DNA of 64,000 nt, taken from contig NC_088304.1 of assembly GCF_032854445.1 (NCBI RefSeq), positions 6,149,704 through 6,213,703 of the forward strand, in the 5' to 3' direction. Numbering within the stretch: the first letter of the stretch is position 1; the number at the start of each line of letters is the position of its first letter. Positions 1-64,000 of the stretch are shown here, one piece after another. Under the pieces are notes generated by a model. That model was not told the DNA's origin and did not search any database. It worked only from the letters and a program-made list of their open reading frames with translations. The DNA comes from Liolophura sinensis. Lineage: Eukaryota > Mollusca > Polyplacophora > Chitonida > Chitonidae. The translations under genes and the position numbers were made by a program.

Positions 1-226
1 ACCAGGTGGCACAAGCTTTTATAGATGACGTAAGTTGTGTACTGTGCAGTGGAGACTAAGCTATAGGGAAGTTGCATACTTCTAGGTAATGAACTTCTGC
101 TACAACCTATTAAAGAGCTCAATCAGCATGAATGAACATGGTGTCATCAAAATTCTGTGTTCACAGAGATACACATAAATTTCGAAAATTGTCCAAATAG
201 CTGACCACCAACAATCCACTACTAAC

Positions 227-1830
227 CAGAGGTCCTAAGAATCTCCTTGACCATTTCTGGGTGGGACGGGAGAACCTGGATGATGAATGGGCCAATCAAT
301 GCTAGGGATACGTATGGGAACTTTGCTGTGTGCTCTCTCTGCCAGGCAAGACCCGCTTCGTTAGGACCTGGGTACTGAAATTACAATGAAAACTATGTAA
401 TTTAAAGTGTATTAAATATATGCAGATCAAGATCAGTTAGACACATGAGTAATAAAACCCAGAAACTTAAATTGTTCTATTGTGTACAACATTGGCATGT
501 ATTTACTTATTTCATTGATTGTTTAAGCTGTACTGAGAAGCTTTTCTCTTAATATATGAAATGGCAGTCAGGGTTATGGATGGAGGACACCAGACATGCC
601 AGAGAGCCACAGTCCTTTGCTAGATACCTAAAACCTCAGCCCAAAGAGGGAGATAAATGGATTGGAACTTGCAACCTTTAAACTGAGCACGAAAAGAAAT
701 TACAATCTGCACAATAAAATTCACGAATATGCTCAGATACACAAATGTATATATGGTGTCCATAATCAATGACATACTTGTATTTTTACCAACTAGAAAC
801 AAAAATTGACTTTTGAGTTTGTACTCTTTTATCTGTGAACGTAGAAAAAAGTCTTCATGTTGGGCAACTATATCTGATTACATTTGCTGTTAAATGGGCC
901 CCTGCTAAAACTTTCACAAAAAGTTATTTTAATAGAACAGACGAAGGATGAAAAAAACTGAGGTGCAGGAAGTTTGCGGAACTTATGAAGCAGTGTCATT
1001 TGTGTATCCAGAACATGGAGAGACAGGTGATTAGCAAATTAATTAACATTTTGACTGATCACATGATGCAGAAGGGCTATTTTTACCTTTTATAATAATC
1101 CTGACAAAAGAGTTTGATCTTGAAACTGATCTCCCCAAATTAATGTGATATCTTAACATAAACCCCTAAGGTTATACAGAAATCTGCTTGTCACCTTGCT
1201 TAAAATGTCTCAAATGAAGCTGAAGATCGGCCTTTCTCATAAGTGAAATAACCTCCTGGTAGGCCTACCAATTTGGTTGGTTTATGACAATGTAACAGGG
1301 TGATATATAACTTAGCACTGTCTACCCCAGTTAGCAAGCCCCATCACACTTGGCCCTGTGGAGCAGGGTTGCTTGGGTGGCTTATAGAGCAGGCCATGAT
1401 GCTTTGGTGGACCTTGTGTTTGTTTGACGCTCCTTTACCACGAGGAAGTGACTAGGAAAACGGGGGGTTGAATGTAATAGGGTAATATATAAGCGTTATC
1501 TACCTCCAGTATGGAGGAAATTTCTCTTCAGTCAGTCAAGTGGTACAAGAGTGGAATCCAAACCCAGAGATCCCTGGTTCAAATCCCCAGCTGGTAAGCC
1601 CCATGAGTACAAAAATATCATAGATGTTTCCCAAGCCTCAGAATTTCCAACAGATTAATTCTCACCTCTAGAATATGCCCCCACAGCCAGTGTGGAGGGA
1701 AACAGGGGATGTCAGATAACATCTTCATCTTTCTCCAGAACCGGACTCCACGGCTCACTAACTTGATCAGGCTGTAGAGGACACAAGCTGAGAAAACCAC
1801 AGCTAAACCAAACATCCAAATGTCAGCCAT
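227..1830 (-). CDS. Cytochrome P450, CYP4-like, first two exons (gene continues off the left edge)
   Basis: Exon 1 is 1666-1830 (55 codons) and begins MADIWMFGLAVVFSACVLYS, a hydrophobic N-terminal anchor typical of microsomal P450s, followed by a basic stretch and the motif FPPHWLWGHILE, which matches the proline hinge and HWLxGH region of family-4 enzymes. The donor is GAG|GTGAGA. Exon 2 is 227-374 (acceptor TTTCAG, donor CTG|GTTAGT) and reads YPGPNEAGLAWQREHTAKFP, then IGPFIIQVLPSHPEMVKEIL, which is where CYP4 proteins carry their first beta-sheet region. The junction is phase 0 and exon 2 ends in phase 1. The I-helix and heme-binding Cys are not in the window. The enzyme would be a membrane-bound monooxygenase, with fatty-acid-like substrates known for the family. 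I chose the ATG at 1830 over the in-frame one at 1842 because it has a purine at -3 and G at +4. Family call fairly sure; subfamily unknown. Confidence 0.82.
375..1665 (-). other. Intron 1 of the P450 gene
   Basis: Sequence between the two P450 exons. AT-rich and without a convincing exon. The short open frame at 620-802 has no family resemblance and no splice context. Positions 1-226 would lie in intron 2 and show no recognisable third P450 exon. Confidence 0.6.
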
Positions 1831-2473
1831 CTCTGAAAGCATGAAAAAACTACATGTATATATAAATATAGATGATGGAAAATTTATACTACACTGTATG
1901 TTACATGTATATTTGAGACTGAACATCTGAGGATTTGCTGTTTTACTGTTTACTTGTCCAAGGCTCAACCCACACACACACAAGTGAAAGTGTTTATTTG
2001 TCTAATTAACTAGAGAGTAACATGTAATACAAAATAGCTTGGCGGCTTGAAATATTTAAAATATTTTAGTTGTCTTACATAGCTCTACTATACAGGGCTT
2101 TGCTTTCATCACTTTTCACCTGAATCAAGATGGATTCCCTTAAATATTTGCTTTGTGAAAAGCTACCAGAATCTATCAAATCTATTACCACCAAGCAGCA
2201 CTTCCAAACCAAGGTTTTAATGCATACAAATGTATAAAAGTAAACCAATTTTAGGTATTCCATGTTCCCAACTTTTATAATGATCTGAAACATTGTATAT
2301 TCTACTGAAATAAAAACATGAGTTCAAATATCAATTCGAATGCAAGAAGATTCGCAAATATTTGGCTTACAGGACTTAGGACAAGAAGCCAGTTTTAATC
2401 ACATCTTAGCAACACTTCAAAATATCCAAGATAACCAATCTTCAAACTGAATCTGCAATCAACCTTACAGATG

Positions 2474-2649
2474 TGCTTGCTGGCTTCCTCTCCGGCCGTA
2501 CGTGGCAGGGTCTGACATCAACCTGCGGATAGCCGTGGGTTTCCCCCGGGCTCTGAACCGTTTCCTCACACCATAATGCTGGCCGCCGTCGTATAAGTGA
2601 AATATTCTTGTGAACGGCGTCAAACACCAATCAAAAAAATAAATAAATA
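2474..2649 (+). mobile_element. SINE family 1, 5'-truncated copy
   Basis: Starts within the SINE body (CTGGCTTCCTCTCCGGCCGT), runs through TGCTGGCCGCCGTCGTATAA and ends with AACACCAATCAA plus an (AAAT)n tail. The tRNA-like head is missing. The open frame on the opposite strand is only the SINE body. Confidence 0.85.
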
Positions 2650-3214
2650 TGAATAAACACGCTCACTCTCGGATGAAAGTATTGATCAATTTGCGTCATA
2701 ATGTTGATTGCTGATTGTTAAGTTGTTGTTGTTCTCACTCGTCGGGACGCTAAATGCTTCAACTATTACCTTTTATCTAAGGACCCAGGTACTGTTACTT
2801 TATCCAGGTGTTGTCATGTGTAAGTCAGTAGGTAAGATAAACAACAATAAACAAGATGACACTAAAAAAATATGAAATATCGGAACGATGTTGTCAGCCC
2901 TTTGTGGAACCTTTGATCCCGTGCTCGTCACAACACAATGTGTGCAAGAGTGCATGCAAGAAGGATTAATTATCCGACACGGACTACGACAGATGAAAAT
3001 GTATACTAACACCAAACCAACTGAAAAAAAAAAAGTGAGGGAAAAAAAAACATAACATAACAAAACAAAAAACAATAACAACAACAACAAAAAAACAACC
3101 ATGATATACTACTGCTGGGACTTGGCTGACACAAACGTCTAAGGTTTAAAAAATATTTAACACATGCATGTAGGCTGGATGTAATCCTGTTATATACTGT
3201 CATCCAGGAAGAAA

Positions 3215-4808
3215 CCAGCTGGGGGTTTGTTAGTGTAATGGGGCTTAGCATCTGGGGATTTGAGTCCGGGGGTTTGTTCGTGTAATAGGGCTTACCAACT
3301 GGGGATTTATTAGTGTAACGGGGCTTCCTAGCTGGGGATTTGTTAGTGTAGCGGGGCTTTTCAGCTGGGGATTTGTTAGTGTAACGGGTCTAACCAGCTG
3401 GGGGGTTTGTTAGTGTAACGGGGCTTACCAGGTGGGGATTTGTTAGTGTAACGGGGCTTACCAGCTGGGGATTTGAGTCAGGGGGTTTGTTAGTTAACCG
3501 GGCTTATTAGCTGGGGATTTGAGTCAGGGGGTTTGTAAATGTAACAGAGCGTACCAGCTGAGGATTTGATTCAGGGGTTTATTAGTGTAACGGGGCTTAC
3601 GAGCTGGGGATTTGTTAGTGTAAGGGGGCTTACCAGCTGGGGAGTTTGTAGTGTAACGGGGCTTACCAGCTGGGGATATGAGTTCGGGGGTTTGTTAGTG
3701 TAACGGGGCTTGTCAGCTGGGGATTTGAGTCAGGGGGTTGGTTAGTGTCATGGGGCTTACCAGCTGGGGATTTGTTAGTGTCATGGGGCTTACCAGCCGG
3801 GGATCTGTTAGTGTAACGCGGCTTATTAACTGGGGATTTCAGTCAGAGATGTTGTAAGTGTAACGGGGCGTACCAGTTGAGGATTTGAGTCAGGGGGTTT
3901 GTTAGTGTAATGGGGCTTACCAGCTGGGGATTTGTTAGTGTAGCGGGGCTTACCAGCTGGGGATATGAGTCAGGGGGTTTGTTAGTGTAATGGGGCTTAC
4001 CAGCTGGGGATTTGTTAGTGTAGCGGGGCTTACCAGCTGTGGATATGAGTCAGCGGGGTTTGTTAGTGTAATGGGGGCTTACCAGGCGGGGATATGTGTC
4101 CGAGGGTTTGTTAGTGTAACGGGGCTTGTCAGCTGGGGATTTGAGTCAGGGGATTGTTAGTGTAATGGGGCTTACCAGCTGGAGATCTGTTAGTGTAACG
4201 CGGCTTATTAGCTGGGGATTTGAGTCAGGGGGTTTGTAAGTGTAACGGGGTGGGGGGTGGGGGGGGGGGGGTACCAGCTGGGGATTTGAGTCAGGGTATT
4301 TGTTAGTGTAACGGGGCTTACCAACTGGGGATATGTATCCGTGGGTTTGTTAGTGTAACGGGGCTTGTAAGCTGGGGATTTGAGTCAGGGGGTTTGTTAG
4401 TGTAATGGGGCTTACCAGCTGGGGATTTGTTAGTGTAAGGGGGCTTACGAGCTGGGGATTTGTTAGTGTAACGGGCCTTACCAGTTGGGGGTTTCAGTCG
4501 GGGGTTTGTTAGTGTAACGGGGCTTACCAACTGGGGATTTGTTAGTGTAACGGGACTTCCCAGCTGGGGATTTGTTAGTGTAGCGGGGCTTACCAACTGG
4601 GGATTTGAATCAGGGCGTTTGTTATTATAAAGGGGCTTACCAGTTGGGGTTGTTAGTATAACAGGGTTAGTGTAACGGGGCTTACCATCTGGGGGTTTGA
4701 GTCAGGGAATTTGTTAGTATAACAGAGCTTACCAGCATGGGATTTGTTAGTATAACAGGGCTTACCAGCTTGGGTTTGTCAGCGGATTTGTTAGTATAAC
4801 AGGCTTGG
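3215..4808. repeat. G-rich minisatellite, about 33-bp and 46-bp units
   Basis: About 1.6 kb of imperfect copies of a unit with GGGGATTTGTTAGTGTAACG followed by GGGCTTACCAGCT. A longer variant carries an extra GAGTCAGGGGG segment. The run around 4251-4271 expands to a long G tract. Because 33 is a multiple of three, one minus-strand frame stays open and gives repeats of TLTNPQLVSPV; this is not evidence for a gene. The many G runs could form G-quadruplexes on the plus strand. Confidence 0.95.
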
Positions 4809-5796
4809 CATTTGAGTTCTTCAGTTTCATGTAATTATTCACTTCAATTGGTATGTGGTTTTATAGATACAGAGCTAGGGTATACTGTGCGTCAACGCAA
4901 GTCGGGATTTAATTGTTTTAGGGGCAGAGTGTGTTTCGAAGTTTTGTGAGCTTAGGTGAATTATGCGTATTCTCTTACATACAGCTATATGCTGACCTTA
5001 CATGTACGTTTGCCATATTTGGGTCAACAGGGAAGCGGGTCAGATGCTTATCGCGAATTACAAGTCACACACTGAATGAAAATATGGTTTACCGGATACA
5101 TCCAACAGGCATTAGACGGGACAAATTATAGTTCATTACTAACGACAAATTTGACCAACTCAGACTGACAACCTATTTCTGTGTGATTTATCTGTCTACA
5201 TAATTTGGGTTTTTATCTGATTTTGCGACAATGGATATTGTTACCCTGTATATAGTTCAATTAGACCGATTCGGTATAGTTTTAACCCACGCTCACATCA
5301 CAGATATTGTCAATAGGGGCCAGTATATGAGGTCGGCACGAGGCCTACGGCCATGTGCATCAGAAACTGAGACCAATTATACAGTTATTATTACTAATCT
5401 CCAAAGGGCTAGTCCATGACAGAATTTCCGGGCTACACAAAGAGGTTCAAACTTCAGTAAACACGTTTCAGTTCGTGTTCGGCTGTAATGCTACAGTGCT
5501 TGTGCATACCGGTGCAGCATCGGCACGCTGTGTTTTATGACCGCACATGTTCAAAAGCTGTCACGCTCTACCGGGAATAACAAAGCAGCACGTGCATGCC
5601 TTTGGGTTATGGTACTTGTTATAAACGAAGACCATACACTGAATGTAAATGAATGTAATTGTTGTCTTTTTTCATTTGTGCACCTCTTAAATATGTCCAC
5701 TAGCGCACTTCATATGTTTTGTTTACATGCCCACCTCCAATAGATGGCCAGAGGCGCATCTCCTAAATGCCCACAAGCACACCTCCTGTATGCATT

Positions 5797-6058
5797 GATT
5801 TATTTATTTGATTGGTGTTTTACGCCGTACTCAAGAATATCTCACTTATACGACGGCGGTCAGCATTATGGTGGGTGGAAACCGGGCAGAGCCCGGGGGG
5901 AAACCCACGACCATCCGTAGGCTGCTGCCACACCTTCCCGTACGGTCGGAGAGGAAGCCAGCATGAGCTGGACTTGAACTCACAGCGACCGCATTGGTGA
6001 GAGACTCCTGGGTCATTACGCTGTGCTAGCGCGCTAACTAACTGAGCCACGGAGGCCC
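5797..6058 (-). mobile_element. SINE family 1, full-length copy
   Basis: A tRNA-derived SINE on the minus strand. The head at the right end reads GGGCCTCCGTGGCTCAGTTA, with an A-box (TGGCTCAGTTAG) and a B-box (GTGAGTTCAAGTCC). The body follows, then the 3' tail with AACACCAATCAAATAAATAA. Layout resembles the molluscan V-SINE family described as RUDI; that name is from memory. Confidence 0.9.
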
Positions 6059-6071
6059 ATAAGTATGCATA

Positions 6072-6200
6072 GATTTATTTATTTATTTGATTGGTGTTTT
6101 ACGCCGTTCTCAAGAATATTTCACTTATACGACGGCGGTCAGCATTATGGTGGGTGGAAACCGGGCACAGCCCGGGGGAAACCCACGACCATCCGCAGGG
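6072..6200 (-). mobile_element. SINE family 1, 5'-truncated copy with target-site duplication
   Basis: Tail half only, 13 bp from the preceding copy. It is flanked by AGTATGCATAGA on the left and AGTATGTATAGA on the right, an approximately 12-bp duplication with one mismatch. This indicates an independent retroposition that stopped short of the head. Confidence 0.8.
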
Positions 6201-6295
6201 TAGTATGTATAGAGGCGTACCTCCTATATACCCACAACCTTATATGACTTTTGTACCTTTTCTCATTCTCCATTTTTTAGGGGCCGGTGAAGTGT

Positions 6296-6313
6296 GGGGG
6301 GGGGGGGGGGGGG
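6296..6313. repeat. Poly-G tract (18 G)
   Basis: Uninterrupted run of 18 G. No adjoining gene. Confidence 0.95.
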
Positions 6314-7087
6314 TAGGGCTTGGTTTTCGATTGGCATTTCATTTTCACTGAAACTCGGCGTTCACCAGATCAAGAAAGCTCAACACAACTCAGCTGATCG
6401 TATGTGGAGCTCGTTCAAGAATGCAACTCCATTCTCTCCGCATAGCTTACTCCACTGCTTAGGACACACCGTAACGGTCATCGTGACGGTCATCGTAACA
6501 GCCTAAATGCGTATGTCGAGTTTTATATGCTCTTTTTTAGCACTTTACTACCCTTGGGTGAACATGCCTGTCAAAATTTATATTTAAAATTTTCACAAAC
6601 TGGAGCTTCATAGCCAAATTAAACAAAGGAATTGCATTAAGTATACCAATGATCTCGTGCAGAAATTCAGAAATATGTCTGTTATACATTTTGAAGAGCA
6701 GTGCATGTAGCTACGCGGTCAGGAGAAAAAAATGACCCACAGCAATTGGCTGCAAGCATATCAATCACTGGCCAATAGAATGTAGCATTTATCTAGGAAC
6801 CAATTAACATTGTTTTGTACAATTATGCCGGATGAAAATACACCTTTCAACATCTGTTTCCCTCCAGGGAGCTGTTCATGTAACAACTACATACTATTAC
6901 AAGAATGACTTAATCTGCAGCAGGCGTACATTACATATATTGTGTACTGTAAGACCGTAAGCCGGTAATTTCTGTTTTGTATGAAGTTTGTATAACGGGC
7001 GATATATCTTGCATTTTGTACAAAAAAGCTGTGTCAAAATATGTTCAGAACATAAAGCAATATGAAACTTTGTATTATTTATGGTAC

Positions 7088-7535
7088 TCAGTCTGTCTCT
7101 CTGTCTGTCTACCAGCTCTGTGTCAGAATGTGTGTCAGTGCATGTGTCCATCTGCTTGTCTCTGCCCATCTGTCTGTCTGCCTGTCCTCATGTCTGCTTA
7201 TCCAACTGTCTGTCCGTCTGCCCGTTCACCTTTCTGTCTGTCTGCTCATCTTTCTGTCTGCCTGCCAATCTATCTGTCTGCCTGCCCATCTCCCTGCCCA
7301 TCTCTCTGCCCATCTGTGTGCTTGCCCATCTGTCAATCTGCCTGCCCATCTCTCTGTCTGCTTGCCCATCTGTCAATCTGCCTGCCCATCTCTCTGTCTG
7401 CTTGTCCATCTGTCTGCCTGCCCATCTGTCGGTCCGTCTGTCTGCCCTTCTGTCTGCTTGCCCATCTCTCAATCTTCCTGCCCATCTGCCTGTGTGTCCG
7501 CCCATCTACCTATCTGTCCACCTGTCTGTCTGTCT
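7088..7535. repeat. CTGT / CTGCCCATCT-rich tandem repeat
   Basis: Imperfect repeats of TGTCTGCCTGCCCATCTGTC and shorter CTGT steps. All three plus-strand frames and one minus frame stay open (Cys/Leu/Ser/Pro-rich or Arg/Asp/Gly-rich peptides), as expected of a simple repeat without stop codons. No gene is called. Confidence 0.93.
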
Positions 7536-7751
7536 GTGCTCCACAACGGTTCATCCAATCGAATTCACACTTATTGGGTAGCTTACTGAGCACCCAAGGG
7601 AATACTGTGGATTAAATTCCTATAAAGGTGAGATTTGCTGATGTAAATTAGACAGAGATGATGTCAGGAAATGGCCTACGTACTTTTTAACATTTTTTCT
7701 CCTTATTTTTTGTCTTTTAGTTATTTCATCTCATTTATTTATTCATCTTTT

Positions 7752-7988
7752 GGGGCGTCGGTGGCAGAGAGGTCTTTCTCCAATGCGTTCGTGGTGAATT
7801 CAAGTCCAGTTCATGCTGGCTTCCTCTCCGGCTGTACGTGGAAAGGTGTGTCAGCAACCTGCGGATGGCCGTGGGTTTTCGCAAGGATCTGCCTTACTTC
7901 CTCCCACCAAAATGCTGGTCGACGTCGCATAAGTGAAATATTTTTGACAGTGGTGTAAAACACCAATCAAATGAATAGATAAATAAAT
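7752..7988 (+). mobile_element. SINE family 1, near full-length diverged copy
   Basis: Head GGGGCGTCGGTGGCAGAGAG, B-box region GTGAATTCAAGTCC, body with CTGGCTTCCTCTCCGG, and tail AACACCAATCAAATGAATAG. Divergence is higher than in the copies at 14.0 and 37.1 kb, so this is an older insertion. Confidence 0.85.
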
Positions 7989-8642
7989 CAGTAAATCAAT
8001 ACATGTAATAAGTTTTTTATTTTTAGTTGTTGTTGATGTTTTTGTCGCCACCTATAATAAGTTACTATGACACTGGATCACGCCAACACGTGTGTAAATG
8101 TTTCCGTGCTGGACGATGCTATTTTTCCTGTAGATATCTTCAAGCTGGAAGGCTTACATCACCATTTATCATCCTCAATTATGTAATTATCACAGCTGCA
8201 ATGCCCACAGTTTACATGCTCTTACACGTTCATACATTTCACGGTGATACCTTGACAGATTAATGTCACAGTTTGCAGTAATTTGTTCGCCCGCAGATAG
8301 GTCCAATCTGGGAGCCTTTGAATGCTGTTTTGTAACATCAAAGTTTCTTTCAAAGTGAACTGTAACTGTTGGGCCTGCATGTATTCAGCGGGGTCGTGCA
8401 GTTGGTAAATGTCATCAAGGGCTCGTTTTACAAAATGATTTCTGAGTTTACGTTAAAATTGTAATCCAAATTTAACTCGTAAATATAAGCATCAAATCGA
8501 TATGTAATCGTGACCGTCGTTTCCTTACTGTTCATCATGGTAGTACAATTACACCCACGTTTGTATCCACCTTCAGATATTTGGTTTTCTAAATAAGATT
8601 AAAGTTTTTGGACTTGTGAACTCTTCCCAGCGCTACGAAGAA

Positions 8643-9165
8643 TGAATATGACGGATGATTAGGGCTTAGACGCCATATTAACAATATTCGAGCCAGATCG
8701 TGTCGAGAAGAAAAGGAAACAAGGAAACAGCTATGGCTTTCAACACGAGAGTAAACCATATACTTTCAAAAATATCATCTGTAAAATTTAACAGAAAAGC
8801 CCTTGTTTGATTGAATGAATAAATGATTATGGCTTAACGCCACATCGGCAATATTTCAGCCATATCGTGGCGATGTTTGATTGATGTAGAATGTATTTTG
8901 TTATAACAGTTTAACATAACAAACATATTCTGTTAATTTAACATAAAGAAAATAAAAACAAAACAATATCAGACAAAGAGGATATTATGTTGAATATCAC
9001 ACGGTATTATGCTGTAAACACAGAACACATTCAAGTATCACTCAAAGAGCGTCCTTTAAAATTCTAAAGGTTGAAGGATTTTACTACGTGGTCCACACCA
9101 GGATTCAAACTCAGGCCTCAGCAGCCGAAGTCCAGTGATCTACCAACTGAGCTGAAGGGAAATTC
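8643..9165 (-). mobile_element. SINE family 3 remnants (tail copies plus tRNA-like head)
   Basis: Two tail-like blocks, 8643-8705 and 8812-8880, share (on the minus strand) a core of CGATATGGCTGAAATATTGC followed by a GGCGTTAAGCCATAATCAT-type end. A tRNA-like head with A-box AGCTCAGTTGG and B-box GAGTTTGAATCC lies at about 9085-9165 on the same strand, consistent with one minus-strand SINE of about 350 bp. A third tail copy sits at 36528-36592. The head is not a functional tRNA because the acceptor stem does not pair. Confidence 0.6.
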
Positions 9166-9365
9166 CTTCTAGCGACTGCTAGTATAAGCACTGGAAAGCT
9201 GCTCCCGTTACAAAGTTAACACATTTGTTTTTGGAGTGTAATCAGAATACAGTTCAAAGCATGAAGGAAACGCATTTAAAAACAGCTGAAAAAAAATAAC
9301 AAATAAGTCAGTTAAAATTTTAAATTCACATTTAAATTACTGTTACCATTGCAAGAAACAAAATC

Positions 9366-9430
9366 CTTGTTTCCTCCCATCACAATGCTGGCCGCCGTCG
9401 AAGAAGTGAAATATTCTTGAGTGCGACCAC
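9366..9430 (+). mobile_element. SINE family 1, short 3' fragment
   Basis: Reads TTTCCTCCCATCACAATGCT, then GCCGCCGTCGAAGAAGTGAA and AATATTCTTGAGT. Only the 3' part of the body is kept. Confidence 0.75.
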
Positions 9431-9599
9431 AACCAAAGACATGGCCTTGATATTCCAGTACAGGCCTATAATTCATTCACCTTTTTAAAAAAAACAAATG
9501 CAGCACAGAATCATAACGAACTATACCACGACGGTCTCCAGAAACAGTCCAATTGCATCAATTGATCATAACGAAACTTTTACCAAAGATATATTCAAA

Positions 9600-9785
9600 A
9601 TGTCCCAGGTTCGAATCCAGCTTTCTCTGCGTCGACTTCGGATTTAAGAGGTTTACCATGTGCCTTGAGAAGGGCGGCGGCTTACACCGGTTTCCTCAAC
9701 GCAAAAGCTGAGCCACCATTGCTGAAGTGAGACATTATTCTTGAAGAAGGCGCGTTATAAAACACCACTCAAGTAAGTAAATAAA
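9600..9785 (+). mobile_element. Diverged family-1-like SINE
   Basis: A B-box (GGTTCGAATCC) is followed by a body equivalent to family 1 (CACCGGTTTCCTCAACGC, CACCATTGCTGAAGTGAGAC, TTATTCTTGAAG) and the end AAAACACCACTCAAGTAAGT. It is clearly an older or separate subfamily. Confidence 0.7.
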
Positions 9786-10264
9786 ATACATCAGTTGTAC
9801 ATAAATGTTGACGTCCGGAGGTAGATTTAAATCCTAGTTCACTATCCTGTAGGATAGTTGTAAAAGTGGTCAGTCGACAACTTCCTCTCTTTTTTTTTAG
9901 TATCACATCGCATACACAAATACGCAAATGCTAACCGCTGTGAGGCTGTGAGATTTATACATTGTGTCAGAGGTACAGGCTGATGGACCAATAGCAGTTT
10001 AAACTTTGACGGAAAAAGGGGGATTGTTTTTCTTTAAGAGTGACCCACCTACAAATAACAGATCAATGCGTAATGATGAACGTAACACCTTGATCGAAAT
10101 ACCGCTGGTTTACAGATATATCTTCTTGGTTCTATATTGAACGAGCGAGTCAGTAATTTCACTTCCGTTTGTTATTTTGAAATGCGTGGCGAAGTGTATT
10201 TTTCTGCTGTGGTACATAGTTCCGAAGTACTATGTTAAACGTCTAGCATACATGCGTATCTGAG

Positions 10265-10374
10265 GATGGATTTTGTCATGTCATTGAAGTGATAGACAGA
10301 ACAACTATAAATGTGGTCTGGATGAATTTTGTCAAGTCATTAAAGTGATAGACAGAACAACTATAAATGTGGTA
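10265..10374. repeat. Two-copy tandem duplication, 56-bp unit
   Basis: 10265-10320 and 10321-10374 are near-identical direct repeats sharing GATAGACAGAACAACTATAA. A G-rich stretch follows at about 10470-10510. Confidence 0.9.
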
Positions 10375-11849
10375 TTCGCAAAATATATGCGATATATTTG
10401 AAAGAAACAATATCTTTGACTCGGTTGAAGATTGCATGGTTTGGTGCATGTGGAGAGAAGCTGGGAAGGAAGGCGGGGGTGGGGGTGGGGGGAGGAGCGG
10501 GAAAGTGGGGGATCATAAACTGAGTGGTGCACATATTAACGAAATGATGCTCATTCTATGTTCCTGGCCCAGGGATTAAATCATCTGGATAAACAGCAAT
10601 TAGATCTGAGCTAGAACATCAAATTTCCCGATCATCTAAGCATTCATCAAGGCAGTAACAGTCATCCAATACCTATCTGAAAATGAGTTATGAATTATAG
10701 TTTTAGAATGCGTTTCTTCTCCCATATAGCCTACAAGAGATACTACACGTGCCAAATTCTACCATCTAGGTGTCGCCATTCGGTGCCTATATGGCCATGT
10801 GCATAAGAAATGAAACTGTCGTATTAAAATATAGGTCTGATTAGCAAATTAATAAAATTCCTATCCCCAGAAGACCTGTGTGCTCACAACAAATTCTATG
10901 CCCAAGTTATGACTTAACTGAGCATGCATGTACTTTCTAATGTCCGCTACCAGTAAATAGATGTACTACTTGCAGTTGGTAGCGAATCTTTTACTATGGA
11001 CGTACAACGCGTAATAAAATTGTTTATCTATATGGAACAACTATCAGGTCCACCTATAGTCATGGCGTTGTTGAAAAAGAGTATATCTGCCGCCAAAATT
11101 TGCCCAGAAAATGTAGCTATGGAGGTAATTCAAGGTCATAAAGTATTACTCTTCATGTTGAAATTTACATCTCCTAGTTTCTTACCTTTTGATCGAATCT
11201 AAAAACGCTTTTGGGAGATCACCAAACCTGTCAGAATAAAGAAAACTGATAAACCGTTACAAACAAAAGATTAGGTACATTGCACAACATGTATACAAAC
11301 TTGTTGTGAGCTGTAATAATAAGAAATAATTGAACTGATGAGGCAAAAGTTCAGTCGGTTAGAATCTGTCCCGTATTTATAATGTTATAACAGGTATAAC
11401 GTTGATAGCCATGGATATTGACCTTTGTTTACAACGGAACTAGATTTATGAAACACAAAATCTACAATGATGTCTATTTTTGGGTTTCATAGCTATTTTC
11501 ATCTACAAGGCAGTCTGTCGCCGTATGTGTCACGTAATCAAGTGTGTTACAACATAGATACATCCTAAAAATGCGGAACAACATCTGACCGGTTCATGCC
11601 TTCCTGAAGCCTGCTTTCGAAACCGCATAAGTGTGAACGACAACATCCGCACAGGCATGCGCGTGCCGATGACGTCTTGCACGTGCGGTGATCCAGCGTT
11701 CTGGACGTGTTTGAGCGAAGACGTCCGAATGATGTAAGCTGTATTTTAACATCCTTACATGAATACCACATTGTTTGTTTTTTATCTTCCCAGTTGTACT
11801 TTGAGGAGTAGCGCAATTAATAGTAGTGCGTACTAGCTCGCCAGGCATG
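10375..11849. other. Intergenic, no supported gene
   Basis: Short open frames at 10996-11202 and 11565-11816 show no family resemblance, no splice context and no promoter. The only structure seen is the G-rich stretch near 10470-10510. Confidence 0.5.
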
Positions 11850-11937
11850 ATTTCCTCCCACAATAATGCTGGAAGCCGTGGTATAAATGAGATTTTCTTA
11901 AATGCAGTGTAAAACATCAATTTAAAAAAAAAATCAG
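11850..11937 (+). mobile_element. SINE family 1, 3' fragment
   Basis: TTTCCTCCCACAATAATGCT, then AGCCGTGGTATAAATGAGAT and AAAACATCAATTT plus an A-rich tail. Confidence 0.7.
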
Positions 11938-12053
11938 TAAGCATGATTAACGCCATTTACATTTTTGTCGACGATTGAAAAGGTACCCACTGAACACGAA
12001 AACAGCTCCGGTAATAACAGAAGATTGTAAAACAACATAGTTTGCTGAGCAGT

Positions 12054-12215
12054 TATTCAGTTGACAGGTCAGTTAATTAGTTGACAGATCAGGTACTCAG
12101 CTGGCAAACCTGTTACTCAGTTGACAGATCAGTTACTCAGTTGACATATCCGTTACGGCATTCGGTTGATATGCCAGTTACTCTTTTAACACAATAACAG
12201 AGCAATTGCTCATTT
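12054..12215. repeat. Short tandem repeat, unit about 24 bp
   Basis: Imperfect copies of TCAGTTGACAGATCAGTTAC, about six units. Decay increases to the right. Confidence 0.8.
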
Positions 12216-12740
12216 GACAAGTTAGGTACACAACTATAGCGGGCTTCTTACTTCTTCTTACGGCATGAATCCACGCGAGATAAACATCTGAAGTGCTTGC
12301 GGATGTAGATTAGGCGTACTTGTTGGAAACCAGGCCTTACGAATATATTGGTGTTGCTTGAGTAGCATATGGATTAGAAATAGTATACCTATATACCGCC
12401 CACGTACACATGTTAATTTTAGCAAGACTAACAGTGAAATATTAAACTGACCGGTTTTCTAGTTAAAGTCATAGCGGATACGAAGGTCGTTATGGATGGA
12501 TTTATTTATTTAATATGTGTTTAATTTTAAATTGGCCCTTAGGTCCATTAAGGTACGAAGAAGCATATTAAGGGGTAACGTACTTAGCCGTGCATTGTTT
12601 GTCGTCAGCCAGATCATTCGCTCTGCATCACTGAGGGATGGTCCGGATCTCCAAATTTTTAAAGGAGAAGTAGACATAACTAAATAGATCACTTGAAATT
12701 ATGCATAAATATGCTTTGATTTATTTCTGCAAAGACAGTT

Positions 12741-12943
12741 AAAGGCATTCAAACGTTTGAATTCTTTTGGTGGGTTTTATGGAATATTCTATCGCGTCAC
12801 AGGGAGTTTTTCCAACTCTACTCACGATATTGAATGTTGTAATAACTCCTTTTACCCATGAGTAAAAGACGTCAGAGTTCCTATATACCGTCAGTATGGC
12901 TCGTAGTGAGCCCATCATAGAATTCAAATATTTGAATGCCTTT
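12741..12943. mobile_element. Small inverted-repeat element (MITE-like) with palindromic ends
   Basis: The left end AAAGGCATTCAAACGTTTGA matches the reverse complement of the right end, which reads AAAGGCATTCAAATATTTGA. Similarity continues inward (GAATTC then TGG/TGATGGG). Each end also contains a perfect 16-bp palindrome: ATTCAAACGTTTGAAT at 12747-12762 and ATTCAAATATTTGAAT at 12922-12937. The length is 203 bp with no coding capacity. No clear target-site duplication was found. Confidence 0.7.
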
Positions 12944-13554
12944 CAACACTCTCCAAACAATCGAAAAAAATATTAAAAGAAAGTATTTTGACGCATAGTT
13001 TTCAGTTGTCTGTATGGTGAAACTTACTTCATATGGTTAGCTTTCTTTTAATTTCGGTAGTTTTGCAGGAGATTATTGGGGGAACATTCCACGCCGAAAA
13101 AGAATCGGTCCTGGCGGTGAACTCTTCGGTTCTTTCTTGTAATCTGCCACTGTTTGTTGACGAATGTGCTCATATACAGTGACGTAATTCACAAGTACTA
13201 CAACGTCACAACAGAGAATGATGTGTTATTCTTACAGATTACCCTACCATGACATGCTGAAGGATCTCGCCGTTTATTTTACAAAAGTTTTCTCTGCAGT
13301 TTGACATACAATGTAATTGTTAACTTTAGCTAACCCTAAAATGTAAATGAGGGTAGAACTGAGAACGAAGCGTTTACCATAATTACTCTATTAGGCAGAA
13401 AACCAGTGGAATGTGTTAACCAGGCATAATTGTGTTTTCAGCTAATGTGTCTATATATGTTTTTTTTTTTACTTTAATTCGTTTACACTTGTGTTTGAGA
13501 TAACAATCACAAAAGCTGCTAGATATTATACAGGAATTTTGCAGAGATTGAATA

Positions 13555-13645
13555 TAATAGCACAGGTTACATAAACAAAAGACAAAAAAAAATAATAAAT
13601 AAATAAATAAAAATTAAAAAAAAATAACAACAAAAAATCAATTGG
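13555..13645. repeat. A-rich low-complexity stretch
   Basis: Runs of A with interspersed AAAT steps. No tRNA-like head or SINE body adjoins it. Confidence 0.8.
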
Positions 13646-13785
13646 AAATACACCATATAATGATTTTGAACAAAAGTGAACATTGGTAGTGTGTTATACT
13701 ATCTGCAAAGTACATTCGACAAAATAAATGAATATATGGCATATAATCGAATTAAACTACAGGGTACAATGAAGATGAGTAGTTT

Positions 13786-14006
13786 ACTCCATATGTATAG
13801 ACAGAGGGATACATTTATATACACAACTATCGTCATATGTATTTATTCAGGCATGCAGTAATATACACACAACCGTCGTCAAATGTATAGACTCAGGCAT
13901 GCAATAATATCCACAACCGTCGTCATATGTATAGACTCTGGCTTGCTGTCTTACACACAACTGTCGTCATATGTATAAACTCAGGCATGTAGTAATACAC
14001 ACAACC

Positions 14007-14041
<35 letters not shown>

Positions 14042-15935
14042 ATTGGTGTTTTACGCCGTACTCAAGAATATTTCACTTATACGACGGCGGCCAGCATTAT
14101 GGTGGGTGGAAACCGGGCCCAGCCCGGGGGAAACCCACGACCATCCGCAGGTTGCTGACAGACCTTCCCACTTACGGCCGGAGAGGAAGCCAGCATGAGC
14201 TGGACTTGAACTCACAGCGACCGCATTGGTGAGAGGCTCCTGGGTCATTACGCTGCGCTAGCGCGCTAACCGACTGAGCCACGGAGGCCCCCACACAACC
14301 GTCGTCACATGTATAGACTCAGGCATGCAGTAATATAAACACAACCGTCGTCATATGTATAGACTCAGGCGTGCAGTAATCTACACACAACCGTCGTCAT
14401 ATGTATAGACTTAGGCATGCAGTAATATACACAACTGTCGTCATATGTGTACACTCAGGCATGCAGTAATACACACAACCGTCGCCATATGTATAGACTC
14501 AGGCATGCAGTAATATCCACAACTGTCGTCATATATACAGACCCAGACATGCAGCAATATACACAACTGCCGTCATATATATAAACTCAGGCATGCAGTA
14601 AAACACACAACCGTCGTCACATGTATAGACTCAGGCATGCAGTAATATCCACAACTGTCGTCATATATACAGACCCAGACATGCAGCAATATACACAACT
14701 GCCGTCATATATATAAACTCAGTAATGCAGTAAAACACACAACCGTCGTCACATGTATAGACTCAGGCATGCAGTAATATCCACAACCGTCGTCATATAT
14801 ACAGACCCAAGCATGCAGCAATATACACAACCGTCGTCATATGTATAGACTCAGGCATGCAGTAAAACACACAACCGTCGTCACATGTATAGACTCAGGC
14901 ATGCAGTAATATCCACAACCGTCGTCACAAGTTTAGATTCAGGCATGCAGTAGACTCAGGCATGCAGTAATATCCACAGCCGTCGTCACATGTATAGACT
15001 CAGGCATGCAGTAATACACACAACCGTCGTCACATGTATAGACTCAGGCATGCAGTAATATCCACAACCGTCGTCACATGTATAGATTCAGGCATGCAGT
15101 AATATTCACAACCGTCGTCACATGTATAGACTCGGGCATGTAGTAATAGCCACAACCGTCGTCACATGTATAGACTCAGGCATGCAGTAATATAAACACA
15201 ACCGTCGTCATATGTATAGACTCAGGCGTGCAGTAATCTACACACAACCGTCGTCATATGTATAGACTTAGGCATGCAGTAATATACACAACTGTCGTCA
15301 TATGTGTACACTCAGGCATGCAGTAATACACACAACCGTCGCCATATGTATAGACACAAGCATGCAGCAATATCCACAATTGGCGTCATATGAATAGGCC
15401 CAGACATGCAGTAATACACACAACTGTCGACATATGAATAGACCCAAGCATGCAGTAATAAACACAACTGTCGGCATATGCATAGACTCAGGCCTGCAGT
15501 AATATCCACAACCGTCGTCACATGTATAGACTCAGTCATGCAGTAATACACACAGCTGTCGTCATATGTATAGATTCAGGCATGTAGTAATATATACAAC
15601 TGACGTCATATGTATAGATTCAGGCATGCAGTAATATAGACAACCGTTGTCAGTAATATACACAACAGACGTCATATGTATAGACTCAGAAATACATTTA
15701 TACACATAACTGTTGTCATATGTATAGACTTAGGCATGTAGTAATATACACAACTGTCGTCATATGTATACACTCAGGAATACATTTCTATGCACAACTG
15801 TCATCATATATATAGACTCTGGAATATATTTATATACATAGCTGCAGCTATATGGATAGACTCAGGAATACATTTATATACACAACTGTCGTCATATGGA
15901 TATACCCAGGAATACAATAATATATATTACCGTAT
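13786..15935. repeat. Satellite-like tandem array, unit about 44 bp
   Basis: About 40 or more copies of a unit built from ACACAACCGTCGTCATATGT and ATAGACTCAGGCATGCAGTA. It decays at both ends (13.79-13.9 kb and 15.6-15.93 kb). A SINE interrupts it at 14008-14291. A 205-bp block at 14294-14498 recurs without difference at 15151-15355. Open frames in this region come from the repeat. Confidence 0.95.
14008..14291 (-). mobile_element. SINE family 1, full-length young copy inside the satellite
   Basis: On the minus strand: head GGGGCCTCCGTGGCTCAGTC, A-box and B-box intact, body, AACACCAATC, and a tail of about 33 uninterrupted A. It is flanked by CACACAACCG on the left (13998-14007) and right (14292-14301). 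The duplicated target lies within the satellite unit. The long pure poly(A) suggests recent insertion. Confidence 0.93.
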
Positions 15936-18380
15936 CCGTACAGACTTCGGATAGCATTTATATGAACAACCGTTTTCATGTAAAGACTAGAAAATATAGT
16001 ACCACAAGAACAGGCTTTAACGGACATGTGACACTGTTTTGTTCGTTCAAGCATAAATGGCGGACTCGTCTCTGGATTTTATTCCACCTGTATCAACAGA
16101 TAGTTACAAACTATAGCTAACAAAGCGTTGTGCAATATCGGAGCCACGTGACTTGGCCTTAGTCAAACAGATCAAAATTTATGTGTGTGCGAACGGAGTG
16201 AAGTAGCTGACAACTGATATAACACGACGAATGTTTGCCCAAGGAGTCTCGAGCCGTAACACGGATCCTGAGAGGTGCTTGGCCTACATATGGGGTCGTA
16301 ATTTACACTGAAGACGTCGTGCATAGTTCCGGTTTACCGTTGTTATCGTACTCCTGCAGAAAGTCCACGAAAAGGGAAAACCTACAGTAAATCGCTTATA
16401 ACTGTATGGTTTTGTTCACCAACTCGTCGGCGTCATGTACTGTGCGAACTGTAGTAGAGAAAGGCGATTTGTTGGGATATGTTATATGTGATTTACAGTA
16501 GTGGGTGAGCGTTAAACCCCAACCACTCACTCACTCACTCACTACTGTAAATCACATAAAACTGCACATGCTTTTGCACTAACTTAAAAGTACGCCATTG
16601 TTTTTTTTTTCTAAAAGAAGATTGGAATTTTGTAAATAGCATATATAAATTCAGTGCTGATGGCTAACGAATCTAATTTCTGAAAGTTGACAAACAAAAT
16701 GTCATTTCCAATTAAGTGGAACAAATAAATGTCATTATCAACTAAACACCGAATGTTAACAAACTAAATCAAATCATCAGTTTTGCTATACGTGTTGACA
16801 AGGAATATTTCACCTTTTCAGTGGTTATGGTTGACAGACTAAACATCATATCAATTCAGATCCCATTCTGCGGAAACTTAGCGTTGATCTTTGACATCAA
16901 ATTCCATCGTCAATTCAGTCAAATGACATGACCAGGGGCCTACCCCGAAACAGCCAGCTATACCGAATCATCAAGCTCAGGAAATTCTTTTACAAGTGGT
17001 TCTCAGAAATTTCTCACTTACGTAAATATTTTATCGTGTGTCGTAAAATGGGTTTGGGGGAAATAATGCGTTGAAAACTAACTTTTGAATTGGAGACTAT
17101 CTTTGTCTGTTGGAGGTGAGGTACGCGCCTTTAGAAAGGGTTGTTGAGGGCCGGGGAAGGAGAAGACGCTTTGTAGAGGTACATAACCCAATAAATAATA
17201 TACTTTGACATTTTAAGAGTTTGACAGATAACAATAAACCTTATAGGCTTTTATTCTATTATACTACGAACAAAACACAATTAGCCTTCTCTGCAGCTCT
17301 TGTGTAAAAAGACCTATATATTGGCCTGTGTAACGATTTATTCATTCTGCTGACGGGAAAACACGTTATTGCCAGCTATGTACTTGATCGATAGAATTCA
17401 AACTCACAAGGGAATTCAAGTCAGAGTTCAAACTAGTTACTTTTGAAGCAATGTGAAATTGAATTCAGTAAGAGATCAGAATTTTAGTTCTAGCTTTTGC
17501 ACATCCACGTTGCTCTGTAGCGGCATTTACCTCCAAGTGTACAGTATAGATTTACGACCTGTGTTCATTTAAAATGTGAGACATTTTTTTCATCGTTACG
17601 TATCAATAGTGTTATGGTAGTGATATTGGACAATTGATTATAAGAATCCACACTTGCTGACCGCCAGAAAGCTCATCCGGTTTGTGGCCACAAAAATGTC
17701 ACTCGAGATACCTGAGGTACGGTGACCCTGCGCGCAAGAGCTCGTGTAATGGTCTGGATGCCTGGAAAATTGTGGGCGTGTGAAAACACATTCTCCAATC
17801 AGGGCTGCCAGTAGCTTCGTCTCTGCTACCGATAACAGAGTTCTATTGTTCTGCACGCACTTTTATGAAAATATACAAAAACAACACAAAACATAAGCAC
17901 TAGCATTTCTCTCACAAATCTCTTTGCTTGGATTATCTTACCACAAGGCTAAAATGAGTTTCCAAAAGACAACAAAAACTGAGTACAAGGCTGTGTAAAA
18001 GTTGTCTGCTATTTTGTTGATTTTGGGTTGTATTCGTTTTTTCAAAAAATAATATGTTTTTTGTTAATACCGAAGGCCTTCGTGAACACTTAATAGACGT
18101 TTAAATAAGGGTATATAAATAGTATCAGTTTATTGCAAAAATATGAAAAAATAAACAGTTTGTTGGGAAATGTACTTGTGATAGCGTGTGCCAATCTGTG
18201 ACGTCATGAAAGCGGCAGAGGATATTGCGGTTCTCCGAAAAGGCGAGCACGTGATGCCTAGCGCGATAGTAATTCAAATTCCGGCAGAGGTCATGTCGGG
18301 GTTGGCCGAGCCACTGACGTTCGTGCAAACACAAGGCTTCTATATATGGAGGTATATTTCCACGTGTTGTCGGTGGTGGT
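15936..18380. other. Intergenic, upstream of gene A
   Basis: Apart from the hairpin at 16485-16558 and the poly-G run at its right end, nothing is recognised. The open frame at 17638-17856 (minus) has no splice context and resembles no family known to me. Confidence 0.5.
16485..16558. repeat. Perfect 19-bp inverted repeat around a SINE-tail fragment
   Basis: TATGTGATTTACAGTAGTG (16485-16503) is the exact reverse complement of 16540-16558. The 36-nt loop contains GCGTTAAACCCCAACCACTC followed by (ACTC)n, which is the 3' tail of SINE family 2. Confidence 0.9.
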
Positions 18381-18401
18381 GGGGGGGGGGGGGGGGGGGG
18401 G
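18381..18401. repeat. Poly-G tract (21 G) upstream of gene A
   Basis: An uninterrupted run of 21 G preceded by GGTGGTGGT, about 100 bp upstream of the TATA box of gene A. It could form a quadruplex or a nucleosome-poor site; a regulatory effect is only possible. Confidence 0.9.
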
Positions 18402-18502
18402 CAATTGTGTGGTAATAAAATTTGCTGAGTGACCCTCGCGGGGTTAGGAATGTACAATTCCCGGTGACAGTCCCATCCTTCGACTCGCCCAAATTTTAAC
18501 GA

Positions 18503-18510
18503 TATATAAG
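18503..18510 (+). promoter_or_regulatory. TATA box of gene A
   Basis: TATATAAG lies 155 bp upstream of the ATG of gene A. Transcription would start near 18535, giving a 5' UTR of about 130 nt. Confidence 0.6.
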
Positions 18511-18664
18511 GGCCACCAAAGCTAGATTTCGATATCACCTTTCTGCAACTGCGACAGGATCACATTTGAATAACATATAGCTTGATAGTTAATTCACAAG
18601 TTTACTTTTCAGTTTTATTTCTGTTTAGCTGTTGTATATTTTACGAAGAAATATTTAACCAAAG

Positions 18665-21633
18665 ATGTTAAAGCTGTGTGCCCTCCTCTTACTACCGGCT
18701 GCGTTGGTGAGTTCACGATTTACTGAATTTTATTTTACTAGATTTATATGATGTCTGATATAACACTGAAATGCTTTATGTGCATTTCGAAACATTTTGT
18801 GTTTTGTTTCTTGTGTCAATGCATAAGCCGATGGGTATCAAGTGTTTCTAAATAGGTTTCTATGGCCTTTATCTATTACTCCTTGCTCACTCTCCGTCAC
18901 TTTTGTGTGTTTCAAAATTCCAGTAGTGAATAGAACTCCTTGTCTTTCGTGTATGTATATATATATACATTCAGAATACATACCATAGATCATACAACCT
19001 TGTATCTAGGCACACCTTGCACAACCATTCAAAGCCTACCTCAAATTTAACGTTTGTCTCCTTGTTTATGTCCACGTTACATTAAACAGTTTCTTTTTGT
19101 TTTGCAGGCTATGTCATATTACGAAGACGAGGCGGGTAAGAATGGATTAAATTTGTTTACTTACATCTTTGATTGGCAGCGAGGCCCATTGGCTTAGGAG
19201 CTTTTCACCAATGCGGCCGCTGTGAGTTAAAGTCCAGTTCATGCTGGCTTCCTCTCCGCCCATACGTGGAAAGGTCTGCCAGCAGCCTGCGAATCGTCGC
19301 GGGTTTCCCCGGGCTCTATACCGGAAAATATTCTTGAACACGGCGAAAAACACCAATCAAAAGATAAATAAACACATCTCCGATGTCTTTAACTCTGTAG
19401 TCCAAAATTTTTCATTTCTTCGAAGGTGGATAGACTTGAGGATTGGCTTTTTTTCGTCAATGACTGATCTTATAAGGAATTCAGTTAAACATTCCTCAGA
19501 GATATCCAAGTCATATTCATGTTTTGCGAAAACAAAACAGTAAATTGCCCTCTTTCACTGATAATGCCCCTTTGCCTTGATATAGATTTATCCAAATCCC
19601 ATATTAAGCCTACCTCATTTAGTACATTTAAAAACTAGTCCGATGGCGGGCAGGGTCGATTCAATTGAGGCCAATAGGGAGTAATTACTTCAGCAACTGT
19701 CAGATGTAAATGCTTTCCTCTCTTATTATCTCTGTGTTGATTAGCCTACCCGTCATCGACAGTTATTTAACTCCTGTAGTTTTTCATGTTGTATTGTGAG
19801 TATCGGCAATTATCGTGTGTTAGCATCCAGGCACTAAACACTGCCAGGGTGTAAATAGGATTTGAAAATAGCGGGCCGGGCCATGAAACTATCTAATTGT
19901 ACAGTAACAGCTTCTGAGTATAGCGTCTAACGACATAATCACCATGAATCGTGTCCCTGAAAAAAAAAAGAATTTCTCAAATTACTTTATGACGAATTGT
20001 ATGCCCCTAGGTCAGTAATAGCATATGGTGATTATTGTGAAATAAGATTTTGTTTCTTTCTTGTTCTTTCTACAGCGGCAAAGATTAAAAAAAAAGAAAA
20101 AGAAAAACAACCGCTTCTATACAACCGGGTCGTTATAGGCAACAAGTCTCGGTTGATCACAATTGTCTTAAATTTTTAGAGTTCCATTTAAAGGGCGACA
20201 ACCCGCTGACAAAATGGCTGCTTTTTTGTTGTAAATATCGTTTCTTTAAATGTACATATCTACCTCACACATGCATAGCGATAACTATTATTTTCGTTTC
20301 CTTTCAAGTGAATCAAGAGAAATAGAAATAACATTAAATGTTTTTTAGCATCGGTACGGGCAAGTTCTAGCAATCTCCAATGTGGATGAACACATTTTTT
20401 TTTTCAAGTGCTAAATTTACTAATCATAAATTAAAGTAATGCATTTTCCCTTTTCTTGTAGCACTCGATATGATAGCCAGAGACACGTCTTTGAAGAAAG
20501 GTATGTGTCCAGTTTGTGTTGGTTATCTGTATTAACCTGTTAGTGTTTCAGCTACTCCATCAGTTAAACGCCTCTTAATTATGTCGTATTAAATTTAGAA
20601 CTAGTGTAATGAAACAAACGCAAAGTCATTCAGTTTAATTGCTAAGCTATAATTAAGACGACATTCGCAAAAGTTTTATTTCCTGATCTGATTGCTGATC
20701 AATAACTCTGGCTAAAATCGATTACTGGATGACTACTGTTTTAATGAAAAAAAAAGTAAATACGTGTCTTGTATTACTTTCACTTTCGTTTCTAGGTTGT
20801 GGGGGTAAGAACGCCGATATCGCCTTCGTGATTGACAACTCTGCCAGTATTTGGTCTGTAGATTTCTACAAACAGATACGTTTTGTCCAGGATTTCGTCA
20901 AAGTTTTCAACATTGCCCCAGACAAAGTGAGAATCGCTGCTGTCTCGTTCGCAGACGGCGTCTACTATCGTGGTGCGTTCCGATTCGACGCCTACAAAGA
21001 CGAAGCTTCCGTCATTGACGCCATTTCTAGAATCAAATACCTCCATGGTTCATCGACGAAAACAGACGAAGCTTTGGACTTCCTGAGAACCAAAGTTTTC
21101 CCCGAGTCGCTGGCGAACCCCAACCGACAGGATGCTGCTCGTATCGGGATCGTCCTGACTGACGGCAAGTCCACGTATGGGGACAGGACAGCCGTGGCAG
21201 CAGCCAGAGTCAAAAAAGAGTCCAAAGCACTGATGTTTGCCATCGGTGTCGGGAAGAAAGTGTCTCCAGCAGAACTTCACACTATCGCCTCCGGAGACGA
21301 CTACGTCTTCCAAGTCGACAACTACGACGCGCTGGAATCTATCAAGAATGTACTGGGAATAAAGATCTGTGAAGGTAAGATTAACGAAAAGTGCTATTTG
21401 TTTTTAAACCCTGGTTTATGTGAGTTAAGTATTTTATGTACAAATTGTACCGGTGATTTACATCTCATGCTTAATGTATTTGTTTATAAAATTTTAATCC
21501 AACTAAAATGCACGGCGTTAGTCCACTGTATATGAATGGTTGGTTGAGCATACATATATATGTATATATATAGCTCAAGCTCTTTTGTGTAGTATCTTTA
21601 TAATTATAAGGTTGTGAGATCAAATACCCATGC

Positions 21634-21668
<35 letters not shown>

Positions 21669-22717
21669 TACATTAAAATTGGTGAAAAAGGCTGTTTCCA
21701 TGTATTAAAATTTGTTCAAATTTGACACAATTTCTAATCACCCTTTTTTGTTTATTTATAGTGCCAACCACACCGCCACCGAAGGAGCAACGTGAGTACA
21801 CCCCCTACTATGATTCGGATTGCTAACTGCATATTTTAAAGTTCAGGCAGATTTAATGGCCTCGTTTCGAAGCCCGTGACCGTTTGGCGATGTGTGGCGG
21901 TTTGTCTTTGAGATTGTTTAACCACTAAATATGATTGCTTTGACACAAGTGTTCTTTTCCACGATGTACAATCCAAAAAAAAGAAGAAAAAAAAGGAAAA
22001 AAGAAAAACAAGATGGAGCTTACACTTCGATAACCATTAACTAAAACAAAGAAGCTGTTTCCTTTATTTAAGGCAAGAATGCATTGTAAATATAAACTAG
22101 AATAATTCTACCCTTCTGACGAATACAAAGTGAAAGGTGTATATGTTTTTGATGTGTTTCCAGCTTGTGGCGTTGTGAACCCTGCTGATGTCGTCCTCGT
22201 CTACGACTCCACGGAGGTTGGACCCTCGGGGATTTCCGACATCCAGAGAGGTGTGACCGCCTTCGTGCAGACAGATGAGATGCAGAACCCGAACATGCGG
22301 GTGGGTCTCATCTCAGGAGATTGCCCCGAGGTGGGCAGCTTCCCGTTGAACAGATACACCGACAAGTCCCAAATCCCCAAACTCTTTGACAGCCTGCCCT
22401 ATTCAGAGTTAGACGCCCTTGTCGGTGAGCTCCGACGCGACGGCTTCCACCCAGAAAACGGCGGGAGAAAGAACGCCCGCCATATTGGAATCTTGATCGT
22501 CACCGGCAAGCCGCAAAATCCCAAAGCCGTTAGGAGGCAGGCGGCCAAAGCCAAGAAAGAAGGTATCGAGCTGTTTGTGGTTGGGGCCGGCAAAGTGGTG
22601 GACCCTGGTTTCTTGAAGAGCTTGGCCAGTGAACCTGTTGAGAGCCACATCATCTTGGGATCTGATTACTCGAACTTTGGTTTGGTGGGGAGGGGAACTG
22701 GCTGCCAGGATATGTGA
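18665..22717 (+). CDS. Gene A: secreted protein with two VWA domains
   Basis: Six coding exons: 18665-18706, 19108-19135, 20462-20500, 20796-21374, 21762-21791 and 22164-22717, joined by GT/AG introns of phase 0, 1, 1, 1, 1. The product is 423 residues. Exons 1 and 2 give a signal peptide (MLKLCALLLLPAALAMSYYE). Exon 4 is VWA1: Cys38, then ADIAFVIDNSAS with MIDAS residues D50-S52-S54, the Thr region GSSTKTDEA and LTDGKS. Exon 5 is a 10-residue linker (VPTTPPPKEQ). Exon 6 is VWA2; its MIDAS is degenerate (VLVYDSTEVG) and LTDG is replaced by IVTGK. No membrane anchor is seen. VWA domains bind protein ligands in the extracellular matrix, so a matrix or adhesion role is inferred. Convergent with gene B. 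Splice sites were read by eye. Confidence 0.87.
19181..19372 (+). mobile_element. SINE family 1 in intron 2 of gene A
   Basis: Diverged copy: GAGGCCCATTGGCTTAGGAG head, CTGGCTTCCTCTCCGCCCAT body, AAATATTCTTGAACACGGCG, then AACACCAATCAA and a short tail. Part of the body before AAATATTC is deleted. Confidence 0.85.
21638..21664. repeat. (TA)n microsatellite in intron 4 of gene A
   Basis: About 13 TA steps between the two VWA exons. A shorter ATATATGTATATATATA run lies at about 21553-21570. Confidence 0.9.
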
Positions 22718-23502
22718 GAGTAAGTAACACACATTGTCTTAAGTCACAACAAGCTTGATGCAATTTGTCCGCCATGCTGCGTCTGGGATTTCTCAAACTT
22801 CATACTGTATATTCATACTATAATGTTGTTATTTGTTGTGCAATATGAGTGTATGTTTTCGTCTGTTTCAATTTTTTTACTTAATCGCTAAATAGTGACA
22901 TATACTAACAGAACAAATAAATGACAGCATGAAAACAATCGGAGATGAATAAGCATTACATGTCAACAACTAAAAATTGTCTTAATCTAACGCTGTTGAC
23001 TCTTAAGATTAGCTGTCAGAGAATTATGATTGGACAACAGATAAAAAGAATTGTTTTTATTAAAATTTTGCCTTGTTCTTATTTCAGAGACGAAGAACTT
23101 CCAGTAAGACATCTTTGAACATTTTTCGACAGATGTGCCATTTAACTCCACGTTATGAATCAAGGATCACATTTCCATACATTTATTTTCGTAAAACGAG
23201 TATTTCAATTACAGTATATTTAAGGGATTTTATTTGTCCTATCGTTTGTGCATCTCCATGTTTGTATCTTTTATTTATCTCTTGTTCATTTTGTAAATTA
23301 TTTATTGTCCTATATTTTCTCGTTCGAAGTGAAATGATTTGTCATTTAAGATTCACAGAATACTCTTAAATTTACATGTGTTTTTCACGCTACAAAAAGA
23401 TGTACTTCAATAGTGTTGAAGAGAAACCGGTCTGTATTTTTCTCTTTATAAGGTTGTTTCCTTTTTGACGACGTGAAGTTCGGCTTCATGCATCTCATGT
23501 GC

Positions 23503-23508
23503 AATAAA
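23503..23508 (+). terminator. Polyadenylation signal of gene A
   Basis: AATAAA about 790 bp after the stop codon at 22715-22717. A 3' UTR intron is possible: GTAAGT follows the stop closely (22720-22725) and an acceptor TTATTTCAG ends near 23088. Confidence 0.5.
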
Positions 23509-23942
23509 GATTGAAGTATTTGTGAAGTATATCGTCATGATATTTGTTCATTGTTTCCCTGGGGTGACCCTATCACTAAGATCCTTATCTTCACTTTGTG
23601 GAAGTATGACTCCAGCTTTTTGGACAAAATTTAGGAGATTCGACGTCTTTCTGTGGGGGTCTTGGTCACAAATAATGGGGGTACCCCAGTCCTCTACAAA
23701 AGGACACAAATCTTGTAACTCATAAACAGCAGTGCCCTCTACGTTCTCGGTTACGGTTCCAGCTATGAATATTCATGACCACTTGTTATGTTATTTAAAT
23801 TACTGTTAGTGCTATTTACATAGTTAGAGGGCGCTGCTGTTATCAGTTGTAAGATTTGTTCCCATTTATAGAAGGCCGTAGAACCCCACAAACGATCTGC
23901 ATGCCGGAGCGCTTATATTTCCACTTAGCTCGTTGGAGGTTT

Positions 23943-24090
23943 TGATTTATTTGACCGGTTTTTTACGCCGTACTTAAGAATATTTCACTTATACGACGGC
24001 GGCCAGCATTATTGTGGGAGGAAAGCGGGCAGAGCCCGGGGGAAACCCACGACCATCCGCAGGTTCCTGACAGACCTTCCCACCTCGTGG
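23943..24090 (-). mobile_element. SINE family 1, 3' half
   Basis: ATTTATTTGACCGGTTTTTT (tail) through ACGCCGTACTTAAGAATATT and the GGAAACCCACGACCATCCGC body, ending at GACCTTCCCACC. Head absent. Confidence 0.85.
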
Positions 24091-24139
24091 GCAGCACTCA
24101 GCAGCAACAAATATGATTTACAGGCTGAGTTATAGTTTT

Positions 24140-24345
24140 CAGGGTGAATATGTGTGACGTAGGTTAGCGAGTTATTTGCCAAATGCCGGTGGTTTTCTCA
24201 GCTCTCCTCCACATTGGCCGCGGAAACAAATGATTCTACGGGGACATTTCCCGACCATATATTGACCAGTGACGTCTGTGACCTTCTATTGCTGGGTTCG
24301 AACTCGCGACCTCATACAGTTGGTCAAGGGCCGGATAGTCGCAGT
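24140..24345 (-). mobile_element. tRNA-derived repeat (family 5, unnamed)
   Basis: On the minus strand a tRNA-like segment has a good B-box (GCGAGTTCGAACCC) downstream of CTTGCACACTGCGACTATCC, followed by a body of about 150 bp. A related sequence lies at about 30900-31050 on the plus strand (GTGAGTTCAAAACTGGC, GGGAATTTGTAGACTT), and a weaker one near 59390-59480. This is a family by comparison only. Confidence 0.4.
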
Positions 24346-24621
24346 GTGCAAGCGCTTTAATCGTCTGGTCTGATCCAACGAGGGTACGCGGTTCACTTGC
24401 ATTTAGAATGTCGGTTTATATCGTGAAGTCAGTTACCTTACTCCTTACAGAGCATGCGTCGCTCTCCATCTTTCGCTTTACATCAAGGCCGTCACTAGGC
24501 AAGCTTGACCTTTAGAGCCTGTGAGACGCACGTAGGCGTGTTTAGGCTTTATCAGCATTCAACAGTTTTAAGCTCTTGTTAGAATCATTTTGTACATACT
24601 CTAGAAAAAGAAAGAATAAAT

Positions 24622-24962
24622 GCGTGGCACTTAACGTCGTAGTTAGCAATTTTCCAGTCGTATGACGACGAGGAGTGATTAGGTGTATGTATACATATAC
24701 TGTGTCTTCTTGTGGAAAGGCAGATCCATGCCACCAAAGTGCTGCCGTCACTGAATTTCATGCCGAAGACACCAGATATGACAACCTACCGAGTTACACT
24801 ATACTGATACCGGGCCAACCAGTCCTGTTTCCTTATTCTAACCCATTAGTGCTGAGCACAAAAGCAGGCAGCAATAAGTACCATTTTTGAAGTCTTTGAT
24901 ATGACCCGACCTTTTATCCCGGGTCTCGAGGCGGACGCTCTAACCATTAGGCCACCGAAGCG
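24622..24962 (-). mobile_element. SINE family 2 copy
   Basis: The head at the right end reads, on the minus strand, CGCTTCGGTGGCCTAATGGT followed by TAGAGCGTCCGCCTCGAGAC: a tRNA-like 5' part with A-box TGGCCTAATGG. The body runs leftwards through GTCGTCATACGACTGG to ACGACGTTAAGTGCCACGC. Confidence 0.8.
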
Positions 24963-24983
24963 GTTCAATCTAGAAAACGAGAA

Positions 24984-25011
24984 TGTATATATATATATAT
25001 ATATATATATA
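24984..25011. repeat. (TA)n microsatellite
   Basis: About 14 TA steps, immediately upstream of the family-2 SINE head. Confidence 0.92.
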
Positions 25012-25086
25012 ATGAGACAACGGTTGAGACTGATTGTTCTCCCCTCGTCCAACATTGTTCGTCTTAATTAACAACACGACAATCCC

Positions 25087-25170
25087 TGCTTGGTGTTGTC
25101 GTGTGGTACAGACCAATTTGTGTTGTCGTGTGGTACAGACCGATTTGTGTTGTCCTGTGGTACAGACTGA
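25087..25170. repeat. Tandem repeat, 27-bp unit, three copies
   Basis: Three copies of GTGTTGTCGTGTGGTACAGA plus CCAATTT or CCGATTT. Confidence 0.88.
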
Positions 25171-25265
25171 GACGAAGTCTATTCCACAATACTGTCCATC
25201 CATACATTTTCACACCTTTCTTAAAATATTTACCCTTACACATTCGGAGCCATGATGGATCTAAC

Positions 25266-25500
25266 CTGTACAAAACAGCTGGGCCCTTCACCCGTAGAAA
25301 ACAGCTGGGCCTCTCACCTCTACAAAACAGATGGCCCTATCACCCGTAGAAAACAGCTGGGCCTATCACCCGTAGAAAACAGCTGGGCCTCTTACCTGTA
25401 CCAAACAGCTGGGCCTCTAACCCGTCCAAAACATCTGGTCCTCTAACCCGTTCAAAAATCTTTGCCTCCAAACCCGTACAAATTATCCTGGGCCTCTAAT
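25266..25500. repeat. Tandem repeat, 26-bp unit, about nine copies
   Basis: Copies of AAACAGCTGGGCCTCTCACC plus CGTAGA or a variant, diverging progressively to the right and stopping at the edge of the recombinase remnant. Confidence 0.9.
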
Positions 25501-25917
25501 CGTACATTTCCCCTGCAAAAAAGAGCTGCCAAATGGACCCCAAAGCCCGTCTGTCACAGAACAGCAAAAGCGTCGCATTTTTCGTCTTAAGAAACGAAGG
25601 AGGCGAGTGTAAGACAATAGCTTATTTTCTGGCCTGACTTTGTAGCTATTAACACGTGTACTTACATTCCTAAAAATATACTCATCGGAGTCTTCGTTAG
25701 TCTCTGCCAAAGCTAGGCACGTGGACAGATTGGTTACAGGACATAACTCAGTGCCTGTTTTAGCTATAAAAAACCAGTCTCCATCACGGAAAAAGTAAGT
25801 CTTTGAACGCTCTACAAAAATATCCGTATACATCTCATAGAAAACAACATCGCATCTGTGAATCATAAATAACTCCGACGAGGGAAAAAAATCCCCACAG
25901 CGTAAGCCATGACACAC
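25500..25917 (-). pseudogene. Remnant of a tyrosine-recombinase (Crypton/DIRS-type) gene
   Basis: A minus-strand open frame contains, in order, GLRCGDFF (box-I arginine context), VFYEMYTDIFVERSKTYFF, RDGDWFFIAKTGTELCPVTN, DSDEYIFRN and PENKLLSYTRLLRF. This order matches animal tyrosine recombinases carried by Crypton and DIRS-like elements, where the same motifs appear as EKSKT, REG/W, ISRTG, CPV, LFR and KPLSYTR. The part that should carry HSLR and the later catalytic residues is missing: after LRFLRRK the frame jumps to VTDGLWGPFGSS, a worn form of the VTDRxFxxHGxW region. No start codon or N-terminal half is present. Decayed transposon gene; family subtype not determined. Confidence 0.6.
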
Positions 25918-26269
25918 ATCGTGTCATTACTCTATTACTTTGCAAGTTCTTGCCGCACACTTCAGATAACTATTTTAAACATCTCGACATTAACTGACTC
26001 TTTTTTATTAGTCGACTTGTCGTACCTTCTTTTTGTTACCTTCTAACACCGTTCTAACCTCACTGTTCTCTGTTGGAGATTCTACCCCCAAAATCTCATG
26101 AACTTATCTAACGCTATAGAACGCATTCACATCGCTCGCGGGAGATTCAGATATCTGTCCATTTGCAATCAAACATATCACTCAAGATAGCGGCTTAATG
26201 GGAAGCCCAGCGGGAACTGAGTTATTTTCAGCCTATTTCTTCCAAGCCCAAAGAACCATTCTTATACTT

Positions 26270-26388
26270 CTTAGTTGATGATGTGGCCCTCGCACTGCTG
26301 AAAAAACTCGGGAATCAGATCTGCTACTTCCTTGAGGTGTTGTGGAGGTGTATGTACTTCAGGCGAAATCACGTGTTGTATGACATCT
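26270..26388 (-). CDS. Candidate orphan 3'-terminal exon, unknown protein
   Basis: On the minus strand an acceptor (TTCTTTCAG) precedes an open stretch of 39 codons starting DVIQHVISPEVHTPPQHLKE and ending PEFFQQCEGHIIN then TAA. The composition looks like real protein and the acceptor is good, but I found no upstream exon that clearly joins it, and I do not recognise the family. It lies about 350 bp from the recombinase remnant on the same strand, so it may belong to a dead element. Confidence 0.35.
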
Positions 26389-26399
26389 GAAAGAAGATA

Positions 26400-27585
26400 A
26401 ATATATCATTACGACACTGAAAAATTAACATTTACAGCCATGATATTAAAAAAAAGGCATCACGCTCATGCTCTCCAAACATCCCCCCATATACCAGGCG
26501 TATGTGCACATTTATCACTGGGTAATTACATCCAGTCGGTTACCTCGGAGATCATTAAACCATTTGGACATAGCATTGGCCAGAAGCTTGAAGACGGCTA
26601 GTTAGGCACAACTTGTGTCCCTCTATCCTTGCAGGCACCCAAGGGATAAGACAAAAAGGGGGCACAAACCAACTGATGCCTTTCTTCCAGTCTACCCTGA
26701 TTCTTCCAGTCTACCCTGAAAGCGTCTATGCTCTCAGACGAAGGGTTCTAGAATTGTGAATTAAATCTGACTAGCTTAGTGTTTTATTAACTTGCAAATC
26801 TGTGTATTGTTTATTTTACTCTGCTGTACACGCAGTCGTATCAGTGAAATATTCTTAAAACATCAATCAAATAACTAAATAATTAAATTATGTTGTACTT
26901 GTAAGCCTGGGAAAGCATTTAATATCACTATAACACTCTCTGCACAATGCAGTCGAAACAAGCATATGTATTGTTAAAATATATGACTTACTGTCCCCCT
27001 ACACAAGCATATATAATTGTCCAATGACTCACTCTGTGGTACATTGAATGTTCCCTGACTTGTGCAGTCTAGGTGTCTGGAGCATGTCATTTTAGTATGT
27101 TTACCTGTGTGGGAGAGACAACAAGGCTCTCAGATTCTGCAGAACTCTCAAACTTTAGAACAACTGCACGGAGGTCCACTCTTCAGGTATTGTTTATCTT
27201 TAGTTTTATACTCCTTTATTAGCGTCTGACAAAGTTGACCCAAAAATAGTCCTGTTCCAGAACTATATGCGGAATTTTGTGCAAATCCAATATAGAATGT
27301 ATTTAATCCATTTCAGAATCTGCTCATTTACAATTTTAAGCCATGTGAGATTTATCGGCATGTTTTAGATATGAAAACTTTGGAATGTTCCATTATGGAG
27401 CTAGGGGTTTAGGGTTATTGGTTTGTTTCCATTTTATATAAATGTGTCTAGTTTGCGTGTGTGGCTAATGCCTAAATTATAGTTATCAAAATGAGAGAAA
27501 AAATCTTGTTCTGTAAATGTGTTGATTTACGACGGCTTTGGTTGATGGTATTTTATGAGCAATCATTATATTTATACTGTATCCA
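26400..27585. other. Intergenic, nothing recognised
   Basis: AT-rich sequence with a weak SINE-tail echo near 26840-26880 (TGAAATATTCTTAAAACATC). No gene, promoter or clear repeat. Confidence 0.5.
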
Positions 27586-27598
27586 CACATGTATTGTA

Positions 27599-27831
27599 TT
27601 TATTTATTTATTTTATTGGTGTTTTACGCCATACTCAAGAATATTTCACTTATACGACGGCGGCCAGCATTATGGTGGGAGGAAACCGGGCAGAGCCCGG
27701 AGGAAACCCACGACCATCCGCAGGTTGCTGGCAGACCTTCCCACTTACGGCCGGAGAGGAAGCCAGCATGAGCTGGACTTGAACTCACAGCGACCGTGAG
27801 AGGCTTCTGGGTCATTACGCTGCGCTAGCGC
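27599..27831 (-). mobile_element. SINE family 1, nearly full-length, with target-site duplication
   Basis: Tail, body and B-box are intact, but it stops in the head at GCGCTAGCGC, so the A-box end is missing. It is flanked by the 13-bp direct repeat CACATGTATTGTA (27586-27598 and 27832-27844). The part near the B-box has also lost about 10 bp (CGACCGTGAGAGG). Confidence 0.92.
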
Positions 27832-28550
27832 CACATGTATTGTATATAAGAGTGAAATAATTAGCATTCTGTGCATTGCTTAATTGTTTAATTAGGATGT
27901 TAACTTTACAGCGGTGATCAATACATTCCTATATTCTTAAGCTTCAATTACTCAGACAATTTTACATGATGCACTGAAATTCTCTGATTACTGTGTGATG
28001 TAGTATTTTGGTGTGATTCGTAGAGTGACAAGTTTGTTCATATTTTTATTGCGTATCAGAAACCGTGAAACTGTGTTCAATCAAAGTGTATGTAGTTGTA
28101 CTTTAAAGTGAACATGAGATTTACCAAATAGCTGGTTTTATTGTGATATTTATAATATTTAAAAATAATTGTTTATTGATCCATGATATTTAATCCATTT
28201 AATGTGATGCAAATGTTTGTATATTGGGTGTAATTGTCAATACAAATTCTTAATGCGTCTGTTTCTGTATATTTTTCAGAACGCTGTGTTTTATCTAATG
28301 AAGATAATACACTTTTAAAGAACTCCCCGTGACCGAGTTGTGTAATCCGTCGGTGGAATTATACCACTCCCCCTTGGCCAACCCATGCAAAGCCCAAGAA
28401 CTGAGTGTGAGATGTGTTGGTGCGCTGAACGTATATCCAATGTAACTAGCCAGTCAATGGGCTCAACATTATTCAGTGCAGTTCTCCAATCTTCATATTT
28501 GACTGATTACCTGACTACATGTCTATTTACCAACCTCAGACCGATGTAGG

Positions 28551-29178
28551 CTCAGTTACATGGATGACGACTTCTTTAAGATTTTATTTAGCATCCCTAA
28601 AATAGACTAATCCCCAACGCCTGATATCACACCCTGGCTCTACGCAGTTTACAGAGGACAAGTTTTGCCAGTACTTCGGTCGGTACCACAGGCGAGAGTG
28701 AAACCAGTTTTCTACCCAGGCACATTTATCACACCATATTCCCCTGGAAACACGAGCTTCCAAGCTGACCCCAACGCCCGTCTGTCACAGAACAGCACAT
28801 ACTCCGCGTGCCGAGTAGTGGACACCAGTAGTGCCTTCCCACACCCGCCTCACCGAGACAATGACCCCAACCGGAGAAAGAAATTTATTTTTAATTCCTC
28901 CCTGTCAAACAAATGAAATTATATTTTGTCTTTTCTGACATCACTTCCTGCCTGATCACCTTGATCCCAGTGGCCTCGGAGTTGTTCAAGATTTCCGTAC
29001 AAAACTTTATTGTAGCGACGCATGCGCCGTAGAGAGCATGCTCAGTTATATGGATGACGACTTCTTTTTGAAAAAACTGGGTAAGCAACCACACAGAAAC
29101 ACGATTTTCTGCAATTAAAGAATTTGTCATTAATACGTAGTCCACAGTCATGCTCTGGGCCTCATGTTTGTGCCGCAA
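28551..29178 (-). other. Degenerate duplicated sequence related to the recombinase remnant
   Basis: The segment 28739-28797 matches 25508-25566 (both contain CCGTCTGTCACAGAACAGCA). A second short block is repeated at 28551-28577 and 29041-29067 (27 bp, one mismatch, TGGATGACGACTTCTTT). A minus-strand open frame at 28891-29178 contains HITEHALYGACVATIKFC, which could be an eroded recombinase core-binding region, but that is a weak resemblance. Confidence 0.35.
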
Positions 29179-29689
29179 GAAGAGTTCATTTTTACAATGA
29201 CGTCACAGCTGATGACGTCCTTAATAATGAGTGTTGAGACAAAATGTCCATGTTCCTAATGTCACTAGATTATGGTAAAGAGCTTTGTGAAGAATTGCAC
29301 ACTCTAAAGAAGGAAAGAGTTATGTCCCTTGGGGAAGGCAGAAAGGAGAAACCATTGCATCGCGCATGGGCGTCGGGTCCAAGCTGTAGTAAACATTGTC
29401 CTCAGGCAGTATATAAATAAGTTATTAGTTTGTCCACAAAACATCTCTGTAAAGGCAACAGTGAACAGTAGACTATATACGGAGTGACATTTGGCGGGAT
29501 ATTTTCCCGAATACATGTAGACTGTGAGCATTTTACCATGTCAAATGTCATGGCGTGACTGGGTGGTAACTGCATCTGGGCCTACCCAACAGCGTGACCG
29601 CTCGCAGTGACGTGGAGAGTTCAGCTTAATTTCATAGTCCCATTGGCCCTTGACCAATCAGGTCGCATGCTGGAATCCAGATTTCGCTG

Positions 29690-30045
29690 TTTCGGCTGGG
29701 TTTAAGCCAAGCGGTTTGTCGAAGTCTAGCGAAGTCGGAGACCCTGGATCAAACCCTTAAAAAATGGTACTTGTTGCTGCTTCTTGTGGCGCTCAGCACT
29801 GAGAAGTTAGAGCATGGAAACAGGACTGGCTGGACCGGTGTCAGTATAATGTGACTGAGTGCGGTGTCATGCCTGGTATCTTCGGCATGATACTTCAGTG
29901 TCGGCAGTACTTTGGCGGCTTGGTCATGCCCTGCCATAAGAAGAGGGCCTATGTACACATATCTAATGACTGCTCGTCGTCATCTGACTGAAAATTGTTA
30001 AGTACGACGTTAAACACCAAGCATTTATTCATTCATTCATTCCAA
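29690..30045 (+). mobile_element. SINE family 2 copy
   Basis: Head region GCGGTTTGTCGAAGTCTAGC with B-box GGATCAAACCC, body with TTCTTGTGGCGCTCAGCACT and CTTCGGCATGATACTTCAGT, and the 3' end AAGTACGACGTTAAACACCA followed by (ATTC)n. Confidence 0.8.
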
Positions 30046-30199
30046 CCCAACGTAAAACGTCAATCAATCCATCACTCTAGCAATCACCCAAAATGGGTTT
30101 CACTCCTCATTCGTGCAACAGATGTTCGTATTATTGTTTAGCTCATTTCAATACTGCGGCGTCTCTTTACTAACAAAAAACAAACAAACAAACAAAAAT

Positions 30200-30370
30200 T
30201 TATTTTGTTAATTTTTTTTTTTTTTATTTGATTTCTGCTTAATATTATCTCGATATTCTGGAATTTTCACTTAGACGATGTCTGTTAGTTTTATACAGGG
30301 AGGAAACTAGAGTGCCCATGACAACCCGCCCTGGGCAAGTCAATGACGAACTTTGCCCCCTGTGATGTAT
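30200..30370 (-). mobile_element. Diverged V-SINE-like fragment
   Basis: AATTTTCACTTAGACGATGT parallels the family 1 end; the body AACTAGAGTGCCCATGACAA is shared, inverted, with about 47695-47740. Head not found. Confidence 0.4.
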
Positions 30371-30495
30371 AGATATACACATCACATTGGTGGAAAACAG
30401 GTGGTCATCAATGAACGTCAAAGTAGGCGTAACTGGTCACTCGAGCTTCGTCTATCGCTTATTGTCACCAAGCAGTGAGAGCTTCTTCGTGTTGG

Positions 30496-30665
30496 TTTAT
30501 TTATTTGATTATTGTTTTACGCCGTACTCAAGAATATTTCACTTTTACGACGGCGGCCAGCATAACTGTGGAAAGAAACCGGACAGATGCCACGAGAAAC
30601 CCACGACCATCCGCAAGCTGCTGCAGACCTTCCCACGTACGGCAGGAGAAGAAGCTAGGATGTCC
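30496..30665 (-). mobile_element. SINE family 1, 5'-truncated copy
   Basis: TTTATTTGATTATTGTTTTA tail, CACTTTTACGACGGCGGCCA, and GAAACCCACGACCATCCGCA body. It stops before the tRNA-like head. Confidence 0.85.
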
Positions 30666-31059
30666 TCGTGTTCCTATACGTTTGTGGTTACCGCAGTTCC
30701 GGAAGTAGGCGTATACTTGCCATCTTGCAAATATTGTTTCATTCAATGAAGATCAGCAAAGCATCAAACGGGCAACTTAGAGCAACTCACTCTAAACTTA
30801 GTGTTACAAACCGCTGGGTTCTGCATGCTTTCTTCCTGGTACTAAACTGGGGGTGGGGTAGAGGGTGGTGGGAAAAATCGTGGTCTAACAGTAACTTTGG
30901 TTGGCCTTCAAATCGCTTGGGCACACGAGGTGTGAGTTCAAAACTGGCTTTGGACGGGGAATTTGTAGACTTACCCACTCTCACTGTTCGTGGGACACTG
31001 GTGACAATAAGCGGTCGACTATGCGCGTGTGGCCATCGGAGCAGTCTAACCCTCTTTCG

Positions 31060-32175
31060 ATGAAGACGACACGTCTTATTCCACCAATATGGGGTGCATA
31101 TCTGTACGTTACATGTAGGAAAGTTCGTCCGTAATTTGCCAAAAAAGTGAAATCAGTAAACCTAACTGTTTTGTTCACTATTGTACATACTGTACATGTC
31201 TTCTTCATTGATCACCAAAATCTCTTGCATGTTGGGTGATACCACTGATTTTTGCACAGGCATAGCACTCCTGTATGTATACCTTGATTGTAGTCTACCC
31301 ACTTACAGTTGCTGCTTTACCTGATGACGGGAAAAGTGTCCTCCGAAACCTGGTAATATAGGATAATATTGTACAAAGTGTTTTTTTATCGCTAGTTCTT
31401 CTCACTAGTTCGTGAATCTCTCCATAGCCGCATTAACTTGCCAAAGATGGGTGGTTCCCCCTTATACTGATCGCAATTCTGTCAGTGGAACATTCTATGG
31501 CGTTAGACAAGGATCAGATCAAGTCTTGTAACAGCTGTTTCCTTACCCGGATATTCTTGTAAAACTTATCGTGTGTGCAGTTCTTTTTCCGAAGACAGGC
31601 TAACATAGTCGGAGGGACTAAGAAAATGCACTCGGTGTCAAATACTCATCTGACGAGAACACATTTCTGAAATAAGTAATATATTACCGAAACCACCTTG
31701 ACTTATATCTGTATGTCTAGATCAGATTCTTGAATTGTAAGGTATAGTTAGAGACACCATACTCATAATGCTAGACCCTAGTAATCTGGACCGACCTTGT
31801 GGGCCTTGAGCCCGTCTCTACGTCTGTTTCTCGGTTCGTCAAATTTTTAACTTTCTAAATTCAATTTTAATTCAGTCCATAAAGCTCACCTAAGAATTTA
31901 AAAAAAATGTTGAGTGGATTTTATTTATATAGTCAAAAGCATCTTAAAATAAGTAAAGATAGTTTTGTACACAGTTTTTAGTTTTCCGAAAAAAAAATCT
32001 TACTTAATCTTTGTTTTCAATCACCTTATTTGCAAAACGATGCTCGATGAGGCCTTTCGTATCTCACGATACGAATATCTCCAACAAAACCATTCTATTC
32101 TCGATCTTCCTCTCTAGGCAATCAACAACACGCAATGATAAAATTCAGAAGTCATTTTGGTAAACGTTATCAATG
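31060..32175. other. Intergenic, downstream of gene B
   Basis: No coding exon or repeat recognised. Convergent flank between genes A and B. Confidence 0.5.
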
Positions 32176-32177
32176 CG

Positions 32178-32183
32178 TTTATT
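32178..32183 (-). terminator. Possible polyadenylation signal of gene B
   Basis: AATAAA on the minus strand, about 275 bp downstream of the stop codon of gene B. Confidence 0.4.
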
Positions 32184-32456
32184 AAATAATTCATGTATCG
32201 TTAATGGCCTGTGGAAAATTCTTGGACAGACACAGGTACACTTATGCCAATAATGCAGACGGGCAAATACATGTACAAAACACATTCCCAGACAGTTTCT
32301 CTTATGATGCTCTAGGAAACGTTTTCATTTTAATTGTAAATATACGTCATACATCATATAAATATATTAGACTATAGTTCATATAAATTATATTTGGAAT
32401 CAGCGCACTGTTAAGCCGGAAATCTTCCTCTTTACATCAGCAGAAACCTCATCTTC

Positions 32457-35400
32457 TTAACAGTTGGGGTTCTTGGTAGTCGGTGCCGGGGTGGGTTTGG
32501 GGGTGGGTTTCGGAGTCGACTCTGCATAAGTTCAAAACACTTAATTAGACCACCGGCAGATCGTATGACGTGACCTGTCGATGTATTCTCACAAGTTTTA
32601 AAACAGATTTGTAAATGTTTAGTTATTTATTTAAACATAACACTGTTGCCCTGCATTTTGCCTTTCTACAAATGTTGTTGCCCATGTTCCGTTATAGTAA
32701 CTAGAAAGGTGCAACTCCTAACCAAACGGTAAACGTCACATGGAGTTAGCAGAAACCAGTGGCGTCACGCACTTGGCGGTTATGCAGCTGGCTTATTGTT
32801 CATTGGCGGGCATTAGTAACGCACGTCAACGAAAACAAAACATAAATACACGCGCTGAAGGTAGAGTTTTGAAGTGGATAACATAATAATGCTTCAGTTT
32901 TCATCGTCTGTTTAACATGGAAAAATGTTCGAAAACACTCAGCAACCAACCACCATCTAAAAAACCCATATGTGTGATTTTACACCAATTTATTTTATTT
33001 ATATATAAATAAAATATATATATATATCTTCCCAAATTTGCCAGCATTTTATCGGTAAATTTACAGCATATTTCTATGGTGTGGGTCAAACAACTTACCT
33101 GGCTTTTCGCAGAGCTTGTGGACGAACTCTGAGTAATAGGAGGCCAGTTCTGCAGGGCTCTTAACGTGAATGACGTGCTTGGGGGAGCTAGCAATACTGT
33201 TGAGCAGTTTGGAGTCCGTACTGCCGATCCCAATGGCGTAGAGTTCGATATTGTTCATCTTAGCCTTCTCCGCTTCCACAAGGAGTCCCTTGGGGTCTCG
33301 TATTTTGGCGGGAACAACAACAACGCCCACGCGCCGCGCGTCCTTCCGGCCGCCGTTCTTCTCTAAGAAAGCCTGTGACCAGAGTTCCTTGACAAGAGGT
33401 CTGATTTCTGCTTGAGCCAGCCTGTCCAGGTAATTACCGATGGCAGCCTGGAGGAATAAAAAATATGTCAGATGACAAAGTTACATGTTGGTGTGTCTCA
33501 CAGAAGTTTAAGGGAAGGGTATACACCAAAAATAAAAAAGAGATAAAGCCTGCTGTACCAGTCATAATTAGATAGCTTCTCTTTGGCATCTAGTCTTAAA
33601 CATTCCCTTGGTCCTGTGCAAACATTACCCTTCATTGGTGCGGCACAAATGCAGCACAGACTCAAAAGTTCTACCAGTTTTAAAGGTATAAATAGCTTGT
33701 GGCGTGTACACGTCTATGTATCTTAGCTATTTAATGAAAAGTTATTATTTGGCGTCGACTTTTATAAACCTGACGTCAAGTCAGGACATTGAGCAAGTCA
33801 TTAGACTGATGTCAAAGCGTTTTGGATTTGAGCGCCAGGTGGATACCGTACAGTAAGGGTATACTTTCGCTAAGGCGAAAAGGTTTCAACACTGGATTAA
33901 CATTTGAAATCAGAGCTTATCATTACTGATTGGGAAGGGTTGTTTGCAAATACAGTTGTTGCTAAGTGGAATACCTACACACCCACTAATTTAGTCAAAA
34001 TTACATTCCTTCACTATACACAATACACAAATAGCCTGCACTGAAAACTGAACACAGATTATCTTGAAATGAAATTAGACCCCCACTCAAATTTGTACCG
34101 GCGAATATTACCGCTCTTATATATACGCAGAATACCTCTTTCCTCTATACGTGTAAAAGTCGAACTACTGGACTAATGCAGCCGTGGGTCAAGATCTGTG
34201 AGTTTTGGACCACACTGATTTGACAACATTTACATCAGCGAGTAAGTGAGTGAGTGAGTGAGTGTTTGGGGTTTAACGTGGTACTTAACAATTTTTCAGT
34301 CATATGACGACGAAGGAATCCTTAGAGTGCGTGTAATGTGCCTCGTTGTTGCAGGGCGGATTTCCATCGCTCTTTTATCTAGTGCTGCTTCACTGAGACG
34401 ACTTACCGAAGGCAAGTAAGCCGACCCGCCCGAGCCATTATACTGATACGGGTCAACCAATCGTTGCACTATCCCCTTCATGCTGAACCCCAAACGAGAA
34501 AGTTAAACTTCCCCTTTTAAGGTCTTAGGTTTGACTCGACCCAGGACTGACCCTGGATCTACGGCTCCATATTGAAGCTGAATTCAGCACAATATTTCAA
34601 AAACGTCTACCTTGTCAATAAATTCGCCAAGAGCAAACCCTCTGTAGTTAACACATTCGCCGGTAAGAAGACCAACACGAAGGCCTTCGTATAGAGAAAT
34701 GCCTTGTTCTCTGACCACGCCAATCATGAAGTCGAACACGGCTCGGACGTCAACAATGTCCATGCGCGAGGAATCCATGGTGACGATGACGTCAGGGTTA
34801 ATGTCACCGCATGCTAGAAAAATAAACAATTCACATTAAAAGCGCATGTAAAACGATGTACTTCAAGCACTATGGGACACGATTTGAAGCTAAATCAATC
34901 TTTAATAATATATAAATTAAATAAACTAAATCAATGTTTTTTCTGACAAAACTGAATTAATGACAAAACAAAGATTTTAGCATGTGACAAGAATAACCGG
35001 TTATGTGTTTTATTTTTGTAGCACTACTTCGTTTCGATAATTCACTCCTGTATGTCTCTTGTATATTTCTTTTCAACTTATGGGGAGTAGAGTACTGAAC
35101 ACAACTTACGCTGAATATTTGGCTCTGTGGTCGGCACTGCAATGAAGAGAAACAACAATATAAGGTTTAAATGGATGAACTCAAGTACAAAAGTATGAAC
35201 AAAATGGTCTCCGCTTATAGTGAATGTTTGTCCAAATGTGGAGGGTGTTTTTTATTTGGGCAATTAATGAAAAGTTAAACCCTTCTTACATTCGCTACCG
35301 CAAATAGATCTATTTACTTCTTAAACAATGGAAAGGTGGAATAGCAGTATTCGCAGATGTTTGTTCTAAAACGCCCTCCACGTGAAAACTCAAAAAAGAG

Positions 35401-38400
35401 ACGAAATCTAGTTATTTTTCACAACAATCACAAAAAGTCCCCTCATATGGCTATCACTAAAATTCTCAAATGACCATTTTGAGAAGATAGCTGATAGGCG
35501 TGTGGTGTTTTGAGAAGATAGCTGATTGGCGTGTGGTGTTTTGTGAAGATAGCTGATTGGCGTGTGGTGTTTTGAGAATATAGCTGATTGGCGTGTTGTG
35601 TTGAGCAGAAAGCTGATTGGCGTGTGGTGTTTTGAGCAGATAGCTAATTAGCTATCTGATCACTATTGAATAAATCTGCCATACCTCAAATTCAGCTTAG
35701 GCGAGGCATATCCTAGACTCGCCTATTTCTTACACCAGCCAATCAGCGACAATTCAGTATCCCTTAAGGGATGAGAAAAAAATCCTGATAAAATGAAAGA
35801 AAATAAACAGAAACGTCTGATAGAGAACTTACTGATGCACGCAGTAGCTGCTAGGATATCCTTGATTTCCTGTAGAGCGGCATAATCGGTCACACTGAAC
35901 ACGTATTTCATCGAGGTTGCCATGGACTTCAGGTCCTCAAGACTAATCTTGTCACCAACACCAATGGCAAAGATGGTGACGCCGTCTTTCTTTGTCAAGG
36001 CGATTTCTTCATTTAGACTAGGAATTGCTTTCTCATCGGTCCTACCATCTGTAACGATGATTTCAATCTTTTCTACGTCCGGGCGAGCAGTACTGAAAAA
36101 TTTCTTTCTGGCGTACTTCACGGCGAGGTCCGTCCGTGTGGATGCTCCCCACACCCACTGGACAGAGTCCAATTTATCTAGGAGAGACTGTTCATCTGTG
36201 TACTCGTCGAAGTTGAAGACAAACTGCTTGTTGACATCACTTCCATACGTCAGCAGGGAGAATCTCACTTTTTCTGGCGAGATCTCAAAACTAGAGACCA
36301 AATTCTTCAGGAAGGGCATGAGCTTGTCGTTAAAAGCCGGGGGGAAGATGCTGGCAGATGAATCCAGGACTAAGGAGATGTCAGCCGGCATTCCACACAC
36401 TGAAAAACAGGGAGGGGCAATAAACGAGGGGTTTTCGTGGATCAATAATTCATTCATGGATTAATCAATGGCTGGTTGATGTTTCGTGACAGTCACTTTG
36501 CTTGTTGTCGATTAATGGCTCTTCTCATATGGTTAAAATATTGCAAGTGTGGCGTTAAGCCATAATCAGTCATTTATTCATTCAATTAATGGTCCATAAT
36601 CATTCAGTGAGGGCCACGTGGCCGAGGGGGGTAGCAGGCCAGCACGGCGAATGACTCAGGAGCCTCCCACCAATGTGGTCGCTATGAGTTCGTTCAGCTC
36701 ATGCTGGCTTCCTCTCCGGCTGTACGTGGAAAGGTCTGCCACCAACTGTGGATGGTCGTGGGTTTCCCCCAGACTTTGCCCGGTTCCCTCCCACCATAAC
36801 GCTGGCCGCCAACAAATAAATAACCATTTAATCATTCACTGATTTAATTATTGGACTGAAAATTAACATAAATAGTCAAAGAATAGTTAAACCAATGTTA
36901 CTTATTGTTTTTTCTCGCACTCTACTCATTGTGGATGGTCGTGGGTTTCCCCCAGACTTTGCCCGGTTCCCTCCCACCATAAGGCAGGCCGCCAACAAAT
37001 AGATAATCATTTAATCATTCACTGATTTAATTATTGGACTGAAAATTAACATGAATAGTCAAAGAATAGTTGGGGCCTCCGTGACTCAGTTGATTAGCGC
37101 GCTAGCGCAGCGTAATGACCCAGGAGTCTCTCACCAATGCGGTCGCTGTGAGTTCAAGTCCAGCTCATGCTGACTTCCTCTCCGGCCGTATGTGGGAAGG
37201 TCTGCCTGCAACCTGCGGATGGTCGTGGGTTTCCCCCGGGCTGTGCCCGGTTTCCACCCACCATAATGCTGGCCGCCGTCGTATAAGTGAAATATTCTTG
37301 AGTATGGCGTAAAACACCAATCAAATAAATAAATAAATAAATCAAAGAATAGTTAAACCAAAGTTACTTATTGTTTTTTCCTCGCACTCTACTCATTGTG
37401 AGCTTCATCCCGATCATCGCAAAGCATCATGCGCAAGGCTGCAAAAGCCGTGACATCGCCCTTTATAATATTTCATGACGTCTTCCACTCAGAACTCATG
37501 TTAAGCGAATGGCTCATGTTATAAGATAAGACAAAAACTTGACCGCCGTGCCGACGGACGGTATGTAAGTATGCTTGGGGTTTAATGTCGTACTTAATTT
37601 GTCAATCATATAACGATGAAATACTGAAGTATCATGCCGAAGGCACCGGACAGGGCAAGCCGCCCAGCCCTGTTTCCTTGCTCTAACCTCGCAGTGTTGA
37701 GCGCCACGTGAGCCAGCAACAAAAAACACCTTAAATCGTTTGGTAGGACCCGGGTCTCCCGACTTCGAGGCGGACGCTCTAACCATTATACCACCGAAGT
37801 GCTCTGAATGACTTACAAGATAAGTAATCACAGCTAAAAGGCAAACTGACGGCAGCTTAAAAAATAACAAGAAACTGCTGTTTAAGGGAGAACGTCTTAA
37901 TCCGATGCCATCTGGTTATTTTAAAGAGATACAGCGGATCAAACTATGTGAAAAAATCTCACCTTTCTCCACGGCGGATGTCACATGAATGCTGCCTGAA
38001 AACGAAGCAAACATTGGGAAAAATATTATTATTAGAGATTAAACAATATCATTTCTTATATTATGAACATAGAGAGCATACAAAAAGTACGCTTTCATTC
38101 CCTATATACCTACTTAATTCAATGCAATTGTCAAAATAAACTGTAAAATTATCACTATTAGGAATTAAACCTGTTACAAAAATTAGAAATTTACTACACA
38201 AACTTCATCAGGCATTTACTTCTATATAAACATAAGCGCGAAGGAAAAAACCCCAGAAATATTTGATTACTGAATTCATTACTGAAAAACTGTAAAACCT
38301 AAACCTCTAACGCATCAACTGGCGCTGGATCATTGTGCACTTTTTTCCATGTACATGGTTTGTCAGGTGCATGGTTTGTCAGGTGTACGCTTTGTGAGGT

Positions 38401-39521
38401 GCACGGTTTGTGAGGTGCACGGTTCGTGAGGTGCATATTTTGTCAGATCCATGGTTTGTCAGGTGCATGGTTTGCCAGGTGTACGCTTTGTGAGGAGTAC
38501 GCTTTGTGAGGTGCACGGTTTGTGAGGTGCACGGTTTGTGAGGTGCACGGTTCGTGAGGTGCATAGTTTGTCAGATCCATGGTTTGCCAGGTGTACGCTT
38601 TGTGAGGTGCACAGTTTGTGAGGTGTACGCTTCGTGAGGTGCATAGTTTGTCAGATCCATGGATTGTTAGATGCACGCTTTGTCAGGTATAATGACAAGG
38701 TGCAGTGCGTTTCTGCTTGCACTGTTCTATTTATGCTACTCTTGAGACCAGAATAAAATACAACTGAAATAAAATAAACTTGAAACCAAATGTATTACAT
38801 CGGGTTTGCTAAAAAAATCATCAATTTCGTCTTACGGTTAGGAGTTACTTACCTAAGAGAACGAAGATCAACGCTAGCACCTGCAAAGATAAAACACATG
38901 ACAGTAGCAAAATCTAAAAACATACCAGTTTATAAACATGAAAAGATATCGAAGAAGTCCCCACTACTGATAATGTAGAGCAGAAAGAAGTCCCCACTAC
39001 TGATAATGTGGCGCTGAAAAAAGTCCCCACTACTGATGATGTGATGCAGAAAGAAGTCCCCACTACTGATGATGTGGCGCAGAAAGAAGTCCCCACTACT
39101 GATAATGTAGCACAGAAAGAAGTCTCAACTACTGACAATGTGGCGCGGAATCCATTCTCAACGAAAAGTTACCTATAGACACACCAGTACATTGGAAACA
39201 GCCAGAAATGTTGCAAATGTACACTTTTTATTTTAGCCTCGTCAATGCTAGTAGAGTGCAAGCCTATTTTCCTTACATTATCATTAATGACAAAAAAAAA
39301 GACATTGATCATTGAAGGCTTTAAAAACGAGGGGACAAATAAATGAATGAATAAATAAATAAATAAATAAATAAACAAATAAATAACCTTAACAATGCTA
39401 TTCACAAAATGCGACGTTGTAACAGTTTCGAAAGTTAAAAGCACGTATGTAACAATGCTTTAACAATTTGTCACATAAAGAAAGTACATACCGCTAGCGG
39501 ACTGGAACGTGGCCTTGTCAT
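32457..39521 (-). CDS. Gene B: secreted two-VWA protein with Pro/Thr-rich tail
   Basis: Eight exons on the minus strand: 39492-39521, 38853-38880, 37963-37995, 35833-36399, 35110-35136, 34611-34813, 33099-33447 and 32457-32521. All have GT/AG borders and matching phases (0,1,1,1,1,0,1), giving 433 residues. Exons 1-2 encode the signal peptide MTRPRSSPLAVLALIFVLLG. Exon 4 is VWA1: Cys32, ADISLVLDSSAS with MIDAS D43-S45-S47, WGASTRTD and VTDGRTDE. Exon 5 is a short linker (MPTTEPNIQ). Exons 6-7 form VWA2, with a degenerate MIDAS (VTMDSSRMD) and no TDG; an intron splits this domain after FIDK. Exon 8 is a 22-residue tail (STPKPTPKPTPAPTT) ending in Cys. Exon plan and sequence make it a paralogue of gene A (both have NGGRK[DN]AR in VWA2). 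Extracellular matrix role inferred. Introns are full of minisatellites and SINEs. Confidence 0.86.
34246..34575 (-). mobile_element. SINE family 2 copy in intron 6 of gene B
   Basis: Tail at the left: (GTGA)n, then TTTGGGGTTTAACGTGGTAC, CAGTCATATGACGACGAAGG, and a body with CGCTCTTTTATCTAGTGCTG. Very similar to 51717-51945, so both belong to one subfamily. Confidence 0.85.
35478..35655. repeat. Minisatellite in intron 4 of gene B, unit about 31 bp
   Basis: Roughly six copies of GATAGCTGATTGGCGTGTGG plus TGTTTTGAGAA. Confidence 0.92.
36528..36592 (+). mobile_element. SINE family 3, 3' fragment
   Basis: TAAAATATTGCAAGTGTGGC then GTTAAGCCATAATCAGTCAT and (ATTC)n, matching the inverted copies at 8.64-8.88 kb. 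Confidence 0.65.
36610..37010 (+). mobile_element. SINE family 1 copy with partial tandem duplication
   Basis: A diverged SINE (head GGGCCACGTGGCCGAGGGGG) ends near 36825. The segment from GTGGATGGTCGTGGGTTTCC through its 3' flank (about 36748-36893) is repeated at about 36928-37070. A 180-bp stretch was thus duplicated in tandem after the SINE inserted. The GTATAAGTGAAATATTC part is deleted in both copies, so they share one origin. Confidence 0.8.
37072..37341 (+). mobile_element. SINE family 1, full-length with 13-bp target-site duplication
   Basis: Best plus-strand reference copy in the window: head GGGGCCTCCGTGACTCAGTT, B-box GTGAGTTCAAGTCC, body, then GTAAAACACCAATCAAATAA and (AAAT)n. 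Flanked by TCAAAGAATAGTT at 37059-37071 and 37342-37354. It lies in intron 3 of gene B. Confidence 0.95.
37573..37802 (-). mobile_element. SINE family 2, full-length copy
   Basis: On the minus strand: head CACTTCGGTGGTATAATGGT, then TAGAGCGTCCGCCTCGAAGT, B-box-like GGGTCCTACC, body GCTCACGTGGCGCTCAACAC, and 3' end AAGTACGACATTAAACCCCA. It shows the whole family 2 order in one copy. Confidence 0.85.
38354..38695. repeat. Minisatellite in intron 2 of gene B, 16-bp unit
   Basis: About 21 copies of GTGCACGGTTTGTGAG and variants (GTGTACGCTTTGTGAG, ATCCATGGTTTGTCAG). Variant units recur in blocks, so a higher-order pattern is present. The open minus frames are due to the repeat. Confidence 0.93.
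38952..39150. repeat. Minisatellite in intron 1 of gene B, 33-bp unit
   Basis: About six copies of GAAGTCCCCACTACTGATAA plus TGTGGCGCAGAAA. Multiple-of-three unit length gives an open minus frame (SVVGTSFCAT repeats), not a gene. Confidence 0.92.
39335..39390. repeat. (AAAT)n microsatellite in intron 1 of gene B
   Basis: Runs of AAATAAATAAATAAAC. Possibly an old SINE tail, but no body is attached. Confidence 0.85.
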
Positions 39522-39595
39522 GATGGAGGTATGCTCAGGAGGTCTAACGAAGAAGGAATGACTGTTGTATTACCGCATCTCACGTCCAAACACTC

Positions 39596-39605
39596 CTTTT
39601 ATTTG
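39596..39605 (-). promoter_or_regulatory. TATA-like element of gene B
   Basis: AAATAAAAGG on the minus strand, about 75 bp upstream of the ATG at 39519-39521. A better TATAAAG lies further up at about 39766-39774, so the start site is uncertain. Confidence 0.35.
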
Positions 39606-39609
39606 AAAA

Positions 39610-40195
39610 TCTCAGTTCGCATAATTGTTTTAATTGCCACCAATCTGCACGAGCCACCTAATTAAAAGTGTCATCCTTTTTTTGATTGCGTTTCTGTTTT
39701 ATTATGAAACAATTTCCTCGGCATGTCCGCTGAACTTGGTGTTTCAGTGGTTACATGACCTTCTACTTTATAAGCGAGGCGGTCAGTTAGAGAAGGTTCC
39801 AAATTATAAATGGTTCCATAATTGGAATGGTCCCTTCATCTGACTAATGTAATTACTGTAATTTTTATGTAGGTTTCGAAGCGCGATTTTTTATGTTCAC
39901 TTCAGTGAAATATCAATGATTGCTTTCGAACACCCACCATATTCAGCTATGAGTACACGATGGGTAATTAAATGTTGTCATGACGGTAGTTAACAGTGAA
40001 GCCTTAAATGTCAGACTCAATTTCTGGCGCACGCTGAAATAGCATTCTTCATTACCACTGACTTTTAACTACTTTATAATTCTATTTGTCTATCAAAACT
40101 GCGTCCATCCCCTGATAGTACACATGTATAAAATTGCATTTCATGCATGCAGGGCTGTGGTGTTTGGCTGTTGTTGTTGTGCTGTGTTGTTTTGT
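39610..40195. other. Intergenic, upstream flank of gene B
   Basis: AT-rich. The open frame at 39634-39843 (plus) overlaps the presumed promoter of gene B and has no family resemblance. Confidence 0.45.
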
Positions 40196-40199
40196 ATTC

Positions 40200-40494
40200 A
40201 TTTATTTATTTGTTTATTTACTTATTTATTTATTTATTTATTTGATTAGTGTTTTAGAATATTCCACAATATTTCGTAGAATATACGACGGCTGTCAGCA
40301 TTATGGTGGGAAGAAACCGGGCCGAGCCCGGCGGAAACCCACGATGATCCTTAAGTTGCTGACAAACCTCCACACGTAAGTTCGCAGAGGGAGCTAGCAT
40401 GAGCTGGTCTTGAAGTGACAGTGACCACATTGGTGAGAGGCTTCTGGGTCATTGCGCCTCGCTGGCTCGCTATCACGTTGGCCACGTAGACCCC
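40200..40494 (-). mobile_element. SINE family 1, full-length diverged copy
   Basis: Long (ATTT)n tail at the left, GCATTATGGTGGGAAGAAAC body, and a head ending GGCCACGTAGACCCC. Several small indels mark it as old. Confidence 0.88.
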
Positions 40495-40499
40495 ATGTT

Positions 40500-43340
40500 T
40501 TTTTTTTTGAGGACTTGACAGGGTGACATTTATGTTTGTTCGTTTGTTGTTTTTTGAGTTTCATCATCGATCTCGAGGACAGCGATACAATTTCAAAACA
40601 GTGGTAATAAAAATAATGTGTACAATTAACGTATAAGATAAGTAATTTATTTTATGTAATATGTTAGTGTAGACCAGTAGTGAAAAAACGGCGTTTTTTT
40701 CTATAACAAACTCGTTAAAATGAATACACTAACAACATGCATAGACGATGCCCTAAGCTGAACATGTATATGTTATTTTTGAAGTAAATATATTTTTACT
40801 CGCTTCTCTTTTTACAAATGCGAATACAAACCTATCTGATATGTGTATAGATTTAAACTATCAGTACCACAGGCGTTATAATAATACATTTTCAGTTATG
40901 TTAGTTTTAAAGACTTAAATTGCATTACGTTGCCTTATGAATAAATTCAGTATATATTAGTTAATTTTGCTGCACAGAGGTGTTATCATCGTTTGACTTT
41001 GATAAAGCCTGCCTATTATATGAGTACACGTATATATGTTTTTCTGGGAGTTTTACGTCGTACCTGACGTAAAATTTTTTAAAAATGCAATTGACGTAAA
41101 GTATTTGTTCAGTCATATGACAACGAGGAGTAATTAGGCCATCGAAAAGTCATTGAGTCAATACACCTGCTACGTGTGAGTAGCGATATTGCTTGGAGTA
41201 GCGATATTTTCATGAGGATACACAACCTAGACTTCACAAACAACATGATTAACGTACACACAGCATTAATATGACTGATAGAAAATAGAGGCCTCCCGTG
41301 GCCGAATGGTTAGCGTACTACTGTAGTTCAGCACAACAACACAGAATCCTCTCACAAATGTGGTTATTGTGAGTTCAAGTCCAGCTTATGCTGAATTCCT
41401 CTCCGATCGCACGTGGAAAGGTCTTTAAATCAAAAACAGTAAGTGTCCAAGGACCAGTCCTTGTGGAGCGCCAGATAAAATGAAATTAAATTCAGACATA
41501 ACGCCGTTGTACTTAACAGTTCATAAATGTGAAATAGATAACTCTTGCTCTAATCACAGGCAGCTCATATCTCGGAAACCGTAATGTCCAACTTGCTAAA
41601 GTAAAATAACATTGTTTAATGTTTCAAACACGTTTGATGAATCGAGCAAAGTACATAACTAAGGTACAAGGTCAAGCGGCGTCCGGTGATTCTCGAAGAT
41701 ATAGGAGCGCATTCAACGCAAGTATTTGTATGTTGTTAAGTGGTAAACTTTCCCAAATTACGTGTATTAAATTTTCTGTTATTGAAACTAATTAACACGC
41801 ACAAGAATCCATAATACTTCATTTATTATATTACTGACAGAAAATCAGCAAACAGAAAGTGAAAACCGTAGAATAAAAAAAAAAACACTTTTTCATATTA
41901 CGGAAATCCATGACACAGGCTCTCTATCATTTACTGTTTTAGTCTTACTTTTTCAATACATACATACACACATACATACATTTTTAAGCTTTATTTTCTG
42001 TCTGTAGGTTGGAATTAGCTGAATGTTGATTGAGAACTATTACATTAGTGCTTGTATTTAATATATTTTGGCGTTAAACATCAATCAACTAAATCATTAA
42101 ATTTAATTATTTTAAAAAAATTTGAGTTTCCTCTACCCATAAAACGTACCTCCGTCGTGTAAGTGAATATTTGACGCACCGTGAGGCGTTAAGCACAAAT
42201 CAGATTTATAACTGAACGGTCACCTACAAACCAGTCTATCATTAAGAGTCATTGTAATATATGTATGATCTTCTGTTCGACTCGACTCGCCTAGAAGCCG
42301 AGTTTTTTTGACATCCCACTCATGCACTTTTCGCAATGCACGAGTTGGCGCACGTTACCTTCCAACTCATTGTGGGCAGTGTACGAGTGATGACAGAGAT
42401 GTTAGCATTCTGCCCTCTACATGCATCCGTATACACACGTCAGCATGACAAATGTAAACTGATATATCCCCACCCCTGCCATTTTAACGGGCATGTTAAT
42501 TTTTGATGTAATTAAATCAAACAGATACCAAAAGCATTAATTATCGTCCTTGTATAGGTATATACTGGTATCAAATTATGAGTGGGTAAATGTTCCGATG
42601 TATTCATTAGTGAACCGCTGGCGTCTCGAGTTTCTGGTCGCCGACAATTACCTATCCCTATTAAAACGCCTCAATTGAAATGTCGAAGTGACTAAAGGAA
42701 AGGCCAGTGGTTATCTCTCTTCTCATCTGACAATAAATCTGCTGTTTGCGCAATTATCCGACCTGCACCGAGTGCCTGGATGTTGTATCTTGTGGGCATG
42801 TGACATCCTTAGCACACATACGAACAATGCGGTTTTAAAAATGCAATTTTAAATACAGTCTTAAAGCTTATTGTTCAATTTAAAAATTAAAATTGTGTCC
42901 ACCTCACCAACGTTATCGTGCGAAAAATATGTCCAAATTTCAACTTCTAATACCAAAAACTAAGTATTGTGAAGACGTTTAACAATTTGACATTAGTCAG
43001 AAATGACTTTGTAGAATAGGCTCAAGATGTATTTGCACCTCCATTTTAAATCGATAGCAGTTTTCTTTCTTCTTTTTTGTTCCAGTCTTTTACTAGCTTT
43101 CTCTGGACATCTTTCAAAGTCACTCCAATATAGCTGCATATTCTCAGCGGAACTTCGATCTGATAACTTTTGGATTCACTTCATTACAAATACAGTACGT
43201 ATATACAGTGTACTGTTTGGCTGACATTATGTGCAATTTTCGGTCACACTCTATGGTTTGTACAATAAACCGTTCAGTTGGGACGCTGTCCACATTATTG
43301 TAAAATGCCACTTATTTGTTTAAAACAGAATTTATTTTAT
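40500..43340. other. Intergenic between genes B and C, repeats only
   Basis: Contains a family 2 SINE fragment (about 41048-41142, TTCAGTCATATGACAACGAG), a 5' family 1 SINE half at 41289-41425 (A-box TGGCCGAATGG), and scattered SINE tails near 42060-42210. The open frame at 43027-43224 begins like a signal peptide but has no downstream exon or TATA box. No gene supported. Confidence 0.5.
41289..41425 (+). mobile_element. SINE family 1, 5' half
   Basis: Head AGGCCTCCCGTGGCCGAATG, B-box GTGAGTTCAAGTCC, then CTCTCCGATCGCACGTGGAA. It breaks off in the body with no tail, an unusual 3'-truncated form likely due to later deletion. Confidence 0.75.
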
Positions 43341-43342
43341 TT

Positions 43343-43580
43343 TACGTATTTATTTATTTTATTTGTGTTCAGTGTCGTGCTCAAGAATTTTTCAATTATG
43401 TAACGCAAGTCATAGACGGACGAAATCAGAGTGCCCGAAGTCCGACCTTAATCCAAAAAACTTGATTAAAAAGAGCAGCGGGTAAAGCTTGAACTGGATT
43501 TGAACTTCATCATTGGACATCACTGCTCAAAGGCCTTACTGTCGGAGCGAGACATGACCGCTTTAACCACCTAAGCTTAT
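43343..43580 (-). mobile_element. Diverged V-SINE-like element
   Basis: TTATTTTATTTGTGTTCAGT tail, CGTGCTCAAGAATTTTTCAA, and a head side with B-box-like GGATTTGAACTTC (plus-strand sense) near 43495-43510. Much diverged from family 1. Confidence 0.55.
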
Positions 43581-43963
43581 TTAGTTAGGAGAGGATTTAG
43601 TTTATTTTATGTTGCATGCATATGGATATGTATGGGATGAGTGCCATGGTTAAAGGTGAAAGTAAGCCCCGAGGAACACATATTACACCGATGATTTGAG
43701 TAATTATTCACGTATGGGTCCCCAAGTTGAATGTAGGACCGTTGTCTTTATAGCCATGTTAACCTATTGGTCCCTAAGATGAATGAAGGGCCGTTGTCTT
43801 CATTACCATATTTACACATTTGACTACAAGGTATTTAACGCCACACACCGCAAAACACCAATGAAATAAATAATATAACTCCGTATTCAAATTTTTTTTT
43901 TCTAACATGACAACCGCCCAGGTTTGCTGGTTTACAAATTTGTTTTGTGTGCCATGTTGTTGT

Positions 43964-44205
43964 ATTTATTTATTTGATGGGTGTTTTACGCCGTACTCAA
44001 GAAAATTTCCCTTATACGACGGCGGCCAGCATAATGGTGGGGGAAGGAAACCATGTAAAGCGCGAGGGTACCTCACGACCATCCGCACATAGCTGGCTGC
44101 CAGAGAGGAAGCCAGCATGAGCTCGACTTGAACTCACAGTGATCGCATGTGTGAGAAGCTTCTGGGTCATTAAGATGAGGTGACACGCTAACCACCCCGA
44201 ATGAG
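43964..44205 (-). mobile_element. SINE family 1, near full-length diverged copy
   Basis: TTTATTTGATGGGTGTTTTA tail, ATACGACGGCGGCCAGCATA, GAAGCCAGCATGAGCTCGAC body, and a decayed head ending CACGCTAACCACC. Confidence 0.85.
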
Positions 44206-44285
44206 GAAAGAAACGAACCTGTTCATTCCTCTGAGCTATTGGTCTCGCCGCAATCTATTTGTCTCTTGCCAGTGAGAATGAAGGT

Positions 44286-44492
44286 TCTCATGCAGTTTGT
44301 TTGCATATTTGTCATGCAGTTTTGTTTGCATGTTTGTCATGCAGTTTTGTTTGCATGTTTGTCATGCAGTTTTGTTTGCATGTTTGTCATGCAGTTTGTT
44401 TGCATGTTTGTCATGCAGTTTGTTTGCATGTTTGTCATGCAGTTTTGTTTGCATATTTGTCATGCAGTTTGTTTGCATGTTTGTCATACAGT
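44286..44492. repeat. Minisatellite downstream of gene C, 24/25-bp unit
   Basis: About eight copies of GTCATGCAGTTTTGTTTGCA plus TATTT or TGTTT, very uniform, so young or recently homogenised. Three plus frames remain open by chance. Confidence 0.94.
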
Positions 44493-44652
44493 TACTGGAA
44501 GAAGAGCTGTCGTTTATACCGGACAGCCTGGTTTCTTCTCTCCAGAAGCCTGACGTCAGTCGTTCACATGCGTCACTGGCTTTAATTTGGAATGAGGACA
44601 TAAACAAAATGTGCAAAAAACAACATAAACATAGATATAACTTCACACTGTA

Positions 44653-44658
44653 TTTATT
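44653..44658 (-). terminator. Polyadenylation signal of gene C
   Basis: AATAAA on the minus strand about 64 bp past the stop codon of gene C, giving a very short 3' UTR. Confidence 0.5.
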
Positions 44659-44721
44659 ATTTTGGGGAGTGAATATATAAATACAAGGGTAATTTTTCGT
44701 CAGGTATTTTCTGTAGTGAGC

Positions 44722-47700
44722 TTAGGTAAATAGGTTGATCTCTCGAGCCAGTCTCACTGAGCCGAAGTCAGGAATGAATCCCCCACACAGCATATCAATC
44801 AAGTGGCCATGGATGTCCTCTAGTTTAGTGACGCTATCGGCAGCGATGAAGTACTGACCAAAATCTTCACCAAATAGTTCAATAAGTAGTTCCTTCTCCA
44901 GACCAACCCCAAACCCAATTGCAAAAACTTTAATCCCTAGAAATTTAGCCCTTTTCAATTCGCGCTCAAGCGCTATTTTATCTGTGGGTTGGTCAGATAG
45001 AAACAGTAGCGTTATTTTAGCAGCGGAGTTTCTAGCGCCCTTATCTCCGGAGAATCCCGACATACGTACCTTTCTCATTAAGTCGCTATAGTCGCCCTTC
45101 TCGAAATCCATAAGCTGGTGCTGAAATTCCGTTTTACTAAAGTGGTCTGACAAAGAAATATCATTCTGCTGTGAGCACGAGGTCGTTACTATGGCGACTC
45201 GAGTCGCCTCGGAACCAATGGAAAATGACATCATTAGATTGTTGATGAACTTCAAAATGTGCCACGTGGTGGCCTCGCCGAATCTAGCCGAGTCAACGCC
45301 GAAAACTAAGTCTGTCGGTGCCATTGTCAAACAGTCTGAAAGGAACAGCAAAGGAAAATTATTTCTGTGACACCGTTAATTTTATTCAACAACAGCGGTG
45401 AACACTAAATTGACAGATATTTACTACTGTTGCTATCATTCAGTGAATACACTCGTAATAGCAGTGGCCTATCTCGTCATTCTTTTCTAGATCCGCCACT
45501 GATTAACATGGCTTCATTTTCCTTTATAGGTCTACTTGGGGAATTCCCCGCGACTCGAATCTTTAAAAGTTGCGTGAACCAATGAAATGCAGCAACACAT
45601 CAGCTGTCGTGCGACAAATGTTTACCCAGACTGTGGTAGTTATGTCCCTGGCGAGATTCCCCGCCACACTCAACCCTGCAAAGTTTATCCACTTGCTCAC
45701 TGGTAGGAATATTCTAACAGTATAATAACCCGCTAACCTTTCGGACGAACTTTTCGATTGGTGTTGATTGGTTGTTGTCTTGACGCAAAAGCACAGATTT
45801 TCCAGTGCGAGTCAATGCACATGCAAGCCTTTATACAAACCCACCGTACTTGCCTGACCAGCTTTCCTAAAAAAGTTTTCAGTTCAATAATTTTCAATTA
45901 GTATCCTTCATAGTTCTCTTGTCTGGCTCTCTCTAACGTGGATTCTGTAATGTTGTCAGGTCTTTCAGTCCGGATCACATGCTGCAAACCGTCCAATAAT
46001 ATTTTGTGACGAGACAGGCCGCTGATATCATGCGTGTACTCAGTCAGAGAAATACATAAATTACGCTAGAAGAACCTTTCAGATGGTCATCTCAACAAGA
46101 CTGCATATTAACATGTCAAAAGATATGTGGCAATCAGTAAGTTATGAAAATTCAGCTGATTATTAAGCAAATTGCTTTTAGTATTCCTTTCAATACTTGT
46201 AGATTTACAAATACGGCGGTCAAAATTGTTTTGTTTTTTTTTAAATTTAATTTTCTCCAAACTGAAGTGCTATATTTTCCAAAAAATTTTCCCCTAAAAT
46301 ATTAGTCAACTGTATTGTGAAACGGTCAGACAAAAGTTAGTTATGTAGAGTTATAGTTAGTTATAGATAAGTTTTGTAAATAAAACACATTGCCAACCCA
46401 CATCCCTCCCCCACCTCCATTGCTGTAGGTGTATGCAGTGACGCTGGGCTATGAACAAATACTTACCACCACCATATGACTGATCAGCCATTATTTCCGG
46501 TTTTACTTCAACTGTAGGGAAAATAGAGTACAGTTAAAAACTGGTCGACCATCGACTTAGAACGCCTCTTTATTATTTATGAGTGGTATGCCAATATCGA
46601 ATTTGACGCTTAAATGTAATATGTCCAAAAGCAATTCTTACCAAAGTATTACCTTGGGAAGGTATACCACAATGGCCCGTTAATTACATCGTAAAACGTC
46701 GAAAATCGTTGACCCTTGTAGTAACTGAGCATATATCTGGTTAAATACTTGGCGATTAAATTACTGCAGGTGTTTGAGGCCGAAAGGATCAAACCTATAT
46801 AGACAAGAATTGCCAGCATTGTTAACTTTGTTATGGTTTTGTGATCTGTAACCTATTCGCCAGCAAAGCGTGCAGCTGGAAGTCACGGTGTCACAATTTT
46901 AAGGCAAACATAACCATGAGACATCTTGGCTTCTGTTTTTTTCACTGATGCTGATTTATTACGCTTTTTTTCTGACGTACCAGCGCAAGCTTTTATGGCC
47001 AACTTTTTCTTGATGGATTGTAAAGCATCAAAATCGTCTGTTGTAAAGCGATATTCCTCCATCGGCTCTGAGGCAATAGCATCCAGCTCCTGTTTATCGA
47101 CCTGAGGCCCAATTCCGATCACAAACAGGTTGATGTTCCTGCGGGTCAAGGCCGCTTGCTTCACGGTCGCTTTTGTGTCATGTGACAGGCCATCGGTCAA
47201 AATGATTCCGATGCGGACTGCGTCAGGACGATCATTACTAGGCTGAAAGGCGGTCTCCCGCATGAATTTCAGGGCTAGGTCGGTGAAGGTATTACCTCCC
47301 GTGTAGGTAACGTTCATAATGGCATCCTGAAGAGCCGGTTTGGACTGGAAAGACGTCAGTGAGAACTGCGGGTAAGCGTCATCACTGAACGTCAACAGAC
47401 CGACACGCGTCTTGTCCTGTCCGACGTCAAACATGTCCACGACGTCCTTGACGAACTGCAGCTGTTTGTGGTAGTCCTCCATATATATACTGGTGGACGT
47501 GTCCAGAGCGAAAACAACGTCAGCCGGTTTCCCTCCACAAGCTACAATAGTGACAGTAAACTATAAAGGGTTGGTTTATCATCGTACGTTATTGATCACA
47601 CATCCGACATCATTGCTGATTTCACAGTAGTATTTATAACTAAAGAATGACTTATTTCATATTGTCACCTAGCGACGACTGATACTGAGTTTGCCCAGGG

Positions 47701-50700
47701 CACTCTAGTTTCTACCACCTAGTCATATAAGTGACAAATTTCTTGAGCTCCCCGTTAGACAACAATTAACCAATCAATTACAAAAATATAAAGTAGGCAA
47801 GAAAGTTTCAATAATATGTATTTGTTGTACGTCGCATTTATTTATGTATTTATTCATGCCTTACGCCGTACTCAGTAGTATTTCACTTGTACGCCGACGA
47901 CCAACATTATGATGAGAGGAAACAGGATGAGAGGAAACAGAGATGAATCGACGACCATCTACGGGTTGCTTAACGTCGTATTCAAGAATATTTCACTAAC
48001 TAAAGAGCGGTTAGAATTTTGGTTGGATAAAATCGAACCCAGGACAAACCATCTCATCTTACCAGTCACCTGAGAAATCATCTGACTGAAGGTCGCGTCC
48101 AAGCCAGCGGGCGAGATTGTTAATCTCCAAAATGGTTAATCTAACAAAGCTGAGTTAATTTGCTTTTCAAAGAGCAAGGGTAGATATGTAAGGAGACGAC
48201 AAATACAACGCTGTCGGTTTATACGGTATCTCCTTAAAGTGTGACTTCAACAAGTGTACAAGGAGAAGTCCTAAGTACTGTAACCAGCTGTAACCGGATG
48301 TTCAATTATATTCTTTTCCCCCACCGTTACAATGCCCCCCACCCCCCCAACGTTAAACATCACACGGACTGGATATTTCCATGGTTTTCTTATACACGTG
48401 AGTGTTAATCTCGCCGACGACGTATGGTTCAGCTGGCAAGGCTTAAGTTTATTGTGGCCACAAAAAATTGAACACAAATGTAATAACCTATCCTTTCGGT
48501 TTCTTTTTTAAAATTAAAATTGATATACTAAAAGCTAGCGCGTAGTAGTATGCATGCATGATGAAGCTATGATGACCAGGTATATTAAAAATAAAGACCC
48601 AGCTTTTTTTGCTCAAACTCCTCAAACACACCATTACCCCTTGTCATGAATGCAGTATATGTGGATTGTCTTCTGAGAATCTGAAGACGTTGTACCGAGA
48701 AACTGAGAACCTTGAACAAATTTCATCAATCAACTCTCCGCGGAAACTGAGACACCCTTTTAGGAAGAATTGGATGACCTATATAGGAATAACAAGAAAT
48801 TAGGGGAATACGCTTGATCAATTGTTCGAGTAAGCTTTACAAATAATACTAGAAATTTCATCAAGTTTCTTTTCACATACCCTCCTGCATGTAAATCGTT
48901 TATCCAAACACATGCGCCTGTACAAAAATGGGCGTGAATCTGGGTTGAATATTGCAGTGGTTGAGTGGGGTGAAGATACGCAATGTTGATTGAATCCACT
49001 GCTCCTCAGGGTACTTAATTAGTGATTCACACCACATGGTACAAAACAGTAGTAAGTATAAAAACACAGACCTTCCTTGATGACTTCAGAGATTTCCGTA
49101 ACTGCTGGGTGAATCGGCTTCAGCTGTTCTTCCGCTGTAAGAAATCATAGCAATACAATTCCATATTCTCATTTATTTTCAATATATGTCTCCGACGAGT
49201 AAAAAAGAAAGGGTGATCATTAAGTATACGAGATTGCATACATATAGAGACGTCTGAGTTTGAGAAATGCATGTAGCAGTGGAGGAGAATCTGCAGTACA
49301 GAGTTGACTTCCATAAATCATATACCGTGTTACACAATTCCGTTTGTTTCACATGTAACAGAGGCTTACGATTTCATACTTGCATAAGTCACTCAATTTG
49401 GATATATTTACTAAGATCAAATGCTATTCGTATTATGCAAAACTTGAATGATTCTAGTTGTGAACACTTCAAATTTGATTACCCTTTTACGTAATATATC
49501 TTACCTTTGCACGCTTTGATGGCAAGTTTATCTTTTATAGATGACAAAGAAAAGAAATCATCGATCTGAAGAATAAAGTTTTCCTTGGGCTCACTGCCAA
49601 TGGCAGCCAGCTCGTCTTCGTCCACGCCCCATCCGATGCCAACAACGAACATAATAATACCCTCTTCTCTAGCAAGATACGCCTCTTCTTTGGTCCTGTC
49701 TGGGGTGTTAGACAGCCCGTCAGTGAGGACGATCCCTATTTTTGGTACACCCGGTCGGACATTATCGTCACTGAGCGCCACCTTGCGGAGATATTTCAAA
49801 GCTTTGTCCGTGTGCGTTCCACCTCCGTAGTTCTTGATGTTATCCACTGCGGCTACTAACGAATCTTTATCCAAGTTGGACCCCAGGTCGAACTGAGGGT
49901 GTACGTCATCGCTGAAGGCAATGGCGCCGACTCGCATTTTGTCCTCTCCAATGTCGAAGATGTCGACGACATCTCGGACAAAACGTATCTGCTCAGCGTA
50001 GTCTTCGGGGTAGATACTACTGGAAGAGTCAAGCACGAAGACGATCTCAGCTGGCTTCCCACCACAATCTGAAAAAAAAGTTCAGAGCAATCAGAAGTCC
50101 TCACATGGATCAACAACTTTGGAAATTTGTGAAAAATTTCGGCAGCGCGCCCTGACCAGTGTGTTAATGTGGTTACGGTTAAGATGCACGCAAGAGCTAC
50201 GGGTTCAACCGTCAACCAATATCGACTTTCCCGGTCAATAATCGCAAGATCAATTCCCAAAACGACATCTAACACAAACCACCAAAGAACAAAGAAAGTG
50301 TATAAAATACGAAAATAGGACGCAGTCATGCAAAGAGAACCATGTTGGAGATTTATGTGTCGAAAATGACATTCGTACACCATCCGTCAACCAAAATGGA
50401 CGTCCCACGTCAATAATCACAAAACCAAATCCAAAAACGACGAATAACCCCAACTATCAAACCAAAGACTGGATCATGCCAAAAGAAGTAGTGAACAGTT
50501 TTCAGTTTGCAGAAATAACTTGTGAGTTAGATTGAAATCGTAACATGACACACGAGAGAGACTATGGTTTCTTTAAATCCAACTAAGGCGAATAAATATC
50601 TCTTACAGCCTTTGCTATATATGTATTGTTTAAAGCTTGCAGATCATTAATATACCGTTTAGTGAATGAGTAGCATCTGGCCTTGACTGGGTGACGACTA

Positions 50701-52553
50701 TGCCTTGGTCATCGGTAGGTAGAGAAACACTAAATGTCTATGAGGCCCTCTACGAGGGGGCATCGTCGTGAGTATGAAGCAAGCAATATAACTGCACTCA
50801 CCATTAACTTTATCGCCCAGCACAACCTGTGAAAAGTAATTAAGCGATACTGATTTCAATGTCGTGACAACAAGCAAGTCTGTGCCACAGAAAAAAGGGA
50901 ATGAAACATTCATCGTTAATTAATCCACCTTCCATAGTTAAATTAACACACACACAATTTATTTGATTGATGTTTTACGCCGTACTCAAGAATATTTCAC
51001 TTATACAACTTCGGCCAGCATTATGGTGGGAGGAAACCGGGCAGGGCCCGGACGAAACCCACTGCTGGCAAACCTTCCCACGTACGGCCGGAGAGGAAGT
51101 CAACATGAGCTGGAGTTGAACTCACAACGACCGCATTGGTAAGAGGCTCCTGTGTCATTACGCTGCGCTAGCGCGCTAACCCAACTGAGCCACGGAGGTC
51201 CACCACACATCTTTATCATCCATGAGTAATTTTATGATGGCAAATTGTTATGTAATTGTATTATATGTACATATTAATTTACCAGAACTCATTCATTTCT
51301 ATACCATCATTGTATACCGTGGCATTTGGCTTACACATAATATTCCCGCCTTTCACCGATGAAAACTTTGGAAGAACACTGGAACTCATGCACAGATAAC
51401 CCTTGCCTTTCACTGTTACAGCAAGTATAAATATATTTGATACCACATTAATCGCGGATGTTAGAGGGCACTGGAAGACAACAGAGCCGTATGCGTAGGA
51501 TTAATGGAAGGCGTGATTTGTTTGATTGTAGCTTAATGCCATACTCAACAACTTTTCCCTTGTGCAAGGGCAGTCAGTCATATGGGTGGAGTGAACCGAA
51601 GTACCCGGCGTGAACCACACAAGTTGCTGACGAAATTTCCCGTGTGTGGAGCAATTTTTTGGTGGAAGATAAAACTGTTTTCAAGGATATTATAAAATAA
51701 ACCAGACCTCTTGAGTGAGTGAGTAAGTGAGTGCGTGCTTGGGGTTTATTGTCGTACTTAACAATTTTTCAGTCATATGACGACGAAGGAATCCTTAGGG
51801 TGCATGCAATGCGCCTCCTTGTTGCAAGACGGAATTCCACCGCTCTTTTATCTAGCCCTGCTTCACTGAGACGCTTTACCGAAGGCAAGTAAGCCCGAAC
51901 CATTATACTGATACGTGTCAACCAATCTTTAATCATTAATCTTCATCATGGCTCTTAGAATAAAATGATACGATTAGCAATGGTCGACCTGACTTCCACA
52001 AACATTTACTTATTTATTTGATTGGTGTTTACGGCGTACTCAAGAATACTTCACTCATACGACGGCGGCCAGCATTATGGTGTGAGGAAACCGGGCAGAG
52101 CCCAGGGGAAACTCATGATCATGTGCAGGTTGCGGCCGTGGAGGAAACCATCATGAACTGGCATTGAACTCACAGTCACTGCATTGGTGAGGCTCCTGGG
52201 TCATTACGCTGCGCTAGCATGCCCTAACCAACTGAGCCACAGAGGCCCCGCTTTAACAAATAGCTGACAAGGCGGTACATATGGTATGGAGTTAGACATC
52301 ACTATAAACATATTAATGCTGGAACGCGCCTGGTTCACTGACATAATCAGGATGTTATCGAAATATTTGCTTACTTGTTTGGTTGATTGATTGTTACTAA
52401 ACATCTTCACGTATCACGTATGAGATCAGTCTTACATTGTTATCATTGTTAATGTCATTGTTCCCCTTATCAAGAGTAACGTAATGATGACTTTACCTGG
52501 AGCAGGAGTGCAGTAGCACGGAACCACAGCAACAACCTGGCTGACGACAACAT
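44722..52553 (-). CDS. Gene C: secreted protein with three VWA domains
   Basis: Seven exons on the minus strand: 52497-52553, 50802-50826, 49505-50068, 49072-49134, 46981-47541, 46467-46511 and 44722-45335, phases 0,1,1,1,1,1, giving 642 residues. Exons 1-2 encode the signal peptide MLSSARLLLWFRATALLLQV. VWA1 (exon 3): CGGKPAEIVFVLDSSSS with MIDAS D41-S43-S45, GGGTHTDKA and LTDGLS. Linker exon 4 (21 residues, PIHPAVTEISEV). VWA2 (exon 5): CGGKPADVVFALDTSTS with MIDAS D250-S252-S254 and LTDGLS; it ends KLAIKACAG, as VWA1 ends KLAIKACKA. Linker exon 6 (VKPEIMADQSYGGG). VWA3 (exon 7) keeps the fold motifs (KVFAIGFGVG) but lacks DxSxS (VFGVDSARF). VWA1 and VWA2 are closest to each other, so an internal exon-pair duplication is likely. 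Donor of exon 4 (GTCTGT) is weak. Confidence 0.86.
45336..46466 (-). other. Intron 6 of gene C
   Basis: Between the last linker exon and VWA3. No repeat family clearly recognised and no further exon. Confidence 0.5.
47837..48110 (-). mobile_element. Diverged V-SINE-like element in intron 4 of gene C
   Basis: TTTATTCATGCCTTACGCCG tail, TCACTTGTACGCCGACGACC, ACGACCATCTACGGGTTGCT; a second tail-like block (AACGTCGTATTCAAGAATAT) follows at about 47970, so two old elements may be joined. Confidence 0.6.
50195..50465 (+). repeat. Dispersed repeat family 4, two copies
   Basis: Copies at 50195-50300 and 50370-50465 share CCGTCAACCAA, GGTCAATAATCGCA or GTCAATAATCACA, and AAAACGACRTYTAACAC. More copies are at 58365-58475 and 59990-60040, with an inverted one at 61705-61825. 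The end (AACGACGTTAAACACAAACC) resembles the SINE tails, so it may be a SINE 3' half. Confidence 0.6.
50957..51201 (-). mobile_element. SINE family 1, full-length copy in intron 1 of gene C
   Basis: ATTTATTTGATTGATGTTTT tail, CTTATACAACTTCGGCCAGC, full body, head GGACCTCCGTGGCTCAGTTG. About 12 bp are missing in the ACGACCATCCGCAGG region. Confidence 0.92.
51515..51645 (-). mobile_element. Diverged V-SINE-like fragment
   Basis: TTGTTTGATTGTAGCTTAAT, GCCATACTCAACAACTTTTC, GAACCACACAAGTTGCTGAC. Same order as family 1 but heavily changed. Confidence 0.5.
51717..51945 (-). mobile_element. SINE family 2 copy in intron 1 of gene C
   Basis: (GTGA)n, TTGGGGTTTATTGTCGTACT, CAGTCATATGACGACGAAGG, CGCTCTTTTATCTAGCCCTG. 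The head end is truncated after ACTGATACGTGTCAACCAAT. Confidence 0.85.
52005..52249 (-). mobile_element. SINE family 1, full-length copy in intron 1 of gene C
   Basis: TTTATTTGATTGGTGTTTAC tail, CATACGACGGCGGCCAGCAT, head GGGGCCTCTGTGGCTCAGTT, B-box GTGAGTTCAATGCC. A piece of the body near the Zn-rich CCTTCCCACG segment is deleted. It ends about 250 bp from the signal-peptide exon. Confidence 0.92.
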
Positions 52554-52623
52554 CGTGGTATATTGGTTAGTAGTACCTGAGTTGTTCTGGCTACGCTGAG
52601 GGGACTCGATAAGACCACCACTG

Positions 52624-52630
52624 TTATATA
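52624..52630 (-). promoter_or_regulatory. TATA box of gene C
   Basis: TATATAA on the minus strand, about 71 bp upstream of the ATG at 52551-52553. Same type of core promoter as gene A. Confidence 0.5.
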
Positions 52631-52639
52631 TTTCCAGAG

Positions 52640-54990
52640 TCGGAATCTCGAATGTGACGTGTCGTATACCATTTCCATTGGACCGTCGTATACATTCCAC
52701 AACAACAAGCATCATTCTTGGCCAAAATGGGAAGGAAATTCTCCGTGACATTTCAAGTATTAGTAACCTAGCGCTAATATGAATGGCCAAATTACAGTAA
52801 TTTACCGCCGGTGCCAATGATAACTACTTCTGTGCAAACAAACGACTCATATTCCTCCACTGTTTTGCATCCGATAAATACTTTTGGGTTGGGTTCCAAT
52901 TTTTGATGAAGTCAACAAGCAAATTATACCCCACTTATGCCAATAAATTATATTCGCGTGTATTGCGATCTTATGGGGGTGCCAGGCACGCACATATATT
53001 CGATATATCCACAGCCGTATTGCACCAAAGTTGACCGAGAACAGATACGAGCGCAACAACTGATAAGGGACAGATATGAAAGGCAATTGATTTAATCTTG
53101 TCCACAAATTGCGATAAATCGCAAATTGTTGTCTACATGGGCAGTTTTTGGTAGGTCACCTGGGTTTGATTTATGCAAAAACGACATTTTTGAGGGATGA
53201 CTGTCATTATGGAATCCATTCCGAGAAGGATATTATGTTCAGCAGGTCATAGGGCACAGCGAAACATTTGTTACGTTTAAAGAATATCAGCATATTTTTA
53301 AAAGCCAAAGATGTTCATGTTTAATTTAAGTTATGTAGGATAAATGAATAAAAATTTCTCCGCATGGGGTCAATATTATGGTATGTTAAATGTGATGACA
53401 ACACAACATTTTTAGCAATCCTTGACCAGTGACGTCTTATAAATATCATTTAATATCTCTGCGTGTTTCTGCCTAATTCTACATAAGCCATGGTGCTGAG
53501 GCCTTTGCCTTTATTTAAGCATTTACATAAACAGTCAGAGAATAAAAACTAACTGAGGTAAATAGACAGGATATAGTTAAGACGTACAGCATAGAGAAAA
53601 AAACGAGAGGAGCGACGACAGTGTGATAGCTAGCAAATGATCACACGTAACCGGCAAAATACGGCTTCTTGTCAATTTAACTCAGTTAAGGTATTATTCT
53701 AACTGTTCATGTAAATGCATAAATATACCAAAAATGGCTTAAGCAGAATTAGGTAAAAAGAATGCAGTTATGTTGATTGCTATTTATTAGACGTCACTGG
53801 TCTAGAATTAATCAGAATGCTGTGTTATCACATTTAACGCACAGTCACATTGAAAGTAAACCGTATTTCACGGCTTGCGTGTGGCCATTTGCCAATTATC
53901 AAACTGTTGTAGCTGTTCTCATTTCACACTCTTTGTTTAAAATTGTTTATTATCTTTTAATTGTTTTACAGCGTTCTCTGGAACACTAGAACAAATCATG
54001 TTTCTGGTAGGATAATGCCATTCCAGCAAACTCGCCTACCATCCCTACATAAATATAGCTATGGAACTATGGGCCGGTGGATTTTTAACACGGTACACCA
54101 CCGAATATTTTGAAGTTTTTAACCTAGCGTCCAGCAGCATCTCTCGTCCAGGGCCCACGTTGATACCCTGAATCCCGTTGTAATAGGTCAAACACCACGT
54201 ACTTCTATCGTTCGGTTCTGGGTACAGCTACACCGCATGTGCACCAGATCATATACAATTCCAAAGTTGTTAAAACAATATGTATTGGGTTCATTTAAAA
54301 AACTGCGGATCTATGCAACTTTCTACTGATTTGCGTTAGTGACAAAAGAATTACGCTGTCAAGAGATTACATTAACAGCATCTGTGACATCACTAATAAA
54401 AAAAACTTACGAACTTAGTTTACAAGTTGGAAAAAAGTTTACAAGTTTCGATGATTTTGTAAAATAAAAGTAAAACATAAAAATATATATAAATATATAA
54501 ATATAAAACCTTTAAACGCCTTAAAGTAATCCAAATGTCAACTGCTGAACACTAACAGCAAACATGTGAACGCAAAGGCATATTTTAAGCAGAGACAAAT
54601 GATGAATTTCTGTAAATGTATAATTAAGTAATAACATTTTATTTGGTATTTGTTTCAAACGGGGTTCTGAAATGGCCAATAATTAAGTGGCAATTAACAT
54701 TTGAAATAACAGCTCAACTAACAGTTTAAGTTTTCTTATATGCTAATCGTATATCCCAGATTCTCAGTCTTCCGTGGCTGACGATGGCTGAGTTGGTTGT
54801 TACCTGTTTTGCGTTGATTGTTTTCTAATGTGACATTTCCGGAGCCCTATAATTGACTTACACCACCACTTCCCCCAGAACCTTCCCGAGTCTCATATTG
54901 ACTGGCGATTATATGTCTTGATTTTATATGCGTCTGTTTGGGAAAATAAACATCATCGTTATAAGCCTAATTACGGATAGCGTTGCGCAG
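52640..54990. other. Intergenic between genes C and D
   Basis: AT-rich. The open frames at 52847-53107 (minus) and 53777-53989 (plus) show nothing recognisable. No SINE copy until 54997. Confidence 0.5.
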
Positions 54991-54996
54991 GAGCTA

Positions 54997-55079
54997 AATT
55001 TATTTATTTATTTGATTGGTGAACTCAAGAATACTTCACTTATACGACGGGGGTCAGCATTATGGTGGGAGGAAACCGA
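54997..55079 (-). mobile_element. SINE family 1, 3' fragment
   Basis: TTTATTTATTTATTTGATTG tail with the TTTTACGCCGTA piece deleted, then ACTCAAGAATACTTCACTTA and GCATTATGGTGGGAGGAAAC. Confidence 0.8.
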
Positions 55080-55857
55080 TCATTTGGTAAATACTTCTGA
55101 GCATCTTTAAGAAAGTGGAAATACGACGATGTATAATCGCGATTCCAGGTTACACGTGTGTAATTCGTGCATTTGGATCCGAGATTTGGCTACGGATTGA
55201 GGAGTGCAAGGACACTGTCCTGTTAATATTGCCATTATTGGTTGTTGATACATTATAAATTCCGGCACTGTTATTTAGCCTCTAGTTAAAATATATCGGA
55301 ATTGTGTCAGTTTTGGACATAAATGAACACATTTTGCACAGGGTAACAGACACCTCCTGGAGGTTACCAAGATGACAACTAAAATATAGTGATCATGTTA
55401 CAGCTTGATTTCTCGCTACTTGTAGAGAAACGTACAAGTTGTATGTTGTGGCATGGCATGGCACCACCGAAATCTTTGGTGAACTATAGTTTAGGGGTTG
55501 AAGTTCATATATAAATAGTACGGACAATTAATGTGTTTACGAAGTATACAAGTGACCAGTGCAGATATACATGTACAGTATGCGTAATGTTTTAAGTAAA
55601 GCACTAAAGGACTTTTTTTTCGAAGGAATCTATGCATTCAATTAGTACGAAAATGATGCTTAATATGATTTGCTTGCGTCATTAAAGATTCGAGCATCAT
55701 AAAGTTCTGCAGTTATTTTCTCAGAGTTCTGCAGTTATTTCTCAGAGTGTTTCAAAATATTGGTTGCACAGGCTGTTGAAAAGGTTGAAGAATAAGTGTA
55801 ATGTAATTTAAAGCATGAATATTTTCAACAGTGTTGAAGAAAGCTGTTTGCTTGGCT

Positions 55858-58800
55858 TTAAACGCTAGATGACGGCATATGTGTAGCTCGGTCTTGCGCT
55901 TGTGTTAGGGACCTGGGTTTGTATCTCTCAACAAACTCAGCCCTGGTGTATTCTCTAACCGTCTTTTCTGACGGTTTAAGTCCAGCAGCTTTGTCTGGTG
56001 AGCTTGATGGCTCCATTTGCTTATTTTTCTTCGACCGTTTTGCTAATTTCGTTATCAGTCCAAAAATGTTGACTTTTGGTTTAGTATTGCCACACTGGTG
56101 GTTGCTGCCTTGAATAGTTTTAGAAGGATTATCAAGATTACAGGATTCCACCGGCAGTGTATTTGAATTTAGATCACTACTAAAGCGAACCATTTTTCCA
56201 CGACAAGAGTTATCGTTTTTGGTAAGATGAAGGGCAAAATCCGGATCGTATCTTCGGTCCAAGTCTTCCGTGTACACCTCCCCGGATGCCGTTGTTATGG
56301 TCTCCACGAGATCGGATTTGATGGCGGTAGACCCGTGTAAAGTCTGGACATGCTGCCGTATCCTATGTTCCCTGAGAATGTCATCGGAAAGGTTTTCATC
56401 GGGGATATTTAGTCGAATGTTTTTGGACCGACTTTCACGCAATTCTCGAAGATCCCATAAGGAGAAGCGACGCTTTTGTCGCCCTGTCGCACGCCTCGAA
56501 GCGCCGTGTCTGTGTCTCGTATAGGAACTAGCAGAGGAGCTTGGCCGAGTGTGAACATCTGGCAGTAACATGCCATATACCATCTTGGAGGGCCGTTCCC
56601 GCGCTCTTCTGTGATCAAATCTGGCCCACTTCCGGGAGCTGCTCGATGCCGACGACTCGCTGGATGACCAGTTAGAGTTCGAGGATTCATCCGACATCTC
56701 GCTGTTGTAGGACCGAGGTGATCTGGCGAGAACAAGGGTACGATTGTCTCCCCTGGATGTAGAATCTTCATAGCCAAAGTCCTGTGGTAGGCGGTCTACC
56801 AGTGATGCGAATGACGTCACGGATTCGTCATCGGCGTCAAGATGAGTACTCATGGAAGGAACGGCGGAGGAGGCAGTGACACTGTCAGACGAGTTCAGCG
56901 GGCGATGGTCATGGTTCACGAGAAGGCGTGGTGGTGAAATGTTCGACTGTAATTCTCTAGGCCTGTCTCTGTAAGACTCTGTCTTATCATCAAAGGAGGA
57001 GCCAATGTGTGCGCCGTCACCGAGGATAGAATGCTCCACTGTGGAATGAACACTCCTGAAACAATGTAGCATAAGCCGTTGTTCTGTAAAGGTCTTTATG
57101 GGCACGGTTACGTGTTTCCATCAGTACAAATCAAGAAAACAAACGAATAGAAGTAAACTTTACAACAACAACCAAAGAAAATGGCCTTATTCTACGTCAT
57201 ATTACATATTACATGAGCCGAAGTGAATTCTTCTCTCTAGGATAATATCCAACAGATATCATTCAATATAACACTTCCAACACAAAGATTCTTGCTAAAT
57301 TCTGACGACTTTAGAAACCAACTTATAAACTTTAACATTCCTTGTTTTTTAAAGTGACATTTCACTATTTGTGATATTCAGTGAAATTTATTTTACGCCG
57401 TCGGTAAAGAGTTTGGCAGGACTTATAGTGGACCCAGCAAAGCTTACTGCGTTAAAACTCTGACTAATCCAACAAAGCTTTACTTTAATCCGAAAAGTTG
57501 ACTCTGAAGTTGATGGAAAATGTTAAATTTGAGCTTAAATTTAAAAATACAGTCAGGATTAATACTTCAAGCTAATTCTGATCAAAGCCTAGGATAGAAT
57601 CGTGATTCAAGGTCAGATTGCCGGTTTCACGAAGCGTCCTTAGCCATGTAAGTGTAGGGGCCGGTTTCATGAAGCTCACTTATCTAAGTAAGCTCTTAAC
57701 TTTCATCACAATGTATGTTGTAGAGATATAAGTGCACTCAGCTAAGGGCAACTCAGTACTAAGTTAGCTTCATGAAACCGGCCCCTTAACTATTATGACA
57801 AAATGTATGCAGGTTGTAGAGACATGAGGTGCACCTAGCTAAAAGTCACTTAAGACGAATTAGGCCTCATGAAATTGACCTCTTCTTACACGACACTTAC
57901 CGTATTATGACATTTCTCTCTTCTGCCTCAACCTCGCTTTCGTGGGATGTTTGAGCTTCTGTTTGGACATTATCCAACTCATTCGAGGTGGCCAAAATCT
58001 GGTGAAGTAGATGTCGCAAACTGTTGATACACTCGGTGGGATCACGATGACTGTGTCTTTCGATTTTCTCCAAGATGTGCCTAGATTTGTAATAATTCGT
58101 TGAAAAACTTACATACTGTGACTTAGATACTTGTGCCAGTAAAAGTAAAAATGTTTAAATATTTTTGTTCTTAATCAGTTTCAGCACCATGGCTACCAAC
58201 CGAAAGCTTCTTTCGTCCTTTTGCATTCTTTTGCATTATTGCACTTCTTTCTTCAATCAACAAGATCACTACAGTATGGTTGGAATACTGTTGATGCGAC
58301 GTAAAGCCAAAATAACTCATCTATAATAAACAAGATGAACTCGGACAGTCAAGATTTATGCGTCGACACAGACATTTGTATACCAACCGTCAACCAACAT
58401 GGACGTTCTGGGTCAATAATCGCAGACCATTTCCCAAAACGACGTTAAACACAAACCAGCAAAAAACTAAAGTACATAAGGTACGAAGTTAAGACAGAAA
58501 AAACGTAGTCTATTAGATTTATTTTATTTATTTGAATGGTGTTTTACGTCGTACTTAAGAGTATTTCATTTATACAACGGCGGTCAGCATTGTAGTGGGA
58601 GGAAACCGGGCCAAGCCCGAGAAAAACCCCCAACCGTCCGTTTTGTGTAATCGAGACTGGACGCATACAGGCTTACATGTTTGCCTGTGCTATAGCTTCT
58701 TGCTTACATCCAACGTCACTAATTTACATACATGCCATAAATTGACCGTTGCTTGGCTGACGGAGTAATAGAGTGACTGCATTATGTGATAAACATTTAT

Positions 58801-61800
58801 TTGAGTTTAGAAAATTAATTTTCAAAGTTTCCACTTACCACAGATCATTCCGTTTGTTGTCATGATCTCGGACGTCAAATAAAGAGCATAGTTTGTGGAC
58901 CTGCGCACTTAGCTCTCTGCGCGCTTCCTGTTCCGCTTCTGTCCAAAACGACAGCTGTTGGTTGACCATTTGAACATTCTGTTTGGTTGTCAAAAAACGA
59001 AAAAAAACCTAGATTAAAAATTACAAACTTCGAGTTTCACGTGGATAATCTGAACTGTAAAACGGATTACTGACACTGATTATTCTCCTGCGCAACTCGA
59101 TAGGTAAAATCAGGAGAGCAAAACAGATCCCCCTCTGGATCTGTTTCAAAAAAAAAAAACAAGTCAAGAACAAAAGAAGAACATTATCCAATCAAATAGA
59201 GCTACTGGATGTCTTCTGGATACGTTTTCACATCACTACGCCAAAAGGGCGTCAGAGACGCTTCGTTAGATTGTCTTCACGTGATACGGATTACAAACTA
59301 ATGATAATAATATCATTGCTTGACATTGAAACTGGGAATCCTTGACACTGCTGGAAACGCTCCGAGGGGGTCGTACTCTGGTGATTAAAGGTCACACGGG
59401 TACAGGGAATTTGTAGACTACTGCCCCTCCCTCCTCCCGCTAACTATCTGTGGGGCCATCGTGGCAATAATTAGATGACAGTTGTGGGTCTGTTTTGTAC
59501 AAATCTGTAAAAGACAATAACTTGCCAGAGGTCGGTGGTTTTTCCCTTCACCACCAAAACTGACCTCCATTGTATTTCAATCTTATCGAAGTTAGATAAC
59601 TAAGTATTTTTAAATGTTTAGGAAAATAAAGCTCCACCCCATACCCCGGCGATGGTTAGTTTCAAACAAGCAATCACTTACATTTTCAATTTGTTGTGTT
59701 GTCCTTGATATTGCATGTTCCAATCTGAAAGTAAAAATGGTAGATTTGTAACACTGGATATATTATCAAACCATAAGACACAAAGCACCAGTTCTACTTG
59801 TTAGAGATATACAAAAACATAGCGGTTTTTAAATCTTTTTGTAATTTAATTACTTGATATTTCTTCAATTTTAGTTCAGTTTCTGTTAACTTCAGCATTA
59901 ATCTTATTCACTTTTTGTTCAACCTTATTATCTGTCCTTGGGGAACGTAAGAAAGCTCTTTACACCTGTAGCAAAGCACTGAATCTATTCATCGAAACAG
60001 ACACTGGCATACGAGCCGTCAACCAGTATGGGCGTTCAAGGCTGTTTACGAAAGCTCTACAACGTCGTCACTTCCTGTGTGACACGTCACACTTTCTGTG
60101 TAATTTACTAAAAATATGTATAACATCACAGTACCGATCACAAAAACTTAAACACGAACATCATCCTCTCCTGGTGCTCCCCATAGTTCATTTTTTGCAT
60201 ATATACGGTAAAATGTTTAAATGTGAATTTTAACATGAAAGGTTCACTACGTTCGGGTCACACGCAGAAATAAATGTTCATACAATGTACTGGTCCTGCA
60301 GAATTTGCGCTTGTGTACCCTAGCCGATAAAAAAAGTTGTGAGAAGAAAATTTGATCTCGGTTACATAATTTCAGAATTAGGTCTTGTCACCTAAAGGTC
60401 AGATTTTGGGCGTATGATAGTTCCTGCGCCGTGCGTGTAGTATCGTACCACTGGACCCAGTATGATAAAGCAACAACCTGACAACCGATTACAACTCCAG
60501 TTATAAATTATTTCATTATTACATAGTTTGCGACCTCTGACATTTTTGACATTATAACAACGGTAGTGGTAATCTTTTCTGCACTGTTTGACGTTTATAG
60601 TAGCCAAATGTAGACGTTATAAGAGACATTCGTCTTCCAGTCGGAAACCACAATATTTGCAATCTCCATTCTTATAGCACTTGTAAACCATAAAGATGCG
60701 TTCTGCTGGTGGACTAAGAAACCTGATGCCTTTGTATCGTTTTCATGGTATTGTTTGTTGTATGTGATTACAATTCAGCATATTTTTCAACAATTTGTTT
60801 TTGCCTAATTCTGTTACAGTCGTGTTGTTTTTATATATGACGTTACTATTTAAGCATTTACATAAACATTTATTTGGTAACTGATGTATTTATTTATTTG
60901 ATTGGTGTTTTACGCCGTACTCAAGAATATTTCACTTATACGGGGGGGGGGGGGGGGGGGGGGGCAGCATTAGGGTGGAAACCGGGCACAGCCCGGGCAC
61001 AACCCACGACCATCCGCAGGTTGATGACAGACCTTCCCACTTATGGCTGGAGTGGAGGCCAGAGCTGGACTTGAACTCACGGCGGCATTGGTGAGAGGCT
61101 TCTGGGTCATTACGCTGCGCTGGCGCGCTAACCGACTGAACCACGGAGGGCCCCCTGTAACTGATGTAAGCTGACAAGAGAGCTTGTTTCACGTGGGTAT
61201 AGCTATTTCTGGACTATCTCACTGTCGTCGCTGCTCTGGTTTTACGCTCAGTTGCAAAACAATCTTAATCGTAATTTCCGCAATGAACACGAAGGAAATA
61301 ATATGCAAATAGCAAATAAAGGTGATAAAAATAAAATAATGAGAAATTTGGATTCATGTAAGGAGAAGCGTAAAGAGAAGAGTTTGCAATGATACCGGAA
61401 AGACGCAAGGCGTGTTTTACACGCGTGAATTTAGTCCATATGTGCTTCATGATTATGTGCAGTTCCGCTTACCCCGGGGCAAAGACTGTATATTCATCGT
61501 GTTAGGTCGCTGGATATATGGACAGTTGCAATCGAAGCGCAGCTGAGATACATATTCTAGCACGGTACACGATTTGAATACTGATTTCACTCAGTCGCTT
61601 AGAACATGCATACCTTGCATCTTTCCAATATCACTGAAAACTGATGACTGCTTCTCTTTGCATGATTCCGTCTTGTTTTCGTACTTTATATACTTTCTTA
61701 GTTCTTAGGTGGTTTGTGTTAGACGTCGTTTTGGGAACTGGCCTTATGATTTTTGACTGAAACGTCCTTACAGGTTGACGGCTGGTATACGAATGTCTGC

Positions 61801-63098
61801 TTCGACGCATAAATTCAGGCCATATACTCGTTCATAAGATGTTGTTAATCAAATCTATATGTGCATTTCATTTGCCCCTCGATTATGAATGTTCGTGTGT
61901 CCAACGTGGTAATTGTGTTCCCCGCGATGCGTATACATCCTCTCGCCACAGCTTACACGTAGTTAGACACGTTAGGAAGGAGAGTGTGTTACACACCTGT
62001 CGATTATACACGCCCTGCCGACGACCTGATCCACCAATTTAATCTCACTTTCAACTTGTACCAGGAACTGGAAGCAGAAATGATGGCCATATCTGTCAGC
62101 CGCATGCGCTGGGCGCTCATCATGGCCGTTGCAAGCCGTGAGGTCAAATTCGTGCAGATACAAAACCTAAAAGAGAAACGAAATATCAAATGACTGGAAA
62201 AGGCTCGGTAGTAATGATTTAAACAGCAGCTTTTTAAAAAGAACAAAGTGATTTAGATATAATGTACATATTCTTGTTCTTATTAAATTGTTTCATATGC
62301 TAATTCTACGCTTACAAGCAACTAAATTAAGGCATCATGCAACACTCAAAATTCAAGAATTTTATCCACATACCTTCTCTTTTTAATTAAATCATCGTCA
62401 TCTCATAATTGTAAAATCATCAAATATAGGTAAATGAAAACGGTATAGCTTTATAAGGTCACGAAAATGTAGTCCATGGAATATTGAATATCCATAATAT
62501 ATACCCACGTGAAGACATTGCAGTCGCCCTAACTGAGCTGCCACATGACCGGGTGAGTTACCGCCCTTGTCAACGACAAAAGTACGCTCGTCTGACTTCC
62601 TCTTGAACTCTTTTAGTAAAATGGTCAGGCACTTAGGCTGAAGAAGTTAAAGAAGAAAGGGTAATTAAGTCAATCAGTGAAGCGTTTCAGGACATATTTA
62701 CTGGTGACAATTGTTTGTGATTCGTGGGGCCCTGAAGCAGTCGCATCGATGCCTGACAATCGATCATCCATGGCAATCGAGAATAAAGAGATGCGTCAAC
62801 ATGGTCAGTGCGATTGATATACATGCATCGTCACGAGAGCTTTGGCTCAGACCCCTCCTGGAGGGTAACGAATACATAAAGGTGATGCAGAGTCATCCAT
62901 AATGTGAATAATCGTATTGTAAACAGCTGCCTGCCCCCCTCTCACCCCCCCCCCCCCCAATTCCGTTAAAATGAATGTTACCTGGTCGCCTACTATCGCC
63001 GTGGTAATCAGACGTTCAACGTCATCAGTTGTCAGTGATATCTGGGTATTAGTGTGGGACAGGCTGATATACGCACACAGGCAGGTCACGTGACCTTG
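55858..63098 (-). CDS. Gene D: ankyrin-repeat / coiled-coil protein (5' end beyond window)
   Basis: Seven exons on the minus strand: 62982-63098, 62509-62637, 61997-62166, 59682-59724, 58839-58978, 57901-58080 and 55858-57055, with matching phases (0,0,2,0,2,2), encode 658 C-terminal residues. The first exons carry ankyrin repeats: CLCAYISLSHTNTQISLTTD, VDKGGNSPGHVAAQLGRLQC and GHDERPAHAADRYGHHFCFQ. Next is a charged helical, probably coiled-coil region (EHAISRTTQQIENNVQMVNQ, WTEAEQEARRELSAQVHKLC, HILEKIERHSHR). The last exon (399 codons) is Ser-rich and low-complexity (SESSASSSSRKW), with basic patches (RRATGRQKRR, KLAKRSKKNKQ) that could be nuclear signals. A cytosolic or nuclear scaffold role is plausible. 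The ankyrin block recalls ANKRD42-like proteins, but I would not assign orthology. The start codon was not found. Confidence 0.82.
57617..57882. mobile_element. Nested pair of inverted-repeat elements (MITE-like) in an intron of gene D
   Basis: The inner element, 57657-57785, has ends GGGGCCGGTTTCATGAAGCT and its near-exact inverse. The outer one, 57617-57882, has diverged versions (GATTGCCGGTTTCACGAAGC on the left; the right end inverts to GAGGTCAATTTCATGAGGCC). The two right halves are also alike (TGTATGTTGTAGAGATATAA and GTATGCAGGTTGTAGAGACA), so one family member inserted into another. No coding capacity. Confidence 0.75.
58365..58475 (+). repeat. Dispersed repeat family 4 copy
   Basis: TATGCGTCGACACAGACATT, CCGTCAACCAACATGGACGT, GGTCAATAATCGCAGACCAT, AAACGACGTTAAACACAAAC. 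This is the best preserved copy in the window. Confidence 0.65.
58517..58640 (-). mobile_element. SINE family 1, 3' half, in an intron of gene D
   Basis: TTATTTGAATGGTGTTTTAC tail, GTATTTCATTTATACAACGG, GTGGGAGGAAACCGGGCCAA, then it breaks off. Confidence 0.82.
60889..61156 (-). mobile_element. SINE family 1, full-length, with TSD and an internal poly-G expansion
   Basis: Flanked by GTAACTGATGTA at 60877-60888 and 61157-61168. The head, B-box and body are intact. The segment that reads ACGACGGCGGCC in other copies is replaced by 23 consecutive G (60942-60964). It lies in an intron of gene D. Confidence 0.93.
61705..61825 (-). repeat. Dispersed repeat family 4 copy, inverted
   Basis: GTGTTAGACGTCGTTTTGGG on the plus strand, then AGGTTGACGGCTGGTATACG and TGTCTGCTTCGACGCATAAA: the reverse complement of the copy at 58365-58475. 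Confidence 0.6.
62945..62958. repeat. Poly-C tract (14 C) just inside an intron of gene D
   Basis: On the transcribed strand this is a G run about 24 nt downstream of the donor of exon 62982-63098. G runs near donors can act as splicing enhancers; no more than a possibility here. Confidence 0.85.
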
Positions 63099-63145
63099 CT
63101 GTAAAAACAAATAAAACATGGTCAAGAAGCTTAGTAGAAGCATCA

Positions 63146-63270
63146 CATTAACTGATTGCCACTGTCCATCACATTAACTGATTGCCACCGTCCATCACAT
63201 TAACTGATTGCCACTGTCCATCACATTAACTGATTTCCACCGCCCATCACATTAACTGATTGCCACCGTC
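63146..63270. repeat. Tandem repeat, 26-bp unit, about five copies
   Basis: Copies of CATCACATTAACTGATTGCC plus ACTGTC or ACCGTC, nearly identical. Confidence 0.93.
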
Positions 63271-63375
63271 CAACACAATTACAGGTATGTTTTACTATTA
63301 ACTCAGTATTAGAGTCTGCGTCTTAGGTGAAAGCTCGAATGGTTTCTGGATTATGGATTTATGTGTTTTTTACCT

Positions 63376-63490
63376 GATTGGTGTTTTACGCGGTGCTGAG
63401 GAATATTTCACTTATGGGACAGCGGCCAGCATTTTTGGTGGGAGGAAACCGGGTAGAACCTGAGGGAAACCCAGAACCATCTGCAGGCTA
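63376..63490 (-). mobile_element. SINE family 1, 3' half
   Basis: CTGATTGGTGTTTTACGCGG, AATATTTCACTTATGGGACA, GGTGGGAGGAAACCGGGTAG, AACCATCTGCAGG. Head missing. Confidence 0.85.
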
Positions 63491-64000
63491 GTGTTGTTTA
63501 TGGAGTTGGAAATCTGAAGGGCATATACTCTGATTATATTTCCGCCAATATAGCTTTGGGCAGTTCGGTGTTCTTATTTATGTTTTGTGAAGCACAAAAT
63601 CAAACTTGTTTGATTCATCATAAAAATGGAAACGATGACCATGGAAATCTGTTTAACATGGAGCGAATCTGATCGAAAGCAAGAACGTTGGGGGTCAGTT
63701 CAAAATGCCATCGGAAGAGTACATTTTGAACAGAGGTTATAGATTGCAATGCATGGAATTTTTCAGTAGATCACATTACTGTAGCTTGAAAATTTTCGCA
63801 CTCTTCATTTGCAATTTCCAAATGAGATTTCAATATAAATCACGATGACGGAGCTACTGACAGTCTCACCGGATGGTTTCGATCCCAGAACTTTTTCCCC
63901 AACCCTACACCTCTTCTGTCTATTTAAAAATTCACGTATATTTTGCATGATTTCTACAACACTACATTTTTGTATGCAGTCTTGCTTAATTTTAAGCCAT

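Follow-up and report, generated by a model that had tools for sequence, protein, structure and literature searches.

Three clustered VWA genes of the chiton Liolophura sinensis as putative members of an older family with a divergent terminal domain

Three genes encoding tandem von Willebrand A (VWA) domains, a type of module that attaches to collagen and other matrix components, lie side by side in a stretch of 64,000 nucleotides of the Liolophura genome (C10:6149704-6213703, hereafter the window, to which all gene coordinates refer). The locus raises the question whether these genes form a purely local and still-changing family, as a first-pass annotation had put forward, or whether they descend from something older and more widely distributed. 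All comparisons were made within the genome of this single chiton (609,464,459 bases on 632 contigs), the species name of which was later corrected by the authors of the assembly from L. japonica to L. sinensis (PMC12441733). The genome scan for VWA domains (PF00092) scored 150 matching places out of 322 candidates. That for CBM_14 scored the best 150 of 244, a procedure by which weak exons may have been missed.

Gene structures and the phase-1 exon cassette

Exon models were built on canonical splice sites read directly from the sequence. Window positions 18665 and 52553 correspond to the ATG of genes A and C, respectively, and only gene C yielded a complete model from ATG to stop. The exons are as follows:

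18665..18706, plus strand: gene A exon 1, putative signal peptide MLKLCALLLLPAAL, 42 nt, ATG followed by a hydrophobic stretch, ends in phase 0, donor gtgagt
19108..19135, plus strand: gene A exon 2, 28 nt, phase 0-1
20462..20500, plus strand: gene A exon 3, 39 nt, phase 1-1
20796..21374, plus strand: gene A VWA1, 579 nt, phase 1-1, MIDAS intact (DNSAS, T, TDG)
21762..21791, plus strand: gene A linker exon VPTTPPPKEQ, 30 nt
22164..22719, plus strand: gene A terminal VWA, about 556 nt, MIDAS lost (DSTEV), extra Cys (ISGDC)
38853..38880, minus strand: gene B small exon VLALIFVLLG, 28 nt
37963..37995, minus strand: gene B second small exon, 33 nt
35833..36399, minus strand: gene B VWA1, 567 nt, MIDAS intact (DSSAS)
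35110..35136, minus strand: gene B linker exon PTTEPNIQ, 27 nt
34611..34813, minus strand: gene B terminal VWA, first half, 203 nt, DSSRM, extra Cys (TGEC), ends in phase 0
33099..33447, minus strand: gene B terminal VWA, second half, 349 nt, followed by a phase-1 donor
52497..52553, minus strand: gene C exon 1, putative signal peptide MLSSARLLLWFRATALLLQ, 57 nt, ATG, ends in phase 0
50802..50826, minus strand: gene C exon 2, 25 nt
49505..50068, minus strand: gene C VWA1, 564 nt, MIDAS intact (DSSSS)
49072..49134, minus strand: gene C linker exon, 63 nt
46981..47541, minus strand: gene C VWA2, 561 nt, MIDAS intact (DTSTS), sister of VWA1 (55%)
46467..46511, minus strand: gene C linker exon, 45 nt
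44722..45335, minus strand: gene C terminal VWA and stop, 614 nt, MIDAS lost (DSARF), extra Cys (TTSC)

The cassette originally described, phase-1 VWA exons preceded by tiny 5' exons, is present in all three genes, and the linker exons fall within the 27-63 nt given for them (30 nt in A, 27 nt in B, 63 and 45 nt in C). Pfam confirms two, two and three VWA domains for A, B and C, with PF00092 scores of 3e-56, 3e-49 and 2e-104. Only VWA-type families were recovered by Pfam from the three models, that is no other domain and no collagen domain, and tblastn detected no VWA fragments in the window beyond the described exons. Other elements of the description apply to some of the genes. Hydrophobic, signal-peptide-like first exons (judged by eye) ending in phase 0 are present in A and C, but a search for the first exon of B returned many weak candidates and none that was convincing, as did a search for the 3' tails of genes A and B. 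Most VWA domains do reside on single phase 1-1 exons; the second one of gene B, however, is divided by a phase-0 intron into two exons (203 + 349 nt). The start CG, or CGG, that had been assigned to every domain was found in six of the seven, the third domain of gene C starting with CLT instead. The last exon of gene A contains a frame change in a G-run near position 22685, so the stop displayed there is probably a frameshift or an assembly artefact; in the alternative frame the exon runs on to AARICE and the adjoining gtaagt, as in gene B. With these amendments the picture of mollusc proteins, presumably secreted in vivo, that are built from a phase-1 VWA cassette is upheld.

Phase 1-1 exons are well established for VWA modules of the collagen VI and matrilin type in the exon-shuffling literature. 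In a set of 41 unique VWA exons beginning with Cys, taken from loci fetched in the Liolophura genome, AG was located exactly at the phase-1 acceptor position in 34 cases as compared with 0-3 at neighbouring offsets, and the Cys start at the phase-1 junction is therefore above chance. The 150 places scored among the 322 PF00092 candidates form clusters on C1, C4, C6, C8, C10 and C13. The cassette is thus not special to genes A, B and C but common to several clusters and chromosomes, and clustered phase-1 VWA exons are a poor guide to a fresh local family because several distinct clusters share them.

Relatives outside the window

The nearest relative of gene A is gene D at C10:15.69 Mb, 9.5 Mb away from the window. 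Identity between A and D amounts to 51% for the first and about 36-38% for the last VWA domain, the best match of the last domain of gene A is that of gene D (C10:15687127), and the two genes pair in the tree with support values of 99/96 and 100/96. Furthermore, the linker of gene D (VPTTPVPTIP) resembles those of A (VPTTPPPKEQ) and B (PTTEPNIQ). For gene C, the MIDAS-bearing domains resemble the C8 cluster and a further gene, E, more than they do A or B. VWA2 of gene C shares 55% identity with VWA1 of the same gene, 52% with the C8 cluster, 51% with gene E and 43% with gene A. The terminal domain of gene C finds its best match at C8:34505175 (30% identity), while VWA1 of gene B shows similar identities, 37-40%, to D, C6, A and C8. 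Gene E lies downstream; the part of the flank read base by base was C10:6257500-6276547. The last VWA domain of gene E contains a frame break similar to that of gene A and a break also occurs in one C8 copy, such that some members of the family may be pseudogenes or assembly errors.

Between A, B and C, the identities of the MIDAS-bearing domains amount to 35-43%, which argues for old duplications, and in the tree the MIDAS domains of all C10 and C8 genes of the terminal-domain family form one group (93/84). Judged from identities and trees, A, B and C are members of a larger and older family that extends beyond the window, and we favour the view that they are not each other's closest relatives. 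On the other hand, the AU test does not reject a group of A, B and C (p = 0.25 for the terminal and 0.10 for the MIDAS domains). A local grouping is accordingly allowed by this test, but a recent local expansion is disfavoured by the pairing of A with D, the proximity of C to C8 and E and the low identities within the window.

The terminal VWA domain

One feature had escaped the first-pass annotation: the non-terminal domains keep their MIDAS, whereas the last domain differs in kind. All five MIDAS residues (DxSxS, the loop-2 Thr/Ser and the loop-3 Asp) are present in the first VWA domain of each of the three genes and in VWA2 of gene C. Forty-nine VWA domains were aligned, comprising nine terminal and 40 other domains. 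In each of the nine terminal domains the MIDAS is lost, with one to three of the five ligands kept, and all share a five-residue deletion at MIDAS loop 2. Moreover, one alignment column, where strand beta-2 ends, holds a Cys in all nine but in none of the 40 other domains (ISGDC, TGEC and TTSC against SFAD, TYGS and AFSD). Two additional terminal domains, located afterwards with the gene C sequence as the query, exhibit the same Cys, the same deletion and the same loss of MIDAS, so that these traits are common to 11 of 11 domains on two scaffolds (C10 6.17-6.26 Mb, C10 15.69 Mb and C8 34.43-34.51 Mb).

Terminal domains constitute one clade, supported with 100/99 for nine and 100/97 for 11 sequences. 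Grouping the terminal domain of gene C with its own VWA1 and VWA2 was rejected by the AU test (p = 0.014), as was an origin of the A and D terminal domains as copies of other domains of their own genes (p = 0.00014). Long branches may help to unite the terminal domains, the deletion and the Cys being separate evidence. Identity between subfamilies is low (18-36%); dN/dS for one pair of terminal domains from C8 is 0.22, indicating that the domain is maintained in that lineage. A fourth Cys is present in the terminal domains of D, E and two C8 members, and it could pair with the new Cys inside the domain.

AlphaFold predicts VWA folds for the terminal domains of genes C and D (pLDDT 79 and 78, pTM 0.79 and 0.80). 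Confidence is low in both models for approximately residues 53-80, a region that takes in the former beta-3/loop-2 segment as well as the new Cys, and the Cys lies in or beside the low-confidence loop, with pLDDT below 50 around residues 53-56. Among solved folds, Foldseek places integrin I domains, vWF A3/A1, collagen VI and PTMP1 nearest to the terminal domain of gene C.

Comparison with known proteins and possible function

Among proteins with a known function the closest single comparison is PTMP1, the proximal thread matrix protein 1 of the mussel byssus, which binds collagen (PMC4754843), and the earlier reference to byssal proteins with paired VWA domains proves apt. Like the presumably secreted proteins considered here, it is a secreted mollusc protein that consists essentially of tandem VWA domains, with cysteines at the N and C termini (PDB 4cn8, 4cn9, 4cnb). 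Its sequence (4cn8) matches gene C with E = 2e-38 and the last domain of gene A with 8e-10, that is both the MIDAS-intact and the terminal type. The chiton genes do not encode PTMP1 itself, since both PTMP1 domains retain the MIDAS, which the last domain of A and B lacks, and are mutual sisters (100/100) outside the chiton families; neither is a terminal pseudo-VWA domain with an extra Cys present in PTMP1. Collagen VI alpha-3 attains an even better overall sequence score in the PDB because of its many VWA copies. Its N domains and matrilin-type proteins are likewise tandem VWA modules of matrix proteins, but they differ in domain order, and Pfam recovered no collagen domain from any of the three chiton models. 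The vWF A3/A1 domains resemble the terminal domain of gene C in fold (TM about 0.84), yet belong to a different architecture and differ in sequence; the chiton domain has lost loop 2 and acquired an extra Cys. Domains of the vWF A type are able to bind ligands without a MIDAS metal.

On balance we consider it likely that A, B and C belong to an older chiton family of secreted matrix adaptors that combine one or more intact VWA domains with a 'dead' VWA end piece, and the family is best called a distinct variant of the tandem-VWA matrix proteins. Its members would consist of a signal peptide, one or two MIDAS-intact VWA domains, short linker exons and a terminal pseudo-VWA domain that is always last; this fixed order of live and then dead VWA domains is the real signature of the family. 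The intact domains are expected to engage a ligand in the matrix, for instance collagen, through a divalent ion, as is the case for PTMP1 and the I domains of integrins. The terminal domain, probably a structural or cross-linking end piece, keeps the fold but has lost the MIDAS loops, and hence the usual metal binding, and has gained a third conserved Cys; in this reading it was passed down as one unit from the family ancestor. Outside the signal peptide gene C encodes seven cysteines, two in each intact VWA domain and three in the last, and this odd number suggests that two chains may be disulphide-linked into a dimer, with the end piece holding two ligand-binding arms together via the odd Cys. 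We advance this arrangement tentatively and regard it as rather unlikely; in A and B further cysteines could be added by the 3' tail exons. More speculative still is the proposal that a single ancestral conversion of a VWA domain into a metal-less, Cys-linking end module gave rise to covalent, multivalent cross-linkers that now occupy two scaffolds or more. Little is known about the matrix proteins of chitons, and if the terminal domain were a real assembly module, it would illustrate a simple and testable way for an adhesion domain to become a cross-linking one.

Three other explanations compete with a family of matrix adaptors. The cluster could be an ordinary one of matrilin- or PTMP1-like matrix genes, each with a last VWA domain that decays under relaxed selection. 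The great divergence of the terminal domains and the frame breaks within those of A and E fit such a decay, but an identical five-residue deletion and a new Cys in all 11 domains, their position in a single clade and the dN/dS of 0.22 speak for common ancestry and a retained function, and we deem independent decay improbable. Improbable, too, in our estimation is a role in the matrix of shell plates or sclerites, in the manner of Pif/BMSP. VWA domains are frequent in molluscan shell proteins, and Pif/BMSP are likewise molluscan; they are secreted and equipped with up to four tandem VWA domains (PMC11291548); they are, however, defined by VWA together with chitin-binding domains, whereas the models of A, B and C contain VWA alone. 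None of the best 150 of 244 CBM_14 candidates lies near C10:6.15-6.28 Mb, the nearest on C10 among these being about 1.3 Mb away, which disfavours membership in Pif/BMSP and leaves the shell role contemplated in the first-pass annotation unsupported.

Proteins of haemolymph or mucosal recognition, i.e. immune proteins, or of the gamete surface that diversified through duplication would agree with a large birth-and-death family containing recent, near-identical copies and with the uneven exon divergence on C8, where dS is 0.12 versus 0.51 within one gene pair. We nevertheless hold such a function to be quite improbable, as the closest relatives with a solved structure belong to the matrix and adhesion proteins and informative pairs exhibit no sign of positive selection (dN/dS 0.19-0.24). 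A very recent C8 pair has a dN/dS of 0.75, a value resting on few changes.

Related genes on contigs C10 and C8

A further member of the putatively secreted VWA family, gene E, is found downstream of the window, and a cluster of related genes lies on another contig:

C10:6261588-6275116, minus strand: gene E, about 48 kb past the window
C8:34423152-34505681: cluster of related genes

In gene E, two VWA domains are followed by the linker VEPPKRRPLPSDE and a terminal pseudo-VWA, that is a last domain with extra cysteine that has lost the metal site (MIDAS), and a G-run in this domain is the site of a frame break. The related genes of the C8 cluster likewise close with this pseudo-VWA. Since dS in one gene pair of this cluster is 0.12 for the VWA exon versus 0.51 for the terminal exon, exon-wise gene conversion or a mosaic origin is suggested for this pair.

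Tandem array on C4 and repeats in the window

C4:17963855-18032961: about 39 head-to-tail units of 1804 bp
Window 19170-19350, 36600-37350, 50990-51220, 51950-52260: interspersed tRNA-like repeat (gctcagttggttagcgcgctagcgcag...ctggccgccgtcgtataagtgaaatattcttgagtacg)
Window 38443-38682, 38942-39178, 44282-44553: short tracts of tandem repeats close to genes B and C

Each C4 unit (99.7% identity in the one pair read) contains a T/P-rich exon ORF of about 130 aa and a second one of 370 aa, the latter combining T/P-rich sequence with a VWA domain of decayed MIDAS; the product of the array would be a giant VWA protein resembling mucins. The tRNA-like copies reside in introns and intergenic regions. 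The tandem-repeat tracts give rise to long open frames by chance.

Chitin-binding domains elsewhere in the genome

VWA exons occur near exons for the chitin-binding domain CBM_14 at three loci, which are candidate genes for proteins like the shell matrix protein Pif:

C3:11409890-11411642
C10:26946847-26948663
C10:8515881-8521730

Another chitin-binding domain (C10:9367916-9368071) is located within an uninterrupted open frame of unusual length (11,299 codons).
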